DNA of 64,000 nucleotides from Leifsonia sp. EB41 (GTDB lineage Bacteria > Actinomycetota > Actinomycetes > Actinomycetales > Microbacteriaceae), in the NCBI RefSeq assembly GCF_041262565.1, contig NZ_JBGCCJ010000001.1:3100001-3164000 (forward strand), in the 5' to 3' direction. The position numbers and the translations under genes were made by a program. Numbering within the stretch: the stretch's first letter is position 1; each line of letters opens with the position of its first letter. The notes under the pieces were generated by a model. The model saw nothing but the letters and a program-made list of their open reading frames with translations. It ran no database searches and was not told the DNA's origin. Positions 1 to 64,000 of the stretch are shown one piece after another.

Positions 1-722
1 GGTCGCGTCCTCGAGCGCGAGGACGCCGAGCCGCAGAGACCGGCGCGCCAGCGGCCCGCGGATGGTGCGCACCGTCGCCGCGAGCGCCGAGCCGACGAGC
101 TGTTCCTCGACGTCGGCCACCACCCGTTGATTCGCCGTCGCGGTCGTCGCCAGCACCGGGATGCCCTCCGGCAGCGCGGCGACGAGGTCGCGCAGCCGCC
201 GGTAGTCCGGCCGGAAGTCGTGCCCCCAGTCGGAGATGCAGTGGGCCTCGTCGATGACGAGCAGTCCGCAGCGCTCGACCAGGGCCGGGAGCTGCTGGTC
301 GCGGAAGTCCGGATTGTTCAGGCGCTCCGGCGACACGAGGAGGACGTCCACGGTGTCGTCGCGCAGCCGGGCGGCCACGTCGTCCCATTCGTGCCGGTTG
401 GCCGAGTTGATCGACAGAGCGCGCACGCCCGCCCTGGCCGCGGCCTCCACCTGGTCGCGCATGAGGGCAAGGAGGGGGGAGACGAGGATGGTCGGCCCCG
501 CGCCCCGCTCGCGCGCAGCAGCATCGTCGCCACGAAGTACACCGCCGACTTGCCCCATCCGGTGCGCTGCACGACCAGAGCCCTGCTGCGATCGTCGACG
601 AGAGCCGACACCGCCTCGAACTGCCCGTCGTGGAACGCCGCGTCGGGGCGGCCGACGAGCGCGCGGAGGCGGCTCAGGGCTCGATCGCGGGTGGTCTCGG
701 GGACGGTGTCTGTGGTGCTCAT
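1..722 (-). pseudogene. RecQ-family ATP-dependent DNA helicase, N-terminal part, frameshifted and cut by the window edge
   Basis: RecQ-family helicases unwind DNA 3'-5' with ATP during repair and recombination. From the ATG at 722 the frame reads a normal N-terminus with a Walker A loop (QRTGWGKSA). Near 505-518 this frame fails and runs to a stop at 318. The neighbouring frame then carries the rest of the domain: SPLLALMRDQ, the DEAH box in VIDEAHCISDWGHDFRPDYR, and the TTATA motif III. Restoring one C in the GCGCGCGAG stretch joins both halves cleanly. No slippery heptamer is present, so programmed frameshifting is unlikely. It is either a true pseudogene or a sequencing error in a GC repeat. 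An AACGAT box lies 6 bases before the ATG. The remainder lies beyond base 1. Confidence 0.8.
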
Positions 723-933
723 GCTGCCATCGTTCCAGACGGCGCCGACGTCGCGACCGGTGCGGGAGGATTTGTGGAAAGCTCGCTGGATCGGTGAGCT
801 GTGGAGGACTTTTCTCTCAGCGGAAACGGGCATCCACGTCGGGTGATCGAGGAGATGAAAAGGTGGCGTCGACCCGGGAGGCCGGCGCGGAACGCTCCCG
901 ATCGGCGCCGAACGCGCACCTACAGTCGTCAGC

Positions 934-1107
934 GTGTCCACACGTACCCGCACCCGCGCACAGGCTCCGCTCCGCCCGTTCGAGCTGCGGCTCCGCCTCC
1001 CCAACGGCTCCTCCGCGGTCGTCGTGATGGAGGCGCGCAACGTGGGCGAGGCGCTCGACATGGCCCGCAGGGCGCTCGGCGACGTCCAGGTCATCGAGTC
1101 GCGGTGA
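934..1107 (+). CDS. small hypothetical protein, 57 aa
   Basis: I do not recognise a named family. The GTG start at 934 is preceded by TACAGT and a 7-base gap, the pattern of a leaderless actinobacterial gene. The product has an Arg/Thr-rich N-terminus, then a compact segment with the look of a small alpha/beta fold (FELRLRLPNGSSAVVVMEA followed by a helix GEALDMARRALG). Codon third positions are strongly GC, as in the neighbouring genes. It lies between the divergent recQ-like gene and the polysaccharide locus and ends 10 bases before the glycosyltransferase start, so the two could be cotranscribed. The function is unknown. Confidence 0.6.
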   Translation: MSTRTRTRAQAPLRPFELRLRLPNGSSAVVVMEARNVGEALDMARRALGDVQVIESR

Positions 1108-1117
1108 GTCGTCTTCC

Positions 1118-2197
1118 GTGACGGCCGAGTCCCCGGGCCGCGGCCCGCTCCGCGTGATGCACGTGGTCGACAGCATGGGGAACGGCGGAGCTCAGCAGGT
1201 GGTCGTCGACCTGTCCAACTGGCTGGCCGTCGATGACGACGTCGCCGTCTCGGTGTTCGGTGCGGGAGGCCCGGCCGTCGCCCGGCTGGCGGCGCCCGTC
1301 CGCTTCATCGAGCACAGCACCGGCGGCTTCGTCGCGCAGACGATGCGGCTGCTGCGCGCGGCACGCCGGATCCGGCCGGACGTCCTTCACGCCCATCAGC
1401 GCCGAGAGGCCCTGCAGTCGCTCATCGTCGGACGGCTCCTCGGCATCCCTGTCGTGGAGCACGCGCACACGCGGCTGCCGAGCGTTCGCCCGCGGGCCCT
1501 GTCGTTCCGCAGCCGCGTCGTCTTCGCGGTCGGTCCCGCCGTCGCCGAGATGGTCATGGTCGACGTCGGCCGCCCTGCCGCGCGCGTGGTGATCGTCGGA
1601 AACGTGCCCGCCCAGCGGGGCGGAGCGCCCGACCCGGTCACGAACGAGGTCACCCCGCCGCTGCGTCTGCTCGGGGTCGGCCGGATGGTCGAGCAGAAGG
1701 ACCCGCTGCGCTTCGTCCGCGTCGTGGCAGAGCTCGCGCGCCTGCGGCCCGTGGAGGCGACGTGGGCCGGCGACGGCGAGCTCCGCGACGCCGCCCGCGC
1801 GGCGGCGGTCGAACGGGGCGCGCCGATCGACTTCGCCGGCCAGGTCGACGACGTCCCCGCACGACTGGACGCCGCGCACTTCCTGCTGATGACCTCCCGC
1901 TGGGAGGGCACGCCCCTCGCGGTGCTGGAGGCCTTCGACCGCCGCCGCCCTGTCGTCGCGACGGCGTCGGCGGCGAACGGTCTCCTCGCGGACGGACGGG
2001 GCTACGAGGTCCCCGACGACGCCACGGACGCCGAGTTCGCGGCCGTTATCGCCCGGGCGGCGGACGACGCCCCAGCCCGCGCACGCGTGGTCGAGGAGGC
2101 CAAGCGCTGGGCCGACACCGAGGCGTCCCCCGAGCGTGTCTTCGGCCCGGTGCTGGAGGCGTATCGGCGGCTCACCGGGCAGGCCGTCCGCTCGTGA
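1118..2197 (+). CDS. glycosyltransferase, GT4-like (GT-B fold)
   Basis: This 359-residue protein probably transfers a sugar from a nucleotide-sugar donor to a lipid-linked acceptor on the cytoplasmic face of the membrane. The N-terminal GT-B domain has the glycine loop GNGGAQQVV (about residues 21-29). The C-terminal domain has the E-x7-E donor-binding motif EGTPLAVLE at 263-271. The length is usual for the family. The GTG start at 1118 has no clear ribosome-binding site, and a later ATG at 1157 would shorten it by 13 residues. Its TGA overlaps the GTG of the next gene by 4 bases, so the two are translationally coupled. It is the only ordinary glycosyltransferase seen in the locus. Donor and acceptor cannot be told from sequence. 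Confidence 0.88.
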   Translation: MTAESPGRGPLRVMHVVDSMGNGGAQQVVVDLSNWLAVDDDVAVSVFGAGGPAVARLAAPVRFIEHSTGGFVAQTMRLLRAARRIRPDVLHAHQRREALQSLIVGRLLGIPVVEHAHTRLPSVRPRALSFRSRVVFAVGPAVAEMVMVDVGRPAARVVIVGNVPAQRGGAPDPVTNEVTPPLRLLGVGRMVEQKDPLRFVRVVAELARLRPVEATWAGDGELRDAARAAAVERGAPIDFAGQVDDVPARLDAAHFLLMTSRWEGTPLAVLEAFDRRRPVVATASAANGLLADGRGYEVPDDATDAEFAAVIARAADDAPARARVVEEAKRWADTEASPERVFGPVLEAYRRLTGQAVRS

Positions 2198-3456
2198 GCC
2201 CCCTGCTGCTCTTCGGCGGAGCGGTCGCGATCCTGGCGGTCGTCCTCCTCATGATCGCGGTGCCTCCGCGGCTGATCCGCGGGGTCGCGGTGTCGTTCAC
2301 GGTGGTGGCGGCGTCGTTCGGGCTCGCGACCTTCGCACCCGACTCCGTGCGTCCGCCCGCCGCGATGGCCGCCATCGGTGTCCTGGTGCTCGCCCTGGTC
2401 CGCTCGCGTGCCGTCACCTCAGGGGGCGTCCGGTTCTGGGCGGTGACCGCCTGGTGGGGATTCATCTCGCTGAGCGTGCTGCTCACCGGAAGCTACGGCA
2501 CGAATCGCATCGTGCTGTACTTCGGTCTGGCGACGCTCGCGGCGTACGTCGCCTCCTCGCTCGACCGGGCGGAGCTCAGGCTGGTGTACGCCACGATCGC
2601 CGGTCTGGCCGCAGTCCAGGTCGGCCTGGCGTTCGTGGAGATCCTGGTCCTGCCGGAGCCGATCTGGGGATACAGGGGGAAGATCCGGTACAACCCGTTC
2701 ACCAACGATGTCTATGCCCGTGCCCAGGGCACGTTCGGGCACCCCATCGTCTTCGCCGTCTTCATCGGGATCGCGTTGATCGTCGCGTGGTCGAATCCGG
2801 CGCGCTGGTCTCAGAAGTGGAGACTGGTCAACCTGACGGTCGCGACCGTCGGCCTCGCACTCTCGGGAACGCGCAGCGCCGTCGCCGCCGTCGCTGTCGG
2901 GCTGCTCGTGCACGTGGCTCTGAACAGCTCCTTGACGTCCTGGTTGCGTTCCCTGATCGGCGTCGGGGCGGTCGTCATCGTGCTGCTGAACATCGACATC
3001 GGAATCGGGACGATCGTCGCCAACCTGCTCGACTCGGGTTCGTGGACGCACCGCCTCGGGGCGCTCGAGTCCGTCCGGGCGCTCCTGGACCGTCCGCCGA
3101 TGGAGGCGTGGTTCGGGAACGGGTTCGGAAGCGAGGCGATCCTCTACGATCGCGGCCTCATGCAGCAGACCTACCTCCGAGCGGTCGACAACATGCTCGT
3201 CTATGCGCTGGGAACCACGGGGATCGTGGGCCTTATCGCCCTCCTCGCATTCTGGGTCGTCGCCTTCTGCTTCGCCGACCGGACCATCAAGGCGGTCCTG
3301 GCGATGCTGTTCGCGATGTTCTTCTCGTTCGACCTGTTCACGTGGATGAACGCGGGAGTCATCACCAGCCTGATGATCGCCCTCCCACGCGCGGACAGAC
3401 CCGCCCAGGACGTCGTCCAGCAGGTGGAGGGCGCGCCGGCGCTGCGAGCGGTCTAG
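2194..3456 (+). CDS. O-antigen ligase/polymerase-like membrane protein (Wzy-type)
   Basis: This 420-residue, very hydrophobic protein has about 10-12 predicted membrane segments and a larger outside loop around residues 155-180 (after GYRGKIRYNPF), as in the Wzy_C/O-antigen ligase superfamily. Such proteins polymerise lipid-linked repeat units or ligate finished polysaccharide on the outer face of the membrane. The start is the GTG at 2194, overlapping the upstream glycosyltransferase stop by 4 bases. The same frame stays open upstream of the GTG, but that stretch is out of frame with the real upstream gene. The 3' end overlaps the convergent kinase gene by 4 bases. Polymerase versus ligase cannot be decided here. 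Confidence 0.8.
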   Translation: MSPLLLFGGAVAILAVVLLMIAVPPRLIRGVAVSFTVVAASFGLATFAPDSVRPPAAMAAIGVLVLALVRSRAVTSGGVRFWAVTAWWGFISLSVLLTGSYGTNRIVLYFGLATLAAYVASSLDRAELRLVYATIAGLAAVQVGLAFVEILVLPEPIWGYRGKIRYNPFTNDVYARAQGTFGHPIVFAVFIGIALIVAWSNPARWSQKWRLVNLTVATVGLALSGTRSAVAAVAVGLLVHVALNSSLTSWLRSLIGVGAVVIVLLNIDIGIGTIVANLLDSGSWTHRLGALESVRALLDRPPMEAWFGNGFGSEAILYDRGLMQQTYLRAVDNMLVYALGTTGIVGLIALLAFWVVAFCFADRTIKAVLAMLFAMFFSFDLFTWMNAGVITSLMIALPRADRPAQDVVQQVEGAPALRAV

Positions 3457-5006
3457 CGCCCGGCGCGGAGCTCCGTGCGGGCCGAGCGGCGCGTAGGCGC
3501 GTCGTCTTCGCCTCTCGGCGCGTCATCGCTCGACGGCGTCTCCGTTGCGCCCGCATCGCCGGCGGAGACCGCCGGGCTCTCGTTCGACGTGTAGTAGTCG
3601 TTGCGGTAGTACCCGTAGTCGTGGGAGTCGACGCCGTTCGGCGGGATCTTGTTGAGGACGGCGCCCAGCACCTTGCCGTTGACGCGCGTGACAGAGCGGT
3701 AGGCCTTCTGGAGCTGCTCGGCCGTGACCTGCTTGGCGCCGACCGTGATCACGACGCCGTCCGCGATGGTGCCGAGGATGGCCGCGTCCGTCACCGAGAG
3801 CAGCGGGGGCGCGTCGAGGAGCACCGTGGCGACGCCGGATAGCGCGCCGATCAGCTCGCGCATCGTCCGCGAGCCGAGGAGCTCGCTCGGGTTCGGCGGC
3901 ACGCGGCCGGCGCCGAGCACCCGTAGGTGGCTGCTCGCTGTCGGGGCCTGGAGGGCGTCGCCGAGGGCGACCCGGCCGCTCAGCACGTCGGTGAGGCCGA
4001 CCCCACCGCGCAGGTTGAACAGGGTGGACTGCATCGGACGGCGCAGGTCGCAGTCGATGATGACGACGTTCGCGTTGCCGGAGGCGATGGCGTCGGCGAG
4101 GTTCGCGGTCAGAGTGGACTTGCCCTCACCGGGGATCGAGCTGGTCACCACGATGACCTTCGGCGGGTTGTCGACGTCGATGTAGCTCAGGTTCGTGCGC
4201 AGCTCGCGCAGGGACTCGGAGATCGCGAAGAGCTGCGCCGAGTCGGCCGAGTCTTCGTGCTCGACCACGCGTTTGCGGTCGGAGAGCGCCGGGCTGGCCG
4301 GGACGGTGCCGATCACGGGGGCGTCGAGGAGGCGCTCGATCTGGTCGACCGAGCGGATCCGGCGGTCGAAGTGCTGGCGGAGCAGTGCGTAGACCAGGGC
4401 GAGCGCGAAGCCGGCGAGCAGCGCGAGCACGAGCGCCGTCTGGATGTTGGGCGACGACGGGAAGTACGGCGGGCGCGCGTTCGCGAGGGGGACGAAGGCG
4501 ATCGACGGATCGCCGACCGACCCCTCCGGCGTCTCCAGCGCCTTCACCTGGTCCGAGAGCGCCGTCGTCCAGGCGTTGGCGAGCTTCGCCGCGCCGTCCG
4601 GGCTGCTCGCGCTCGCGGTGATCTCGATGATGGCCGTGTCCGCGGGAAGGGTCGCGGTGACCTTGCCGAGCAGATCGGAGATGGAGCGGTCCGTGCCGAG
4701 GATCTCCTGCGCGCGCTTGGCCACAGCGTCCGACGTCGCCACCCGCACGTACGTCTCGGCGCGGGACTTGGCGAGGCTCTCGCCCGCGAAGGTCATCGAG
4801 AGGCTCTCGCCCGCCGCCGCCTGGGTGAGGCCGGTCGACGTGGACTGGTAGACGCGGGGCTGCAGCGCGGTGAATCCCGCGACGAGACCGATCGTCGCCA
4901 GCACGATGATCGCCTCGCCGAGCCAGTAGCGCCTGATCATCCGCACGAAGTCGCGCAGGTCTCTGCCCTTCGACTGGTTCTCCGCGGTGTCCGTCGGCGA
5001 GGTCAT
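3453..5006 (-). CDS. polysaccharide co-polymerase with bacterial tyrosine kinase domain (Wzz/BY-kinase)
   Basis: This 517-residue single-chain Wzz-BY-kinase controls chain length and export of an extracellular polysaccharide through autophosphorylation. The N-terminal Wzz part is bounded by membrane segments at about 31-50 and 190-210. The cytoplasmic kinase has Walker A SSIPGEGKST (289-298), Walker A' VVIIDCDLRRP (314-324) and a Walker B-like VLLDAP (395-400). It ends in a tyrosine cluster, DYGYYRNDYY (463-472), the usual autophosphorylation tail, followed by about 45 further acidic/Ser-rich residues. The PqqD-like and HprK-like genes lie directly upstream on the same strand, and the tyrosine phosphatase at 6746 is the likely partner that resets it. 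Confidence 0.92.
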   Translation of the reverse strand: MTSPTDTAENQSKGRDLRDFVRMIRRYWLGEAIIVLATIGLVAGFTALQPRVYQSTSTGLTQAAAGESLSMTFAGESLAKSRAETYVRVATSDAVAKRAQEILGTDRSISDLLGKVTATLPADTAIIEITASASSPDGAAKLANAWTTALSDQVKALETPEGSVGDPSIAFVPLANARPPYFPSSPNIQTALVLALLAGFALALVYALLRQHFDRRIRSVDQIERLLDAPVIGTVPASPALSDRKRVVEHEDSADSAQLFAISESLRELRTNLSYIDVDNPPKVIVVTSSIPGEGKSTLTANLADAIASGNANVVIIDCDLRRPMQSTLFNLRGGVGLTDVLSGRVALGDALQAPTASSHLRVLGAGRVPPNPSELLGSRTMRELIGALSGVATVLLDAPPLLSVTDAAILGTIADGVVITVGAKQVTAEQLQKAYRSVTRVNGKVLGAVLNKIPPNGVDSHDYGYYRNDYYTSNESPAVSAGDAGATETPSSDDAPRGEDDAPTRRSARTELRAGR

Positions 5007-5007
5007 G

Positions 5008-5364
5008 TCACAGCTCCATTCCGGCGTCGGGGGCCTGTTCGTGGTCGGGTTCGGGGTGCGTGGGCTCGAGCAGCCGGAGGAGCAGCAGCTCGTCGATCAG
5101 CGACCGGCAGTCGGCGCGAGCCGACTCCGGGTGGTCGGGATACCTGCCGAGCACGTGCTCGACGATCGCGTCGTCCGTCGCATGCCCGTCGAACGACTGC
5201 CAGAGCAGGCCGGAGGTTCCATTGAGGACGAACTGGCGGAAATCGGAGACGTCGGCCACCGCCCAGCGCCCCGCCGTCGTCTCCACCCACACGACGGAGC
5301 GGGCATGACGGTGCACCCGGGTGGAGGTTTCACCCTCGACATCACCCATGGCACCGGTGTGCAT
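5008..5364 (-). CDS. PqqD-family peptide-binding protein
   Basis: This 118-residue protein resembles PqqD/RRE (RiPP recognition element) proteins, winged-helix modules that bind leader peptides. The region VSDFRQFVLNGTSGLLWQSF and the acidic helix pair that follows match the PqqD pattern (N-x-T-x-x-x-W/L core, then a regulatory helix near ...DCRSLIDELLLLRLLE). The start used is the ATG at 5364, whose ATGA overlaps the HprK-like gene stop. An internal ATG at 5349 is an alternative. One base separates its stop from the kinase gene start. PqqD proteins occur in lasso-peptide, PQQ and so-called HPr-rel-A systems. No radical SAM enzyme, transglutaminase-like protease or precursor is visible nearby, so its partner is unknown. 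Confidence 0.78.
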   Translation of the reverse strand: MHTGAMGDVEGETSTRVHRHARSVVWVETTAGRWAVADVSDFRQFVLNGTSGLLWQSFDGHATDDAIVEHVLGRYPDHPESARADCRSLIDELLLLRLLEPTHPEPDHEQAPDAGMEL

Positions 5365-6467
5365 CACCGCCGCCACTCGAGCACCCCCGCGCGGACGAGG
5401 ACGTCGATCGTGCCGTGCAGAGCCAGGTCGTCGCCGGGCGCCGCGCCGTGGACCGCCCGCAGCCGGTCGAGGAGCTCCTCTTCGGACCGGGCCGCACCGG
5501 CCTCCAGCCACAGCGTCTTCGCGACGCCGGCGAGCACCCGGAACTCGCTTCCGTGCGCGAGGACGAGCAGCTCGGCGGCCTCCAGGGCGTCGTCGGCCCG
5601 TGTGCGGATCAGGCCGGGCGCGCTTCCGTCCTCGCGGTCGCAGGCGACGATCGAGAACGCGAGGTCCTCGGCGGACAGTCGCGGCGACGCGGGCGGCCCG
5701 GAGCCCGGATCGAGGTCGAGCACGTCGGCGTAGCTGAGCTGCTCGATCCCGCCGACCTGCCGGATCAACTCCGCGAGAGCGCCGAGCGGGCGCGGATGGT
5801 GCTCCAGCGCCGAGAGCTGCGGGACGAGCGCCTCCAGGCTCTCGACCACGTCGAGGCGCCGGGACCGCGGCTGCCGCGAACCGCCCGCCTCCCGGTTCAG
5901 GACGATCACCCGGTCCACCTCGTGCGGGACGCCGGCGACGGGCAGCCCCAGCTCAGCGGGTGCGAGCTGTGCTTTGACGGGCCCTCCCCGCTCGACCGAG
6001 AGCGGCTTCGGGTAGGGGAGGACGCTGCCGTCGGCTCCGACGAGGGCCGACTCGTCCGTCAGATACCCGTGCGGGCCGGCGAGCCGGGTGACGGCGGTGG
6101 TCTTTCCCGCCCCCGACGGTCCGACCAGGAGGATCGCGCGACCGTCGGCACGGACGGCCGCGGCCGCGTGGAACAGCAGCCCCTGTCCTCTGTTCAGGTC
6201 GATGAGCGTGCGCGTGATCAGGGTGCTGGCGTCGGCCAGACCGGCGGCGGTCGCCTCCGGTGTGTCCGCGGCGGAGTCGAGGACGAGCTCGTCGTCGGTC
6301 TCGGCCCGCGGGTCGAGCAGCAGGTGCGCCCACGCGTCCGCGAAGGCTGCGGCGAGGGTGCAGGCTCCCGCACCGGTGACCCGGATCCGGAGTGCCCGAC
6401 CGAGTGCGCCGACGACGAAGCCGGCCTCGGCGTCGTGCTCGTGCGGTCGGGTCGGGTGGGCGGGCAT
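5364..6467 (-). CDS. HprK-like serine kinase/ATPase of unknown substrate
   Basis: This 367-residue protein has the C-terminal P-loop fold of HPr kinase/phosphorylase: FHAAAAVRADGRAILLVGPS leading into Walker A GPSGAGKTT (116-124), then LTDE (136-139) and the PYPKPLS stretch (151-157) typical of HprK relatives in peptide and polysaccharide clusters. There is no HprK N-terminal domain and no HPr gene nearby, so a role in carbon catabolite control is unlikely. It starts at the ATG at 6467 with a GAGGAG ribosome-binding site 6 bases upstream and is coupled to the PqqD gene by ATGA. It is divergent from the phosphatase-LCP-transferase operon. The substrate could be a peptide, a sugar carrier or a neighbouring protein, but none is shown. 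Confidence 0.8.
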   Translation of the reverse strand: MPAHPTRPHEHDAEAGFVVGALGRALRIRVTGAGACTLAAAFADAWAHLLLDPRAETDDELVLDSAADTPEATAAGLADASTLITRTLIDLNRGQGLLFHAAAAVRADGRAILLVGPSGAGKTTAVTRLAGPHGYLTDESALVGADGSVLPYPKPLSVERGGPVKAQLAPAELGLPVAGVPHEVDRVIVLNREAGGSRQPRSRRLDVVESLEALVPQLSALEHHPRPLGALAELIRQVGGIEQLSYADVLDLDPGSGPPASPRLSAEDLAFSIVACDREDGSAPGLIRTRADDALEAAELLVLAHGSEFRVLAGVAKTLWLEAGAARSEEELLDRLRAVHGAAPGDDLALHGTIDVLVRAGVLEWRR

Positions 6468-6745
6468 GGGTCTCCTCGGGTGCGGTCGGGTCGGTCGGAA
6501 AGACCCAGTATCGGCGCGGGCCCGGCCGAGGGGTCGCTGCGGGCCTCGCGCTCGGCGCCGCGGCGATCGGGTGATGTTTTACCTGTGTGATCCGACACGC
6601 GGCCGATTCTTCGGGTGAAGAAGGACGCGGGATGAGCGCTGTCGCCTCCTTGCCGCGGGAGCGGCGACGTCGGCGGGGTGATCATGTCCGTCTGCGTCTG
6701 CGACCGCGGCGTTCCCCGCCGCGGCATCGACTGAGGGGAGGCCTG

Positions 6746-7327
6746 ATGCCCGGGAGCGGGTTCTCCGTCCTGTTCGTGTGCACCGGCAACATCTGCCGGT
6801 CGGCGATGGCCGAACGGCTCCTCACCGCCCGGTTGCCGCCCTCCGCCGGTGGAGCGGGGGAGGGCGTGGTCGTCCGGAGCGCGGGAACGCGGGCGGTCGT
6901 CGGACGCTCGATCTCGTCGCAGACGCGCCCCCGCGTCCGCGCGTTCGGCGGCGACCCGGACGGTTTCGTGGCCAGCCAGCTCACCGAGGCGACGATCGCC
7001 GGCTCCGACCTCGTCCTCGCTCTGACCCAGGAGCACGCGACGCGGGTCACCGCCCTCGACCCCGGCGCCTTCTCCCGGACGTTCACGCTGCTGGAGTTCG
7101 CACGCGCGATCGAGGGCTTCGCCGGGGACGGCGACCCCGGCGATCCGCATCGGTGGCGAGCGCTCACCGACCGCGCCGTGGACGCCCGCCGCCACGGCCT
7201 CCTCCCGCCGCGCAGAGACGACGACATCGACGACCCGTACGGCCGGCCGGACGAGGCGTTCGACACGATGGCGCGCCGGCTCGTCCCGGCGATCGACATC
7301 CTGGCCGGCATGCGAGAGTCCGCGTGA
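6746..7327 (+). CDS. low-molecular-weight protein tyrosine phosphatase
   Basis: This 193-residue cytoplasmic phosphatase has the catalytic P-loop C12-T-G-N-I-C-R18-S close to the N-terminus and the general-acid Asp in the IDDPYG motif near residue 163. Such Wzb-type enzymes dephosphorylate the tyrosine tail of BY-kinases, here most likely the one at 3453-5006. The ATG at 6746 is chosen because it follows a strong GAGGGGAGG ribosome-binding site and places the P-loop in its usual position. Upstream in-frame codons give an unrelated Arg-rich stretch. The stop overlaps the LCP gene start (GTGA). The 278 bases upstream, shared with the divergent HprK-like gene, should hold both promoters. Confidence 0.9.
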   Translation: MPGSGFSVLFVCTGNICRSAMAERLLTARLPPSAGGAGEGVVVRSAGTRAVVGRSISSQTRPRVRAFGGDPDGFVASQLTEATIAGSDLVLALTQEHATRVTALDPGAFSRTFTLLEFARAIEGFAGDGDPGDPHRWRALTDRAVDARRHGLLPPRRDDDIDDPYGRPDEAFDTMARRLVPAIDILAGMRESA

Positions 7328-8400
7328 CGACGCCCGGGGGCGGCGACGACCCGCAGCCTTCAGTGGCATCCGGGCGCAGGCAGGGGCGGCGTCGCTCCGA
7401 GCGCAGACGGCGGCGACGCGTCTGGATCTGGGTCACCGCCGCCGCCCTCGTCATCGTGCTGCCGGTGGCCCTCCTCGGCGGGTACCTGCTCTGGCTGGGG
7501 TGGTCGTTCGACGGGACGGTCGAGCGTATCCCGAACGCGTTCCCGGACGGGTCAGGGCGTCCGCCGGCCGTCGCGGGGACGACCAACTTCCTGCTCATCG
7601 GATCGGACTCCCGCAGCGGGCTCCACGATCCGCTGTCGGGCTGGGCGACCGGCGAGCGCTCCGACACGCTCATGCTGGTCCACATCCCCGCGGACCGTTC
7701 CGGGGTCGTCGTCGTCTCGCTGATGCGCGACCTCTGGGTCCCGATCCCGGGCCACGGCGAGAACAAGATCAACGCCGCCTACAGCTGGGGCGGCGTGCCG
7801 CTGACGGTTCAGACGGTCGAAGGACTCCTGGGTGCGCGGATCGACCACGTGGCGGTCGTCGACTTCGGAGGGTTCGGCGATCTCTCCACTGCTCTCGGCG
7901 GTGTGAAGGTCTGGTCCGACAAAGCGTTCACGTCCAAGAACATGCCCGGCTACAGCTTCGAGAAGGGCGAGAACCGGCTCGAGGGGTCGGCCGCCCTGGC
8001 CTTCGTCCGCGAGCGGTACTCGTTCCCCGACGCCGACTATCAGCGCGTGCGCAACCAGCAGGCGTTCGTCCGAGGGATGCTCCAGGGCTTCATCAGCGCT
8101 CAGACCCTGACCGATCCGGGCAGGACGCAATCCGCGATCACGACGCTCGCCCGGTATGTCGCGGTGGACGAGGGGCTGACCGCGTCCGCCGCCGCGTCGC
8201 TCGCGCTCAGCTTCCACGGCCTGACGCCCGACGCGATCCACACCCTCACGCTGCCCACCGCGGGGACGGGGACGTCGCCGGGCGGGCAGTCGATTGTGCG
8301 CGTCGACGAGACGCGCGTCGAGGTCCTCAGAAAGGCGCTCGCCGCCGACGACGTCATACCGACGCTGAAACGCGGCGCGCTCGGCGATGGAAGGAACTGA
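7324..8400 (+). CDS. LytR-CpsA-Psr (LCP) family glycopolymer transferase
   Basis: LCP proteins move lipid-linked glycopolymers onto peptidoglycan on the outer face of the membrane. The 358-residue product has an Arg-rich cytoplasmic tail, one membrane segment (about 33-57) and an extracellular LCP domain with NFLLIGSDSR, ERSDTLMLVHI, VSLMRDLWV, a KINAAYSWGG motif and FVRERYSFPDADYQRVRNQQ, which carry the conserved Asp and Arg residues. The GTG at 7324 overlaps the phosphatase stop by 4 bases, and its TGA shares one base with the next ATG (TGATG). It is therefore the middle gene of a phosphatase-LCP-sugar transferase operon, which suggests the locus product is attached to the wall and not only released. 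Confidence 0.92.
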   Translation: MTTPGGGDDPQPSVASGRRQGRRRSERRRRRRVWIWVTAAALVIVLPVALLGGYLLWLGWSFDGTVERIPNAFPDGSGRPPAVAGTTNFLLIGSDSRSGLHDPLSGWATGERSDTLMLVHIPADRSGVVVVSLMRDLWVPIPGHGENKINAAYSWGGVPLTVQTVEGLLGARIDHVAVVDFGGFGDLSTALGGVKVWSDKAFTSKNMPGYSFEKGENRLEGSAALAFVRERYSFPDADYQRVRNQQAFVRGMLQGFISAQTLTDPGRTQSAITTLARYVAVDEGLTASAAASLALSFHGLTPDAIHTLTLPTAGTGTSPGGQSIVRVDETRVEVLRKALAADDVIPTLKRGALGDGRN

Positions 8401-9803
8401 TGGTCCGCACAGACTCACAACGCCCGCAGACGCTGACCGGCCGGCTGCGCGCCGCCCGCACGCTCGTCCTGGCGGACGCGCTCGTCGTCGGCGGCGTCCT
8501 CGCCACGGCACACCTTGCACGCTTCGGGAATCGCAACGACCCGTTCCGCATGGGGCCGCTCGACACCTCGTACGTGATGGTCTCGATCCTGATCGGGGTG
8601 ATCTGGCTCGTCATCCTCGCGATGCTCAGCGGGTACGAGTCGTGGCCGAAACGCCTCAACGGCCCGTCGTACGTGCCCCCGGTCCGCGCGACCGTCTGGC
8701 TCGTCGCCCTCCTCGCGGTCGCCTCCCTCGTGCTCCAGCTCGACCTCTCGCGCGCCTACCTCGCGTTCGCGATGCCGTTCGGCCTCCTCGGCCTGATCGC
8801 CGTGCGCTTCGTCTGCCGGTGGTGGATTTACGCGCACCGCGTGCGGGGCCGCTACATCCGGCGTGCGCTCGTCGTCGGCACGCCGGAACGGGTGGCGGAG
8901 CTCGCTGCGGTCTTCGCGGAGCGGGCGGCGCGGGTCGCGGTCGACGTCGTCGCGACGACCGGCATCGAGAACGCACGCGGCCCGTATCTGCGCGAGCTCG
9001 TCGAGCGGCATCGGATCGACATCATCGTCCTGACCGAGGAGCGCGACGGCGCCAACGTCCGCCAGCTCCTCTGGGACGTCGAGGGCGCGGGCGCCGTGGT
9101 CTGGCTCTCCGTCGACGTGCCGGAGCTCGCCGCGCCGCGCGCCGAGTACTTCCCGATCGACCGGCTCCCCATCGTCGAGGTCGCGCCGGCCGACCGCTCG
9201 ATCACGCGGCGACGGGCGAAACGCGTGTTCGACATCGTGCTGAGCGCCGTCGCGCTGACGCTGCTCCTGCCGATCATCGTCGTCTGCGTCATCGTGATCC
9301 GGCTCGACAGCCCGGGGCCGGCCTTCTTCCGGCAGTCGCGGGTCGGCCGCGACGGCAACCCCTTCGGCATCGTGAAGCTCCGGACAATGCGGGTGAACGC
9401 GGAGGAGGAGGTCGCGGACCTGCAGCACAGGAACGAAGGCGCGGGACCGCTGTTCAAGATCAAGGACGATCCGCGTGTCACCCGCGTCGGCAGGTTCCTG
9501 CGCCGCACATCGATCGACGAGCTGCCGCAGCTCTGGAACGTCCTCAAGGGCGAGATGAGCCTCGTCGGGCCGCGGCCGGGGCTGCCGTCCGAGGTGGCGG
9601 AGTACGACAGGGACAGCCACCGCAGGCACATCGTCAAGCCGGGGATGACCGGGCTCTGGCAGGTGAGCGGGCGCTCGGACCTGTCCTGGGAGCAGGGCGT
9701 GCGGCTCGACCTCTTCTACGTGGAGAACTGGACGGTGGCGGGAGACCTCCAGATCCTCTTCCAGACGGTCGGCGTGGTGCTGCGCCCGAACGGGGCGTAC
9801 TGA
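8400..9803 (+). CDS. polyprenyl glycosylphosphotransferase (WbaP/CpsE-type priming sugar transferase)
   Basis: This membrane enzyme transfers a sugar-1-phosphate from a UDP-sugar to undecaprenyl phosphate, the first step of repeat-unit assembly. The 467 residues show four to five N-terminal membrane segments, a central Rossmann-like region (RRALVVGTPERV) and the C-terminal transferase domain: KRVFDIVLSAVALTLLLP, then SPGPAFFRQSRVGRDG, IVKLRTM, RTSIDELPQLWNVLKGEMS, LVGPRPGLP and KPGMTGLWQVSGRS. The start at 8400 follows a GGAAGGA site and overlaps the LCP stop. The frame stays open further upstream but inside the LCP gene. The sugar (galactose, glucose or other) cannot be assigned. Confidence 0.93.
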   Translation: MVRTDSQRPQTLTGRLRAARTLVLADALVVGGVLATAHLARFGNRNDPFRMGPLDTSYVMVSILIGVIWLVILAMLSGYESWPKRLNGPSYVPPVRATVWLVALLAVASLVLQLDLSRAYLAFAMPFGLLGLIAVRFVCRWWIYAHRVRGRYIRRALVVGTPERVAELAAVFAERAARVAVDVVATTGIENARGPYLRELVERHRIDIIVLTEERDGANVRQLLWDVEGAGAVVWLSVDVPELAAPRAEYFPIDRLPIVEVAPADRSITRRRAKRVFDIVLSAVALTLLLPIIVVCVIVIRLDSPGPAFFRQSRVGRDGNPFGIVKLRTMRVNAEEEVADLQHRNEGAGPLFKIKDDPRVTRVGRFLRRTSIDELPQLWNVLKGEMSLVGPRPGLPSEVAEYDRDSHRRHIVKPGMTGLWQVSGRSDLSWEQGVRLDLFYVENWTVAGDLQILFQTVGVVLRPNGAY

Positions 9804-9819
9804 CACCGGCCGCGCGTCG

Positions 9820-10734
9820 TCATGGGCGCCGCCGGCCGCTCGCGCGCAGCACCGCGAGAGCCTTCGGGAGGGCTCGCACGCCGCGGCCCCAGCGGCGGAG
9901 GTAACGGCCGGCGAGCTGGACGGGACCGAGCGTCGTCGCAGTGGTCTCCTTCACGAGCGCGGAGGTCGGCGGGAAGAGCGCGAGGCGGAGCTTGGCGAGG
10001 CGCTCGCGGGGTGTCGCCTGCTTCCACAGCAGGGCCCGCCGCTGGGAGGCCTCGGGGAACTCCGTGCGCAGCCGCCACTCGGCGGAGGCCTCGCCCCAGT
10101 CGTACTCCGCGTCGAAGGGCTTCAGCCGCTCCAGGAACGGTCGGGCCGTCGCGAGGGCGCCGAGCTCGTCTGCGCGTTCGAGCAGGAGCGTGACGTCCAG
10201 ATCGGAGCAGCGTCCGACGAGGAAGTCGAGCTCGACGCGGTGCCGCCGGGAGAAGCGCGACCGGATCGCGTGGACGGCGCCGATCATGATCGCGTCGACG
10301 AGCCCCGGGATGCAGATCGGCTGGTTGCCGCACCACATGGTCGTGCGCTGCGCCCAGATCGGCCCGAAGACCTCGCCGTCGAACTCCAGGCCCGGATAGC
10401 GGAAGTGGACGTCGATGTCGGCGGCCCACTCCGGGTGGAACATGCTCGCGCTGTGGACGGGGAAGGTGTCCGTGTCCGGGTCGTGCGCCCGCCGGCGCCA
10501 GCCACGCCGCTCCAGCTCGGCGAGGAGGGTGGCGTAGTCGTCGTGGGTCACGAGCACGTCGACATCGCTGCTGAGGTGGGCGGGGCGGAGCCCGTACTGG
10601 TCCGCGGCGATCCCTTTGATGACGAGCAGCCGGACGCCGATCGAGGCGGCCAGCCGGGAGACGGCGGCGGTGAGCAGCAGCGTCGGGTCGGGGACCGCCG
10701 GAGGGCCGGACGGGACGCTGGCCGGTTTCACCAT
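9820..10734 (-). CDS. nucleotidyltransferase family protein (NTP_transf_5-like)
   Basis: This 304-residue protein has the minimal nucleotidyltransferase signature IKGIAADQYGLRPAHLSSDV followed by DVLV, where the paired acidic residues of SDVDVLV would bind metal, and later an acidic DIDVHFRYPGLEFDG strand. Family members (annotated as uncharacterised nucleotidyltransferases) occur in exopolysaccharide, exosortase and lasso-peptide clusters. The ATG at 10734 is selected because GGAG lies 9 bases upstream. An earlier in-frame ATG would add a low-complexity Gly/Pro/Arg tail. It is convergent with the sugar transferase (16-base gap) and completes a trio with the PqqD-like and HprK-like genes. The substrate is unknown. 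Confidence 0.75.
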   Translation of the reverse strand: MVKPASVPSGPPAVPDPTLLLTAAVSRLAASIGVRLLVIKGIAADQYGLRPAHLSSDVDVLVTHDDYATLLAELERRGWRRRAHDPDTDTFPVHSASMFHPEWAADIDVHFRYPGLEFDGEVFGPIWAQRTTMWCGNQPICIPGLVDAIMIGAVHAIRSRFSRRHRVELDFLVGRCSDLDVTLLLERADELGALATARPFLERLKPFDAEYDWGEASAEWRLRTEFPEASQRRALLWKQATPRERLAKLRLALFPPTSALVKETTATTLGPVQLAGRYLRRWGRGVRALPKALAVLRASGRRRP

Positions 10735-11193
10735 GCTTTTCACTCCAGGTCTGCCGATGGGCGATCGTTGGGGGAGGCCGACGTGGCCGGCCGCGTCCCG
10801 CGTCGCCCGGGAATCCGCGGCGCCCGGGCGCGAGGGCGGGGCCGCCCGCGGCTCTTCCCCACCCATAGTCACCTGACTCGGTGCGCCGCCGGCGTTCGCG
10901 AACCGTGGATATGGGACGCAGCCGCTCCCGTGGGATTCCCGGATTTCCGGTGCGCGAGGTGAGCGCTCAGGTGATCCTGATGTGCCGCTGCCGCAGGATT
11001 CCGGGAACGGCCGGGATCGGGGCCTTCCGCATCCGGCTTACTTGAGGTCTGCGGTCGCCGCTTCCGGTACGGGTACCCGGAGCCGCGCCGCCAGTGGGTG
11101 GCTGAACGTCCTGCGTCCCAGTGCGTGACGACGTCCACCCCGGGTGCCGGCCCGCTTATTCGGGTTGAGCGGCCGGCACCTCTTCTTCGTCGG
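10735..11193. other. 459-base intergenic region without a convincing gene
   Basis: It holds the upstream region of the nucleotidyltransferase gene on one side and the 3' flank of the 190-residue membrane protein gene on the other. Several GGGAATCC/GGATTCC-like words recur (around 10810, 10930, 11000), as does a GCGCCCGGG direct repeat near 10820. Open frames here are short and lack family features or a ribosome-binding site. A strong hairpin lies at 11144-11179. Confidence 0.5.
11144..11179 (-). terminator. hairpin after the PspC-region operon
   Basis: GTGCCGGCC at 11144-11152 pairs with GGCCGGCAC at 11171-11179, extended inside by GCT/AGC with a one-base bulge. It sits 15 bases past the stop at 11194 on the minus strand. 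No U-run follows, which is common for actinobacterial terminators. Confidence 0.6.
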
Positions 11194-11766
11194 TCAGACC
11201 CGACGGCGTCGGTTGCGCTGGGCGGCGCTGATCGCGCCGAGCAGCGCCGAGACGACGATGACGATCCCGAGGGCGGCGATCCACACGGCGACGGCGCCGC
11301 CGGGGGAGAGCGTCGCGAGCCACACGGTGATGCCGGCGAGGCGCACGGGCGAGGAGACGACCACCAGGACGGTGGCGGCGAGCAGGATGATCAGGATGCC
11401 CCAGACGATCCCGCCCCAGCGCACGGGCGGCGGGCCGGAGGGCGTCGGGCGCACAGGGAACACGTAGGGCGCTTCGGAGAGCCAGGGCTCGGCGGGGGCG
11501 GCGGGCGGCGCTGCGGCCGCCGACGTGGGCGCGGTCGCCGGGTCGGCGGCCGCGGAGGAGGCCTGCCGCTCCGCCGCCGGGATTACGAGCGTGTCGGCCG
11601 TCTCCGCCGTGTCGGACGCGATTGGGATCACCAGGGTCTCCGCCTCGTCGGACCCGGCGGCGGCCGGTGTCGGCGTCGGTGTCGATGCCTGTGCGGGCTG
11701 CTGGGCGGTCACGTCGTCGGTCGGCTGGTCGGCGTTCGTGGGCATCTCGTTCTCGCTCTCGTTCAC
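11194..11766 (-). CDS. small membrane protein with Ala/Pro/Thr-rich N-terminus, 190 aa
   Basis: The first ~110 residues are low-complexity and probably disordered, with a repeated ETLVIP/DTLVIPAAE phrase and runs of Ala, Pro and Thr. Two membrane segments follow (GGIVWGILIILLAATVLVVV and AVAVWIAALGIVIVVSALLG), then a basic tail (QRNRRRRV). The start is taken at the GTG at 11766, which overlaps the PspC gene stop by 4 bases. The ATG at 11745 is an alternative that removes 7 residues. It is downstream partner of the PspC protein in a two-gene unit. I know no function. The arrangement suggests a role in envelope-stress sensing with the divergent kinase. Confidence 0.75.
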   Translation of the reverse strand: MNESENEMPTNADQPTDDVTAQQPAQASTPTPTPAAAGSDEAETLVIPIASDTAETADTLVIPAAERQASSAAADPATAPTSAAAAPPAAPAEPWLSEAPYVFPVRPTPSGPPPVRWGGIVWGILIILLAATVLVVVSSPVRLAGITVWLATLSPGGAVAVWIAALGIVIVVSALLGAISAAQRNRRRRV

Positions 11767-13304
11767 TTCTGGACTCGCTCGACGTGGACCGCGTCGATCT
11801 GCGCGACGCGGACGATGGCCTCCGGGGTCCCTGCCGGTCCGACCACGAGGTCCGTGGAGCATCCGCCGAACGGCCCGGGGTCGCAGCGGTGCACCTGGTC
11901 GCCGCCCGAGGGGTCCGTCACCGTCACGGCGGAGACGGTCGCCGTCTCCACGCGGACCGTGGCGTCCACGGGGACGATCACCGTGGTCGGCCCTGGGCCC
12001 TTGGCGAGGTTCACCACGGGCGTGCCGGGGGCCGCAACGGCCTTCGTGAGGTCGATCGTCGTGTCGCCGAGGGCCTGGAGGTAGTTCGCGCTCCCGGCCG
12101 GGGTCGCAGAGAGGGTGCTCCCCGCTGTGACGCTCGCGTCCAGGCGGACCGCCGGCGAGGTCGGCAGCAGTGCGGCCAGCACGGTGAGCGCCGCGAGCAG
12201 GATGCCGAGGAAGATCAGGAAGCCGCTGCGGCGGCGGGCGATCCCCGCGATCAGGATCGTGATCCCGAAGACCAGTGTCGCCGCGGCGAGGGAGGCCGTC
12301 AGGGCGTAACCGGGCAGGCCGGTGAGCGGTCCCCAGAGCGCCCCGGCGAGAGCGCCGGCGACGAGCGCCAGCCCCACCGACAGCCAGCCGATGGCAGCGC
12401 CGACCCGCGGGTTCGCCGCACGGTAGGCCACGCGCCGGGCCTCGGCGTCTGCGTTCGCGGCGGCCGCCTGCGCCCGGAGCTGGGCCGAGCGCTGCGCCTT
12501 CACCGTGCGCATGTCCTCGGAGAGCCGCTGCTTCCACTCGTCGTGCTCGGTCTTCCACTGCGCCTGGCGGGCGCGCCAGTCGGTGACCTCCTGCTCGCCG
12601 GCTCCGGAGCCGGGCGCGGGAGGCGCGGTCGGCTCTGCGGCTGTGGCGACGGTGGGCGTCGCGGGGGCGGCGGCGTTGGTCGCGGCGGCTGCTGCGGCGG
12701 ACGGCGCAGCAGCGGGCGGAGGCGCCTGCTCGGCCGTCGCCGCGCGTCCCGCACTCCCGTTCCACGACTGGCGGTCCGCCCGGCGCCCGGCGAAGACGAT
12801 CAGCGTGGTGGCGGCCGCCAGGACGATCAGCGTCCAGACGATCCGCCCGACCGCGTCCCCCCAGCCAGGATCGCGACCGAACCACCACACCCCGTCCGAC
12901 CACGGGAGGAGCGAAAGGACGACGAGCACCCCGATCGCGACCATCGGCGGCTCGAACTCGCCCTCGAAGAGTCGCTGCAGGTGGATGCGGCCGTCCGTGT
13001 CCGGCAGCAGCGCCCAGGCGACGGCGTAGAACAGGATGGCGGGCGCGCCGAGCAGCGCGGCCACGACCAGGATGCCGCGGACGATGAGGGGATCGATCCC
13101 GATGCGGTACGCGATGCCCGCGCAGACGCCGCCGATCCAGCCGTCCGAGCGTGTGACGCCGAGGCTGCGCATCCAGTCGAAGAAGCGGGTGCCGCGGCCG
13201 GAGAGACCGGTCTGCGGGCCGCCGTACGGGGCCTGCGTGCCGCCGGCGGCGGAGCCGGCCGCGGAGCCGTCCGGCGGGGGAGGGGTCGTGCTGTCGTTCA
13301 CCAT
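11763..13304 (-). CDS. PspC-domain multi-pass membrane protein, 513 aa
   Basis: A Gly/Ala-rich N-terminus leads into a PspC domain (about 50-100: WIGGVCAGIAYRIGIDPLIV followed by RGILVVAALLGAPAILFYAVAWALLP). Further membrane segments follow, then an Ala/Pro-rich linker (about 200-260), a charged helix with WKTEHDEWKQRLSED, another membrane bundle, and a C-terminal beta-rich domain that resembles the adhesin-like/DUF4097 tails of actinobacterial PspC proteins. PspC modules respond to membrane damage. The gene is divergent from the PspC-histidine kinase 115 bases away. CACGAT lies 6 bases before the ATG, which suits a leaderless start. The call of envelope-stress component is by family and context only. 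Confidence 0.82.
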   Translation of the reverse strand: MVNDSTTPPPPDGSAAGSAAGGTQAPYGGPQTGLSGRGTRFFDWMRSLGVTRSDGWIGGVCAGIAYRIGIDPLIVRGILVVAALLGAPAILFYAVAWALLPDTDGRIHLQRLFEGEFEPPMVAIGVLVVLSLLPWSDGVWWFGRDPGWGDAVGRIVWTLIVLAAATTLIVFAGRRADRQSWNGSAGRAATAEQAPPPAAAPSAAAAAATNAAAPATPTVATAAEPTAPPAPGSGAGEQEVTDWRARQAQWKTEHDEWKQRLSEDMRTVKAQRSAQLRAQAAAANADAEARRVAYRAANPRVGAAIGWLSVGLALVAGALAGALWGPLTGLPGYALTASLAAATLVFGITILIAGIARRRSGFLIFLGILLAALTVLAALLPTSPAVRLDASVTAGSTLSATPAGSANYLQALGDTTIDLTKAVAAPGTPVVNLAKGPGPTTVIVPVDATVRVETATVSAVTVTDPSGGDQVHRCDPGPFGGCSTDLVVGPAGTPEAIVRVAQIDAVHVERVQK

Positions 13305-13348
13305 GACTCGATCGTGGCGCGCGGCGACGCCGGGTCGCTATCGGGGGA

Positions 13349-13367
13349 CACCCTGACCGCACCCTGA
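13349..13367. promoter_or_regulatory. direct repeat CACCCTGA x2 in a divergent promoter
   Basis: CACCCTGA occurs at 13349-13356 and 13360-13367, 11 bases apart, which places both copies on one face of the helix. It lies between the PspC gene and the kinase-regulator operon and is a candidate site for the LuxR-type regulator encoded at 14627. Confidence 0.4.
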
Positions 13368-13419
13368 TTCCCGCCTCTCGCGCTGTGCGGGAGGGACCGG
13401 TTCTGCTTGGATTCCAGGT

Positions 13420-14622
13420 ATGGCCTCCACTCCCGCGACCCGAGGGCGCACCCCGCGCCCTCCGCTCGCGCGCCCGCGCGACTGCCTGGTCGGCGGGGTG
13501 AGCGTCGCTCTGGCCGACCACCTCGGCTGGCCGCTGGTCGCCGTGCGCTGGATCTTCGTCGGCACGGCCCTGATCGGCGGCGCGGGCGTGCTGTTCTACC
13601 TGTGGCTCTGGGCGCTGACGCCGCTGCGCGCCGCGACCCCGGACGATCCGGACGACCGGGTCACCCGCCGGGTGAATGTGCCGTGGGTGCTCGCCGGGGT
13701 CGGCGCCGCCGCTGGGGTCGCCGCCATCGTGATGGTCGCAGCGGACGCGCAGGGCTCCGCGTTCGGCGCCGTGCTCACGTCGGTCCTGCTGCTGGTCGCG
13801 GCCGTCGTCTGGGATCAGCTCGTGGACGACCAGAGCCTCGCCCCGTCCCCGCTCGCGCCCGCGACGTTCCGCCTCGCCGCCGGCGGGTTCCTCGTCGCGC
13901 TGGCTCTCGTTCTCAGCGGGATGCAGGCAGGGCGCTCCTCGGGGTACCTCTGGCTCGCCATCATCGGCGCCACCTTCGCGGGCGCGGCGGTCCTGGTCGC
14001 CCCGTGGGCGCTGCGGCTCTGGCGTGAGCTGATCGCCGAGCGGACCGCGCGCGTCCGTGAGGAGCAGCGCGCCGAGATGGCCGCGCACCTCCACGACTCC
14101 GTGCTGCAGACGCTCGCCCTCATCCAGAACCGTGCGGGAGCCTCCAGTGAGGTCGGCCGGATCGCGCGTGCCCAGGAGCGTGAGCTGCGCGACTGGCTCT
14201 ACGCGGAGGGGGCGGACGGCGTCGCACCGGAGGACTCCGACCTCGCGACGGAGCTTCGCGAGGTGGCGGCGGCGCTGGAGGTCGACCACGCCGTCCACTT
14301 CGACGTCGTGAGCGTGGGCGAGCCCGTGCTCCGCGCGCCTGCCGAGCTGGCGGCCGCCGCGCGGGAGGCGATGCTCAACGCGGCCAGACATGCAGGCGGC
14401 GACGTCTCCGTGTATGTGGAGTCCGGCGCGGGGACGGCCGACGTGTTCGTCCGCGACCGCGGTCCCGGCTTCGACATCGCCGCGCTGCCGGAGGGCCGAC
14501 TGGGCGTGCGCGAGTCGATCGTCGGCCGGATGCGCCGGGCGGGAGGCCACGCCACGGTCACGTCGCGGGACACCGGCACCGAGATCCACCTGACCGTCGA
14601 ACTGCCCGCCGAGCGAGAATGA
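13420..14622 (+). CDS. PspC-domain sensor histidine kinase
   Basis: This 400-residue membrane kinase is of the NarL/LiaS-related type. An N-terminal PspC domain (DCLVGGVSVALADHLGWPLV onward) is followed by three to four membrane segments, a HisKA_3-like dimerisation helix with phospho-acceptor His225 in HLHDSVLQTL, and a short HATPase domain (AAREAMLNAARHAG, DRGPGFD, and a late TVTSRDTGTEIHLTVELP strand). It lies 4 bases before the LuxR regulator and is surely its partner. TTGGAT lies 7 bases before the ATG. Fusing PspC to the kinase, opposite a separate PspC protein, suggests that the membrane state is sensed directly. Confidence 0.9.
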   Translation: MASTPATRGRTPRPPLARPRDCLVGGVSVALADHLGWPLVAVRWIFVGTALIGGAGVLFYLWLWALTPLRAATPDDPDDRVTRRVNVPWVLAGVGAAAGVAAIVMVAADAQGSAFGAVLTSVLLLVAAVVWDQLVDDQSLAPSPLAPATFRLAAGGFLVALALVLSGMQAGRSSGYLWLAIIGATFAGAAVLVAPWALRLWRELIAERTARVREEQRAEMAAHLHDSVLQTLALIQNRAGASSEVGRIARAQERELRDWLYAEGADGVAPEDSDLATELREVAAALEVDHAVHFDVVSVGEPVLRAPAELAAAAREAMLNAARHAGGDVSVYVESGAGTADVFVRDRGPGFDIAALPEGRLGVRESIVGRMRRAGGHATVTSRDTGTEIHLTVELPAERE

Positions 14623-14626
14623 GACC

Positions 14627-15298
14627 ATGACCGACGACACAGCCTCCGGCGCGATCACGGTCGTGATCGTCGACGACCACTCGATCTTCCGCTCGGGCCT
14701 CCGCTCCGACCTGGACGACCGCCTCCGCGTCGTGGCCGAGGCGCAGGACGTCGACGGCGCCGTGGAGGCGATCCTGCGCACGCACCCGGACGTCGTGCTG
14801 CTCGACGTGCACCTGCCGGGCGGCGCGGGCGGCGGCGGCGCGGAAGTGCTCCGTCGCACCGCGGCAGAGCACCAGCGCACGCGCTTCCTCGCGCTCAGCG
14901 TCTCGGACGCGGCGGAGGATGTCGTGGGCGTCATCCGCGGCGGGGCCCGCGGCTACCTCACCAAAGGCAGCTCCGGGCGTCAGGTCAGCGACGCGGTCGT
15001 GGCCGTCGCGGGCGGTGACGCCGTCTTCTCGCCGAAGCTCGCGGGCTTCGTGCTCGACGCGTTCGGCGCGGCGGCGGGGGAGCAGGCCGAGACCACGGAC
15101 GAGCTCGACCGGCTCTCGGCGCGCGAGCGGGAGGTCATGCGGCTGATCGCGCGGGGCTACGCTTACAAGGAGGTCGCGGCCGAGCTCTTCATCTCGGTCA
15201 AGACCGTCGAGACCCACGTCTCGGCTGTGCTGCGCAAACTCCAGCTCTCCTCGCGTCACGAGCTCACCGCGTGGGCGCTGGAGCGCAAGCTCCTCTGA
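14627..15298 (+). CDS. LuxR/NarL-family response regulator
   Basis: This 223-residue cytoplasmic transcription factor has a receiver domain with the acidic pair in VIVDDHS, the phosphorylation site Asp60 in VVLLD, and Lys in the GYLTKGS loop. A LuxR helix-turn-helix follows (LSAREREVMRLIARGYAYKE, AAELFISVKTVETHVSAVLR). A glycine-rich insertion (GGAGGGGAE) follows the phosphorylation loop. It follows the PspC-kinase by 4 bases. Targets probably include the divergent PspC operon. The CACCCTGA repeats at 13349-13367 are the nearest candidate site. Confidence 0.93.
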   Translation: MTDDTASGAITVVIVDDHSIFRSGLRSDLDDRLRVVAEAQDVDGAVEAILRTHPDVVLLDVHLPGGAGGGGAEVLRRTAAEHQRTRFLALSVSDAAEDVVGVIRGGARGYLTKGSSGRQVSDAVVAVAGGDAVFSPKLAGFVLDAFGAAAGEQAETTDELDRLSAREREVMRLIARGYAYKEVAAELFISVKTVETHVSAVLRKLQLSSRHELTAWALERKLL

Positions 15299-15332
15299 GC
15301 GAGGTGCGTGTTGTCAAGCGGCTGCCGCGTTT

Positions 15333-15360
15333 TTGCGAGGGGCGCGGCGTCCCGTACACT
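15333..15360 (+). promoter_or_regulatory. candidate sigma-70-type promoter for tRNA-Trp
   Basis: TTGCGA (15333-15338) and TACACT (15355-15360) are separated by 16 bases, about 80 bases before the tRNA. A similar pair lies before rplJ (36410). This is the only promoter-like pair I see between the LuxR gene and the tRNA. Confidence 0.5.
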
Positions 15361-15441
15361 TGGTGGCGGTGGTTGAATCCGCCAAGCTTTTCTGCGCCTA
15401 TTTTCATGTATGCCAGGAGGGTTTTCGGGTTCACGATCCCT

Positions 15442-15514
<73 letters not shown>

Positions 15515-15557
15515 CAAACCGGCATCCCGGATGCCGGTCCACGAAAGGTGTAACGAG

Positions 15558-15830
15558 GTGGCCCGAAAGGTAATCGACGAACCGAGCGAGGAAGTCGTCG
15601 CCAACGCCAAGAAGGAGCGCGCTGCGAGGCGCAACCCCTTCGCGCGGATCGCCCTGTTCATCCGGCAGGTCATCGGCGAGCTCAAGAAGGTCGTCACGCC
15701 GACGCGCAAGGAGCTCCTGAGCTACACCGGCGTCGTGCTCGTCTTCGTGGTGATCATGATGGCGATCGTGTCCCTGCTCGACTGGGTGTTCGGTCTCGGT
15801 GTGGTGTGGGTCTTCGGTAATCCGAAGTAA
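15558..15830 (+). CDS. secE: preprotein translocase subunit SecE
   Basis: This 90-residue small subunit of the SecYEG channel has a cytoplasmic amphipathic helix (RIALFIRQVIGELKKVVTPT), the conserved RKEL hinge and a single C-terminal membrane segment (GVVLVFVVIMMAIVSLLDWV). The GTG at 15558 follows an AAAGGTG site. An ATG at 15531 in frame would lie 16 bases after the tRNA and is less likely. It is followed 45 bases on by nusG in the usual order. Confidence 0.93.
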   Translation: MARKVIDEPSEEVVANAKKERAARRNPFARIALFIRQVIGELKKVVTPTRKELLSYTGVVLVFVVIMMAIVSLLDWVFGLGVVWVFGNPK

Positions 15831-15875
15831 TCCGCTCCTCCCGACCGGCCGCACGGCCATACCGACAGAAATGGA

Positions 15876-16805
15876 ATGAATTCAGTGTCTGAGACGAACC
15901 GCGACGACGTCGACTGGGCGACCGCTGCCGAGCAGTCCTCCGAAGACGACGAGGCGCAGACGGGCAATGTCCTGGAGCGCGACGAGGAGTCGTCCGACCC
16001 CGCCGAGCACGAGGCGCTGCACATCGTCGCCGAGGACGGCACCGAGATCGATCTGGACGCTGTCCTCGACGCGATGGCCGAGGCCGTCGACCCCGAGGCC
16101 GACCGCGCCGTCGACGAGGCCCTCGAGGTCGACTCCTCCGAGGAGGCCGAAGCGGCCCAGGAGGCCGTCGAGGACGAGGACGAGGCCGCGAGCGACCCGT
16201 ACGAGGAGTTCCGCGCCGAGCTGCGCGCCAAGTTCGGCAAGTGGTACGTCATCCACTCCTACGCCGGCTTCGAGCGCCGCGTGAAGTCCAACATCGAGAA
16301 CCGCATGGTCTCCATGAACATGGAGGACTTCATCTTCGAGGTCCAGGTCCCGATGGAGGACGTGGTCGAGATCAAGAACGGCCAGCGCAAGATGGTCAAC
16401 CGCGTGCGCATCCCCGGCTACGTGCTGGTGCGCATGGACCTCAACGAGGACAGCTGGTCCGTCGTCCGCCACACCCCCGGCGTCACCGGCTTCGTCGGCA
16501 ACGCGCACAACCCGACCCCGCTGCGGTTCGAAGAGGCCTTCTCGATGCTCAAGAGCCTCGTGCAGATCGAGCAGGCTCCGGCCAAGGGCGCCGCGAAGGG
16601 TCAGAAGACCACCGCGCGGGTCATCCCGGCCGAGGTCGACTTCGAGATCGGCGAGACCATCACCATCAAGGAAGGCTCGTTCGCGGGCCTGCCTGGCTCG
16701 ATCAGCGAGATCAAGCCGGAGAGCGGCAAGCTCACCGTGCTCGTCTCCCTCTTCGAGCGCGAGACCCCGGTCGAGCTCAGCTTCGACCAGGTCACGAAGC
16801 TCTGA
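15876..16805 (+). CDS. nusG: transcription termination/antitermination factor NusG
   Basis: NusG binds RNA polymerase and links it to Rho or ribosomes. The core starts near residue 120 with KWYVIHSYAGFERRVKSNIE, contains IPGYVLVRMDL and TPGVTGFVG, and ends in a KOW domain (GETITIKEGSFAGLPGSISE). The 309-residue product is much longer than the ~180 of E. coli because of a ~115-residue Glu/Asp/Ala-rich N-terminal extension, a trait known in actinobacterial NusG. The ATG at 15876 is used. The GTG at 15885 (VSETNRDD) has GGAA upstream and is an equal alternative. Confidence 0.95.
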   Translation: MNSVSETNRDDVDWATAAEQSSEDDEAQTGNVLERDEESSDPAEHEALHIVAEDGTEIDLDAVLDAMAEAVDPEADRAVDEALEVDSSEEAEAAQEAVEDEDEAASDPYEEFRAELRAKFGKWYVIHSYAGFERRVKSNIENRMVSMNMEDFIFEVQVPMEDVVEIKNGQRKMVNRVRIPGYVLVRMDLNEDSWSVVRHTPGVTGFVGNAHNPTPLRFEEAFSMLKSLVQIEQAPAKGAAKGQKTTARVIPAEVDFEIGETITIKEGSFAGLPGSISEIKPESGKLTVLVSLFERETPVELSFDQVTKL

Positions 16806-16856
16806 CGGGAATCATTCAGGGCATCCCCCAGTTTCCACACACAGATTTCACACTCA

Positions 16857-16884
16857 CCGGGTCTCGGAAGGGCCGAGAAACCGG
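16857..16884 (+). promoter_or_regulatory. hairpin in the rplK leader
   Basis: TCTCGG (16862-16867) and CCGAGA (16873-16878) form a stem flanked by CCGG on both sides. It lies 56 bases before rplK and could be part of an L1- or L11-responsive leader. That role is inference only. Confidence 0.3.
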
Positions 16885-16939
16885 GAGAGCGACGCGGGCG
16901 TGACGCCCACGTGCTCGAATACACAAAGAAGGAAGAGAC

Positions 16940-17371
16940 ATGGCACCGAAGAAGAAGGTCACCGGTCTGATCAAGCTTCAGATCAAGGCCGGCGCCGCCA
17001 ACCCGGCCCCGCCGATCGGCCCGGCCCTGGGTCAGCACGGCGTGAACATCATGGAGTTCTGCAAGGCGTACAACGCGGCGACCGAGGCCCAGCGCGGCAA
17101 CGTCATCCCCGTGGAGATCACCGTCTACGAGGACCGTTCGTTCACGTTCATCCTGAAGACCCCGCCGGCCGCTGAGCTGATCAAGAAGGCCGCGGGCGTC
17201 CCCAAGGGCTCCGGCGTGCCGCACACCACCAAGGTCGGCAAGCTGACCCAGGCACAGGTGCGCGAGATCGCCGAGCAGAAGATGGTCGACCTCAACGCCA
17301 ACGACCTCGACGCGGCGTCGAAGATCATCGCAGGCACCGCCCGTTCGATGGGCATCACGGTCGAGGCGTAA
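16940..17371 (+). CDS. rplK: 50S ribosomal protein L11
   Basis: This 143-residue L11 binds 23S rRNA at the GTPase-associated centre. The N-terminal [20 protein letters not shown] followed by [19 protein letters not shown] is diagnostic, and the C-terminal RNA-binding domain ends [14 protein letters not shown]. The ribosome-binding site GAAGGAAGAG precedes the ATG. It is followed after 80 bases by rplA. Confidence 0.98.
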
Positions 17372-17451
17372 GCCCGACCTCCCCGTCACCCCAGACATCA
17401 CCGTGGCAGAGCCGGCCAGGCTCGCACCACATTCTCGTTAGGAGAAATCTC

Positions 17452-18141
17452 ATGGCACAGAAGTCCAAGGCCTACCGGGCCGCGGTCGACAAGATCGAAG
17501 CCGGCAAGTTCTACACCCCCACCGAGGCCGTCACCCTCGCGAAGGAGACCGGTTCCGCCAAGTTCAACTCGACCGTCGAGGTCGCGCTGAAGCTCGGTGT
17601 GGACCCGCGCAAGGCGGACCAGATGGTCCGCGGTACCGTCATTCTTCCTCACGGTACCGGCAAGACCGCGCGCGTCATCGTGTTCGCGACGGGTCCGGCC
17701 GCTGAGGCCGCGATCGCCGCGGGCGCCGACGAGGTCGGCGGCAGCGACCTGATCGAGAAGGTCGCCGGCGGTTACACCGACTTCGACTCGGCCGTCTCCA
17801 CCCCGGAGCTCATGGGCCAGGTCGGCCGTCTCGGCAAGGTGCTCGGCCCGCGCGGCCTGATGCCGAACCCGAAGACCGGCACGGTCACCCCGGATGTCGC
17901 GAAGGCCGTCTCCGACATCAAGGGCGGAAAGATCGAGTTCCGCGTCGACAAGCACGCCAACGTCCACTTCGTGGTCGGCAAGGCCGGCTTCACCGCCGAG
18001 CAGCTCGACGAGAACATCAAGGCCGCCCTCGACGAGGTCGTCCGTCTCAAGCCGTCCGCTTCGAAGGGCCGCTACATCCAGAAGGGCGCCGTGTCGACCA
18101 CGTTCGGCCCCGGCATCCCGCTGGACGTCAACGCGATCTGA
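17452..18141 (+). CDS. rplA: 50S ribosomal protein L1
   Basis: This 229-residue L1 is part of the L1 stalk and in many bacteria represses its own operon. Signatures include [32 protein letters not shown] and [20 protein letters not shown]. The site TTAGGAG lies just before the ATG. A strong hairpin follows at 18157, so the unit ends here and not at rplJ/rplL. Confidence 0.98.
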
Positions 18142-18156
18142 TCGCACACGCGTAGG

Positions 18157-18190
18157 AACGGGCCGGTCACCTCAGGGTGACCGGCCCGTT
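18157..18190 (+). terminator. intrinsic-type terminator after rplA
   Basis: AACGGGCCGGTCACC and GGTGACCGGCCCGTT form a perfect 15-bp stem with a TCAG loop. Only a short T-rich tail (TTCTG) follows. Confidence 0.8.
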
Positions 18191-18221
18191 CTGCGTGTCC
18201 GAAGGGCATTACGCTGGCGGG

Positions 18222-18773
18222 ATGACCGTCCAGATCCGTCCTGCGACCGCCGCGGACGCGGAGGCGCTAGCGGAGGTCGCAGCCGTGACCTTCCCGCTCG
18301 CGTGCCCGCCGCACACCACGGACGAGGCCAAGGCCGCCTTCATCGCGGCCGTGCTCTCGGCGGAGCGATTCGGCGAGTACACGGTCGACCCGGCGCGGCG
18401 GCTGCTCATGGCCGAGAGCGACGACGGGTCCGTGATCGGCTACACGATGGTGAACCTCGGCGAGCCGGCCGACGCCGACGTGCGGGCCGCGGTCCGGGTG
18501 CGCCCGACCGCCGAGCTCAGCAAGTGCTACGTCCTCCCCGGTCACCACGGCGAGGGCGTCGCCGGGCGCCTGATGGAGGCAAGCCTGGCCGCTGCGGCCG
18601 CGGCCGGCGCGGCGGGGATCTGGCTCGGCGTGAACGAGGAGAACGCGCGGGCCCAGCGGTTCTACGGCAAGCACGGGTTCGAGCGCGTCGGCTCCAAGCG
18701 TTTCCTGGTCGGGGACCGGCTGGAGGACGACTGGGTGATGGAGCGCGAGCTGGTCAGCCCTCCGCGACCTTGA
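18222..18773 (+). CDS. GNAT-family N-acetyltransferase, 183 aa
   Basis: The fold is shown by the start IRPATAADAEALAEVA, the central strand VIGYTMV, a diverged acetyl-CoA loop at YVLPGHHGEGVAGRLMEASL (the R/Q-x-x-G-x-G/A loop) and the end strand GIWLGVNEENARAQRFYGKHGFERVG. It probably acetylates a small molecule or an amino terminus. The ATG at 18222 has TACGCT 6 bases upstream, a leaderless pattern. An earlier ATG would lie inside the rplA terminator. Its 3' end overlaps the convergent quinone reductase gene by 20 bases. The substrate is unknown. Confidence 0.85.
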   Translation: MTVQIRPATAADAEALAEVAAVTFPLACPPHTTDEAKAAFIAAVLSAERFGEYTVDPARRLLMAESDDGSVIGYTMVNLGEPADADVRAAVRVRPTAELSKCYVLPGHHGEGVAGRLMEASLAAAAAAGAAGIWLGVNEENARAQRFYGKHGFERVGSKRFLVGDRLEDDWVMERELVSPPRP

Positions 18774-19725
18774 TCACGATCGCGCCCTTGGTGTGCTCGT
18801 GCTCGAGCGCCCAGTGGGCCTCCGCGATCTCGTCCAGCGGGAAGATCCGGTCGACGTGCACGCGGACGCTCCCCGTCTCCAGGAGGCGCGCGATGACGGC
18901 GAGCGTGCTCCCGTCCGGCGCGCCGGTGTAGCCGGTCGTACGCACCCCCGCGGCGCCGGCGGCCTCGGCCAGCCCGGGCTCGACGCCGGCGGGGGCGTCC
19001 AGCACGAGGAGGCCGCCCGGCCGGATGAGGGCGAGCGCGCGGGTGGCGCGCTCGGTGTCCGGGGCCGGGTCGATCACGACGTCCACGGTGTCGCCGAGCC
19101 GGGTGGGGTCGTAGCCGGTGGCGTCCTCGTCCACCACTTCGGCGGCGCCGAGCGAGCGCAGCCAGGCGTGGTTCGCGCTTGGCGTCGTGGCGATCACGTG
19201 GGCGCCGAAGTAGGCGGCGAACTGGATCGCGAAGTGCCCGACGGCGCCGGTTCCCGCGTGCACGAGCACCCGCTGGCCTTCGTGCGCCTTGGCCAGCTCC
19301 ACCACCATCCCCCACGCCGTCAGCGCCGCGTGCGGGGCCGCTGCTGCCTCGATATGCGAGAGGGTCGCCGGCTTGCGGACGAGGCTCACGCTGGGCACGG
19401 AGACGTACTCGGCGTAGCTGCCTCCGAAGCGGGGGACCATCACCATCCCGAAGACCTCGTCGCCCGGGCGCAGCGGATGGGCGGCGAACGGTGACTCCAC
19501 GACCACGCCGCTGAAGTCGTGGCCGAGCACGGCCGGGAAGCTGTGGATGGCGCCGAACGCGCCGCTGCCCGACCGGGTGGACGCGTCGAGCGGGTTCACG
19601 CCCGCCGCGACGACCTTGACCAGGAACTCCGCGTTCACCCGGTCGGGGGTCGGGGCCTCGCCGATCCGGAGGGCGTCCGGGTCGCCCGCCGCGTCGAGGA
19701 GCGCGGCGCGCATCGTGTTCGGCAT
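18754..19725 (-). CDS. zinc-independent medium-chain dehydrogenase/quinone oxidoreductase (NADP-dependent)
   Basis: This 323-residue member of the quinone oxidoreductase branch of the MDR superfamily has the GroES-like domain GVNPLDASTRSG, FPAVLGHDFSGVV and GDEVFGM, and the Rossmann loop VLVHAGTGAVGHFAIQFA. Structural zinc cysteines are absent, so it is a QOR-type NADPH reductase of quinones or enones. The ATG at 19725 follows GAGGGGA. An upstream in-frame ATG has no such site. The gene is convergent with the GNAT gene. The electron acceptor is unknown. Confidence 0.87.
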   Translation of the reverse strand: MPNTMRAALLDAAGDPDALRIGEAPTPDRVNAEFLVKVVAAGVNPLDASTRSGSGAFGAIHSFPAVLGHDFSGVVVESPFAAHPLRPGDEVFGMVMVPRFGGSYAEYVSVPSVSLVRKPATLSHIEAAAAPHAALTAWGMVVELAKAHEGQRVLVHAGTGAVGHFAIQFAAYFGAHVIATTPSANHAWLRSLGAAEVVDEDATGYDPTRLGDTVDVVIDPAPDTERATRALALIRPGGLLVLDAPAGVEPGLAEAAGAAGVRTTGYTGAPDGSTLAVIARLLETGSVRVHVDRIFPLDEIAEAHWALEHEHTKGAIVIKVAEG

Positions 19726-19927
19726 TCGTGATCCCCTCGTCGCGTCGCCGCGAACGGTGCGGCTGCTCCCAGTCAAACGCGCGGAGGGGTCGCGGGTGTT
19801 TCGGGCGGGTCACCGCGTGTGAACAGTCTGTTTCCCGGTCCGCTCAGGTTGCTCCGGCCCGGCTCAGGACGTTCGCAGGGATGGTCCGGTTAGAATCCCT
19901 CGACCCGAATCATCCCGAGGAGGCCTT

Positions 19928-20686
19928 GTGCGACGACTGCTGCGTATCGTGCGCCAGCCGTTCGCCCTGCCGATGCTCGGCAGTGGTCGGCAGCGGGCCG
20001 TGCCCGTTCTCCTGGCGATCGGGACCGTGTGCGTGCTCAGCGGGCTGACGATCATCTGGGCCGCCAGGCTCACCGTGCCGTACCCGGTCTACGTGAGCGA
20101 GCTCGGTGCGGTCGGCGCCTCCACCGCGGTCCCGTTCAAGGTCGCGCTGCTGCTCATCGCCGCCGGCGGTTTCTCGGTGGCGCTGGCGAGCGGGCACGTC
20201 CGGTCGTCGGTGCGCGCGCTGAACCGGTGGGCTCCCGCCGTCAGCCTCGGCTTCGCGGCGCTGTGCTTCGTCCTGGCCTCGCAGGTCACCTGCACGGCGT
20301 ACTGCCCGGTCCCGCTGGTCGACCCGGCGTCCACCGTGCAGGATCTCGTGCACACCGTGTCGGCGGTTATCGGCTTCGCGGCGGCGTGCTTCGCCATGCT
20401 CCAAGTCGCGTTCGCCTCCGGCCTGCCGCGGGTCGCGCGCGTGTCTCTGGCGAGCTGCGTCGCGGTCGCGCTCATCACGATCGTGGGCGGACTGCTCGCG
20501 CTGGTGCACGTCGCGACGGACATCGGGGCGTGGCTGGAGCTCGTCGGCACCACGGTCGCGATCGCGTGGATGGCGGCCTACGCTCTTGCTCTGGTCCGGG
20601 GGCCGGCCGGTGACCGCAGCGCGCCGGCTGACGCAGCGGAGGCCGCGGAGGCCGACCAGTCGGATCAGGAAGCGATCGTCGGCTGA
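19928..20686 (+). CDS. DUF998-type membrane protein, 252 aa
   Basis: There are six probable membrane segments. The pattern VYVSELGAVGASTAVPFKVA in the first outside loop and a CTAYCPVP loop with two cysteines fit the DUF998/frag1-like group. The GTG at 19928 is preceded by GAGGAGG. TAGAAT near 19894 may be its -10 box. The C-terminal ~25 residues are acidic/Ala-rich and overlap the convergent nuclease gene by 22 bases. No function is known. It is probably a plasma-membrane protein. Confidence 0.75.
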   Translation: MRRLLRIVRQPFALPMLGSGRQRAVPVLLAIGTVCVLSGLTIIWAARLTVPYPVYVSELGAVGASTAVPFKVALLLIAAGGFSVALASGHVRSSVRALNRWAPAVSLGFAALCFVLASQVTCTAYCPVPLVDPASTVQDLVHTVSAVIGFAAACFAMLQVAFASGLPRVARVSLASCVAVALITIVGGLLALVHVATDIGAWLELVGTTVAIAWMAAYALALVRGPAGDRSAPADAAEAAEADQSDQEAIVG

Positions 20687-21417
20687 GCCTGTAACGTCCG
20701 AGGCTCCGCCTGGGCGGCCGGCCGGGCCGTCGCCTCGCGCAGGAGGTCGATCAGGTCGCCGGCCAGCTTCACGAGCCGGGCGATCTCCCGGTCGTCGCGG
20801 TCGACCCACTGGCACTGCGGCTCGTCGTGGATGGGCACGAACCGGTCGTGCTGCTCCCAGACGAACAGCGTCCGCTCGGCGCCGAGGACGTACTGCTGCC
20901 ACCAGATCTGCCGGAGGTAGTGCCGCGGGATGCTGTTGAACGGCTTGTTCGTGGTCTTGATCTCGGCGAGCTCGATCCGGCCGCCGGTGCGCAGGACCAG
21001 GCCGTCGGGCGTCGCGAGGTGCCGCCGGTCGCGTTCGGCGTGGAAGAGCAGGTCGGAGGGCTGGATGCCGTGGGTCGCGGCCACCCAGGCGGCGATCTCC
21101 GGCTCCCGGCTGCGGCCGTGCTGGGTGAAGACGTTGCCGGAGAACCCGGAGCCGTTCAGCTTGTCGTAGACGGCCGCGCGGAGCGACTGCGGGGAGGACA
21201 GCTTGGCGACGTCGGTCGCGGTGATCCCGCGGCTGCGGGCGCGGAGCCAGCCCACGCGGTCGCTGGACGACGCGACGATTCGCGCCAGATGCCCGGTCGC
21301 GCCGGGGACCGCCGGCACCACCGGCCGCGGGGCCGGAGCCGACGAGCTCGGGCCGAGGTCCGCCAGGACGCCCGGCCGGTAGAGGTCGGCGGTGCGGGTG
21401 GCGGAACGGTCGAACAC
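20665..21417 (-). CDS. YqaJ-family (PD-(D/E)XK) nuclease-like protein
   Basis: This 250-residue protein has the viral-type recombinase/exonuclease core: WLRARSRGITATDVAKLSS, RSREPEIAAWVAATHGIQPS, LATPDGL with the catalytic Asp, and ELAEIKTT with the E-x-K motif. Gln and Trp residues of the family follow (RQIWWQQYVLG). YqaJ relatives of phage process double-strand ends with RecT-like annealers. Here no RecT, integrase or structural phage gene is nearby. The GTG at 21417 has CAGAAT 6 bases upstream. An upstream ATG would overlap the next gene deeply. It looks like a domesticated chromosomal copy. Confidence 0.85.
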   Translation of the reverse strand: MFDRSATRTADLYRPGVLADLGPSSSAPAPRPVVPAVPGATGHLARIVASSSDRVGWLRARSRGITATDVAKLSSPQSLRAAVYDKLNGSGFSGNVFTQHGRSREPEIAAWVAATHGIQPSDLLFHAERDRRHLATPDGLVLRTGGRIELAEIKTTNKPFNSIPRHYLRQIWWQQYVLGAERTLFVWEQHDRFVPIHDEPQCQWVDRDDREIARLVKLAGDLIDLLREATARPAAQAEPRTLQAQPTIAS

Positions 21418-21452
21418 CCGTCCATTCTGCCTCGCTCCGGGGACGTACGCTG

Positions 21453-22490
21453 TCAGCCCACGCCTGCGGCGCCGAGCTGGCGGCGTGCCTCGTCGATGGT
21501 GGCGAGCGTCGACACGGCCTCGTCCAGCGAGTGCAGCGGCGACTCGGTGCGGCCCTCGGCGACGTAGCGGGCGAGGGCGGCCGCCTCGTACGACATCCCC
21601 TCGCGGTAGGGGCGGCCGTACGGGTCGCGCCATTCGGCGCGGACCCGGCCATCGGACCCGACCACCCGCAGCCCGCTCGGCCCCCAGAACGGGCTGTCCA
21701 GCTCGATCCTGGCGTCAGAACCGCAGATGGTCGCGAGCGACGGCGTGCCGGCCCGCAGGCCCGTGCTGAGCAGCGCCTGGCCGCCGCGGGCCGAGCTGAG
21801 GATCAGCGCCACCTGCTCGTCCACGCCGGTCGGGGCCAACGTGCCGGTGGCGATGATCCCGGCGGGGGCGCCGAGCGCGAACGACGCCCACGACACGACG
21901 TAGACCCCGAGGTCGAGGAGGGCGCCGCCGGCCAGGGCAGGGTCCCAGAGCCGCCCGGCCGGGTCGAAGGGGGCGTTCCCGCCGAAGTCGGCGGTGACCA
22001 CGCGCACCTCGCCGAGGGCGCCGGCGTCGAGGAGCTGACGCACGATGTCGGTCTGCGGCAGGTAGCGGGTCCACATCGCCTCCATCGCGAAGACGCCGGC
22101 CTCCCTGGCCGCCGCGGCGATCCGCCTGGCCTGGTCCGCGGTCGCGGCGAGCGGCTTCTCGACCAGGACGTGCTTGCCCGCCGCGATGGCGAGGAGGGCG
22201 TGCTCCAGGTGCTCGCTGTGCGGCGTGGCCACGTAGACGACGTCCACGTCCGGGTCGGCGACCAGGGCCTCGTACGAGTCGTGGGCGCGCTCGACGCCGT
22301 GCGCCGCCGCGAACGCTGCGGCCCGCTCGGCCGAGCGGGAGCCGCAGGCGACCATCCGCTGGCTCGTGTGCGCGTGCAGTGCGTCGGTGAAGTCGGCGGC
22401 GATCCCGCCGGGGCCGATCACGCCCCAGCGCAGCGCCGGCGCGTCCGCCGGATCGGGGAAGCGAGGAGCGGGCAGTGTGATGTCGACCAT
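21453..22490 (-). CDS. Gfo/Idh/MocA-family NAD(P)-dependent oxidoreductase
   Basis: This 345-residue cytoplasmic oxidoreductase has the Rossmann loop VIGPGGIAADF, the signature VEKPLAATADQA with catalytic Lys, and YVATPHSEH. The C-terminal beta-sheet domain has GGALLDLGVYVVSWA with the conserved Asp/His-type residues of the family. It probably oxidises or reduces a sugar or inositol. CAGACT lies 6 bases before the ATG (leaderless pattern). It is separated from the ThuA-Gfo unit by the 50-bp palindrome at 22514, so it may be a separate transcript of the same pathway. The substrate is not deducible. Confidence 0.9.
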   Translation of the reverse strand: MVDITLPAPRFPDPADAPALRWGVIGPGGIAADFTDALHAHTSQRMVACGSRSAERAAAFAAAHGVERAHDSYEALVADPDVDVVYVATPHSEHLEHALLAIAAGKHVLVEKPLAATADQARRIAAAAREAGVFAMEAMWTRYLPQTDIVRQLLDAGALGEVRVVTADFGGNAPFDPAGRLWDPALAGGALLDLGVYVVSWASFALGAPAGIIATGTLAPTGVDEQVALILSSARGGQALLSTGLRAGTPSLATICGSDARIELDSPFWGPSGLRVVGSDGRVRAEWRDPYGRPYREGMSYEAAALARYVAEGRTESPLHSLDEAVSTLATIDEARRQLGAAGVG

Positions 22491-22513
22491 GCGACCAGTC
22501 TGCCGCGAACGAA

Positions 22514-22563
22514 CTGACAGGACACGCCGCCTCCCACGGTGCGGAGGCGGCGTGTCCTGTCAG
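22514..22563. repeat. 50-bp palindromic repeat, copy 1 (terminator-like)
   Basis: CTGACAGGACACGCCGCC plus TCC form 21-bp arms around an 8-base loop. Copy 2 at 58839-58888 has the same outer arms, the same 50-base length and the same left flank (CGCGAACGAA). It lies 14 bases past the ThuA stop on the minus strand. Confidence 0.85.
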
Positions 22564-22576
22564 GTGGATGGTCGGG

Positions 22577-23305
22577 CTAGACGGGCTGGGGGTTGGAGAC
22601 CTCGGGGATGGCGCGTGCGCCGACAGGCGCGGCCCAGCGGACGCCGTTGGCGAGGACGCGGCGCACCTGCGGGTGGAAGTACACCGGGTACTCCTGGTCG
22701 CCGGGCGAGAAGTAGAAGATCTTGCCGCGTCCGCGCGTGAACGTCACGCCCGAGCGGAACACCTCGCCGCCGGTGAACGAGCTGATGAACACCAGGTCGT
22801 CCGGGGTCGGGATGTCGAAGAACTCCCCGTACATCTCCTGCGCCTCGATCACGATGGGCTGGTCGACGCCCTGGGCGATCGGGTGCGTGGGGTTCACGTT
22901 CCAGACCAGCTCGCGCTCGCCGCCCGCCGGGTTGCGCCAGCGCAGCGAGCAGGTGGTGCCGAGCATCCGGATGAAGATCTTCGAGAAGTGCCCGGAGTGC
23001 AGCACGATCAGGCCCATCCCGCCGAGGACGTGCTGCCGCACGCGCTCCACGACCTCGTCGGAGACCTGGTCGTGAGCGATGTGTCCCCACCAGAGCAGCA
23101 CGTCGGTCTCGGCGAGCTGCTGCTCGCTCAGGCCGTGCTCGGGGTCGGCGAGCGTCGCCGTGCGCACGACGACCTCCTCGCCGAGCAGCTCGGTGAGGCC
23201 GGCGGCGATCGCGCCGTGGATGCCGTCGGGGTAGATCGCGGCGATGTCGGGCTGGGTGGTCTCGTGGACGCCTTCGTTCCAGACGGTCACACGGAGTGCG
23301 GTCAT
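22577..23305 (-). CDS. ThuA-domain protein (trehalose-utilisation type)
   Basis: This 242-residue class I glutamine-amidotransferase-like fold has [50 protein letters not shown] and [20 protein letters not shown]. In Sinorhizobium, ThuA acts with ThuB (a Gfo/Idh enzyme) on 3-keto-trehalose-type intermediates. Here it is likewise paired with the Gfo/Idh gene at 23308. The ATG at 23305 is preferred: AGGAGG ends 7 bases upstream. The ATG at 23311, only 1 base after the AGGAGG, overlaps the upstream stop but is too close to it. Confidence 0.88.
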
Positions 23306-23307
23306 GG

Positions 23308-24453
23308 TCATGCCTCCTGGCTGGTCTCGGTAGTGGTCGTGTCGTCGAGGCCGGCCGTCGCCGGGCTCAGGCGCACCTCGGCGCCGAGGCGGGCCGACTC
23401 GTAGGCCGCGTCGATGACGCGCGCGCGGTCGAGGGCGAGCGAGCCGTCCCAGTGCGACCAGTTCGCCTGATCGGCGACATGCTCCAGGAACGTCTCGACC
23501 ACGGCGAGGTGGCCGCGGCCGGCGTCGGCGGTCACTGCGACGTCCTCGACCTCCTCGCCCTCGCCGGTGAAGATGGTCAGCTCGCCGGCGGGGGCGTAGT
23601 CGACCACGCGGAGGTCCGCGCCGCCCTCGGTGCCGTAGAGGGTGATGCCGAACTCGTCGCCGGCGGGACGGTAGGCGGCCCAGCTCGTCTCGAGCACGAT
23701 GGACCCGCCGCCCTCCAGGCGCAGCAGCAGGCTGGCGAGGTCTTCCACCTCGTAGGCGGAGCCGACGTGCTGCTTGTCGCTCTTCGCGCCGCCGCGGCCG
23801 CGCGTGCCGAGCTCGGAGTGGGTGACGGCGGAGACCGCGGTGACCTGCGGCTCGCCGAACAAGTGCAGCGCGTAGTCGAGCACGTGCACGCCGATGTCGA
23901 TCAGGGGTCCGCCGCCGGCCATCTCGCGATTGGTGAACCAGCTTCCGAGCGCCGGGATGCCGGCACGGCGCAGCCAGACCGCCCGCGCGTGGTACGGCCG
24001 GCCGATCTGGCCGGCGTCGATCGCGGCCTTGAGCGCCTCGATGTCGCCGCGGCGGCGGTGGTTGAAGGCGACCTCCAGCACGCGGCCGGAGCGGTGGGCG
24101 GCGTCGACCATCGTCTGCGCCTCGACGGCGGTGCGCGCGATCGGCTTCTCGCTCAGCACGTGGATGCCGGCCTCCAGCGCTCCGACGGCGATCGGCGCGT
24201 GCAGGAAGGTGGGGACGGCGACGCTCACGACGTCGAGGTCGCCGTCGGCGACGAGGTCGCGCCAGTCGCTGTAGCGACGGGTGACGCCGTACTTCTCGCC
24301 GAGCTCGGCGCGCGGGCCGTCCTCCATGCCGGCGATGGCGACGAGCTCGACGCCGGGGAGCGTCGCGTAGGCGTCCATGTGCTGCTGGCCTGCCCAGCCG
24401 AGGCCGACGACGCCGGCGCGGAGCGGGGTGGTCGGAGTGGATGCGGTGGTCAC
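23308..24453 (-). CDS. Gfo/Idh/MocA-family oxidoreductase, ThuB-like context
   Basis: This 381-residue enzyme has the dinucleotide loop [28 protein letters not shown], and the signature [18 protein letters not shown] with catalytic Lys. The C-terminal domain has [14 protein letters not shown] and [20 protein letters not shown]. It probably carries out NAD-dependent oxidation of a glycoside hydroxyl. It is the first gene of a unit with ThuA (stop 2 bases from the ThuA start used here). The GTG start follows AGGA. The LacI-type palindrome at 24528-24545 lies 75 bases upstream. Confidence 0.9.
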
Positions 24454-24527
24454 TGCGGTCCTTTCGAGGTTCGTGTGCGTGGTGCGGTGGAGCGTTGTCG
24501 TGGTGGTCGGTGGTCGGTGATCTCGCC

Positions 24528-24545
24528 GGTCGAATCGATTCGACC
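24528..24545. promoter_or_regulatory. LacI-type operator palindrome before the Gfo-ThuA unit
   Basis: GGTCGAATCGATTCGACC is a perfect 18-bp palindrome with the central CG and flanking AAT/ATT expected for LacI-family operators. It lies in the 123 bases between the ROK gene and the Gfo gene. Which regulator binds is unknown. The only LacI gene in the window is at 42258. Confidence 0.65.
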
Positions 24546-24576
24546 TTTCCGGCGGGAGGTGGAGGGAGCGGGCGGC

Positions 24577-25758
24577 TCAGCGGGGGAGGGGAGGGGAGGC
24601 GACGCCGAGGGTGTCCTGGATGACCATGATGGCCGCCCCGATGGCGCCGCCGGTCTCGCCGGAGCGGGACTGGGTGATGGTGAGATGCTGGGTCGCGAGC
24701 GGGGTCGAGCGCTGGTAGACGACCTCCCGCACCCCGGCGAGGAGCTGCTCGCCGACCTGCGACAGGCTGCCGCCGACGACGACGAGCGAGGGGTTCAGGA
24801 GGTTGACGCAGGTCGCGACGACCTCGCCCAGGTCCCGGCCGGCCTGGCGGATGGCCTGCAGCACCTCGGCGTTGCCGGTGCGGGCGAGCGCCACGACGTC
24901 GTCGCTGGTCTCGGCGGGGATGCCCGCCGCGGTGAGCGCGCGCGCGATGGCCGGCCCGCTCGCGAGGGCCTCCAGGTCGGCGTCGCGGGCGCCGTGGCTC
25001 GGGGTCTCGCTGGTGAACGGAACGCGCACGTGGCCGAGGTCGCCCGCCGAGCCCTGCGCGCCGCGCTGCAGGCGGCCTCCGCTGATGATGCCGGCGCCGA
25101 TGCCGGTGGCGACCTTGACGAAGAGCAGCTCCGACTGGTCGGGCCAGGCGAGGGCGTGCTCGCCGAGGGCGAGCAGGTTCACGTCGTTGTCGACCAGCAC
25201 GGGCACATCGAAGACGCGCCGCATGTAGGCCGGGATGTCGAAGCGGTCCCAGCCGGGCATGATCGGCGGGTTGACCGGGAGGCCCGTCGAGTGCTCGACC
25301 GGCCCCGGCACGCCGACGCCGACGCCGATCAGGTCGCCGAGCGGGCGTCCGGTCGCGGCGTACAGGCGCTCGGCGGTCTCCAGTGCCCAGTCGAGCACGG
25401 CCTCCGGTCCGTCGGAGATCCTGAGCCGGCGGGACTCGCTGCTCGTGATCGTGCCGGCGAGGTCGGCCAGCGCGACGACGCCGTGGGTGGCGCCGAGGTC
25501 CACGCCCAGCACGACGCGCGAGTCGGGGTTGAACCGGATGCGCGCGGGCGGCCGGCCGCCCGTCGAGACATCGTCGCCGGCCGGAGCCACCAGCCCGGAC
25601 TCGGTGAGCGTGTCGATGCGCACCGCGATCGTCGAGCGGGCGAGGCCGGTGAGCTCGGCGAGCTGCGCGCGAGTACGCGGAACGCCGTCGCGCAGGATCG
25701 CCAGGAGTTCCGAGGCGTCAGCGGCGACGATGCCGGACTCCCGGACACTGTCGGTCAT
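24577..25758 (-). CDS. ROK-family transcriptional regulator (NagC/XylR type)
   Basis: This 393-residue repressor has an N-terminal winged helix ([20 protein letters not shown]) and a ROK sugar-kinase-like domain with [43 protein letters not shown] and [10 protein letters not shown]. The usual zinc-binding C-x-C cysteines are missing: around [11 protein letters not shown] the motif is diverged and lacks them. The ATG at 25758 has TTCAAT 6 bases upstream and TTGGAC 18 bases before that. It is divergent from the isomerase-Gfo operon (149-base gap) and upstream of Gfo-ThuA, so it probably controls both. Confidence 0.92.
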
Positions 25759-25822
25759 GCACGTATTGAACCACAGGGCTGGTCGGCGGTCCAAAGGCCG
25801 CCGATGAAGCGACGACTTTTGA

Positions 25823-25851
25823 TTGACAATCGGCAGAAGTCTCGCTTGAAT
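25823..25851 (+). promoter_or_regulatory. promoter of the isomerase-Gfo operon
   Basis: TTGACA (25823-25828), a 17-base spacer and TTGAAT (25846-25851) form a good promoter. GATTG-A-CAATC (25821-25831) overlaps the -35 box and is a possible operator half-site for the divergent ROK regulator. Confidence 0.6.
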
Positions 25852-25907
25852 GGAGGTCGGCGCCGTTTCGTGCGCCGACATCCCCAGCGAACTCGACGAG
25901 GAGAACC

Positions 25908-26654
25908 ATGTCGACGTCAAAACTCTCCGTGCAGCTCTATACGGTCCGTGAGCTTCTGACCGAAGACACGGTCGGGACCCTCCGCCGCATCGCGGACATC
26001 GGCTTCACCCAGGTCGAGCCGTTCGGCTTCCTGGACTTCGCGGACGGCCTCCGCCAGGGCTTCGCCGAGACCGGCCTGACCGCGCCCACCACTCACCAGG
26101 GCTTCATCGGCCGCGACGACCTGGACACCGTGTTCGCCGCCGCCGCCGACCTCGGCATCCAGACGGTCATCGACCCGCACGTGCCCGCCGAGCGCTGGCA
26201 GACGGCCGAGGACGTGGAGGCCACCGCCGCCGCCCTCAACGCCGCCGCCCAGGTCGCCGCGAAGCACGGCGTCCGCGTCGGCTACCACAACCACGCCCAC
26301 GAGCTCGAGAGCACCATCGAGGGCGTCACCGCGCTGGAGTACTTCGCGAGCAAGCTCGCCCCGGAGGTCGTCCTCGAAGTCGACACCTACTGGGTGATCG
26401 TCGGCGGCAAGGACCCGGTCGAACTGCTCACGAAGCTCGGCGACCGCGTCGTCGCCCTCCACATCAAGGACGGCCCCGGCACCACCGAGACCAAGGACCA
26501 GGTCGCCGTCGGCCAGGGCTCCGTGCCCGTCGCCGCCATCATCGACGCCGCGCCGAACGCCCTCCGCGTCATCGAGCTCGACGACTCCCGCGGCGACCGC
26601 TTCCAGGCCGTCGCCGACAGCTACGCCTACCTCACCTCGGAGGTCTTCGCGTGA
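25908..26654 (+). CDS. sugar phosphate isomerase/epimerase-type TIM barrel, 248 aa
   Basis: This AP-endonuclease-2/IolE-like barrel has LSVQLYTVREL, GFTQVEPFGF, RVGYHNHAHELE, VVLEVDTYWVIVGG, HIKDG and RVIELDDSRGD. The metal ligands Glu, Asp and His are in the usual strands. It acts on small sugars or keto-sugars, by isomerisation or elimination. The ribosome-binding site GAGGAG precedes the ATG. It is the first of four coupled genes with two Gfo/Idh enzymes and a second barrel, which suggests one pathway. The exact reaction is unknown. Confidence 0.88.
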   Translation: MSTSKLSVQLYTVRELLTEDTVGTLRRIADIGFTQVEPFGFLDFADGLRQGFAETGLTAPTTHQGFIGRDDLDTVFAAAADLGIQTVIDPHVPAERWQTAEDVEATAAALNAAAQVAAKHGVRVGYHNHAHELESTIEGVTALEYFASKLAPEVVLEVDTYWVIVGGKDPVELLTKLGDRVVALHIKDGPGTTETKDQVAVGQGSVPVAAIIDAAPNALRVIELDDSRGDRFQAVADSYAYLTSEVFA

Positions 26655-27772
26655 GCGGGACCGGCACGGTCGGCGTCGGCCTCATCGGCGCGGGCGTCAT
26701 CAGCAACCAGTACCTCGAGAACCTCACCGCCTTCCCGGACCTCGACGTGCGCTTCGTCGCGGACATCGACCTGGACCGCGCCAAGGCCCAGGCCGAGAAG
26801 TACGGCGTGCCGGGCTCCGGCACCGTGGAGGAGCTGCTGGCGGACGACGCGATCGAGATCGTCGTCAACCTCACCATCCCCAAGGTGCACGTCGAGGTGG
26901 CGCTGCAGGCGCTCGCCGCGGGCAAGCACGTCTGGAGCGAGAAGCCGTTCGCGCTCGACCGCGCCACCGGCGTGCAGCTCCTGGAGGCCGCGCACGAGAA
27001 GGGCCTGCGCGTCGCCACGGCGCCGGACACCTTCCTCGGCGCCGGCATCCAGTCGTCGCGCCGCCTGCTCGAGAGCGGCGCCATCGGTGCGCCGCTGACC
27101 GCGCTGACGCTCATGCAGAGCGCCGGCCCGGAGTCGTGGCACCCGAACCCGGACTTCCTGTTCCAGGAGGGCGCCGGCCCGCTCTTCGACATCGGCCCGT
27201 ACTACCTCACCGCGTTGGTGCAGCTCTTCGGCCCGGTCAAGCGGGTGTCCGCCGTCGCCTCCAAAGCGAAGGAGTCCCGCGTGATCGGCTCCGGCCCGCG
27301 TGCGGGCGAGTCGTTCGAGGTCACCGTGCCGACCCACGTCAGCGCGCTGTACGAGTTCGAGAGCGGCCAGACCGCGCAGTCGATCTTCAGCTTCGACTCC
27401 AAGCTCGGCCGCACCCAGTTCGAGGTCGCGGGCCTGGAGGCCACGCTCGTGGTCCCCGACCCGAACACCTTCGAGGGCGACCTCCTCGTGCACGGAGCGG
27501 ACGGCGTCGAGACACTGCCGGCGACCGGCACCACCAGCAGCCGCGGCATCGGCGTCGTCGAGCTGGCTCGCGCCATCCGCGCCGGCGTCCCGGAGCGCGC
27601 CTCGGGCGAGCAGGCCTTCCACGTCCTCGACGTGATGGTCGCGACCATCGAGGCCGGCACGTCCGGAGTCCCGGTGGACGTGCGGAGCACCGTCGAGGTC
27701 GCTCCGGCCCTGCCCGAGGACTGGGACCCGCGCGCGGCCACCCTGGACCCGCGCGCTGCGACGCTGGCCTGA
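26651..27772 (+). CDS. Gfo/Idh/MocA-family oxidoreductase, 373 aa
   Basis: It has a dinucleotide loop GLIGAGVISNQYLEN, the signature HVWSEKPFALDRATG with catalytic Lys, and GAGPLFDIGPYYLTALVQLF in the C-terminal domain. The GTG at 26651 overlaps the isomerase stop (GTGA), so the two are coupled. The last residues repeat a 7-residue block (DPRAATL twice in a row), visible as a 21-base near-duplication at 27727-27768, probably a recent slip. It oxidises a polyol or glycoside of unknown identity. Confidence 0.9.
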   Translation: MSGTGTVGVGLIGAGVISNQYLENLTAFPDLDVRFVADIDLDRAKAQAEKYGVPGSGTVEELLADDAIEIVVNLTIPKVHVEVALQALAAGKHVWSEKPFALDRATGVQLLEAAHEKGLRVATAPDTFLGAGIQSSRRLLESGAIGAPLTALTLMQSAGPESWHPNPDFLFQEGAGPLFDIGPYYLTALVQLFGPVKRVSAVASKAKESRVIGSGPRAGESFEVTVPTHVSALYEFESGQTAQSIFSFDSKLGRTQFEVAGLEATLVVPDPNTFEGDLLVHGADGVETLPATGTTSSRGIGVVELARAIRAGVPERASGEQAFHVLDVMVATIEAGTSGVPVDVRSTVEVAPALPEDWDPRAATLDPRAATLA

Positions 27773-27799
27773 CCCGGATCGACGGACGAACGGAGCAGT

Positions 27800-28927
27800 G
27801 TGAGCAGCGAGTCGGGTGGACTGAGCCGGCGGGACGAGAGCACAGCCGGATCGCGGCTGCGCGTCGCGATCGTCGGCGGCGGATTCATGGCGGAGGTGCA
27901 TTCGCGCGCTGCGCGGGCCGCACGCGCCGAGCCGGCGGGCATCGTCTCGTCGTCGCCTGAGCGGTCGGCCGCTGCGGCCGAGCGCCTCGGCATCGGCCGG
28001 GCGTACGGCTCGCTGGAGGAGGTGCTCGCGGACGACACGATCGACGTCGTCCACGTGACCACGCCGAACGCGCTGCACGCCGCACAGGCCGCGGCCGTTC
28101 TGGCCTCCGGCAAGGACGTCGTCTGCGAGAAGCCGCTGGCGACGACGGTGTCCGACGCGAAGGCGCTGGTCGCCGCCGCGTCCGGCCGGACCGCGACCGT
28201 GCCGTTCGTCTACCGCTTCCACCCGTTGGTCCGGGAGGCCAGGGCGCGCTTCGCGTCCGGCGCGGCCGGGCAGGTGCTCACGGTGAACGCCTCCTACCTC
28301 CAGGACTGGCTGCTGGCCTCCGGCGACGACAACTGGCGCGTCGACTCGGAGCAGGGCGGCCGCTCCCGCGCGTTCGCCGACATCGGCTCGCACCTGGTCG
28401 ACCTCGTGGAGTTCGTGAGCGGCGACCGGGTGGCGCGCCTCTCGGCGAAGAAGCGCACGGTGTTCGCCGACCGCGCCTCCCACGCGGGCATCACGACGGA
28501 AGACGCCGCAGCGGTGGTCATCGAGACCGAGAGCGGCGCCATCGGCACCCTGCTCGTGTCGCAGGTGGCTCCCGGCCGCAAGAACCGGCTCTGGCTGGAG
28601 ATCGCGGGCAGCGCCGAGAGCGTGGCCTTCGACCAGGAGCAGCCGGAGACGCTGTGGGTCGGCCGCCGCTCCGGCAGCCTCCTGATCCCGCGCGACGCCG
28701 ACCAGCTCAGCGCCGACGCCGCCCGCCTCTGCGTCGTGCCCTCCGGCCACCCGCAGGGCTACCAGGACGCGTTCAACGCATTCGTCGCCGACAGCTACGC
28801 CGCGGTCGCGGGGGAGACCCCCGACGGCCTGCCGCGCTTCGAGGACGGCCTGCGCGCCGTCCGGATCACCGACGCCGTGATCGACTCCGCCGAGTCGGGC
28901 ACCTGGATCGAGATGGGAACCAACTGA
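27800..28927 (+). CDS. Gfo/Idh/MocA-family oxidoreductase, 375 aa
   Basis: It has the Rossmann start RVAIVGGGFMAEVHSRA, the signature DVVCEKPLATTVSDAKA with catalytic Lys, and GGRSRAFADIGSHLVDLVEF. The GTG start at 27800 follows GGAG. The stop shares one base with the next ATG (TGATG). It has a ~20-residue Ser/Gly/Arg N-terminal tail before the fold. It is the second Gfo enzyme of this operon and belongs to a subgroup commonly paired with the longer barrel that follows. Confidence 0.9.
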   Translation: MSSESGGLSRRDESTAGSRLRVAIVGGGFMAEVHSRAARAARAEPAGIVSSSPERSAAAAERLGIGRAYGSLEEVLADDTIDVVHVTTPNALHAAQAAAVLASGKDVVCEKPLATTVSDAKALVAAASGRTATVPFVYRFHPLVREARARFASGAAGQVLTVNASYLQDWLLASGDDNWRVDSEQGGRSRAFADIGSHLVDLVEFVSGDRVARLSAKKRTVFADRASHAGITTEDAAAVVIETESGAIGTLLVSQVAPGRKNRLWLEIAGSAESVAFDQEQPETLWVGRRSGSLLIPRDADQLSADAARLCVVPSGHPQGYQDAFNAFVADSYAAVAGETPDGLPRFEDGLRAVRITDAVIDSAESGTWIEMGTN

Positions 28928-29964
28928 TGACGGACACCGCAGCCACGGAGTCGGGTCGCACGCACCCGGTCACCCTGTTCACCGGCCAGTGGGCCGACCT
29001 GACGCTGGAGGAGGTCGCCAAGCACGCCTCCGAGTGGGGCTACGACGGCCTGGAGATCGCCTGCTCGGGCGAGCACCTCGACGTCTGGCGCGCCGCGGAG
29101 GACGACGCGTACCTCCAGGGCCGCCTCGACATCCTGGACAAGTACGGCCTGAAGGTCTGGGCCATCTCCAACCACCTGAAGGGCCAGGCCGTCTGCGACG
29201 ACCCGATCGACTTCCGCCACCAGGCGATCGTCGGCTCGAAGGTGTGGGGCGACGGCGACCCGGAGGGCGTGCGCCAGCGTGCCGCCGAGGAGCTCAAGCT
29301 GACCGCGAAGGTCGCCCGCAAGCTCGGCGTGGACACCGTGGTCGGCTTCACCGGCTCCAGCATCTGGCCGTACGTGGCGCAGTTCCCGCCGGTTCCGGCC
29401 TCCGTCATCGACGCCGGCTACCAGGACTTCGCCGACCGCTGGAACCCGATCCTCGACGTGTTCGACGGTGAGGGCGTGCGGTTCGCGCACGAGGTCCACC
29501 CGTCGGAGATCGCGTACGACTACTGGACCAGCGTCCGCTCGCTGGATGCCATCGACCACCGCGAGGCGTTCGGCTTCAACTGGGACCCGTCGCACATGAT
29601 GTGGCAGGACATCGACCCGGTCGGCTTCATCGTGGACTTCAAGGACCGCATCTACCACGTGGACTGCAAGGACACCCGCCTGCGCCCGAAGAACGGCCGC
29701 GCGGGCGTGCTCGGCTCGCACCTGCCCTGGGGCGACCCGCGTCGCGGCTGGGACTTCGTCTCCACCGGGCACGGCGACGTGCCGTGGGAGGACTCCTTCC
29801 GCGCGCTGGAGTCGATCGGCTACACCGGCCCGATCTCGATCGAGTGGGAGGACGCCGGGATGGACCGCCTGCACGGCGCCAAGGAAGCGGTCGGCTACAT
29901 CCGCTCCCTGCTCTGGAACCTCCCCGCCGCCTCGTTCGACGCCGCCTTCAGCAACCAGGACTGA
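28927..29964 (+). CDS. sugar phosphate isomerase/epimerase-type TIM barrel, 345 aa
   Basis: This longer barrel has LFTGQWADLTLEEVAKHASE, GYDGLEIACSGEHLDV, VWAISNHLKGQAVCDDPIDF, VGFTGSSIWPY, FAHEVHPSEIAYDYW, FNWDPSHMMWQDIDP, YHVDCKDTRL and GPISIEWEDAGMDR. Glu, Asp, His and Glu metal ligands are in place. Relatives include enzymes that act on 3-keto-sugars after a Gfo/Idh oxidation step. It is coupled to the upstream Gfo gene by TGATG and ends the operon. The substrate is unknown. Confidence 0.88.
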   Translation: MTDTAATESGRTHPVTLFTGQWADLTLEEVAKHASEWGYDGLEIACSGEHLDVWRAAEDDAYLQGRLDILDKYGLKVWAISNHLKGQAVCDDPIDFRHQAIVGSKVWGDGDPEGVRQRAAEELKLTAKVARKLGVDTVVGFTGSSIWPYVAQFPPVPASVIDAGYQDFADRWNPILDVFDGEGVRFAHEVHPSEIAYDYWTSVRSLDAIDHREAFGFNWDPSHMMWQDIDPVGFIVDFKDRIYHVDCKDTRLRPKNGRAGVLGSHLPWGDPRRGWDFVSTGHGDVPWEDSFRALESIGYTGPISIEWEDAGMDRLHGAKEAVGYIRSLLWNLPAASFDAAFSNQD

Positions 29965-29992
29965 GGTCGGCGCCGCCCGCTAGGCTCACCCC

Positions 29993-30580
29993 GTGGACAT
30001 CATCCGTGGCGAGGACTGGTACGGTCGCGACCTCGACGGCCTCGAGTTCGACGGGGTGGAGTTCATCGACGTCGACCTGACCGAGGTGCGCACGTCCGGC
30101 GCCACGTTCACCGCGTGCACGTTCCGGAAGGTGCGCTTCAACGTCAGCGAGCACACCGACAGCGCCTTCGTGAACTGCACGTTCATCGGCTGCAACTTCT
30201 TCGACGCGACGTTCCGGCGGTGCAAGGTCACCGGCAGCAGCTTCAGCGGCTGCGAGTTCGCGTTGCTGAAAGTGGACGGCGGCAACTGGTCGTTCGTGGA
30301 CCTCGGCCGCGCCGAGCTGCGCGGCGCCGACTTCACCGGGGTGCGGCTGCGGGAGGCCGACCTGAGCAGGGCGCGCTGCACCGAGGCCGTGTTCTCGGGC
30401 TGCGACCTCTCGGCGGCGGTGCTCACGGGCGCAGACTTCTCTGCGGCGAACCTCGTCGGCAGCGACCTGACCGGCGTCGACCCGACCGACGTCGGCCTCC
30501 GCGGCGCGACCATCGACGAGCGCCAGGCGATCCTCCTGGCGGAGGCCGCCGGGATGGTCGTCGTCCCCACGCCCTCCTGA
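29993..30580 (+). CDS. pentapeptide-repeat protein, 195 aa
   Basis: From about residue 10 the sequence follows A(D/N)LxX five-residue turns with Phe/Leu centres (LEFDGVEFIDVDLTEV; ATFTACTFRKVRF; ADFTGVRLREADLSRA; ADFSAANLVGSDLTGVDP), predicting a right-handed quadrilateral beta-helix. Some family members mimic DNA and protect gyrase. Here the role is unknown. The GTG start is preceded by TAGGCT and 6 bases (leaderless). It lies 28 bases after the sugar operon. A hairpin at 30649 follows. Confidence 0.85.
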   Translation: MDIIRGEDWYGRDLDGLEFDGVEFIDVDLTEVRTSGATFTACTFRKVRFNVSEHTDSAFVNCTFIGCNFFDATFRRCKVTGSSFSGCEFALLKVDGGNWSFVDLGRAELRGADFTGVRLREADLSRARCTEAVFSGCDLSAAVLTGADFSAANLVGSDLTGVDPTDVGLRGATIDERQAILLAEAAGMVVVPTPS

Positions 30581-30648
30581 ACAACGAGGGGTCGCAATAC
30601 GCCGTTCTGCGCCCGCCGTGACGGCGAGTCGCGTCCCCTGAACGCGAC

Positions 30649-30682
30649 GGCGCCCGTCCCCGGTGTCGCGGGGACGGGCGCC
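30649..30682. terminator. bidirectional hairpin terminator
   Basis: GGCGCCCGTCCCC (30649-30661) and GGGGACGGGCGCC (30670-30682) form a perfect 13-bp stem with an 8-base loop between convergent genes. Confidence 0.75.
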
Positions 30683-30701
30683 GAAGCGGTCGCGGCGTGC
30701 G

Positions 30702-31373
30702 CTACGCGACCTCTTTCACCTGGCCGTGCTTGATGTGCAGCCGGCGCTGGGCGCGTTTGGCGACCGCACTGTCGTGCGTGACGACGATGACGGTGAGGCC
30801 GCGGTCGCGCCACAGGCCCTCGAGGAGGTCCATGATCTCGTCGCGGGTCTCCTCGTCGAGGTTGCCGGTCGGCTCGTCGGCCAGCAGCACGTCCGGGTTC
30901 TTCACCAGGGCGCGGGCGATCGCGACGCGCTGCTGCTGGCCGCCCGAGAGCTCGGACGGGAGGTGGCTGCCCCGGTCGGCGAGGCCCACCGAGGCGAGCG
31001 CCTCCGCGGCGCGGCGCTTACGCTCCTCCGCGCTCACCTTGAGCGGTGCGAGCGCGGTCTCCACGTTCTCCTGGGCGTTCAGCGTCGGGATCAGGTTGAA
31101 CCCCTGGAAGACGAAGCCGATCTCGTTGGCGCGGATGCCGGTGAGCTTGTGGTCGCCGAGCTTCGACAGGCTCGCCGAGCCGAGCTCGACCGAGCCCGAG
31201 GTGGGCCGGTCGAGGGCGCCGAGCATCTGCAGCAGCGTCGACTTGCCCCCGCCGGTCGGGCCCTGGATGGCGACGAGCTGGCCGTCCGGGATCTCCAGCG
31301 TGACGTCGCTGAGGGCGATCACCTCGCGGGAGGACTGGCGGTACTTCTTGGTGACGTTCGTGAGGGTGTACAC
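30702..31373 (-). CDS. ABC transporter ATP-binding protein (MacB/LolD type)
   Basis: This 223-residue ATPase has Walker [11 protein letters not shown]-loop in [10 protein letters not shown], signature LSGGQQQRV, Walker [14 protein letters not shown] and H-loop VVTHD. The MacB-type signature TGNLD indicates a type VII exporter or lipoprotein extraction system. The GTG start at 31373 follows AAGGAG. It is 27 bases after the permease, forming an operon, and is divergent from the OmpR-type two-component system at 33166, which probably controls it. Confidence 0.94.
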
Positions 31374-31400
31374 GATGACTCCTTCGGGGTCGGGCCGGGC

Positions 31401-32978
31401 TCAGGCGACCGAGCGCAGGGCTGCGGCGGGACGGAGACGGGAGGCGCGCCAGCCGCCGATCGCACCGGCGATGAGACCGCCGAGGATGGCGAGCGCGACC
31501 GCGCCGACGATGATCCACAGGGTCACCGGGGCGTGCAGGGCGATGTCGGCCGTGGTGGTGGAGGCCGCACGGCGGACTCCGGCGAACGCTCCGCCGCCTC
31601 CGGTCCCGCCTCCGAAGCCGCCGCCGAAGCCGCCTGCGCCGGTGCCGGTTCCCGCGCCGCCCGTCCCGGCGCCGGTGCCCCGGCCGGCCGCATTGGCGAA
31701 GCCGGAGCCGCCGCCCACGCTGCCGGTCAGAGTCGGGGAGACGATGTTGACGACCCAGACGCCGAGGAGTCCGACCGCGACGCCGATGATGCCGCCGATG
31801 AGGCCCTGCACGATCGACTCGCCGGCGACCTGACCGGTGATCCCCCGGTTGGACCAGCCGATCGCCTTGAGGGTGCCGAACTCCCGGGTCCGGCGGGTCA
31901 CACCGGAGATGGTGAAGAGGATGGCGATGAGGAACGCCGCCGCCAGCACGATCACCGAGAGCCAGGTGCCGAGGTTGGCGATGAGCTGTCCCGCGCTGCC
32001 GAGCGAGCCGGAGACGGTGGAGGCCAGGTCGGCCTGGGTGCTGACGGTCGCGCCGGGGAGGGCCTTGGTCAGGTCGGCCTTGATCTGGTCGATGTCGCTG
32101 GACGACGACGCCGTGATGTAGACGGAGGAGACCTTGGAGGTCTGACCGGAGAGCGTCTGGGCGACGCCGAGCGGGATGTACGCGTTCGCCGCGGTGGTCG
32201 AGTCCGCTCCGGTGGCGGAGACGACGCCGATCACCTTGAAGTCGGTGCCGCCGATGGTGACGGTGTCGCCGACCGCCTTGGACGCGGTCTTGGCGTATGC
32301 GGCGTCGAGCACGACCACGTCGGCCGCCTTGTCGGCTGCTGTGAACGTGCGTCCGCTGGAGAGGGTGACGGACGAGAGCGGTCCGACCGACTTGCCGGCC
32401 GGGTCGAGGCCCATCACCGAGAACGAGTCGACGGTGAACGAGCTGCCGCCCGCGCCGTCGGCGCCGCCGGTGGGCGGGGGAGTGGAGGCCGTGGAGCCGC
32501 CGGCGGCCTGGCGCTGCTGGCGGAGCTGCTGGAAGTTGGGGAGCGTGCCGCTGAAGCTGGTGTTGGTCAGCGACAGCACGGCGGCCGCGGACTGCACGTT
32601 CTGGACCTTCTTGGCGGTCGTCAGCGTGGCGGCGTCCATCACGGTGTCGCCGCGGGTGGTCGCCAGCCGCGAGGTGTTCACCTGGCGGCCCGAGCCGGTG
32701 TCGGTGCCGGAGTTGGCGCCGAAGTCGAAGCGGGGCCCGCCGCCGGCGCCCTGCTGGGCGGTCGCGCTCTGGGCGGTGGCCGGCTCGGTGATGGTGATGT
32801 CGGTGCCGACGCCGTACACGGACTGCAGCACGCTCGCCTGCGCGTCCTTGACGCCGGCGGAGACCGCGTTGACGATGATGACGAGTGCGATCGCGAGGGC
32901 CATGCCTATCGCGATGATGATCGTCTGCTTGCGGCGATTGAGGAGCTCGCGCCGCAGATAGGTCCCGAACATTGGCAT
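31401..32978 (-). CDS. ABC transporter permease with large extracellular domain (MacB/FtsX type)
   Basis: This 525-residue protein has one N-terminal membrane segment ([20 protein letters not shown]), a ~280-residue extracytoplasmic domain rich in Ser/Thr/Ala, and three C-terminal membrane segments with the FtsX motif [18 protein letters not shown] Gly-rich loop (about 430-470, [24 protein letters not shown]) lies between the last two segments. Together with the ATPase it should export or expel a substrate from the outer leaflet, possibly a peptide or antibiotic. The ATG at 32978 or the one at 32972 could start it. Confidence 0.9.
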
Positions 32979-33038
32979 CCATATCTCTGGGTCGGAAAGT
33001 GATTCATCCGAAAGCTAGGTTCGGTGGATTGCGGGTCT

Positions 33039-33055
33039 CTATGGCGAGGCTATGG
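33039..33055. promoter_or_regulatory. direct repeat CTATGG-N5-CTATGG, candidate OmpR-type operator
   Basis: CTATGG at 33039-33044 and 33050-33055 are spaced 11 bases start to start, as for tandem OmpR/PhoB sites. A CCATAG half (inverse) occurs again at 33124. It lies between the exporter operon and the two-component operon. Confidence 0.5.
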
Positions 33056-33165
33056 ATCAGCCGTGTGCCGCTTAGGGTGCTCACATGCGGCGCAGTGACG
33101 TCGGTGCACCCTTTCTCAGAAGCTCCATAGCTTTCACAAAGACACCATCAATCCCTCTCCTCATA

Positions 33166-33936
33166 ATGGGAAAGGTGACCATCAATACCCGAGCCGCCTC
33201 CGGCCCCTCCAGCCAGCCCCGTACCCTCCTGCGCCGCGCGGACGGCAGCTCGATCCGCGTGCTCGTCGTCGACGACGAGGCGACGCTCACCGATCTGCTC
33301 GCGATGGCGCTGCACTACGAGGACTGGGAGGTGAAGACCGCGTCCAACGGGCAGCAGGCTCTGCAGCTCTCCCGCGAGTTCAAGCCGGACGTGGTCGTGC
33401 TGGACATCATGCTGCCGGACATCGACGGCCTCCAGGTGCTCTCCCGGATGCGCGCGGACGGCAACGAGGCGCCCGTGCTGTTCCTCACCGCCAAGGACTC
33501 CCTCGACGACCGGATCGCCGGGCTCACCGCCGGCGGCGACGACTACGTCACCAAGCCGTTCAGCCTGGAGGAGCTCGTCGCCCGGCTCCGCGGCCTGCTG
33601 CGCCGGTCACGCGCGGCCGTCGCCGACCAGGACGACCCGGTGCTCATCGTCGGCGACCTCGTGCTGGACGAGGACAGCTACGAGGTGCACCGCGACGGCG
33701 ACCCCATCCAGCTCACCGCGACGGAGTTCGAGCTGCTGCGGTTCCTGATGCGCAACCCGCGCCGCGTGCTCAGCAAGGCCCAGATCCTGGACCGCGTCTG
33801 GTCGTACGACTTCGGCGGCTCCTCCAGCGTGGTCGAGCTCTACATCTCCTACCTGCGCAAGAAGATCGACGCAGGGCGCCCCGCGATGATCCACACCGTG
33901 CGCGGCGCCGGCTACATGGTGAAGGCCGCGCAATGA
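33166..33936 (+). CDS. OmpR/PhoB-family response regulator
   Basis: This 256-residue regulator has receiver residues in VLVVDDEATL, phospho-Asp in VVVLDIMLPDIDG, the switch Thr in LFLTAKD and Lys in DYVTKPFS, then a winged-helix DNA-binding domain (LTATEFELLRFLMRNPRRVL, VVELYISYLRKKID, TVRGAGYM). The ATG at 33166 is used. The GTG at 33175 lies 7 bases after CATAAT and may be the true leaderless start. The stop overlaps the kinase start (ATGA). Confidence 0.93.
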   Translation: MGKVTINTRAASGPSSQPRTLLRRADGSSIRVLVVDDEATLTDLLAMALHYEDWEVKTASNGQQALQLSREFKPDVVVLDIMLPDIDGLQVLSRMRADGNEAPVLFLTAKDSLDDRIAGLTAGGDDYVTKPFSLEELVARLRGLLRRSRAAVADQDDPVLIVGDLVLDEDSYEVHRDGDPIQLTATEFELLRFLMRNPRRVLSKAQILDRVWSYDFGGSSSVVELYISYLRKKIDAGRPAMIHTVRGAGYMVKAAQ

Positions 33937-35627
33937 CAGCTGCCCGCACTGCGGGCGCCCCGACCCCCGGCCGTGAGCGCGCCCGGCGCTTCGGCTTCCG
34001 TCCGTTCCGAACCTGGACGCTCCGCAGCCGGGTCGTGCTCGTCGTGGTCGCCATGCTCGCCGTGCTCGGCGCGGTGATCGGCACGGTCAGCGTGCTCGCG
34101 CTGCAGAACTACCTGATGGAGCGGCTCGACCAGCAGCTCATCAGCGCGCTCGAACGCGGCCAGCACACGGCCGACCGCATCAACGCGGGCGGTCCGACGA
34201 ATCCCCAGGCCCAGGGCGTCGTCACGACGCCGGGACAGCCGACAGGCACGCTCGGCGCGGTCCGCAGTGCGGGCGGCGGCCTGCTGTTCCCGCCGGTCAT
34301 CCTCTCCGACCAGCCCTCGTCGACCACCGACCAGCCGCTCGGTCCCAAGCAGGTGACCATCAACGGCCTCGCCCTGCTCACCGTGCCCGCAGACTCCCAG
34401 CCGCGCACGGTCGACCTCGGCGACGCCCTCGGCTCGTACCGGATCGCCGCGGCGCAGCTCGACAACGGCGACAGCGTCATCATCGGCCTCCCGCTCAGCG
34501 AGGTGACTGCGACCACCCAGCAGCTCACGCTCGTCATCGTGCTCGTGACGCTCGCCGGGCTGATCTTCGCCTTCCTGGCCGCCAGCTTCGTCGTGCGGCT
34601 CGCCATGAGGCCGCTCGCCCGGGTCACCGAGACGGCCGAGCAGGTGGCGCACATGCCGCTCGACCGCGGCGACGTCGCGCTGTCGGTGCGCGTCCCCGAG
34701 GAGGACACCGACCCGCACACGGAGGTCGGCAAGGTCGGCTCGGCGCTCAACCGGATGCTCGGCCACGTGGCCTCCGCGCTGACCGCCCGGCAGGCGAGCG
34801 AGCAGAAGGTGCGCCAGTTCGTCGCCGACGCCAGCCACGAGCTGCGCACGCCGCTCGCCTCGATCCGCGGCTACGCCGAGCTCACCCGGCGGTCGCCGCA
34901 CGAGCTGCCGCAGGACGTCACCCGCTCGCTGGGCCGCATCGAGTCGGAGGCGACCAGGATGACGTCCCTGGTGGAGGACCTCCTGCTCCTGGCCCGTCTC
35001 GACGAGGGACGCGAGCTCGACCGCGACCCGGTGGACCTGTCCCTGCTGCTGATCGACGCCCTCAGCGACGCGCACGCCGCCGGCCCCGACCACACCTGGC
35101 ACATCGATCTGCCGGAGGAGCCGGTGGAGGTGCTGGGCGACGCCCCGCGGCTGCACCAGGTGGTCATGAACCTCCTCGCGAACGCCCGCGTGCACACGCC
35201 GGAGGGCACCAAGGTGGTGGCGGCGCTCGCCGTGGACACGTCCACGCGGGAGGCCGTGGTCACCGTGTCGGACGACGGTCCCGGCATCCCGGAGGAGCTC
35301 CGGTCGACGCTGTTCGAGCGGTTCGCCCGCGGCGACAGCAGCCGCAACCGGGCGACCGGCTCGACCGGGCTCGGCCTCGCGATCGTCTCCGCGGTGGTGG
35401 AGGCGCACGGCGGCACGGTCACAGTGGCCAGCGAACCGGGCAACACGGTGTTCACGGTGCGACTGCCGCTGGTGGGCGAGCAGCCGCCTGCGGGGGAGCA
35501 GCCTGTGGAGGAGGCCGCGTTCCCTGCCGAGACGGTCGAGGACCCGGTGCTGGAGCCAGGGGTCGAGCCTGCACCCGAGAACACGCCTGCGTCGGAAGAC
35601 ACGCGAGAGGGAGCGGACCGGGAGTGA
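33933..35627 (+). CDS. sensor histidine kinase with HAMP domain
   Basis: This 564-residue membrane kinase has a first membrane segment (about 32-55), an extracellular sensor of ~130 residues, a second segment (LTLVIVLVTLAGLIFAFLAA), HAMP, HisKA with the H-box FVADASHELRTPLASIRGYA, an N-box VVMNLLANARVHT, G1 DDGPGIP, and G2 GSTGLGLAIV. A Pro/Glu-rich tail of ~45 residues follows the catalytic domain. It is coupled to the regulator upstream (ATGA) and to the hydrolase downstream (GTGA). The signal is unknown. The divergent MacB-like exporter suggests an envelope-active compound. Confidence 0.94.
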   Translation: MTAARTAGAPTPGRERARRFGFRPFRTWTLRSRVVLVVVAMLAVLGAVIGTVSVLALQNYLMERLDQQLISALERGQHTADRINAGGPTNPQAQGVVTTPGQPTGTLGAVRSAGGGLLFPPVILSDQPSSTTDQPLGPKQVTINGLALLTVPADSQPRTVDLGDALGSYRIAAAQLDNGDSVIIGLPLSEVTATTQQLTLVIVLVTLAGLIFAFLAASFVVRLAMRPLARVTETAEQVAHMPLDRGDVALSVRVPEEDTDPHTEVGKVGSALNRMLGHVASALTARQASEQKVRQFVADASHELRTPLASIRGYAELTRRSPHELPQDVTRSLGRIESEATRMTSLVEDLLLLARLDEGRELDRDPVDLSLLLIDALSDAHAAGPDHTWHIDLPEEPVEVLGDAPRLHQVVMNLLANARVHTPEGTKVVAALAVDTSTREAVVTVSDDGPGIPEELRSTLFERFARGDSSRNRATGSTGLGLAIVSAVVEAHGGTVTVASEPGNTVFTVRLPLVGEQPPAGEQPVEEAAFPAETVEDPVLEPGVEPAPENTPASEDTREGADRE

Positions 35628-36442
35628 CCGGAACCGTCCTGCCCACGGTCGCGTACGGCGACCCCGCCGCCCCGCCGCTGGTGTTCCTGCGCGGCCTGCC
35701 GTCCGAGCCCGGCCGCGCCCGCGGCCTGGACGTGCTCACCGAGCGTGTCATCGTCAGCGGCCCGGCGCGCACCCATCGCGTGCACGCCGTCGGCCGGCCG
35801 GCGCGCCTGTCGCCGGGCGCAACGATGGCGGAGGTCGCCGAGCTCTATGCCACGATGCTGCGCGGCCGGTTCCGCACGCCCGCGGCGATCATGGGGGTGT
35901 CGACGGGCGCCAGCATCGCCCTCCAGCTCGCCGTCGACCATCCCGACCTGGTGAGCTCGCTCGTCGTCGCAGCGGGGGCTGCGACGCTCGGCGCGAACGG
36001 GAGGGCCGTCCAGCGCCGCTACGCCGACCTCCTCGGCGCCGGCGACCGCGGCGCGACGTCCGAGCTCGCGCTCGCGACGATGGACTCCCCGCTGCTGGCC
36101 CCGGCGGTCCGGCTTGTCACCCGCCTGCTGCCCGGCCCGGCCGACCCGGACGGGCTGCGCGCCCTCGTGGAGGCCGAGGAGCGCTTCGACGTCCGCGACC
36201 GGCTGTCGCGCGTCACCGCGCCCGCGCTGGTCGTCTCCGGCGGCCGCGACTTCTTCTATCCGCTGCAGCTCGCCGCGGAGACGGCCCGCGGGCTCCCGCG
36301 CGCCTCGCACGTGGTCTATCTCAACCGCTCCCACGCCGGTGTCGCGCTGCATCCGCGGTTCGGGCGGGACGTCGGGGACTTCCTGCGCGCCCAGCGCGGA
36401 GCACCGGATTTGCGTGCGACGCCTCCCATCCCGTACCCTTGA
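35624..36442 (+). CDS. alpha/beta-hydrolase fold protein
   Basis: This 272-residue protein has the nucleophile elbow G-V-S-T-G (IMGVSTGASIALQ), the acid in VVSGGRDFFYP and the His in NRSHAGVALHP, so a complete catalytic triad. It may hydrolyse an ester or amide. The GTG start overlaps the kinase stop by 4 bases, which places it in the two-component operon. Its last codons overlap the probable rplJ promoter (36410-36439). The substrate is unknown. Confidence 0.83.
   Translation: MTGTVLPTVAYGDPAAPPLVFLRGLPSEPGRARGLDVLTERVIVSGPARTHRVHAVGRPARLSPGATMAEVAELYATMLRGRFRTPAAIMGVSTGASIALQLAVDHPDLVSSLVVAAGAATLGANGRAVQRRYADLLGAGDRGATSELALATMDSPLLAPAVRLVTRLLPGPADPDGLRALVEAEERFDVRDRLSRVTAPALVVSGGRDFFYPLQLAAETARGLPRASHVVYLNRSHAGVALHPRFGRDVGDFLRAQRGAPDLRATPPIPYP
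36410..36439 (+). promoter_or_regulatory. candidate promoter of the rplJ-rplL operon
   Basis: TTGCGT (36410-36415) and TACCCT (36434-36439) with an 18-base spacer overlap the 3' end of the hydrolase gene. Transcription would start near 36446, giving a ~195-base leader. Confidence 0.5.
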
Positions 36443-36445
36443 CGA

Positions 36446-36640
36446 AGCCAAAGACCGCTGGTTGACGTGCTTGCATGTCCGAAGATCCACTCAGGTGGGG
36501 CCCGCGCAGGTGTGTGAAGTGATTCCCGCAGTTCGCTGCGACGACGAGCTCCGTGCCCTTGCGCCGGAGCTTTTTTCTTTGCCCGCGGTCGAGGCGCACA
36601 CCGCTCCCGCGGTGTGCATGAAGACAACCGAGGAGTAGCC
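36446..36640 (+). promoter_or_regulatory. ribosomal protein L10 leader
   Basis: This ~195-base leader lies directly before rplJ and ends with a Rho-independent-type hairpin and T6. Ribosomal L10(L12)4 complexes bind such leaders in many bacteria to repress rplJ-rplL. The region GTGTGTGAAGTGATTCCCGC resembles the kink-turn side of the L10 leader, but I have not folded it fully. Confidence 0.55.
36547..36576 (+). terminator. attenuator hairpin inside the L10 leader
   Basis: AGCTCCG (36547-36553) pairs with CGGAGCT (36565-36571), followed by TTTTTT at 36571-36576. It is the clearest canonical terminator in the window and lies 65 bases before the rplJ start, so it is likely conditional. Confidence 0.8.
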
Positions 36641-37156
36641 ATGGCGAACAAGGAAGCCACGGTCGCCGAGCTCGAAGGACTGTTCGAGAGCTCGACCGCC
36701 GTTCTGCTGACCGAGTACCGCGGTCTCACTGTTGCTCAGCTCAAGACGCTGCGCAAGTCCATCAGTGAGCACGCGACGTACGCCGTGGTGAAGAACACGC
36801 TGACCAAGATCGCGGCCAACAACCAGGGGATCTCGTCGTTCGACGAGGAACTGGTCGGGCCGTCCGCGATCGCGTTCGTGCACGGCGACCCCGTCGCCGT
36901 CGCGAAGGCTCTGCGCGACTTCACCAAGGCAAACCCTCTGCTGGTGGTCAAGGGCGGTTACTTCGACGGTAACCCGCTGACCGCAGAAGAGGTAGGCAAG
37001 CTCGCCGACCTCGAGTCCCGTGAGGTTCTGCTGGCCAAGCTGGCCGGCGCCTTCAAGGCCTCGCTGTTCGGAGCCGCATATCTGTTCAACGCACCGCTGT
37101 CGAAGGCCGTTCGCACGGTCGACGCGCTGCGTGAGAAGCAGGAGTCCGCTGCGTAA
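36641..37156 (+). CDS. rplJ: 50S ribosomal protein L10
   Basis: This 171-residue base of the L7/L12 stalk has [42 protein letters not shown] and [14 protein letters not shown], then the C-terminal helix that binds L12 dimers. The ATG at 36641 follows GAGGAG. An in-frame ATG 27 bases earlier lies inside the leader and is less likely. rplL follows after 53 bases. Confidence 0.98.
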
Positions 37157-37209
37157 GGTCCGCAAGGGCCCCGCAGCGGTGAGTAACCACACACACTAAG
37201 GAGAAAATC

Positions 37210-37596
37210 ATGGCAAAGCTGTCGACTGAGGAGCTGCTCGACGCGTTCAAGGAGCTCACGCTCATTGAGCTCAGCGAGTTCGTGAAGAAGTTCGAGGAGA
37301 CCTTCGAGGTCACCGCCGCCGCCCCCGTCGCCGTTGCTGCGGCCGGTGCCGGCGCTGCCGCCCCCGTGGAAGAGGTCGAGGAGAAGGACTCCTTCGACGT
37401 CGTCCTCGAGGCCGCCGGTGACAAGAAGATCCAGGTCATCAAGGAGGTGCGCGCCCTCACCAGCCTCGGCCTCGGTGAGGCGAAGGCCCTCGTTGACGGC
37501 GCGCCGAGCACCGTGCTCGAGGGCGCCAACAAGGAGACCGCCGAGAAGGCGAAGGCTCAGCTCGAAGAGGCTGGCGCCACCGTCAACCTCAAGTAG
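37210..37596 (+). CDS. rplL: 50S ribosomal protein L7/L12
   Basis: This 128-residue stalk protein recruits translation GTPases. The N-terminal dimerisation domain ([20 protein letters not shown]), an Ala/Val hinge ([20 protein letters not shown]) and the C-terminal domain [20 protein letters not shown] with [20 protein letters not shown] are all present. TAAGGAG precedes the ATG. A short terminator and two more hairpins follow. Confidence 0.98.
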
Positions 37597-37601
37597 TCGA
37601 C

Positions 37602-37621
37602 GCCCCATCGGGGCTTCTTCT
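37602..37621 (+). terminator. intrinsic terminator after rplL
   Basis: GCCCC-ATC-GGGGC followed by TTCTTCT, 5 bases after the rplL stop. Confidence 0.75.
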
Positions 37622-37684
37622 ACCGCAGGCTGACAAGCCACGCGACGCGGACTCCTTCTGTAACAGAGTGTTCCGCGTTGTGGA

Positions 37685-37736
37685 GGGCGTCGCCCCCGTG
37701 ACGGGGGTGACGCCCTTCGTGGTTTAACCACGAAGG
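37685..37736. repeat. two adjoining hairpins downstream of rplL
   Basis: GGGCGTC-G-CCCCC / GGGGG-T-GACGCCC forms the first hairpin (37685-37715). CCTTCGTGGTT / AACCACGAAGG around a single T forms a near-perfect 23-bp palindrome (37714-37736). They share two bases and may be alternative folds. The first could be a backup terminator, and the second resembles an operator. Confidence 0.6.
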
Positions 37737-37835
37737 CCGGCCGCAGTGCGGACGCTCGACCCCACCAGAGCGTCCGATCGCGCCTGCCCGCGTGCATCGG
37801 TGTGCAAGGACGCACAACCGGAAGAAGAAACCACG

Positions 37836-37973
37836 ATGAATACCTGGCGCACGTTCGCCTCCACCCTGCGCGGACTCGGGGCCGCGCTCCTGCACGGTGA
37901 CGACCGCGACAGCGGCGCCCACCCGCCGGATCTCTACCGCAGGACCCTCCTGTACGACCGGTACCTGCGGTAA
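37836..37973 (+). CDS. small hypothetical protein, 45 aa
   Basis: The ATG at 37836 follows GAAGAAG at a normal distance. The product starts MNTWRTFASTLRGLGAALLH and ends YRRTLLYDRYLR. It has an amphipathic N-terminal helix, a His/Asp-rich middle (HGDDRDSGAHPPD) and a basic end. Third-position GC is high, as in real genes here. It stands alone between the hairpins at 37685 and the 57-bp palindrome at 37983, so it seems to be its own transcription unit. No family is recognised. Confidence 0.5.
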   Translation: MNTWRTFASTLRGLGAALLHGDDRDSGAHPPDLYRRTLLYDRYLR

Positions 37974-37982
37974 CCCGACCAT

Positions 37983-38039
37983 CGAGGGGCACGTCGTTGT
38001 CGCTTTCCACACGGAAAAGCGACAACGACGTGCCCCTCG
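37983..38039. repeat. 57-bp palindromic repeat, copy 1 (variant core)
   Basis: Perfect 24-bp arms enclose a 9-base loop. The outer 12 bases CGAGGGGCACGT are shared with the copies at 48972 and 63548. The inner part (CGTTGTCGCTTT) is different. It lies 9 bases after the 45-residue ORF and 18 before the methyltransferase. Confidence 0.85.
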
Positions 38040-38057
38040 TGCTTGTAGGTTTGCGGG

Positions 38058-38756
38058 GTGGGTGGTGAGCACGAGCACGAGCACGAGGACGAGGCGCGGG
38101 TCGCGTATGACCTGGTGGCCGAGGACTACGCGGCGCTGCTGGAGGGCGAGCTCGAGAAGCTGCCGATCGAGCGGGCGATGCTGACCGCGTTCGCCGAGCA
38201 GGTCGCCGCGGACGGCGGGGGAGCGGTGGCCGACATCGGCTGCGGTCCCGGCCGGGTGTCCGGGTTCCTCGCCGGCGTCGGGGTGGACGTGCGCGGCGTC
38301 GACCTGTCGCCCGGGATGATCGAGGTCGCGCGACGCGACCACCCCGGCATCCCGTTCGAGGTCGCGTCGATGGCCCGCCTCCCGTACCGGGACGGCGAGC
38401 TCGCCGGCGCGCTGGCCTGGTACTCGATCATCCACATCCCGCAGGAGGAGCAGGACGCCGTGTTCGCCGAGTTCGCGCGCGTGCTCCGGCCGGGAGGCCG
38501 GCTACTGCTCGGCTTTCAGGTGAGCGAGCAGGGTGACGAGGACGTGGTGCACCTGCGGCAGGCGTACGGCCACGAGCTCGATCTGCGCACCCGGCGTCAG
38601 TCGCCCTCCCGCGTGAAGCAGCGCCTGGCCGCGGCCGGCTTCGCTGTGCGGGCGGAGCTGTTCCGGGTGCCGGTGGCTCCCGAGAAGTCGCGGCAGGCGT
38701 TCCTGCTGGCTCAGCGCACGGCCGGCTCCGACTCGGAGGCCGCGTCCGCCTCCTGA
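38058..38756 (+). CDS. class I SAM-dependent methyltransferase
   Basis: This 232-residue enzyme has motif [17 protein letters not shown], an acidic end of strand 2 ([16 protein letters not shown]), motif post-I with [11 protein letters not shown] and motif [17 protein letters not shown] and [14 protein letters not shown]. The N-terminus carries a His/Glu run ([12 protein letters not shown]) that could bind metal but may be incidental. The GTG at 38058 has TAGGTT 6 bases upstream (leaderless). The last 46 bases overlap the convergent permease gene. The substrate is unknown. Confidence 0.87.
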
Positions 38757-40159
38757 GCCGCGTGCGCGCGCACCCGGCCGCGCACCACGTACCAGCCCGC
38801 GACGAGCAGCGGCACGATGATGACGACGGCCGCGCCGACCGTGAAGGTTCCCATCGGGTAGTCGATGAGGATCAGCACCCCGACCACCACGAGGAAGCCG
38901 AGCGTCAGGTAGCTCGTGAACGGCGCCCCGGGCAAGTGGAAGGCAGGCCGGGTGAGCCGGCCGGCCTTGGCGAGCGACTGCAGCTTGAGCTGACAGAGCA
39001 CGATGACCGCCCAGGCCGTGAGCAGGCCGATGGAGGTCAGGTTGATGCCGATCTCGAACGCCTCGGCGGGCACGACCAGGTTCAGGCCGACACCGACCAG
39101 CGCGACGACGCCGGTGATGACGATGCCGCCGTAGGGTACGCCCGCCTTGTTCATCCGCAGCGCGAAGCGGGGCGCCGCACCGCGCAGGGCCAGGGACCGC
39201 GCGATCCGGCCGGTGGAGTAGAAGCCCGCGTTGAGCGAGGAGAGCGCAGCGGTCAGCACGACGAGATTCATGATCGCGTCCGCCCCGTCGACGCCGATGG
39301 ACGAGAAGAAGGTGACGAACGGGCTCTCGCCCGCCGTGAAGGCGGTGTGGGGGAGCAGCAGCGAGAGCAGCAGCACCGACCCCACGTAGAACAGCGCGAT
39401 CCGCACCAGGATCGTGTTGATCGCGCGCGGCATCGTCTTCTCGGGGTTCTCGGTCTCGCCGGCGGCGGTGCCGATGAGCTCGATGGCGCCGTAGGCGAAG
39501 ACGACGCCTTGGACGACCAGGATGAGCGGCAGCACACCGTTCGGGAAGAGGCCGCCGTGGTCGGCGAGCAGCGCGAAACCGGGGGTGCGGCCGTCGACCG
39601 GAGTGCCGAAGACGACGAAGGCGATGCCGATGACGAGGAAGGCGACCAGGGCGACCACCTTGATGAGGGCGAACCAGAACTCCAGCTCGCCGAACACCTT
39701 CACCGAGAGCAGGTTGAGCAGGAGCACCACCGTCAGGGCGACCAGCGCGTAGACCCACTGCGGGACCTCGCCGAGCACCGGGATGTACTTGCCGAAGAAG
39801 TGCATGTAGAGAGCGACCGCCGTCACGTCGACGATGCCGATCATGCCCCAGTACATCCAGTACATCCAGCCGGTCACGAAGGCGAGCTTCTCGCCGTAGA
39901 ACTCGCGGGCGTAGGAGACGAACGAGCCGGAGTCCGGGCGGTGCAGGATCAGCTCGCCCAGCGCACGGAGGATGAGGTAGGCGAACACGCCGCACACCGC
40001 GTAGACGATGAGGAGTCCTGGACCGCCGGAGGCGAGGCGGCCGCCGGCCCCCAGGAAGAGCCCGGTCCCGATCGCGCCGCCGATGGCGATCATCTGGATG
40101 TGCCGTCGCTTGAGGCCCTTGTGATACGTGCCGTCGCCGGCCGGGTCGGTGGAGGTCAT
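38711..40159 (-). CDS. amino acid permease (APC superfamily, AAT family)
   Basis: This 482-residue, 12-segment importer has the family entry motif [20 protein letters not shown], then [39 protein letters not shown] and [20 protein letters not shown] with the conserved E-x-x-x-P-x-K loop. It brings amino acids (GABA, aromatic or basic type, undetermined) in with protons. The ATG at 40159 is chosen because it places the motif at residue 13. An upstream in-frame ATG would cross the MarR operator. It is divergent from marR, so that operator may control both. Confidence 0.92.
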
Positions 40160-40204
40160 CCGGAGAGTCAACCAGGTGAGGTGTGAGATATCGGGCCGAC
40201 TTGA

Positions 40205-40227
40205 TTTATATAGGCCAGCTATATAAA
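40205..40227. promoter_or_regulatory. MarR-type operator
   Basis: TTTATATAG-GCCAG-CTATATAAA is a perfect 9-bp inverted repeat with a 5-base spacer. The right arm contains TATAAA, a -10-like box 8 bases before the marR GTG. It is strikingly AT-rich against the surrounding DNA. Confidence 0.8.
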
Positions 40228-40235
40228 ATGGCTGC

Positions 40236-40718
40236 GTGACCGAAACACTGCACTCCCCGCTCGACACCGCTCAGCTCCGCCAGACCCTCGGCGACCTCGT
40301 CGTCGCCAGCCACCGCCTCACCCGGCTGGCCGCGCACGTCACCGGCAGCACCGAGTCCCCGGCGACCTGGCGGACCCTCAGCGTGCTGCAGACCGTCGGC
40401 GCGATGCGGCTCGGCGAGCTCGCCTCCCAGAGCCGCGTATCCCAGCCCACGATGACCAAGCTCGTGCGCAACCTCGTCGAGTCGGAGTGGGTCAAGCGGA
40501 TCGCCGACGTGGACGACGCCCGCGCCTGGCAGATCGCGATCACCCCGAAGGGCGCCGCCGCGCTCCAGGACTGGCGCGACACGCTGTCGGAGGCCCTCGT
40601 GCCGATGTTCGCCGACCTCCGCGACGACGAGCTGGCCGCCATGCGGGCCACCGTCGAGATCATCGCCTCGCGCGTCGACCTGTCCGCCGCGACGTCGGCG
40701 GCCGTCGGCGGCCGCTGA
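40236..40718 (+). CDS. MarR-family transcriptional regulator
   Basis: This 160-residue winged-helix dimer has the recognition region [20 protein letters not shown] followed by [19 protein letters not shown] and [13 protein letters not shown], the classic MarR beta-hairpin wing. The start is the GTG at 40236, placed 8 bases after the AT-rich operator. The MFS exporter follows 60 bases on with its own ribosome-binding site, so the unit is probably an autorepressed efflux operon. The ligand is unknown. Confidence 0.93.
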
Positions 40719-40778
40719 GGCATTCACCTCACCGTTCACTCTTCATCTCTCTGCAGACCTAGGAGGCCTCACCCGTCC

Positions 40779-42017
40779 ATGTCCCCTCAGAAGCCGGACA
40801 ACATCCTCAAGCAGCCGACCGCCGTCTGGGCCGTCGCGTTCGCGTCGGTCATCGCCTTCATGGGCATCGGCCTCGTGGACCCGATCCTCCCCGCCATCGC
40901 GGCCAGCCTGCAGGCGACCCCGACGCAGACCGAGATGCTCTTCACGAGCTACCTGCTGATCACGGGTGTCGCGATGTTCTTCACGAGCTGGATCTCCAGC
41001 CGCATCGGCGCCAAGCGCACCCTGTTGATCGGCCTCGCGCTGATCGTGGTGTTCGCGCTGGCCGCCGGGCTGTCGCAGAACGTGTGGACGATCATCGGCT
41101 TCCGCGCCGGCTGGGGTCTCGGCAACGCGCTCTTCATCTCCACGGCGCTCGCGACCATCGTCGGAGCCGCCGCGGGCGGGACGTCGGCGGCGATCATCCT
41201 CTACGAAGCCGCGCTGGGCCTGGGCATCGCCATCGGCCCGCTGCTCGGCGGTCTGCTCGGCAGCTGGAGCTGGCGCGGGCCGTTCTTCGGCACCGCGACC
41301 TTGATGGCCATCGGCTTCATCGCGATCGTCGTCATGCTCAAGAAGAACCCGGAGAAGCCCGTCCCGACGAAGCTCTCGGCCCCGTTCCGCGCGCTCGGCC
41401 GGCCCGCGCTGGGCTTCCTGGCCGCCGCCGCGCTGTTCTACAACATCGGCTTCTTCGTGCTGCTGGCGTACACGCCGTTCGCGCTGGCCGACCTCGGCGT
41501 CAAGGACGCGATCACACTCGGGCTGATCTTCTTCGGCTGGGGCGTCGCGCTGGCGGTCACTTCGGTCCTGGTGGCGCCGCTCCTCACGGCGCGGCTGCCG
41601 CGGACCCGCGTGCTGTGGCTGATCATGCCGCTGCTCGCGCTCGACCTGGCCGCCGCCGGCCTGCTGGTGGGCTCGCTGGTCGCGCTGATCGTGTGCGTGA
41701 TCGTCGGCGGGCTGCTGCTCGGCATCCTGAACACCGTGCTGACCGAGTGCGTGATGGAGGCCACCGACCTGCCGCGCGCTGTCGCCTCCAGTGCGTATTC
41801 CGGCGTCCGGTTCCTCGGCGGCGCGATCGCCCCGCCGGCGGCCACCCTGCTGGCGAGCCTGTTCGCCCGGTCGACCCCGTTCTACGCCGGCGCCATCTCG
41901 GTCCTGATCGCCGCTGCCCTGGTCATGCTCGGGCACAAGCACCTCAAGCGCGTCGACGCCCCGCACGAGACGCGCGAGCAGGAGGCGGAAGTCCTGGCTC
42001 TGGCCGACGCGGACTGA
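40779..42017 (+). CDS. MFS transporter (drug-efflux type)
   Basis: This 412-residue, 12-segment protein starts NILKQPTAVWAVAFASVIAF, has the DPILPAIAASLQAT motif of DHA1 exporters, motif A-like SWISSRIGAKRTLLIG and motif C-like EAALGLGIAIGPLLGGLLGS, which marks antiporters. It probably exports toxic compounds by proton antiport. AGGAGG lies 12 bases before the ATG, longer than usual. The upstream MarR likely controls it. A terminator follows. Confidence 0.92.
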   Translation: MSPQKPDNILKQPTAVWAVAFASVIAFMGIGLVDPILPAIAASLQATPTQTEMLFTSYLLITGVAMFFTSWISSRIGAKRTLLIGLALIVVFALAAGLSQNVWTIIGFRAGWGLGNALFISTALATIVGAAAGGTSAAIILYEAALGLGIAIGPLLGGLLGSWSWRGPFFGTATLMAIGFIAIVVMLKKNPEKPVPTKLSAPFRALGRPALGFLAAAALFYNIGFFVLLAYTPFALADLGVKDAITLGLIFFGWGVALAVTSVLVAPLLTARLPRTRVLWLIMPLLALDLAAAGLLVGSLVALIVCVIVGGLLLGILNTVLTECVMEATDLPRAVASSAYSGVRFLGGAIAPPAATLLASLFARSTPFYAGAISVLIAAALVMLGHKHLKRVDAPHETREQEAEVLALADAD

Positions 42018-42037
42018 CCTGAACCGGTTCAAAAAGC

Positions 42038-42072
42038 GAAGAGCCGCCCTGTCCTAGTCAGGGCGGCTCTTC
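42038..42072 (+). terminator. terminator after the MFS gene
   Basis: GAAGAGCCGCCCTG and CAGGGCGGCTCTTC form a perfect 14-bp stem with a 7-base loop, preceded by AAAAAGC. Confidence 0.8.
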
Positions 42073-42115
42073 CCGTACGCGCCGAAGCGTCGGTACGGAC
42101 GGACTGTCGGCGGTC

Positions 42116-42142
42116 GATCGTGCCTACCCGAAAGGCGCGATC
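42116..42142 (-). terminator. possible terminator of the LacI-ABC operon
   Basis: GATCGTGCCT and AGGCGCGATC pair (one G-T) around a 7-base loop, 116 bases past the LacI stop on the minus strand. No U-run follows. Confidence 0.4.
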
Positions 42143-42257
42143 GGCCAACGGCCGCATGACCTATTGTTTCAGATCGCGGGACGCTGATCGTTCATATCCG
42201 GACGGATTCGTGCAAATCCGCAATGATTCACCCGGCGCGTGTACGGATTCGCAGGGC

Positions 42258-43265
42258 TCAGCGCGGCGGCGCGGTCGATCGGCGCATCACAAGATGCGCA
42301 GATGAGCGCACCGATCCGGTCCGCGGCTCTCCGCCGCCCAGCTCGTCCAGGAGGATGCGCGTCGCCACCGCCCCCTGCTCGAACGGGCTCTGCGCCATCG
42401 TGGTGAGCCCGAAGCACTCCGCGAAATCGTGGTCGTCGATGCCGATGACGGAGAGGTCCTCCGGCACGCGCAGTCCGTGATCGCCCGCGGCGAGGATCGC
42501 GCCCATCGCCATCTCGTCCGAGCCGGCGAACACCGCCGTCGGGCGCGGGCCCGGGCGGTCGAGCAGTCGGTTCATCGCCGCGCGGCCCTCGGGGAGGGAG
42601 AACCCGCCGGGGATGACCCACTCCGGCCGCACCGGGAGGTGGGCGGACTTCATGGCCTTCTCGAAACCCCGCAGGCGCCCGAGCGGGACGTTGCTGTTGA
42701 GGCCTTCCTCGTCCTCGCCGCCGATGTGCGCGATGTCGGTGTGACCGAGGCCGATCAGGTGGTTCGTGGCCTCCTTGGCGGTGGCCTTCTCGTCGATCCC
42801 GACGCTGCGCAGCCCCTTGACCGGCCCACCGACCACGATGGTCGGGTGGCCGAGCGATGCGAGCTGCTCGCGCTCGTCCGGCGTGAAGTCGAGGCACAGC
42901 GCCAGCAGCGCGTCCGTGCGCTTGCGCAGGATGCTGCGGTGGAAGACCCGCTCCCGGTCGCCGCGATGGCCGCCCAGGTTGAACAGGATCATGTCGTAGC
43001 TGGCCGAGCGCAACTCCGCGTCGACGCCCTCCAGCACCTGCGTGTAGAACCAGCGGCTCACCGAGGGGACGACGACGCCGAGCGCCAGGGTGCGCCCGCT
43101 GGCCAATCCTGACGCGCTCGACGACGCGACGTAGCCGAGCTCGTCGGCGGCGCGCCGCACCGCTGCGCGCGTCGTGTCCGACACGTTGGGGAGCCCCCGC
43201 AGCGCCCGCGAGACCGTCGCCGTGGAGACGCCGGTCGCGCGCGCGACCTCCTCGATCCCTGCCAT
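42258..43265 (-). CDS. LacI-family transcriptional regulator
   Basis: This 335-residue repressor has the N-terminal HTH GIEEVARATGVSTATVSRAL with hinge helix, then the periplasmic-binding-protein-like sugar domain (VVVPSVSRWFYTQVLEGVDA, GLGHTDIAHIGGEDE, AVFAGSDEMAMGAILAAGDH, VIGIDDHDFAECFGLTTMAQ). It is the last gene of the sugar ABC operon, 11 bases after the small membrane protein. It most likely represses the SBP promoter through the twin sites at 46933-46959. The inducer sugar is unknown. Confidence 0.93.
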   Translation of the reverse strand: MAGIEEVARATGVSTATVSRALRGLPNVSDTTRAAVRRAADELGYVASSSASGLASGRTLALGVVVPSVSRWFYTQVLEGVDAELRSASYDMILFNLGGHRGDRERVFHRSILRKRTDALLALCLDFTPDEREQLASLGHPTIVVGGPVKGLRSVGIDEKATAKEATNHLIGLGHTDIAHIGGEDEEGLNSNVPLGRLRGFEKAMKSAHLPVRPEWVIPGGFSLPEGRAAMNRLLDRPGPRPTAVFAGSDEMAMGAILAAGDHGLRVPEDLSVIGIDDHDFAECFGLTTMAQSPFEQGAVATRILLDELGGGEPRTGSVRSSAHLVMRRSTAPPR

Positions 43266-43275
43266 GATCCCCCCG

Positions 43276-43512
43276 TCAGGAGTCCTGGCCCGCTCGTGCC
43301 TCCTCCGCCCGCAGGCGCGCCGCCACGATGCGGTGGCGCGCCTGCAACAGAGCGATGAAGATCACGACGAGCACGAGCGAGATCAGCGCCCACGTCAGCG
43401 CGGGTTGACCGGTCAGCTCGCAGACGGCTGTGATGATCGCGAAAGCCGCCCCGAAGAAGCCGACGAAGCCGAGGCCGATCTCGACGAGCTCCTTCGGGTC
43501 GGTCACGCGCAT
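43276..43512 (-). CDS. small two-segment membrane protein in a sugar ABC operon, 78 aa
   Basis: A short acidic start (MRVTDPKELVE) is followed by two hydrophobic helices (about 11-31 and 38-56) and a charged Arg/Glu helix (ARHRIVAARLRAEEARAG). It begins 3 bases after the MalG-type gene stop and ends 10 bases before lacI, so it is cotranscribed with the transporter. I recognise no family. It may be an accessory subunit or regulator of the permease, by context only. Confidence 0.7.
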   Translation of the reverse strand: MRVTDPKELVEIGLGFVGFFGAAFAIITAVCELTGQPALTWALISLVLVVIFIALLQARHRIVAARLRAEEARAGQDS

Positions 43513-43515
43513 CGG

Positions 43516-44430
43516 TCAGCCCTTCACTCCACCTGCGGTCAGGCCCGCCACGATCCGGCGCTGGAAGATCAGCACCAGGATGATGAGCGGGACGGTCACG
43601 ATCGTACCGGCTGCCATGATGGCGGTGTACGGCTCCTGGTGCGGCTGGCTCCCGGTGAACGAGGCGATGGCGACCGTCACCGGCTGCGTCGCGTCGCTCG
43701 AGAGCTGGCTGGAGATCAGGAACTCGTTCCAGGACGAGATGAACGCCAGGATCGCGGTCGTGAACACGGCGGGCGCCGCCAGCGGCAGGATGATCTTGCG
43801 GAACGCCTGCGCCTGGGTGCACCCGTCGATCCGTGCGGCCTCCTCCAGGTCCCACGGCATCTCGCGGAAGAACGAGACGAGCGTGTAGACCGTCAGCGGG
43901 AGGGCGAACGAGATCTCCGGGATGATCAGCGCCTGGTAGGTGCCCATCCACCCGATGTTCGTGAAGAGCTGGAACAGCGGGGTGATGAGCGCGACGCCCG
44001 GGAACATCGAGGCGGCGAGGATGATGCCGAGCACGATGCCCTTGCCCAGGAACTCCAGGCGGGCGAGCGCGTACGAGGCGAAGATGCCGACGACCAGGGA
44101 GATCACGGTGACGCAGACGCCGATGAACAGCGAGTTCAGCAGCGCCTGGCCGAGGTGGTTGCCCAGGTTGGTCGACAGTGCCGTCACGTAGTTGTCGAAC
44201 GTGATGTGCGTGAACCACGGCGTGTTGTCACTGGTGTAGCCGACGTCGCGGAACGACGTCACGACCATCCAGTAGAACGGCAGCAGACACCACAGCACGA
44301 TGACCAGCGCCTGCACGATGGTGCGGGTGTTCTGGTTGCGGTTGCGGGATCGCGTGCGGCTCTTCGTGCGCGGGCGGGCGGGTGCGTTCGTGTCGGAGGT
44401 GGCCGTTGTGGGGCCGGCGACGGTGGTCAT
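43516..44430 (-). CDS. carbohydrate ABC transporter permease (MalG type)
   Basis: This 304-residue protein has an Arg/Asn/Thr-rich cytoplasmic tail, then six membrane segments. The EAA loop, DLEEAARIDGCTQAQAFRKI, contacts the ATPase. FPGVALITPLFQLFTNIGWM is typical of MalG relatives. The ATG at 44430 shares one base with the MalF stop (TGATG). No ATPase gene is in the operon, so a shared MsiK-like ATPase elsewhere is expected, as in many actinobacteria. Confidence 0.93.
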   Translation of the reverse strand: MTTVAGPTTATSDTNAPARPRTKSRTRSRNRNQNTRTIVQALVIVLWCLLPFYWMVVTSFRDVGYTSDNTPWFTHITFDNYVTALSTNLGNHLGQALLNSLFIGVCVTVISLVVGIFASYALARLEFLGKGIVLGIILAASMFPGVALITPLFQLFTNIGWMGTYQALIIPEISFALPLTVYTLVSFFREMPWDLEEAARIDGCTQAQAFRKIILPLAAPAVFTTAILAFISSWNEFLISSQLSSDATQPVTVAIASFTGSQPHQEPYTAIMAAGTIVTVPLIILVLIFQRRIVAGLTAGGVKG

Positions 44431-45461
44431 CACTTCGCTCCCTTCGCTTGCGTCTCCTGCGTTCGCACCACGTTCGTGCCGAGGAACCGCACGAAGATGA
44501 ACGCGACCAGGAAGATCAGGATGAACGTGATGGTGGAGAGGGCGGCAGCGCTGTTGAAGCCCTGCCTGATCTGATCGACCACGAGGATGGACAGTGTCGT
44601 CGTCGCATGGCCTGTGCCACCGCCGCCGCCTGTCAGGATCTGCGGCAGGTCGTAGATGCGGAGGGCGTCGAGGGTGCGGAACAGGATCGCGACCATCAGC
44701 GCCGGCTTCAGCAGCGGCATCGTGACGCGCCAGAAGCGCTGCCACGTGCTCGCGCCGTCCATCTTCGCCGCCTCGTAGACGTCCTCCGGGATGATCTGGA
44801 GGCCGGCCAGGATGAGCAGCGCCATGAACGGCGTCGTCTTCCAGGTGTCGGCGATGATGACCGCGAACCGGGACGCCCATTCGTCGCTCGTCCAGAGGAT
44901 GTGCGCGTTGAGGACGGCGTTCGCGACACCGGCGACCGAGAAGATGAAGAACCAGAGCTTGGCGGTGACGGCGGTGGGGATCGCCCACGGGATCAGGATG
45001 GCCGCGCGGACGAAGCCGCGGCCGCGGAAGGCGCGGTTCATGATGAGCGCGAACCAGAGGCCGAGGACGGTCTCGAGGATGACGGTCGTGATCGTGAAGA
45101 AGAAGGTGACCCCGACGGCGCTCCAGAAGGTGGAGCCGAGGTTGCCGGGCGGGCACGAGACCGTGGTCCCGTTCGGGCCGGCGCACTGCTGGAACAGCCA
45201 GTGGGCGTAGTTCTGGAATCCGGCGAAGCCGCCCTGGACGAACAGGCCCGTCGCCGGGTCGAGCCCTGCGTCCTTCTGGAACGACATCACGACGGCGCTG
45301 ACGATCGGGTACCCGATCACGATGGCGAGCAGGATCAGCGTGGGGAGGATGAGGTAGAGGGCCCAGCGGCTCTGCTGGCGGCGGGTGTGCTTGACTCCGG
45401 CGCGCTGCTCGGGCGGCCTGTTATTTGTTGCTGAGGGGGCGACGACGTTCGACGTTGACAT
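44430..45461 (-). CDS. carbohydrate ABC transporter permease (MalF type)
   Basis: This 343-residue, six-segment permease has an EAA loop PEDVYEAAKMDGASTWQRFW followed by RVTMPLLKP. A long first outside loop carries two Cys residues (QQCAGPNGTTVSCPPG) that could form a disulfide. The ATG follows GGAGG by 6 bases. It is coupled to the MalG-type gene and lies 82 bases after the binding-protein gene. Confidence 0.93.
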   Translation of the reverse strand: MSTSNVVAPSATNNRPPEQRAGVKHTRRQQSRWALYLILPTLILLAIVIGYPIVSAVVMSFQKDAGLDPATGLFVQGGFAGFQNYAHWLFQQCAGPNGTTVSCPPGNLGSTFWSAVGVTFFFTITTVILETVLGLWFALIMNRAFRGRGFVRAAILIPWAIPTAVTAKLWFFIFSVAGVANAVLNAHILWTSDEWASRFAVIIADTWKTTPFMALLILAGLQIIPEDVYEAAKMDGASTWQRFWRVTMPLLKPALMVAILFRTLDALRIYDLPQILTGGGGGTGHATTTLSILVVDQIRQGFNSAAALSTITFILIFLVAFIFVRFLGTNVVRTQETQAKGAK

Positions 45462-45543
45462 GTGCGGCCTCCGGGGAGAAAGCGGTGGGGGTGGGGAGCC
45501 GGGCGGCGGGAATGGTCCCGCCGCCCGGCGACCGTGGTGGGGC

Positions 45544-46833
45544 CTACTGGCCCGCGCTCGCGGTCTTGATGGCCGCGGACATGTCCTTCAGTGCCTGATC
45601 GACCGACTTGTCGCCCTTCAGGGCGGCGTAGGCGTTGTCCTGAACGGCCTTGGTGATGGCCGGGTAGAACGGCGAAACGGGACGCGGGACCGCGTTCTCG
45701 ATCGACGTCTTCAGGGTGCTCAGGTACGGCAGCTGGCTGTTCAGGCCAGGGTCGCTGTACAGCGAGGACAGCACAGGCGCGAGCGAGCCCTGCGTCACGA
45801 AGAACTTCTGGGTCTCTTCGCTCTGCAGGAACTGCAGGAAGGCGAACGCGGTCGCCTTGTGCTTGCTGTAGACGCTGATCGCGGCGTTGTGACCGCCCAG
45901 GCTGGACACGCCCGGCTTGTCGGCCGTGATGCCCGGCAGCGGCGCGATGCCGAAGGTGTCCTTCACCGTGGACGATCCGTCGGTCTTGGCCAGGTTGTAG
46001 ACGTACGGCCAGTTGCGCAGGAACATCAGCTTGCCGGCCTCGAACGCCTGACGGCCCTGCTCCTCCTGGTAGGTGATGGCCTCGGCCGGGATCTGGCCGT
46101 TCTTGAAGCCGTCCACCAGGCGGGTCAGACCCGCGTTGGCCTGCGAGCTGTCGACGGTGACGGTCTTGCCGTCGTCGCCGACGATGGTGCCGCCGTTGGT
46201 GTTGATGGCCTCGGCCACGTTCACCGTCAGGCCCTCGTACTGGGCGAACTGACCGGCGTAGCAGCCGATGCCCTTCGCCTTGGCGACGTCGCAGTCCTTC
46301 AGCATCTCATCCCACGTCTTGGGCGGGCTGGAGACGAGATCCTTGCGGTAGTACAGGATTCCGCCGTCGGAGGTCTGCGGCGCCGCGTACTGGGTGCCGT
46401 TGTACGTGCCCGACTTGACCGTCGGCGCGAGCAGCTTCGAGTTGTCCATCTTCAGGTTGCCGGTGAGCGGCTGCAGCCAGCCCTTCGCGGCGAACTCGCC
46501 CGTCCACACGACGTCGACATCGACGACGTCGTAGTTCGGGTCCTTCGCCTGGAAGTGCTGCACGAGGTCGTCGTGCTGCTGGTCGGCCTGGTCGGTCTGC
46601 TCCTTGAAGGTGACCTTCTCGCTGGGGTGTGCTGCGTTCCACTTGTCGACCAGGGGACGGACGACGTTGGAGTTGTCCTTGCCCTGTACGTAGGTGATGG
46701 GGCCCTTGCTGTCGAGGTTGGCGCTGGCGTCTCCGCCCGAGCTACTGCCTCCTGAACCGCCGCCGGTGCATCCCGCAAGTGCGATGCCGGCGAGGGCGAC
46801 TCCTGCGATCACGGAGAGACGTGCTGCTTTCAT
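45544..46833 (-). CDS. sugar ABC transporter substrate-binding lipoprotein
   Basis: This 429-residue family-1 solute-binding protein has a lipoprotein signal peptide (MKAARLSVIAGVALAGIALA followed by GC) with lipobox LAGC, so it is membrane-anchored outside. A Gly/Ser linker follows, then the two-lobe fold (VTFKEQTDQADQQHDDLVQH, DVDVVWTGEFAAKGWLQPLT, LMFLRNWPYVYNLAK, SVYSKHKATAFAFLQFLQSE). The ATG at 46833 follows GAGGAG. It is the first gene of the operon and carries the LacI sites in its promoter. The sugar is unknown. Confidence 0.94.
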   Translation of the reverse strand: MKAARLSVIAGVALAGIALAGCTGGGSGGSSSGGDASANLDSKGPITYVQGKDNSNVVRPLVDKWNAAHPSEKVTFKEQTDQADQQHDDLVQHFQAKDPNYDVVDVDVVWTGEFAAKGWLQPLTGNLKMDNSKLLAPTVKSGTYNGTQYAAPQTSDGGILYYRKDLVSSPPKTWDEMLKDCDVAKAKGIGCYAGQFAQYEGLTVNVAEAINTNGGTIVGDDGKTVTVDSSQANAGLTRLVDGFKNGQIPAEAITYQEEQGRQAFEAGKLMFLRNWPYVYNLAKTDGSSTVKDTFGIAPLPGITADKPGVSSLGGHNAAISVYSKHKATAFAFLQFLQSEETQKFFVTQGSLAPVLSSLYSDPGLNSQLPYLSTLKTSIENAVPRPVSPFYPAITKAVQDNAYAALKGDKSVDQALKDMSAAIKTASAGQ

Positions 46834-46932
46834 TTCACTCCTCGTTGAGTATTTGGTGCTCGTGTCGAGCATGGTGCTCTTGGTGCAGGCGCGGGTGCGC
46901 CCGGGCTCAACGTACTCCCGCCGATAATTCTG

Positions 46933-46959
46933 TGCAAGCGTTTACGTCAAGCGCTTGCA
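46933..46959 (-). promoter_or_regulatory. twin LacI operators over the sugar-import promoter
   Basis: TGCAAGCGTTTACG (46933-46946) and GTCAAGCGCTTGCA (46946-46959) both fit the LacI-family pattern around AANCGNTT. TGCAAGCG and CGCTTGCA also form an outer inverted repeat. On the minus strand TTGACG lies inside them and TTATCG 17 bases on, so repressor binding would cover the -35 box. Confidence 0.7.
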
Positions 46960-47067
46960 TTGCGATTGGGTCACGGTGGGGTCTACCCACGAGCGGGGGC
47001 ACGGTGTTCCTCCGACGGCGTAACCGGCCCGGAGTCCGCACCCACGACGCCGACGTAGGCTTTCGGT

Positions 47068-48955
47068 GTGAGCGGAATGCGTGGCATGGTCGGAGGCGGC
47101 GGTCCCATGCGCTCGCGGGTCAGCACCGGCGACGCGGCGGCCCAGCGGGCGCTGAACGCGGAGGCGCCGCGCATCCCGCACCTGTTCCGCCGGATCGTGT
47201 CGCTGTTCGCCGCACACAGGGCCGCCATCATCATGACGATGGTGCTGGTGCTGATCGGTGCTGCGCTGTCCGTCGTCCCGCCGCTGCTCACCCAGCGCGC
47301 CTTCGACCACGGGCTGTTCCCGAAGTCCGGGACGCCGGACATGCCGGTGCTGATCGAGATCGTCGTGATCATGATCGTGGTCTTCGTCGGGTCAGCGCTG
47401 CTCGGCGTCTGGCAGACCTACCTGACCTCGTCGGTCGGCAACAAGGTGATGGGCGCGCTGCGGGTGCGGCTGTTCTCGCACCTGCAGTCGATGGAGCTGA
47501 GCTTCTTCACCAAGACCAAGACCGGCATCATCCAGTCGCGGCTGCAGAACGACGTCGGCGGCGTCGCCAACGTGCTCACCAACACCATGTCGAGCATCCT
47601 CGGCAACACGGTCACGGTGATCGCGGCGCTGGTGGCGATGCTGCTGCTCAACTGGCAGCTCACCATCGTGGCGGTCATCCTGATGCCCATCCTGGTGATC
47701 GCCCAGCGCCGGGTCGGCCAGGTGCGCGCACGGATCGCGACCCGGACCCAGGAGTCGCTGTCGGACATGACCGCGATCACGCAGGAGACGCTGAGCGTGT
47801 CCGGCATCCTTCTCTCGAAGAGCTTCAACCGGCAGCAGGCCGAGATCGAGCGCTACTCGGACGAGAACCGGACCCAGATCCGGCTGCAGGTGTCGCAGTC
47901 GATGAGCGGGCAGTGGTTCTTCGCGATGGTGAACATCTTCCTGTCGTCCATCCCGGCGATCGTCTACCTGGTCTCGGGCTGGCTGATCCTCGGCGGGGCG
48001 ACGGACATCACCGGCGGGCACGATCGTCGCGTTCACGACGGTGCAGGCGCGGCTGCTGTTCCCGCTGCTCGCGCTCATGCGGGTGGCGCTGGACCTGCAG
48101 ACCTCCGGCGCCCTGTTCGCCCGGATCTTCGAGTACCTCGACCTGAAGCCGGCCATCGCCGACCGGCCGGACGCCGTGCCGGTCGACCCGGGCCGCGACC
48201 TCGGCCGCATCGAGTTCGACCACGTGGTGTTCCGCTATCCGGACGCCCGGCCGGGGGAGCGCAACACCCTGGACGACGTGTCGTTCACGATCGAGCCCGG
48301 CGAGTTCGCCGCGTTCGTCGGGCCGAGCGGCGCGGGCAAGACCACGGTGAGCTACCTCATCCCGCGGTTCTACGACACGACCTCCGGGCGCATCGTGTTC
48401 GGGGACACCGACCTGCGCGACCTGCAGCAGGACTCCCTGGTCTCGCACATCGGCGTGGTCAGCCAGGAGACCTACCTCTTCCACGCGACCATCGCCGAGA
48501 ACCTCCGGTACGCGCGTCCGGACGCGACGCAGGCCGAACTGGAGGCCGCGGCGACTCGGGCGAACATCCACGAGACGATCGTGAGCTTCCCGGACGGCTA
48601 CGACACGATCGTGGGGGAGCGCGGCTACCGGCTGTCGGGCGGCGAGAAGCAGCGCATCGCGATCGCGCGGGTGCTGCTGAAGGACCCGGAGGTGCTCATC
48701 CTCGACGAGGCGACGAGCGCGCTCGACACCATCTCGGAGCGGGTCGTGCAGCAAGCGCTGGACACAGCCTCCCGCGGGCGCACGACCATCGCGATCGCGC
48801 ACCGGCTGTCCACGATCGTCGCCGCGGACGTCATCTTCGTGATCGACCACGGGCAGGTGGTCGAGCGCGGGACGCACCGCGAGCTCCTGGAGGTCGGCGG
48901 CGTCTACGCGCGCCTGTACCGCGAGCAGACCGAGACCGCCCTCCTCGACGACTGA
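47068..48955 (+). pseudogene. ABC multidrug exporter half-transporter, frameshifted by one G
   Basis: The first ~317 codons (47068 to about 48018) encode an ABC membrane domain with six segments (IIMTMVLVLIGAALSVVPPL, TSSVGNKVMGALRVRLFSHL, FFTKTKTGIIQSRLQNDVGG). At 48011-48020 an extra G (GGCGGG for GGCGG) shifts the frame. The next frame continues exactly: IVAFTTVQARLLFPLLALM, then Walker A GPSGAGKTT, Q-loop VVSQETYL, signature LSGGEKQRI, Walker B VLILDEATSALD and H-loop AHRLST. Total length without the G is 628 residues, normal for the family. TAGGCT lies 6 bases before the GTG start. It is a pseudogene or a sequencing error. Confidence 0.85.
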
Positions 48956-48971
48956 CCCCTTCTCCCGGCGC

Positions 48972-49028
48972 CGAGGGGCACGTGAACGCCCCTAAAAGGG
49001 TGTTGTAGGGGCGTTTACGTGCCCCTCG
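48972..49028. repeat. 57-bp palindromic repeat, copy 2
   Basis: The arms CGAGGGGCACGTGAACGCCC continuing with CTA pair with the right half with one mismatch. It shares the core AACGCCCCTA with copy 3 at 63548. It lies 16 bases after the ABC exporter stop and 4 before the metal box at 49033. Confidence 0.85.
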
Positions 49029-49032
49029 ATCA

Positions 49033-49052
49033 TTGTTAGGCTGGGCTAACAA
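49033..49052. promoter_or_regulatory. DtxR/MntR-type operator before mntH
   Basis: TTGTTAG-GCTGGG-CTAACAA is a 7-bp inverted repeat with a 6-base spacer, close to the DtxR-family pattern TTAGG..CCTAA. It contains TAGGCT as a possible -10 box. A further GGTTAG half-site follows at 49056. Confidence 0.7.
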
Positions 49053-49073
49053 CGAGGTTAGGGGCGGGCGACT

Positions 49074-50315
49074 ATGGCGCTGGAGGTCGTGGAGCGGCCC
49101 GCGCGCTCCCGCCTGCGCCTCTGGTTCCTGCTCGGCCCGGCCTTCGTCGCGGCGATCGCGTATGTCGACCCGGGCAACGTCGCGGCCAACCTCACCGCGG
49201 GCGCGCGCTACGGCTACCTCCTGGTCTGGGTGCTCGTCGCGGCCAACGGGATCGCGGTCTTCGTGCAGTACCAGTCCGCGAAGCTCGGCATCGTCACCGG
49301 CCGCAGCCTCCCCGAGCTCCTCGGCGCGCGGCTCGGCACCGGGGCACGGCGCGCGTACTGGGCGCAGGCCGAGCTCGTCGCGGCCGCGACCGACATCGCC
49401 GAGGTGATCGGCGGGGCCATCGCGCTGAACCTGCTGTTCGGCCTGCCGCTCCCGGTCGGCGGCCTCATCGTCGGCGTCGCCGCCATCGGGCTGCTCGCCG
49501 TGCAGACCCATGGCGGGCAGCGGCCGTTCGAGGCGGTCGTCCTCGTGCTGCTCGGGGTGATCGCCGTGGGCTTCCTGGCCGGGCTCGTCGTGAGCCCTGT
49601 CGACTGGAGGGCGGCGGCGTCCGGGCTGGTGCCGCGTTTCGACGGGGCGCCCACGGTGCTGCTGGCCGCGAGCATGCTCGGCGCGACGGTCATGCCGCAC
49701 GCGATCTACCTGCACTCGGCGCTCGCCCGCGACCGGCACGGCGCCGGCGGCGACGAGGGGCGCACGCGCACGCTGCTCCGGGCCACCCGGCTGGACGTCG
49801 TCCTCGCGCTGGTGCTGGCCGGCGCGGTCAACATCGCGATGCTGCTGCTCGCCGCATCCGCGCTGCCGGGGGTCGCGGGCACCGACACGATCGAGGGCGC
49901 GCACGCCGCGATCAGCGCGGCGCTCGGACCGGCGATCGGCGTGATCTTCGCGGTCGGGCTGCTGGCGTCCGGGCTGGCGTCGACCTCGGTCGGGAGCTAC
50001 GCCGGCGCGACGATCATGAGCGGCCTGCTGCGCGTGCGGGTGCCGCTGCTCGCCCGGCGGATCGTCACGCTCATTCCGGCTGTCGTCATCCTGTGGCTCG
50101 GCGCCGACCCGACCTGGGCGCTGGTGCTGTCGCAGGTGTTCCTGAGCCTCGGCATCCCGTTCGCGATGATCCCGCTGCTGCGGCTGACCGGGTCGCGTGC
50201 GGTGATGGGGAAGCGGGCGGACGCCGGCTGGGTGCGGGTCGTGGGCTGGGGCGTCGCCGCGCTCGTGGTGGCGCTCAACCTCGCGCTGGTGGCGTTCACA
50301 CTGCTGCCGCAGTGA
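49074..50315 (+). CDS. mntH: NRAMP-family divalent metal transporter (MntH type)
   Basis: This 413-residue, 11-segment proton-coupled importer of Mn(II)/Fe(II) has the metal-binding motif DPGN in AIAYVDPGNVAANLTAGARY on segment 1 and MPH in GATVMPHAIYLHSALARD on segment 6. The transport motif follows. The ATG at 49074 has only a weak GGGGCGGG ribosome-binding site. The DtxR-type box lies 22 bases upstream, and the DtxR-family gene is convergent 4 bases downstream, so manganese-dependent repression is likely. Confidence 0.93.
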   Translation: MALEVVERPARSRLRLWFLLGPAFVAAIAYVDPGNVAANLTAGARYGYLLVWVLVAANGIAVFVQYQSAKLGIVTGRSLPELLGARLGTGARRAYWAQAELVAAATDIAEVIGGAIALNLLFGLPLPVGGLIVGVAAIGLLAVQTHGGQRPFEAVVLVLLGVIAVGFLAGLVVSPVDWRAAASGLVPRFDGAPTVLLAASMLGATVMPHAIYLHSALARDRHGAGGDEGRTRTLLRATRLDVVLALVLAGAVNIAMLLLAASALPGVAGTDTIEGAHAAISAALGPAIGVIFAVGLLASGLASTSVGSYAGATIMSGLLRVRVPLLARRIVTLIPAVVILWLGADPTWALVLSQVFLSLGIPFAMIPLLRLTGSRAVMGKRADAGWVRVVGWGVAALVVALNLALVAFTLLPQ

Positions 50316-50319
50316 GCGG

Positions 50320-50988
50320 TCAGGCCCCGGCGACCCAGACGGCCCCGGCGGCCGTCGCGCCGAGGACGATCGCGGCGTCCCCGATGTTCACCGTCACGTC
50401 GCCCGCGAAGGCGCGGTGCTCGTCCACCGTCAGCACGGCGTCCAGGCCGATGCCGCGCTCGCCGAGATAGCGGAGGACGGCGGGGTCGGCGTCCGAGATG
50501 CGCACGACGGTGAGCGGGACGCCGGTCTCCGCGTTCAGCAGCGGCACGGCCTCCGGTCGCCGCGGGGTCCCGTCGGCCGTCGGGATGGGGTCGCCGTGCG
50601 GGTCGCGGGCCGGGTAACCGAGCCGCCGGTCGATCCGGTCGACCAGCCCGTCGGAGACGGCGTGCTCCAGCACCTCCGCCTCATCGTGCACCTCGTCCCA
50701 GCCGTAGCCGAGCTCCTCGACCAGGAAGGTCTCGATCAGCCGGTGCCTGCGCACCATCGCGACCGCGCCACGGCGGCCGTCGTCGGTCAGCTCGATCGCG
50801 CCGTACGGCTCATGCACGACCAGGCCCTGGTCGGCGAGCCGGCGGATGCCGTCCGACACGGTCGCGGCGCGCACGCCCATCCGCTCCGAGAGCTGCTTGA
50901 CGGTGATGGGGTCGCCGGACCACTCGGTCGCCGACCAGATCAGCTTCAGGTAGTCCTGAGCGACGGGCGAGAGATCGGACACGGGCAT
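50320..50988 (-). CDS. mntR: DtxR/MntR-family metal-dependent repressor
   Basis: This 222-residue regulator has a winged HTH (AQDYLKLIWSATEW, SERMGVRAATVSDGIRRLAD), dimerisation/metal domain (RHRLIETFLVEELGYGWDEV, HDEAEVLEHAVSDGLVDRID with the His/Glu ligands) and a C-terminal SH3-like FeoA domain (TVVRISDADPAVLRYLGERG), so it is the longer DtxR/IdeR-like form. TAGACT lies 7 bases before the ATG (leaderless). It sits tail to tail with mntH and probably binds the box at 49033. Manganese rather than iron as co-repressor is inferred from mntH. Confidence 0.9.
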   Translation of the reverse strand: MPVSDLSPVAQDYLKLIWSATEWSGDPITVKQLSERMGVRAATVSDGIRRLADQGLVVHEPYGAIELTDDGRRGAVAMVRRHRLIETFLVEELGYGWDEVHDEAEVLEHAVSDGLVDRIDRRLGYPARDPHGDPIPTADGTPRRPEAVPLLNAETGVPLTVVRISDADPAVLRYLGERGIGLDAVLTVDEHRAFAGDVTVNIGDAAIVLGATAAGAVWVAGA

Positions 50989-51075
50989 GGAGGAAAGTCT
51001 AGGCGGCGGCCCACAGCGCGAAGGAGCGGGGTCACACGGCGGCAACGCCGCACCCGCCCTGTTACGGTGGACCGC

Positions 51076-52440
51076 GTGAAGTACGCAGAGACCATCATCG
51101 ACTTGGTCGGCGACACTCCGCTCGTGAAGCTCAACCGGCTGACCGACGGAATCGCGGCGACGGTGCTCGTCAAACTCGAGTACCTGAACCCCGGAGGTTC
51201 GTCGAAGGACCGCATCGCCTCCCGCATCCTCGACGCGGCGGAGGCCGAGGGGCTGCTGAAGCCCGGCGGCACCATCGTGGAGCCGACGAGCGGCAACACC
51301 GGCGTGGGCCTCGCGCTCGTCGCCCAGCAGCGCGGCTACCGCTGCGTGTTCGTGCTGCCCGACAAGGTGGGCGAGGACAAGCGCAACGTGCTCACCGCCT
51401 ACGGCGCGGAGATCGTGGTGACGCCCACCTCGGTGCCTCCGGAGCACCCGGACTCCTACTACTCGGTGTCCGACCGGCTGGCGGCGGAGATCCCGGGGGC
51501 GTTCAAGCCCAACCAGTACTTCAACCCGAACGGCCCGCGCAGCCACTACGAGACCACCGGTCCGGAGATCTGGCGCGACACGGACGGCCGCATCACCCAC
51601 CTGGTGGCGGGCGTCGGCACCGGCGGCACCATCACGGGCACCGGACGCTACCTCAAGGAGGTCTCCGAGGGCCGCGTCCGCATCGTCGGCGCCGACCCGG
51701 AGGGCTCGGTCTACTCCGGCGGCACCGGGCGGCCGTACCTCGTGGAGGGCGTGGGCGAGGACTTCTGGCCCGGCGCATACGACCCCAGCGTGGTGGACGA
51801 GGTCATCCCGGTCAGCGACGCCGAGTCGTTCCACATGACCAGGCGGCTCGCCCGCGAGGAGGGCATCCTCGTCGGCGGCTCCAGCGGCATGGCCGTGGTG
51901 GCCGCGCTGCGCGCCGCGAAGGACCTCACCGCCGACGACATCGTGGTGGTCATCCTCCCGGACGGCGGCCGCGGCTACCTCGCGAAGATCTTCAACGACA
52001 AGTGGATGCGCTCCTACGGCTTCAGCGAGGTGCCGGACGAGGCGACCGTGCACGACGTCGTCCGCACCAAGCGCGGCGACCTGCCGGACCTCGTGCACGC
52101 GCACCCGTCCGACACCGTGCACGACGCCATCGAGATCATGAACACGTACGGCGTCTCGCAGCTCCCCGTGCTGACGGCGGAGCCGCCGGTCGTCATGGGC
52201 GAAGTCGCCGGAGCGCTCGACGAGCGCTCGCTGGTGGACGACGTGTTCGGCGGGCGCGCCAGGATGAACGACCCGGTCGGGGCGCACCTGGGCGAGCCGC
52301 TGCCGCTGATCGGCGTCAACGAGTCGGTCACGGCCGCGCGGGCGGCGCTCGCCGTCGCGAACGCGCTGCTGGTCACGGAGGACGGCAAGCCCGTCGCCGT
52401 GCTGACCCGGCAGGACCTCCTCACCTACCTGAGCGAATAG
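51076..52440 (+). CDS. cystathionine beta-synthase
   Basis: This 454-residue PLP enzyme makes cystathionine from serine and homocysteine. The N-terminal fold has GDTPLVKLNRL, the PLP lysine in NPGGSSKDRIASRI, the phosphate loop TSGNTGVGLA and GVGTGGTITG. The C-terminal part is a pair of CBS domains (HPSDTVHDAIEIMNTYGVSQ, then VNESVTAARAALAV...VAVLTRQDLLTYL). The GTG at 51076 has TACGGT 7 bases upstream (leaderless). The next gene, 40 bases on, is cystathionine gamma-synthase/lyase, completing a transsulfuration pair. O-acetylserine use is an alternative. Confidence 0.93.
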   Translation: MKYAETIIDLVGDTPLVKLNRLTDGIAATVLVKLEYLNPGGSSKDRIASRILDAAEAEGLLKPGGTIVEPTSGNTGVGLALVAQQRGYRCVFVLPDKVGEDKRNVLTAYGAEIVVTPTSVPPEHPDSYYSVSDRLAAEIPGAFKPNQYFNPNGPRSHYETTGPEIWRDTDGRITHLVAGVGTGGTITGTGRYLKEVSEGRVRIVGADPEGSVYSGGTGRPYLVEGVGEDFWPGAYDPSVVDEVIPVSDAESFHMTRRLAREEGILVGGSSGMAVVAALRAAKDLTADDIVVVILPDGGRGYLAKIFNDKWMRSYGFSEVPDEATVHDVVRTKRGDLPDLVHAHPSDTVHDAIEIMNTYGVSQLPVLTAEPPVVMGEVAGALDERSLVDDVFGGRARMNDPVGAHLGEPLPLIGVNESVTAARAALAVANALLVTEDGKPVAVLTRQDLLTYLSE

Positions 52441-52480
52441 CCGCTCGCACCTCAGCCCCCGCATCGAAGTAAGGATCACG

Positions 52481-53626
52481 ATGACCCACGGTTTCGCCAC
52501 GCGCGCCATCCACGTCGGCCAGGAGTTCGACCCGACCACGGGCGCGATCATCCCGCCGATCTACCAGACCTCGACGTTCGTGCAGGACGGCGTCGGCGGC
52601 CTCCGCGGCGGCTACGAGTACGGGCGCGCGGGCAACCCGACGCGCACCTCGCTGGAGACGCTGCTGGCCTCCCTGGAGGGCGGCGTGAGCGCGCTGTCGT
52701 TCGCCTCCGGCCTCGCGGCGGAGGACGCCCTGCTGCGCGCGGTGCTGCGCCCGGGCGACCACGTCGTGCTCGGCAATGACGTCTACGGCGGCACCCACCG
52801 GCTCATCAACCGCATCCACGGCGCCTGGGATGTGCGCAACACCACCGTCGACCTCGGCGACCTGGACGCCGTCCGCACCGCCCTCGGGACGGATCGGACC
52901 CGCGTGCTCTGGATCGAGACCCCGAGCAACCCGCTCATGAAGGTCAGCGACCTCGCGGCGCTCGTCGAGCTGGGTCACGCCGCGGGCGCGCTGGTCGTCG
53001 TGGACAACACGTTCGCGTCGCCCGCCCTCCAGCAGCCGCTGTCGTTCGGCGCGGACGTCGTGGTGCACTCCACCACGAAGTACCTCGGCGGCCACTCCGA
53101 CGTGATCGGCGGCGCCCTGGTCTTCGCCGACGCCGAGCTCGCCGAGAAGGCGCAGTTCATCCAGTTCGCGGCCGGCGCGGTGTCGTCGCCGATGGACGCC
53201 TGGCTCACCACCCGCGGCATCAAGACGCTCGACGTGCGGATGAAGCGGCACAGCGAGAACGCGCAGGCCATCGCGGAGGCGCTGGTCGGGCGCCAGGGGA
53301 TCGACGCGGTGTACTACCCCGGCCTCCCGGACCACCCCGGCCACGAGCTCGCCGCCCGGCAGATGAGCGGCTTCGGCGGCATGCTGTCGGTCGCGCTGAG
53401 CGGGGGAGCGGCGGCGGCGCGGCGGTTCGCGGAGTCGACCGAGGTGTTCCAGCTCGCGGAGTCGCTCGGCGGCGTGGAGTCCCTGATCGGCTACCCGTCG
53501 GAGATGACGCACGCGTCGGTGCGCGGCACCGAGCTGGAGGTCCCGGACAACGTCATCCGGCTGTCGGTCGGGATCGAGGACGTCTCCGACCTGCTGGCCG
53601 ACGTCGAGCAGGCGCTGGCCCGGTAG
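52481..53626 (+). CDS. cystathionine gamma-synthase/gamma-lyase (Cys/Met metabolism PLP enzyme)
   Basis: This 381-residue fold-type I PLP enzyme has FATRAIHVGQEFDPTTGAII, YEYGRAGNPTRTSLE, the PLP Asp region VVVDNTFASPALQQPL and the Schiff-base Lys in HSTTKYLGGHSDVIGG. The SLGGVESLIGYPSEMTHASV end is typical. It either forms cystathionine from activated homoserine or splits it to cysteine. The pairing with cystathionine beta-synthase favours the lyase direction, but sequence alone does not decide. AGTAAGGA precedes the ATG. Confidence 0.93.
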   Translation: MTHGFATRAIHVGQEFDPTTGAIIPPIYQTSTFVQDGVGGLRGGYEYGRAGNPTRTSLETLLASLEGGVSALSFASGLAAEDALLRAVLRPGDHVVLGNDVYGGTHRLINRIHGAWDVRNTTVDLGDLDAVRTALGTDRTRVLWIETPSNPLMKVSDLAALVELGHAAGALVVVDNTFASPALQQPLSFGADVVVHSTTKYLGGHSDVIGGALVFADAELAEKAQFIQFAAGAVSSPMDAWLTTRGIKTLDVRMKRHSENAQAIAEALVGRQGIDAVYYPGLPDHPGHELAARQMSGFGGMLSVALSGGAAAARRFAESTEVFQLAESLGGVESLIGYPSEMTHASVRGTELEVPDNVIRLSVGIEDVSDLLADVEQALAR

Positions 53627-53633
53627 TCCGGCC

Positions 53634-54149
53634 ATGACCTCCATCCGCCCGGCGCGCCCCGCCGACGCCGACGCCGTGCTGCGCCTGTTCGACGACGCGA
53701 TCGCCTGGTTCCTCACCATCGGGAACACCGGGCAGTGGGGCACCCAGCCGTTCTCGGAGCGGCCGGAGCAGGTGACCCGCGTGCAGGGCTGGGTCGCCGA
53801 GCCCGGGACGTGGATCGCCGAGCACCCGGAAGCGGGCGTCGTGGGCTTCCTCGCGCTCGGGGCGGCGACCGAGTACGTGCCGGCCGCGACCGAGCCGGAG
53901 CTGTACGTGCGCGTCCTGATCGGCTCCCGCGACCCGCGCGCCACGGGGACCGGCCGGCGGCTGCTGGACTTCGCCCACGAGGAGGCGCTCGCCGCAGGGG
54001 TCGGCACGCTGCGGGTCGACTGCTACGCGGGCGGGACCGGCGACCTGGTGCGCTGGTACGAGTCGTGCGGGTACACGCGCACCGACCGGTTCCTGGTCGG
54101 CGAGTGGCCGGGGCAGGTGCTCGAGCGGCGGGTCGTCCGCCCGGACTGA
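53634..54149 (+). CDS. GNAT-family N-acetyltransferase, 171 aa
   Basis: It has the fold IRPARPADADAVLRLFDDAI, VGFLALG, LYVRVLIGSRDPRATGTGRR with the acetyl-CoA loop, and LRVDCYAGGTGDLVRWYESC followed by GYTRTDRF. It starts 7 bases after the cystathionine gamma-synthase stop and may be cotranscribed with the sulfur amino acid genes. The substrate is unknown. Confidence 0.85.
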   Translation: MTSIRPARPADADAVLRLFDDAIAWFLTIGNTGQWGTQPFSERPEQVTRVQGWVAEPGTWIAEHPEAGVVGFLALGAATEYVPAATEPELYVRVLIGSRDPRATGTGRRLLDFAHEEALAAGVGTLRVDCYAGGTGDLVRWYESCGYTRTDRFLVGEWPGQVLERRVVRPD

Positions 54150-54219
54150 GCCGCGCTGGGCGGATTCACGGGTTACGGGGTATTGCTTCCCTGAGGACCC
54201 CTCACCGATAGTGGTTGTC

Positions 54220-55332
54220 GTGAGGACTTTCGGGGTGGAGGAAGAGCTCCTCTTGGTCGATGAACGCGGGATCGCGACTCCGGTCGCCCCGTACGCGCTG
54301 GCGGACGCTCCCGCCGGGACCGAGCTGCGGCTCGGCGCCGAGATCCAGCAGGAGATGATCGAGACGCAGACGCTCCCGCGCCTGACGACGCACGACCTGT
54401 ACGCGGACATCATGGAGGGGCGTACGCTCGCCGACACGCTCGCCCGGCGGCACGGCGCCAGGGCCGTGGCGGTCGCGATGTCGCCCCTGCCGCTGCGACC
54501 GCACGCCACACCGGACCCGCGCTACGACCAGATGATGGCCAGGTACGGGCTCACCGCGAAGGGCACGCTGGTCTGCGGCTGCCATGTGCACGTCGTGATC
54601 CACTCCCGCGAGGAGGGCGTCGCGGTCCTCGACCGCATCCGCACCTGGCTGCCCGCGCTGCTGGCGCTCACGGCCAACTCGCCGTTCGTCGGCGGCGTCG
54701 ACACCGGGCACGCCAGTTACCGGTTCGTGGCCTGGCACCAGTGGCAGAGCGCGGGGCCGACCGACGTGTTCGGGTCGGTGGAGGCCTACGACCGGTTCGA
54801 GCGGCTGCTCGTGGAGACCGGAGTCATCCTCGACAAGGCGATGCTCTACCTGGACGCGCGGGTCTCGCACAAGCAGCCGACCGTGGAGGTGCGGGTCGCG
54901 GACGTCTGCCTCGACGCGCGCGACACGGTCGTGCTGGCCGCATTGGTGCGCGCCCTCGTCGACACCGCCGTCGGCGAGTGGCGTTCTGGCGTCCCGCCGC
55001 TTGCGACGCCCTCCGCGGCCCTGCGGCTGGCCGAGTGGCAGGCGGCCCTGACCGGGGTCGGCGGCACGCTGCCGCATCCCGTGACCGGCCGCGAAGGCAC
55101 GGCGGTCGCCGCTCTCGACGCGCTGCTCGCCCACACGGCACGCGCGCTGGAGAGCTACGGTGACCTGGAGCTGGTGCGCCGCGGGGTGGACAGGATCCTG
55201 CGCAGCGGAGGCGGCGCGGGCCGTCAGCGGGCCGCCCACGCCCGGCGCGGACGGATGCGCGACGTCGTCGCCGAGGCGGTCGCGGTGACCCACGACGAGG
55301 GCGTCGAGGGCGACGGCCGGTTCGTGGCGTAG
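54220..55332 (+). CDS. carboxylate-amine ligase, YbdK/GCS2 type
   Basis: This 370-residue member of the glutamate-cysteine ligase 2 family has RTFGVEEELLLVDERG with the ATP/metal-binding Glu residues, EIQQEMIETQT, CGCHVHVVIHSREEG, LTANSPFVGGVDTGHASYRF and VEVRVADVCLDARDTV. It may make a gamma-glutamyl or other peptide bond, as in YbdK. GATAGT lies 7 bases before the GTG at 54220. An in-frame GTG at 54211 would add three Val-rich residues. Its position after the sulfur genes suggests a thiol-related ligase, by context only. Confidence 0.88.
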   Translation: MRTFGVEEELLLVDERGIATPVAPYALADAPAGTELRLGAEIQQEMIETQTLPRLTTHDLYADIMEGRTLADTLARRHGARAVAVAMSPLPLRPHATPDPRYDQMMARYGLTAKGTLVCGCHVHVVIHSREEGVAVLDRIRTWLPALLALTANSPFVGGVDTGHASYRFVAWHQWQSAGPTDVFGSVEAYDRFERLLVETGVILDKAMLYLDARVSHKQPTVEVRVADVCLDARDTVVLAALVRALVDTAVGEWRSGVPPLATPSAALRLAEWQAALTGVGGTLPHPVTGREGTAVAALDALLAHTARALESYGDLELVRRGVDRILRSGGGAGRQRAAHARRGRMRDVVAEAVAVTHDEGVEGDGRFVA

Positions 55333-55406
55333 CGATCCCTTCCGCCGGAGGCTCGACACGCTTACGCTTCGGACATGGGATGGAGGGCCGGGACGTGGAG
55401 GCGGAC

Positions 55407-55676
55407 ATGACGGGGAAGGAACTGGCCCACCAGCACGCCGTGTACACCTACGGCACGCTCCCGCTCACCCTGATGTACAGCCCGACGGCGACGGCGGCGT
55501 GGGAGGTGTACTTCGGCGGCGACTACCTCGGGCTCGTCGAGGAGTCGCACATCCCCGGCGACCCGTGGCCGGCGTTCGTGGCGCGGCCGCCGGGCGAGGA
55601 GGAGACCGGTGACGGCATCCCGGCGCGGGACTGGCGGGTCGCGGTGGAGCTGCTGGCGGCGCGGGCGGGGCTGTGA
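55407..55676 (+). CDS. small hypothetical protein, 89 aa
   Basis: The ATG at 55407 follows GGAGG at 5 bases. An in-frame ATG at 55380 would add nine residues and lies just 11 bases after TACGCT, a -10-like box. The product has mixed strands (HAVYTYGTLPLTLMYSPTAT; WEVYFGGDYLGLVEES) and an acidic middle. I recognise no family. It ends 10 bases before the convergent DUF1254 gene. Confidence 0.55.
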   Translation: MTGKELAHQHAVYTYGTLPLTLMYSPTATAAWEVYFGGDYLGLVEESHIPGDPWPAFVARPPGEEETGDGIPARDWRVAVELLAARAGL

Positions 55677-55686
55677 GGGACGCTCC

Positions 55687-57153
55687 TCAGTCGCTGGGCA
55701 CCGGCTCCGTCACGCGCTCGATTTCCGGCAGCCTCCAGGTTCCGTCGAACCACGGCTCCAGCGGCCCGTAGAGGCGGACCATCGGGAACCACGACTTGCC
55801 GGGCACGGTGCGGACCCAGTTCGACTCGTGCCCTGCCGGCGCGTGCGGACCGAACCAGAGCAGGTGCGAGCCGTCGGCGTCCGGCTTCACGGTGCCCGCG
55901 AGGCTCGACAGCGCGGGGTACGGGTTGTCCGGGAGCTGGAGCAGCGAGCGCGTCTGGGTGTCGTAGAGGTCGATGGACCAGAAGTTCTTCGCGGGCGCGT
56001 CGGCGGGGATGCGGAGCGTGTAGGTCGCGCCGCCGTCGAGCGCGTGCCCGTCGCCGTCCTCCGCGGTGTACGCGTACGCGGACCCCGCGCCCACCTGGGC
56101 GTGTGCCATCGCCGGTGTGATGACGGTTGCGAAATAGTGGAATTGCGTCCTGGCGTCCAAGAGCCGCGCGCCCTCGCGGAGGAACTCGTAGCTGCCGCCG
56201 ACGAACGCGTTCTTCCACGACGATCCGGACCAGTAGTACGCGGCGGGGTCGCGCGGCGCGAAGACGAGGGCGCGGGACATCGCCGCCCCGAGCCGGGCCC
56301 CGGCGTCGAGGAGCCGCGCCCGCTGCTCGTCGGGAGCGAACGGCTGCCCGTGCACCACACCCAGCGCAGCGAAGACGCCGGTGCGCTCCGGGTCGAGCGC
56401 GTCGAGCGGCTCCTCCTGGACGATCTGGTCGATCTCCCGGAAGAACTCGAGGTCGTTCGAGTGCACGGTGTTCTGCCGCACGTCGGCGATGTTGAGGAAG
56501 GTGTTCTCGCGAGGGTGGTCCGCTTCGGCGAGCGGGTAGATGCGCGTCGTCTTCATAGCGGGCACGCCGCCGAGCGTGCGGAGGACGACCCAGTTGCTGT
56601 AGGTGGCCGGGCGCAGCACGAAGTAGCCTTCCGGGTCCGCGCCCTCCCAGCCCGGGGGAAGGAACAGGTACTTCCCGCCCGCGCCGCGGTCGGGACCCGC
56701 GATGCCCATGTCGGTCACATACCGGAACCAGAAGTCGTCCACCACGCACAGCGACTCCGGTGGCGCCTCGATGACGGTCGGACCCCACGCCTTCAGGTCG
56801 AGGAAGGTCGTGCCATAGGTGGTCTCCGTGTTCGGCGTCAGGTAGAGGCCGCCCGAGTTCGCGCGCGGGTCGGTGTAGCCGACGATGTCGGGGGAGGTGA
56901 CCCCCGCGGTGCGCAGGCCGCTGCGCAGCGCCACGAGCGACGCCCCCGGGATCCCGATCAGGAACGCCTCCGCGGCGCGCATCAGGTCGAGGGCGTCGTA
57001 GAGCGCGCCCACCGACGTCGGGCGTGGCACCCCGTCGAAGAACTCGAAGGCGCCGAACGGCGTCGCCAGCTCATCCGGCGTCGAGATGCGCTGCACGGCC
57101 TCCCGCAACTGCTCCGCGGTCAGCCCCGCACCCGGTGTCCCCTCGATCGGCAT
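55687..57153 (-). CDS. DUF1254/DUF1214-domain protein, 488 aa
   Basis: The N-terminal DUF1254 region (PDIVGYTDPRANSGGLYLTP, NTETTYGTTFLDLKAWGPTV) and C-terminal DUF1214 region (YTLRIPADAPAKNFWSIDLY, DTQTRSLLQL, GKSWFPMVRLYGPLEPWFDG) are both present and in the usual order. No signal peptide is visible, although many relatives are exported. The biochemical role of the family is not established. It is a single gene facing the 89-residue ORF. The ATG at 57153 has GGGGAGG upstream. Confidence 0.85.
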   Translation of the reverse strand: MPIEGTPGAGLTAEQLREAVQRISTPDELATPFGAFEFFDGVPRPTSVGALYDALDLMRAAEAFLIGIPGASLVALRSGLRTAGVTSPDIVGYTDPRANSGGLYLTPNTETTYGTTFLDLKAWGPTVIEAPPESLCVVDDFWFRYVTDMGIAGPDRGAGGKYLFLPPGWEGADPEGYFVLRPATYSNWVVLRTLGGVPAMKTTRIYPLAEADHPRENTFLNIADVRQNTVHSNDLEFFREIDQIVQEEPLDALDPERTGVFAALGVVHGQPFAPDEQRARLLDAGARLGAAMSRALVFAPRDPAAYYWSGSSWKNAFVGGSYEFLREGARLLDARTQFHYFATVITPAMAHAQVGAGSAYAYTAEDGDGHALDGGATYTLRIPADAPAKNFWSIDLYDTQTRSLLQLPDNPYPALSSLAGTVKPDADGSHLLWFGPHAPAGHESNWVRTVPGKSWFPMVRLYGPLEPWFDGTWRLPEIERVTEPVPSD

Positions 57154-57233
57154 GGCACGTCCTCCCCGTGGCCGGTCGGTCCGGCCGATGGCGGGAAAAT
57201 AACGTGGAACGCGAGAGGGCGTCTAGAGGCGGG

Positions 57234-57440
57234 TCAGAACGCGAACTGCGCCCACTCCGTCCGGTCGAGGCTCACGCGCTCGCCGTGCCTCTCCACCACC
57301 CAGTGCGAGGGCGTCCCCGCCAGATACGTGCAGAGCACGGTCTCACTGCTCCAGCCGTCCGCGGACCGGATCCATCTCACCAGATGGATGTCCTGGCCCG
57401 GTTTCGGCGCGTTCCCGATCGGCGTCTCGTAGGTCGTCAC
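57234..57440 (-). CDS. small hypothetical protein, 68 aa
   Basis: The GTG at 57440 follows GGGGAGGGG by about 6 bases. The product is a compact mixed fold (YETPIGNAPKPGQDIHLVRW, CTYLAGTPSHWVVERHGERV) with many Trp and charged residues. No family is recognised. An in-frame ATG at 57551 would add 37 low-complexity residues. It lies 80 bases before the DUF1254 start on the same strand. Confidence 0.55.
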   Translation of the reverse strand: MTTYETPIGNAPKPGQDIHLVRWIRSADGWSSETVLCTYLAGTPSHWVVERHGERVSLDRTEWAQFAF

Positions 57441-57604
57441 GCTGCACCCCTCCCCAGTTGTGCAACCGGTCCCTGGGTCGTCGGAGGTGCGCCTGACATC
57501 GCTTCCGCCGGCTCGGGACTGGCTCCTGGACCACACCCTAGTGGGGTACAAGCCCGGGGGACAAGAGGAACGGGGTGAACAGGAGGGGACAGCTCGTGGT
57601 CCGT

Positions 57605-57766
57605 TCAGATTCCGGGGTCGTCCTCGTCGTCCGCCGCCGCGTCGTCCTCCGGCTCGAAGACGCCGTCGGCGTCGTACGGTCCGCCGCCTTCGCCCTCGGC
57701 CAGGGCGTCGACGTCGATGGGCTCGCCGGAGGGGGTCTCCGGCCAGTTCTCTCGTTCATCGGTCAT
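57605..57766 (-). CDS. small acidic hypothetical protein, 53 aa
   Basis: This short gene starts at the ATG at 57766, with TACCAT 6 bases upstream, and reads MTDERENWPETPSGEPIDVD onward to ...AADDEDDPGI. About one third of the residues are Asp or Glu, with only two basic residues, so it is probably unstructured. High third-position GC supports coding. It is divergent from the aldo/keto reductase. The function is unknown. Confidence 0.6.
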   Translation of the reverse strand: MTDERENWPETPSGEPIDVDALAEGEGGGPYDADGVFEPEDDAAADDEDDPGI

Positions 57767-57858
57767 GCCGTGATGGTAGGGCCGATCGCGGTACTCGCAG
57801 TACCTCCCATTCGTGCGGTGTCCCCGCGTAACGTCGTGGGGGAGAGGAGAACGAGACT

Positions 57859-58827
57859 ATGGAGTACACACGACTGGGGTCGACCGGCCTGACGGTCAGC
57901 CGCCTCGCACTGGGCTGCATGAGCTTCGGCGACACATCGCGCGGCTTCAACGAGTGGGCACTGGACGACGAGGGCGCCGCACCGATCTTCCGCCAGGCCG
58001 TTGAGGCCGGCATCACCTTCTGGGACACCGCCAACGTCTACGGCTTCGGCAGCTCGGAGGAGATCGTCGGCCGCGCCATCCGCGAGTACACGAAGCGCGA
58101 GGACATCGTGCTGGCGACCAAGCTGAACTTCAAGATGCACGACGGCCCCGGCGGCGCGGGCCTCTCGCGCCGCGCGATCCTCGAGCAGATCGACGCCTCG
58201 CTGCAGCGACTCGGCACCGACTTCGTCGACCTCTACCAGATCCACCGCTTCGACCCGCTGACCCCGGCGGAGGAGACGATGGAGGCGCTGCACGACGTGG
58301 TCAAGGCGGGCAAGGCCCGCTACATCGGCGCCTCGTCGATGTGGGCGTGGCAGTTCGCCAAGCTCCAGCACGCGGCCGACCTCGGCGGCTGGACGCGGTT
58401 CGCGACCATGCAGGACCAGTACAGCCTGATGATGCGCGAGGAGGAGCGGGAGATGTTCCCGCTGCTGGCGGACCAGGGCGTCGGCAGCCTCCCATGGAGC
58501 CCGCTCGCGAAGGGCCGGCTGACGCGGCCGTGGGGCGAGCAGACGCTGCGCGGCGAGACCGACCCACTGCAGGCGCGGTACTCCGAGGAGCACGACAAGC
58601 CGATCGCGGAGGCCGTGCAGCGGGTTGCGGAGGCGCGCGGCGTCCCGATGGCGCAGGTCGCGCTGGCCTGGGTGCTGCGCAACCCGGTCGTGGACGCCCC
58701 GATCGTCGGCGCGACGAAGCCGCACCACCTCCCGGACGCCGTGGCGGCCGTGCACCTGGAGCTGACGGAGGACGAGGTGCACGCGCTCGAAGAGCCCTAC
58801 ACGGTCACGATGCCGACGGGGTTCTGA
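57859..58827 (+). CDS. aldo/keto reductase
   Basis: This 322-residue NADPH-dependent barrel enzyme begins YTRLGSTGLTVSRLALGCMS. The catalytic tetrad is Asp in TFWDTANVYGFG with its Tyr, Lys in VLATKLNF and His in YQIHRFDPLTP. The end RGVPMAQVALAWVLRNPVVD followed by APIVGATKPHHL is typical of YajO/Gcy-like groups. AGGAGAACGAG precedes the ATG. The 50-bp palindrome follows 12 bases after the stop. It probably reduces aldehydes or ketones, substrate unknown. Confidence 0.92.
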   Translation: MEYTRLGSTGLTVSRLALGCMSFGDTSRGFNEWALDDEGAAPIFRQAVEAGITFWDTANVYGFGSSEEIVGRAIREYTKREDIVLATKLNFKMHDGPGGAGLSRRAILEQIDASLQRLGTDFVDLYQIHRFDPLTPAEETMEALHDVVKAGKARYIGASSMWAWQFAKLQHAADLGGWTRFATMQDQYSLMMREEEREMFPLLADQGVGSLPWSPLAKGRLTRPWGEQTLRGETDPLQARYSEEHDKPIAEAVQRVAEARGVPMAQVALAWVLRNPVVDAPIVGATKPHHLPDAVAAVHLELTEDEVHALEEPYTVTMPTGF

Positions 58828-58838
58828 CCGCGAACGAA

Positions 58839-58888
58839 CTGACAGGACACGCCGCCCGCGATGTTGTCGAGGCGGCGTGTCCTGTCAG
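58839..58888. repeat. 50-bp palindromic repeat, copy 2 (shared terminator)
   Basis: The arms CTGACAGGACACGCCGCC pair perfectly over 18 bp with a 14-base loop. Left flank CGCGAACGAA is the same as in copy 1 at 22514. It lies between convergent aldo/keto reductase and thioredoxin genes and overlaps the thioredoxin stop. Confidence 0.85.
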
Positions 58889-59274
58889 TTAGATCGTTGG
58901 GCCCCGGGCTCCTCGGCCTTCGCCTCGGCGATGGACGCGCGGACCGCGTCCATGTCGAGCGCCTTGACCTGGGTGATCAGGTCCTGGAAGGTCGGGGCGG
59001 GGAGTGCGCCCGGCTGCGAGAACACCAGGATGCCGTCGCGGAACGCCATCAGCGTCGGGATGGAGGTGATCCCGGCGGAGGCGGCGAGCGCCTGCTCGGC
59101 CTCGGTGTCGACCTTGCCGAACACGACGTCGGTGTGCTCCTGCGACGCCTTCTCGAAGACCGGGCCGAACATGCGGCACGGGCCGCACCATTCCGCCCAG
59201 AAGTCGACGAAGACGATGTCGTTCTCGGTGATCTTGGACTCGATGTTCTGAGCGGTGAGCTCGACGGTAGCCAT
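58885..59274 (-). CDS. thioredoxin
   Basis: This 129-residue cytoplasmic disulfide reductase has the active site W-C-G-P-C in FWAEWCGPCRMFGPVFEKAS, the cis-Pro region ITSIPTLMAFRDG and the usual starting strand. The tail after residue 105 is somewhat long (ALDMDAVRASIAEAKAEEPG). It is a second-type thioredoxin and not obviously linked to a reductase gene here. The stop overlaps the 50-bp palindrome. Confidence 0.93.
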   Translation of the reverse strand: MATVELTAQNIESKITENDIVFVDFWAEWCGPCRMFGPVFEKASQEHTDVVFGKVDTEAEQALAASAGITSIPTLMAFRDGILVFSQPGALPAPTFQDLITQVKALDMDAVRASIAEAKAEEPGAQRSN

Positions 59275-59372
59275 GACGAGTGCAACGGCACGCCGGCCTC
59301 CGACATTCCCCGTCCGCCATCGAGCAGGAATGGAGAAGCACCCCGGCCGTGCCCGCGCCTACCGTGATTCCC

Positions 59373-59981
59373 ATGACCTCCATCGACCACATCACCCTCG
59401 AGGTGGCGGACGCCTCCGCCGCCCAGCAGTTCTACGACGCCGCCTTCGGGCTCGGCGACCGGGTGCGCGTGCGCGCCTCCGACACCCCCTCCACCGGCTT
59501 CCGCGGCTACACGATGTCCATCACGGTCGCTCAGCCGGCCGACGTGACCGCCTACGTGGAGGCCGCGCTCGCCGCGGGCGCGACGACCATCAAGCCGGTC
59601 GCCAAGAGCTTCTGGGGCGTCGGCGGCACCGTGCAGGCGCCGGACGGCGCGATCTGGAAGATCGCGACCTCCGAGAAGAAGGACTCCGGCCCGGCCAAGC
59701 GCGAGCCCGAGTCGGTCGTGCTGCTGCTCGGCGTCGACGATGTGGGCGCGAGCAAGCAGTTCTACGCCGCACGCGGCCTCCCGGTCGGCAAGAGCTTCGG
59801 CTCCTACGTGCAGTTCGACCTGAAGGACAGCCCGGTGCAGCTCGGCCTCTACAAGCGGCGGGCGCTGGCCAAGGACGCGGGCGTCGCGGAGGACGGGTCC
59901 GGCTCGCACCGCATCGTCATCGGCGGCGAAAGCGCAGCGACCGATCCGGACGGCTTCGCCTGGGAGACCGCAGCCGACTGA
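59373..59981 (+). CDS. VOC/glyoxalase-family protein, 202 aa
   Basis: Two beta-alpha-beta-beta-beta modules are visible: IDHITLEVADASAAQQFYDA, then ESVVLLLGVDDVGASKQFYA with GSHRIVIGGESAATDPDGFA at the end. Conserved His and Glu residues suggest metal binding in the first half only, so it may be a binding protein or a dioxygenase/lyase relative. TACCGT lies 7 bases before the ATG (leaderless). The stop TGA is the first codon of a 17-base tandem repeat. Confidence 0.82.
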   Translation: MTSIDHITLEVADASAAQQFYDAAFGLGDRVRVRASDTPSTGFRGYTMSITVAQPADVTAYVEAALAAGATTIKPVAKSFWGVGGTVQAPDGAIWKIATSEKKDSGPAKREPESVVLLLGVDDVGASKQFYAARGLPVGKSFGSYVQFDLKDSPVQLGLYKRRALAKDAGVAEDGSGSHRIVIGGESAATDPDGFAWETAAD

Positions 59982-60029
59982 GCGGCGCAGCATGCTGAGC
60001 GGCGCAGCCGGCTGATCGGCGCAGCATAG
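59979..60029. repeat. three tandem 17-base repeats
   Basis: TGAGCGGCGCAGCATGC, TGAGCGGCGCAGCCGGC and TGATCGGCGCAGCATAG follow each other without a gap. The first includes the VOC stop codon. It looks like recent slippage. Confidence 0.8.
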
Positions 60030-60107
60030 GAACCCCTCAGAACCTCCATCGACCGGGCATAACGTCGCGAAAGGTCACAGGTAGGTAACGGCGGCAGGGT
60101 TGCTGCC

Positions 60108-61403
60108 ATGTCCCAGCCAACGCCACTCTCGCTCGACATCGTCGTGCCCGTGTACAACGAGCAGCCGACGCTCGACACGTCCCTCCGCCGGCTGCACGCC
60201 TACCTGACCGACACGGTGCAGGCGAGCTGGCGGATCACGATCGCCGACAACGCCAGCACCGACGCCACACCCGCCCTCGCGGACGCGCTCGCCGGGGAGC
60301 TGAGCGGGGTCGTCGCCGTGCACCTCCCGCTGAAAGGTCGCGGACGCGCCCTGAAAGCGGTGTGGGGCTCCTCGCCCGCCGAGGTCCTCGTCTACCTGGA
60401 CGAGGACCTCTCCACCGACCTCGCCGCCCTGCCGCCGCTGGTGGCGCCGCTGCTCTCCGGCCACTCCGACCTCGCGATCGGGACCCGGCTGGGCAGGAGC
60501 GCGCGCGTCACGCGGGGCGGCAGGCGCGAGTTCATCTCCCGCAGCTACAACCTGCTGCTGCGCCGCACGATGTCGGTCGGGTTCAGCGACGCGCAGTGCG
60601 GCTTCAAGGCCATCCGCCGGGATGTCGCCCAGCGTCTCCTCCCGCTCGTGGAGGACGACGGCTGGTTCTTCGACACCGAGCTGCTGATCCTCGCCGAGCG
60701 TGCAGGGCTGCGCATCCACGAGATCCCCGTCGACTGGGTGGACGACCCGCACAGCTCGGTGGACATCGTGCGCACTGCCCGCGAAGACCTCAAGGGGATG
60801 CTGCGCGTCGGCACGAACATCGCGCGCGGCCGCATCCCGATCGAGGCCGTCTACGCGGAGCTCGGGCGGCGGCCGTTCGCGCCGCCGACGCCGCCGAGCT
60901 TCTTCGGCCAGGTCGTGCGGTTCGCGATTGTCGGTGTGCTCTCGACCGCGGCGTACGCGCTGCTGTACCTGCTGCTGTCCGGTGTGCTCGGCGGTCAGGC
61001 GGCGAACTTCGCTGCCCTGCTGCTGACGGCGGTGGCCAACACCTGGGCCAACCGGCGCTTCACGTTCGGTGTGCGCGGACGGCCCGGGATGGTGCGGCAT
61101 CAGTTCCAGGGGCTGGTCGTGTTCGGGATCGCGTGGGCGCTGACCAGCGGGTCGCTCGCGGTGCTGCACGCCACGGCGCCCGGTGCGCCCGCCAGGGTCG
61201 AGCTGATCGTGCTCACGGCGGCGAACCTGTTCGCGACGCTCGTGCGGTTCGTGCTGCTGCGGCTGTGGGTGTTCCGGGCGGGGAGGCGGCGGGCGGTGGT
61301 CGAGGCCGATCCCGTCGGGCCATCCGATCCCGTCAGGCCATCCGATCCCGGGCCGCTTCCCGACACCGCCCTCATTCTCGTCCCGACCGAAACGGAGAAG
61401 TGA
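60108..61403 (+). CDS. GT2 glycosyltransferase fused to a GtrA domain
   Basis: This 431-residue protein has a cytoplasmic GT2 (DPM1-like) domain (SLDIVVPVYNEQPTLDTSLR, ADNASTDAT, VYLDEDLSTD with the metal-binding acids, CGFKAIRRD, VDWVDDPHSSV) and a C-terminal four-segment GtrA membrane domain (FFGQVVRFAIVGVLSTAAYA, ANTWANRRFTFGVRGR, NLFATLVRFVLLRLWVFR). Such fusions make and flip polyprenyl-phosphate sugars. The stop is 3 bases before the GT39 gene, which would use the product. Confidence 0.92.
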   Translation: MSQPTPLSLDIVVPVYNEQPTLDTSLRRLHAYLTDTVQASWRITIADNASTDATPALADALAGELSGVVAVHLPLKGRGRALKAVWGSSPAEVLVYLDEDLSTDLAALPPLVAPLLSGHSDLAIGTRLGRSARVTRGGRREFISRSYNLLLRRTMSVGFSDAQCGFKAIRRDVAQRLLPLVEDDGWFFDTELLILAERAGLRIHEIPVDWVDDPHSSVDIVRTAREDLKGMLRVGTNIARGRIPIEAVYAELGRRPFAPPTPPSFFGQVVRFAIVGVLSTAAYALLYLLLSGVLGGQAANFAALLLTAVANTWANRRFTFGVRGRPGMVRHQFQGLVVFGIAWALTSGSLAVLHATAPGAPARVELIVLTAANLFATLVRFVLLRLWVFRAGRRRAVVEADPVGPSDPVRPSDPGPLPDTALILVPTETEK

Positions 61404-61405
61404 TC

Positions 61406-63541
61406 ATGTCCGTCACGACAGCACCCAGCCCGAGCGCACCCAGCACGACCGTCCCCGCCTCCACCTCCGAGCCCCGTCGCTCCACCGCCTGGCTGCGCCG
61501 CCTCGTGCGCGGCAGGGAGGGCGCCGCCGCCTGGGAGCGCCCGGCGCTGCTCGGCCTGCTGGCCGTCACCGCGCTCCTCTACCTCTGGGACCTCGCCGCC
61601 AGCGGCTGGGCCAACTCCTTCTACTCAGCCGCCGTGCAGGCCGGGTCGGTGAACTGGGAGGCCTTCTTCTACGGGTCCAGCGACGCCGCGAACTCGATCA
61701 CGGTCGACAAGCCTCCCGCGAGCCTCTGGATCATGGCCCTCTCGGTGCGGATCTTCGGCCTCAGCTCGTGGAGCATCCTCGTGCCGGAGGCGCTGATGGG
61801 CGTCGCGACCGTGTGGCTCGTCTACCTGATCGTGCGCCGCAACTTCAGCGCGCGGACCGCGCTGCTCGCGGGCGGCGTGCTGGCGGTGACACCGGTGGCG
61901 GCGCTGATGTTCCGGTTCAACAACCCGGACGCGCTGCTCGTGCTGCTGCTGACACTGGCGACCTACCTGACCCTGCGCGGCATCGAGTCCGGGCGCATCC
62001 GTTGGGTGATCTGGGCGGGCGTCGCGGTCGGCTTCGGGTTCCTGACCAAGCAGCTCCAGGCGTTCCTCATTCTCCCGGTGCTCGCCGGGGTCTACCTGGC
62101 GGCGGCGCGGATCTCCTGGGCGAAGCGCTTCGGCCACCTGTTCGCGGCGCTCGGCGCGGTGGTCGTCGCCGCGGGCTGGTGGGTCGCGATCGTCCAGGTC
62201 GTCCCCGCCTCCTTGCGGCCGTACATCGGCGGTTCGCAGACCAACAGCTTCCTGGAGCTGACCTTCGGCTACAACGGGCTCGGCCGCCTCACCGGCAACG
62301 AGACCGGCAGCGTGACCGGCGGCCGGGGCGGCGCGACGGGAGGCGGGATGTGGGGAGCCACCGGCATCCTGCGCCTGTTCGAGAACGAGGTCGGCGGCCA
62401 GATCGCCTGGCTGCTCCCGGCGGCGCTCGTGCTGTTCGTCGTGGCGCTCCTGCTCGGCCGCCGGATGGCGCGCACCGACGCCCGCCGCGCGACCCTCCTG
62501 CTGTTCGGCGGCTGGCTGATCGTGACCGCGGTCGCGTTCTCGTTCATGGCCGGCATCTTCCACGCCTACTACACGGTCGCGCTGGCCCCGGCGCTCGCCG
62601 GCGTCGTCGCGATCGGCGCCTCGGCGGTCTGGGGTGCCCGCGACCGGCTGTGGGTGCGCATCCTCTCGGCCGTGACCATGCTCGGCACCGCGGTGTGGGC
62701 GTGGGTGCTGCTCGACCGCGCGACCTCCTGGCTCCCGTGGCTGAAGGTGGTCGTCCTCGCCGTCGCGCTCGCGGCGTCCGTGCTGCTGCTCCTTCCCCCG
62801 CGCAGCCGGGCGCTGTCAGGCGCGACCATCGCCGCGACGCTGGTGGCGGCGCTGCTCGCGCCCACCGCGTACACGCTGCAGACCGTGACCACGGGGCACA
62901 GCGGGTCGATCGTGACCGCGGGGCCGACCGTGGCGGGGGCGATGGGCGGGCCGGGCGGCGGGCGCGGATTCGGCGGGGCGCCCACCGGCGGCGGGGGCGC
63001 GCCGGGTGGCGGCTTCGGCGGACAGGGCGGGTTCCCCGGGACCGGTGGGACGAACGGCGGGACCGGCGGGACGGCAGGCGGGACCGGCGGGACGGCCGGC
63101 GGCACCGGCGGCACGACGGGCGCGCAGGGCGGCACGACGGGCGGCGCCACCGGGGCACCCGGCGCTGCGCGCGGCGGCGGAATGGGCGGCCTCCTCGGCT
63201 CCAGCACGGTCAGCTCCCAGCTCAGCGCCTTGCTGAAGGCGAACGCCTCCTCCTACACCTGGGTGGCGGCGGCGATCGGCTCCAACTCCGCGGCGGGCTA
63301 CCAGCTCGCGACCCAGGAGGCCGTGATGCCGATCGGCGGCTTCAACGGCTCCGACCCGTCACCCACGCTGGCGCAGTTCGAGCAGTACGTGAAGGAAGGA
63401 AAGGTCCACTACTTCATCGCCGGCGGGGTCGGCCAGGCCAACGGCGGGAGCAGCGCCTCCAGCGCCATCGCCTCCTGGGTCGAGAAGAACTACACCGCGA
63501 CGACAGTGGGAGGTGTCACCCTCTACGACCTGACGAAGTGA
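61406..63541 (+). CDS. GT39/ArnT-like membrane glycosyltransferase with Gly-rich domain
   Basis: This 711-residue transferase uses a polyprenyl-phosphate sugar as donor. It has ~12 membrane segments, DKPP (101-104) and FNNPDALL (171-178) of the family, and FFYGSSDAANSITVDKPPAS at the first catalytic loop. After the membrane part come ~100 residues dominated by Gly, Thr and Ala (about 510-605) with GGTGG-type repeats, then a folded C-terminal domain ending YTATTVGGVTLYDLTK. The ATG at 61406 has GGAG upstream. The linkage to the GT2-GtrA gene supports surface protein or glycopolymer glycosylation. Confidence 0.92.
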   Translation: MSVTTAPSPSAPSTTVPASTSEPRRSTAWLRRLVRGREGAAAWERPALLGLLAVTALLYLWDLAASGWANSFYSAAVQAGSVNWEAFFYGSSDAANSITVDKPPASLWIMALSVRIFGLSSWSILVPEALMGVATVWLVYLIVRRNFSARTALLAGGVLAVTPVAALMFRFNNPDALLVLLLTLATYLTLRGIESGRIRWVIWAGVAVGFGFLTKQLQAFLILPVLAGVYLAAARISWAKRFGHLFAALGAVVVAAGWWVAIVQVVPASLRPYIGGSQTNSFLELTFGYNGLGRLTGNETGSVTGGRGGATGGGMWGATGILRLFENEVGGQIAWLLPAALVLFVVALLLGRRMARTDARRATLLLFGGWLIVTAVAFSFMAGIFHAYYTVALAPALAGVVAIGASAVWGARDRLWVRILSAVTMLGTAVWAWVLLDRATSWLPWLKVVVLAVALAASVLLLLPPRSRALSGATIAATLVAALLAPTAYTLQTVTTGHSGSIVTAGPTVAGAMGGPGGGRGFGGAPTGGGGAPGGGFGGQGGFPGTGGTNGGTGGTAGGTGGTAGGTGGTTGAQGGTTGGATGAPGAARGGGMGGLLGSSTVSSQLSALLKANASSYTWVAAAIGSNSAAGYQLATQEAVMPIGGFNGSDPSPTLAQFEQYVKEGKVHYFIAGGVGQANGGSSASSAIASWVEKNYTATTVGGVTLYDLTK

Positions 63542-63547
63542 CGCCCT

Positions 63548-63604
63548 CGAAGGGCACGTAAACGCCCCTAAAACGCCGTTTTAGGGGCGTTTACGTGCCC
63601 CTCG
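63548..63604. repeat. 57-bp palindromic repeat, copy 3
   Basis: It is palindromic over its whole length with one mismatch near the left end (CGAAGGGC against GCCCCTCG). The core AACGCCCCTAAAA is shared with copy 2. It lies 6 bases after the GT39 stop. Confidence 0.88.
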
Positions 63605-63691
63605 GCGACGCGGTGAACGGTTGGCGGGCGATCATCGGCGATTGGCTGCGGATGAGCGGCGGATGTCGGTGGTCCACGCCAAGATGGTCCA

Positions 63692-64000
63692 GTGACCGAT
63701 AGCGCCCCCTCCGCCACGCGGGTGCCCACGGCGGAGCCCGTCGAGCACCGCGGGCACCTCGGCGTCGCCGGCGGCACGGCGCTCTACGTCGCGGCCGTCC
63801 TCGGAACGGGCATCCTCGTCCTGCCCGCGCTCGCCGCCGCCGCGGCCGGACCCGGCGCGATCCTCGCGGTCGCCGCCCTCGCGCTCATCTCGGTGCCACT
63901 GGCCGCGACGTTCGCCGCGCTGGCCCGCCGCCACCCCGACGCCGGCGGCGTCGCCACGTTCGCCCGCCGCGCCTTCGGCCCGACCTCCGCGCGGATCGTC
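63692..64000 (+). CDS. APC-superfamily amino acid permease, N-terminal part
   Basis: The GTG at 63692 has CAAGAT 6 bases upstream (leaderless). The visible 103 residues show HLGVAGGTALYVAAVLGTGI followed by LVLPALAAAAAGPGAILAVA, the first two membrane segments and the G-T-G-I-L motif of APC transporters, then RRHPDAGGVATFARRAFG typical of segment 3 entry. The frame is open to the end of the window. The substrate is unknown. Confidence 0.8.
   Translation, partial: MTDSAPSATRVPTAEPVEHRGHLGVAGGTALYVAAVLGTGILVLPALAAAAAGPGAILAVAALALISVPLAATFAALARRHPDAGGVATFARRAFGPTSARIV

What the first reader, a model, noticed from the sequence alone, without database searches (positions are those of the whole stretch)
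37983..63604. Family of 57-bp near-perfect palindromes after stop codons
Three elements, 37983-38039, 48972-49028 and 63548-63604, are each exactly 57 bp, share the outer arms CGAGGGGCACGT / ACGTGCCCCTCG, and lie 6-16 bases after a stop codon. Two share the inner core AACGCCCCTA, while one has a different core with compensating changes. This modular form is more than an ordinary terminator and suggests a mobile or gene-converted palindrome (REP/MITE-like) used as a terminator.
Basis: partly seen in the sequence, partly recalled or inferred. Interest (0 to 1): 0.72.

Follow-up and report, generated by a model that had tools for sequence, protein, structure and literature searches.

The report
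Mobile palindromes paired with a nuclease
The three 57-base mirror-image sequences belong to a family of about ninety copies scattered at gene ends in this bacterium, and related bacteria suggest that each such family travels with its own predicted DNA-cutting enzyme, which may be a previously unrecognised kind of mobile-DNA partnership.

Summary
The three palindromes are real. They belong to a family (F1) with 94 places in the 4.16 Mb genome, a Leifsonia. Of 77 copies read, 76 are exactly 57 bp: two inverted, conserved half-sites around a variable centre. Within a core type the arms vary independently, without G-U excess or U-tract, so RNA hairpin constraint does not explain the conservation. 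74 of 77 lie just after a stop codon, 46 of 77 between convergent genes. In close relatives many of the same sites are empty or hold a different palindrome: copies come and go.

No RAYT was found (0 of 28 genomes). Instead a protein with AbiEi-like and Vsr-nuclease folds is encoded between F1 copies; relatives have other such nucleases between other palindrome families. Nuclease tree and palindrome family agree (15 changes for 15 families; shuffles 31-37). F1-clade nucleases were found in just the six genomes rich in F1. The arrangement recurs in Paraoerskovia and Actinomycetospora. AbiEi is reported to bind 23-bp inverted half-sites. Best reading: a REP/RAYT-like system built on an unrelated nuclease. 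Binding, cutting and movement are untested.

The parts
37983..38039 (.). F1 element 1, core type A, 57 bp; predicted half-sites 37983-38005 and 38017-38039, variable centre 38006-38016
   Evidence: half-site limits from column conservation of type A
48972..49028 (.). F1 element 2, core type B, 57 bp; conserved arms reach about 27 bp from each end in type B, leaving a centre of about 3 bp (48999-49001)
   Evidence: arm limits
63548..63604 (.). F1 element 3, core type B, 57 bp, left arm CGAAGGGCACGT; conserved arms about 27 bp, centre about 63575-63577
37836..37973 (+). small predicted ORF (45 aa) whose stop lies 9 nt before element 1; no Pfam match
48041..48955 (+). ABC transporter ATPase part (PF00005), stop 16 nt before element 2
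61400..63541 (+). mannosyltransferase-like gene (PF13231, PF24878), stop 6 nt before element 3

Best explanation
The 57-bp palindromes are the dispersed, non-autonomous part of a two-component system. Each copy is a pair of inverted half-sites around a variable centre (23-11-23 in type A, about 27-3-27 in type B). The second component is a ~292-aa protein with an AbiEi-like N-terminal part and a Vsr-type nuclease C-terminal domain, encoded between two copies of the same palindrome elsewhere in the genome (G000:C1 ~1.0742-1.0751 Mb, outside the window). SHOWN: copy number, fixed size, half-site constraint, gain/loss and replacement between close relatives, bracketing of nuclease genes by one palindrome family, and agreement of nuclease clade with palindrome family across the genus, with the same bracketing in two other actinobacterial genera. 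INFERRED: two protomers bind the two half-sites through the AbiEi-like part and the nuclease domains cut in the unconserved centre. INFERRED, less sure: such cutting drives spread and homogenisation of the palindromes, by homing-like repair or by excision and re-joining, so that a genome's palindromes follow its current nuclease. Copies survive mainly behind stop codons, where they do least harm and perhaps also help to end transcripts. It works like REP/RAYT but is not related to it.
Confidence: 0.7

Rival explanations
1. Bidirectional transcription terminators kept alike by selection or gene conversion, without a mobile system.
For: 46 of 77 copies convergent and 28 tandem just after a stop, 2 divergent, 1 inside a predicted gene; strong predicted hairpins, mean -44 kcal/mol; other hairpins stand at the same 3' site in most relatives (by eye).
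Against: U-tract in only 7 of 120 windows; no G-U over A-C preference in tandem copies, 22 against 22; no arm covariation within type; fixed 57 bp and near-absence of solo arms; sites empty in close relatives; in Actinomycetospora the same 57-bp arms enclose cores that are not fully palindromic and occur at 5' as well as 3' gene ends; does not predict the nuclease match.
Confidence: 0.12
2. The nucleases are regulators or defence genes and the palindromes are their operators; scattered copies are a regulon or 'self' marks, not mobile DNA.
For: AbiEi binds a 23-3-23 operator upstream of its own gene (PMC3985639, passages); palindromes lie upstream of the nuclease start in many loci; half-sites are constrained in sequence.
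Against: A regulon predicts sites at promoters, but 74 of 77 lie at 3' ends; palindromes stand on both sides of many nuclease genes; sites differ between close relatives; genes lying between close F1 pairs look like ordinary metabolic genes (names recalled).
Confidence: 0.13
3. REP/REPIN elements moved by a RAYT tyrosine transposase.
For: Inverted doublets, many extragenic copies, enzyme gene flanked by copies, as described for REPIN/RAYT (PMC3116915 abstract and passages; PMC2817692 passages).
Against: PF01797 in 0 of 28 genomes; no GT(A/G)G head.
Confidence: 0.02

Closest known systems
REP/REPIN elements with RAYT transposases (Gammaproteobacteria)
   Same: Dispersed extragenic inverted repeats, several families, an enzyme gene flanked by its own repeat family.
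   Different: Enzyme is a predicted Vsr-type nuclease with an AbiEi-like part, not a Y1 (HUH) transposase; no GT(A/G)G head; fixed 57/58-bp unit; Actinobacteria.
AbiE type IV toxin-antitoxin operator
   Same: AbiEi-like fold; pair of inverted half-sites with the best-conserved part outermost, 23 bp each in type A.
   Different: Centre 11 bp (type A) instead of 3; nuclease domain fused on; dozens of copies across the genome rather than one operator.
Vsr-fold homing endonucleases (I-Bth0305I)
   Different: Here the site itself is dispersed and lies on both sides of the gene.
MTES_1575 / DUF559 REase family (PF18741, PF04480)
   Same: C-terminal domain matches weakly; the family was described as a Vsr REase fold in a Microbacterium protein (PMC3710099, passages).
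   Different: Small stand-alone two-domain proteins bracketed by palindromes; no such association appears in the passages read.

Membership tests
REP/REPIN with RAYT | GT(A/G)G head on each repeat (PMC2817692) | tested here: not met
   Half-sites begin CGAR, flank consensus CCGY
REP/REPIN with RAYT | Y1 tyrosine transposase in the genome | tested here: not met
   PF01797 in 0 of 28 genomes; control genomes ring in 5 of 14
REP/REPIN with RAYT | Many extragenic copies as inverted pairs | tested here: met
   94 places; 76 of 77 read copies not inside a predicted gene
MITE of a DDE insertion sequence | Target-site duplication | tested here: not met
   No clear excess of flanking direct repeats of 2-6 nt over shuffled pairs at five offsets; largest 3 against 1.3 expected. 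Old duplications could have decayed
MITE of a DDE insertion sequence | Parent element with the same ends and a transposase | tested here: inconclusive
   The gene family found repeatedly between same-family ends is the nuclease; no general transposase search was made
Canonical intrinsic terminator | U-tract after the stem | tested here: not met
   7 of 120 windows with 4 or more T in 8 nt
Canonical intrinsic terminator | Ends transcription | not testable with these tools
   No transcript data
AbiEi DNA-binding fold | AbiEi-like fold in the N-terminal part | tested here: met
AbiE toxin-antitoxin | AbiEii toxin gene beside it | not tested
   Not searched for
Vsr-type nuclease | Vsr fold with invariant acidic residues | tested here: met
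Homing endonuclease | Cuts the site it inhabits | not testable with these tools
   Needs biochemistry
DNA uptake sequences | Mostly solitary copies (recalled) | tested here: not met
   98 of the 100 listed arms lie in 56/57-bp pairs

The most novel reading that the evidence does not exclude
A widespread, undescribed class of two-component mobile DNA in Actinobacteria: lineage-specific palindromes of about 50-70 bp, each copied and homogenised by its own AbiEi-Vsr nuclease, with enzyme and site co-diverging. This would give a function to many orphan DUF559/MTES_1575 proteins and would be a REP-like system run by a nuclease instead of a transposase.
Probability: 0.55. Interest if true: 0.92.

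Novelty: categorically new. Interest (0 to 1): 0.87.

Why it matters
REP-like palindromes are abundant in bacteria, but the cognate enzyme I know of is the RAYT (recalled; PMC2817692 passages). Here some fifteen palindrome families pair nearly one-to-one with clades of a nuclease family without a known function, and the bracketing recurs in three actinobacterial genera. If the nuclease binds and cuts its palindrome, this is a new way for short non-coding DNA to spread, a ready set of matched long-site nucleases, and a direct test of how repeats and their enzymes co-evolve.

Tried and rejected
RAYT/IS200 as mobiliser: PF01797 absent. RNA hairpin constraint: no G-U bias, no covariation within type. 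Target-site duplications: no clear excess. Rfam: only a tRNA in the window. Phages: three weak partial matches, E 0.6; plasmids: none (one element each). Class-wide pattern search: own genome plus 2 single 3-mismatch places among 394 genomes. Exact hits outside Leifsonia with other lengths (Saccharomonospora, Lentzea and others, 45-54 bp) look like ordinary hairpins; the 57-bp pattern gave 0 in the Saccharomonospora and Lentzea genomes searched. Ordinary-looking genes lying between close F1 pairs were not followed as partners. Sequence search of solved structures gave only two matches at E 0.08-0.09.

Literature: 10 searches. One search listed 19 held papers with DUF559, MTES_1575 or PF18741; no title or abstract start there ties these nucleases to palindromic repeats; of them I read only the MTES_1575 passages of PMC3710099. 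Only open-licence papers are held, so absence from print is not claimed. That such actinobacterial proteins are often annotated as AbiEi-domain proteins, what is known of I-Bth0305I beyond its PDB title, and gene names are recalled.

Counts that lean: the element set is 77 of 94 (those whose place could be read from truncated lists); the strict nuclease control dropped 9 short and 3 edge loci of 83; one search dropped 19 of 40 comparisons, and two G020 sites called empty keep a 7-nt stub (1219311) or a degenerate inverted repeat (1358596). The 124 nucleases come from PF18741 hits at E 1e-3 with the ~1255-aa proteins left out, plus some found with profile A1.

Full report
OBSERVATION. The three 57-bp elements are present as described, with one correction: the left arm of the third is CGAAGGGCACGT. 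The host is a 4,162,015-bp single-contig genome. The arm 11-mer occurs 62+68 times against 2+0 for the reversed control. The two-armed pattern at 57 bp occurs at 94 places with up to 3 mismatches, control 0.

ANATOMY. I read 77 of the 94 copies with flanks: 76 are 57 bp and one is 56. Of the 76, 45 are core type A (TYGTTGTCACTT) and 31 type B (AAACGCCCCTAAAA); by halves they are 45 A/A, 30 B/B and one B/unassigned, so none mixes A with B. Within a type the halves are independent: pairing between real arms equals pairing between shuffled arms in all six comparisons, and position 13 of type A assorts freely. Conservation is at the level of the half-site: positions 2, 3, 5-10, 12 and 17-19 of type A are the same in 90 of 90 half-sites, while positions 24-28 are 52-68%. 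Type A thus reads 23 bp, 11 bp variable, 23 bp; in type B the conserved arm runs to about position 27 (82-90% at 24-27), leaving about 3 bp. Conservation also reaches a few bases outside (CCGY). In tandem copies non-Watson-Crick pairs are G-U 22 and A-C 22, and 7 of 120 downstream windows have 4 or more T in 8 nt, so nothing points to selection on an RNA hairpin.

POSITION. With a simple codon-based gene finder, 46 of 77 are convergent, 28 tandem, 2 divergent and 1 inside a predicted gene; 74 lie from -14 to 71 nt after a stop, median 12. Convergent gaps make up about 15% of intergenic bases in the same regions (p = 6e-20; the regions were chosen around elements, so the null is approximate).

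RELATIVES AND MOVEMENT. F1 copies with up to 3 mismatches: G027 119, G010 95, G000 94, G008 56, G020 52, G025 31, and 0-6 in the other 22 genomes of the genus. Orthologous sites can keep an element while the core type differs (for example 768352: A in G000, B in G020). At the 3' end of one conserved 440-aa gene, F1 stands in G000, G025, G027, G008 and G010; a different 58-bp family (F2, CGARACGTGAGTCGTTGCGG) in G024, G020, G011 and G002; a third (F3, CGAGTACACGAAAA and variants) in several others; short hairpins in G005 and G012; and by eye none in G017, G018 and G023. F3 arms number 10-66 per strand in eight genomes and none in the six F1-rich ones. In a 400-kb stretch of the two nearest relatives, 8 of 12 comparable sites in G020 and 5 of 9 in G024 are empty; 8 and 11 sites were not comparable. 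F1 thus behaves as a gained and lost dispersed repeat. No clear target-site duplication was seen.

OTHER GENERA. An exact scan of genomes of 84,980 species found the arm pair in Leifsonia, in Actinomycetospora, once in Paraoerskovia, and in a few scattered genomes with other lengths. Six Actinomycetospora genomes searched hold 8-23 copies of the 57-bp form and Paraoerskovia 7. In Actinomycetospora the inner part is not fully palindromic (TTSCGCATGATCGAC... on one side) and copies lie at both 5' and 3' gene ends (gene finder trained on Leifsonia). So the conserved thing is a pair of inverted outer half-sites at a set distance rather than a full hairpin.

THE PARTNER. Y1 transposases were not found (0 of 28). 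An ORF at G000:C1:1074189-1075143 lies between F1-A copies 1074149 and 1075152; at the same locus G024 and G020 hold a diverged homologue between two F2 copies. The protein matches REase_MTES_1575 (PF18741) and DUF559 weakly. PF18741 finds matches in 28 of 28 Leifsonia genomes at E 1e-3, in 14 of 28 over the curated cut-off. I fetched flanks of these loci. Of the first 83 loci, 14 have a hairpin in the window on both sides and 38 on one. Where both sides could be classified the families agree in 14 of 15; the odd one (L409) was a pattern miscall, both sides carrying CTCACTTTCTC.

CONTROLS. Same-family palindromes on both sides: 7 of 71 nucleases against 2 of 563 other genes, and those two are the G024 and G020 nucleases themselves (coordinates). 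In 864 kb of sequence not chosen for nucleases the only two same-family hairpin pairs 600-1600 nt apart both enclose a nuclease; 0 of 8 other pairs do. On a 73-row tree, 45 labelled nucleases with 15 palindrome families need 15 changes, against 31-37 in 200 shuffles (labels by hand-written patterns). Over the genus census (124 nucleases, 77 with a palindrome), palindromes share 9 nt or more in 29 of 29 pairs at 70% or more protein identity, 86 of 232 at 55-70%, 73 of 263 at 45-55%, 95 of 1235 at 35-45%, 9 of 171 below 35%, and 15 of 996 where BLAST finds no match; shuffled means are 3.2, 24.6, 27.4, 129, 17.8 and 104.8 pairs. The top bin may hold the same locus inherited with its flanks; the middle bins and the swap at the G000/G024/G020 locus carry more weight. 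The similarity is graded: nucleases 59-66% identical to the F1 ones carry CGAAGTTCACGTAGTTGCG, CGAAGTGCACGTAGTGG, CGAGTTGCACGTTGTGG and CGAAGTGCTCGACGTTGC, visibly related to CGARGGGCACGTYGTTGTC.

F1 IN PARTICULAR. F1-clade nucleases were found in G000, G020, G027, G008, G025 and, frame-shifted, G010 (G010 by its F1 flank and identity, not in the tree): the six genomes with 31 or more F1 copies. 57-bp copies flank the gene on both sides in five, some of them diverged, and on one side in G010. Core type follows too: A-like copies flank the G000 and G010 genes, B-like those of G020, G027 and G008. Against this, G000 holds many B copies but no B-clade nuclease was found. The bracketed arrangement recurs in Paraoerskovia and in A. 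callitridis, with three 57-bp copies around the gene. Other Actinomycetospora nucleases are bracketed by other palindromes.

VERDICT. The association is well supported; binding, cutting and movement are predictions.

Noticed in passing
window 22514-22563 and 58837-58890: A second palindrome family, CTGACAGGACACGCCGCC..., 50 and 54 bp, with a further copy at G000:C1:3901868; a similar-looking hairpin stands at the conserved 3' site in G006. No nuclease was linked to it.
   Followed up: no
window 47068-48955: The ABC transporter gene before element 2 reads as a membrane-like part in one frame and an ATPase part (48041-48955) in another, which suggests a frame shift or sequencing error.
   Followed up: no
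L465, L471, L479, L480 (Actinomycetospora): Further nuclease genes of this kind bracketed on both sides by other matched palindromes (for example TGGTTACTGGCTCGTATCGC, 51 bp), so the pairing is not confined to F1.
   Followed up: partly
L408 (G010): The F1-clade nuclease of G010 is split by a frame shift although the genome holds 95 F1 copies, perhaps a family that has recently lost its enzyme.
   Followed up: no
G000:C1 771552 and 4073530: A palindrome family CGTGACTAATCGCGGGAATCC with two copies in the regions read; its arms resemble F2.
   Followed up: no
G024 L327, L328, L331, L333: Two copies of a 51-bp palindrome GGGGTCGCAACACGCCG and several of ATTCGTGACGAATG in 400 kb; both families also lie beside nuclease genes elsewhere in the genus.
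   Followed up: partly
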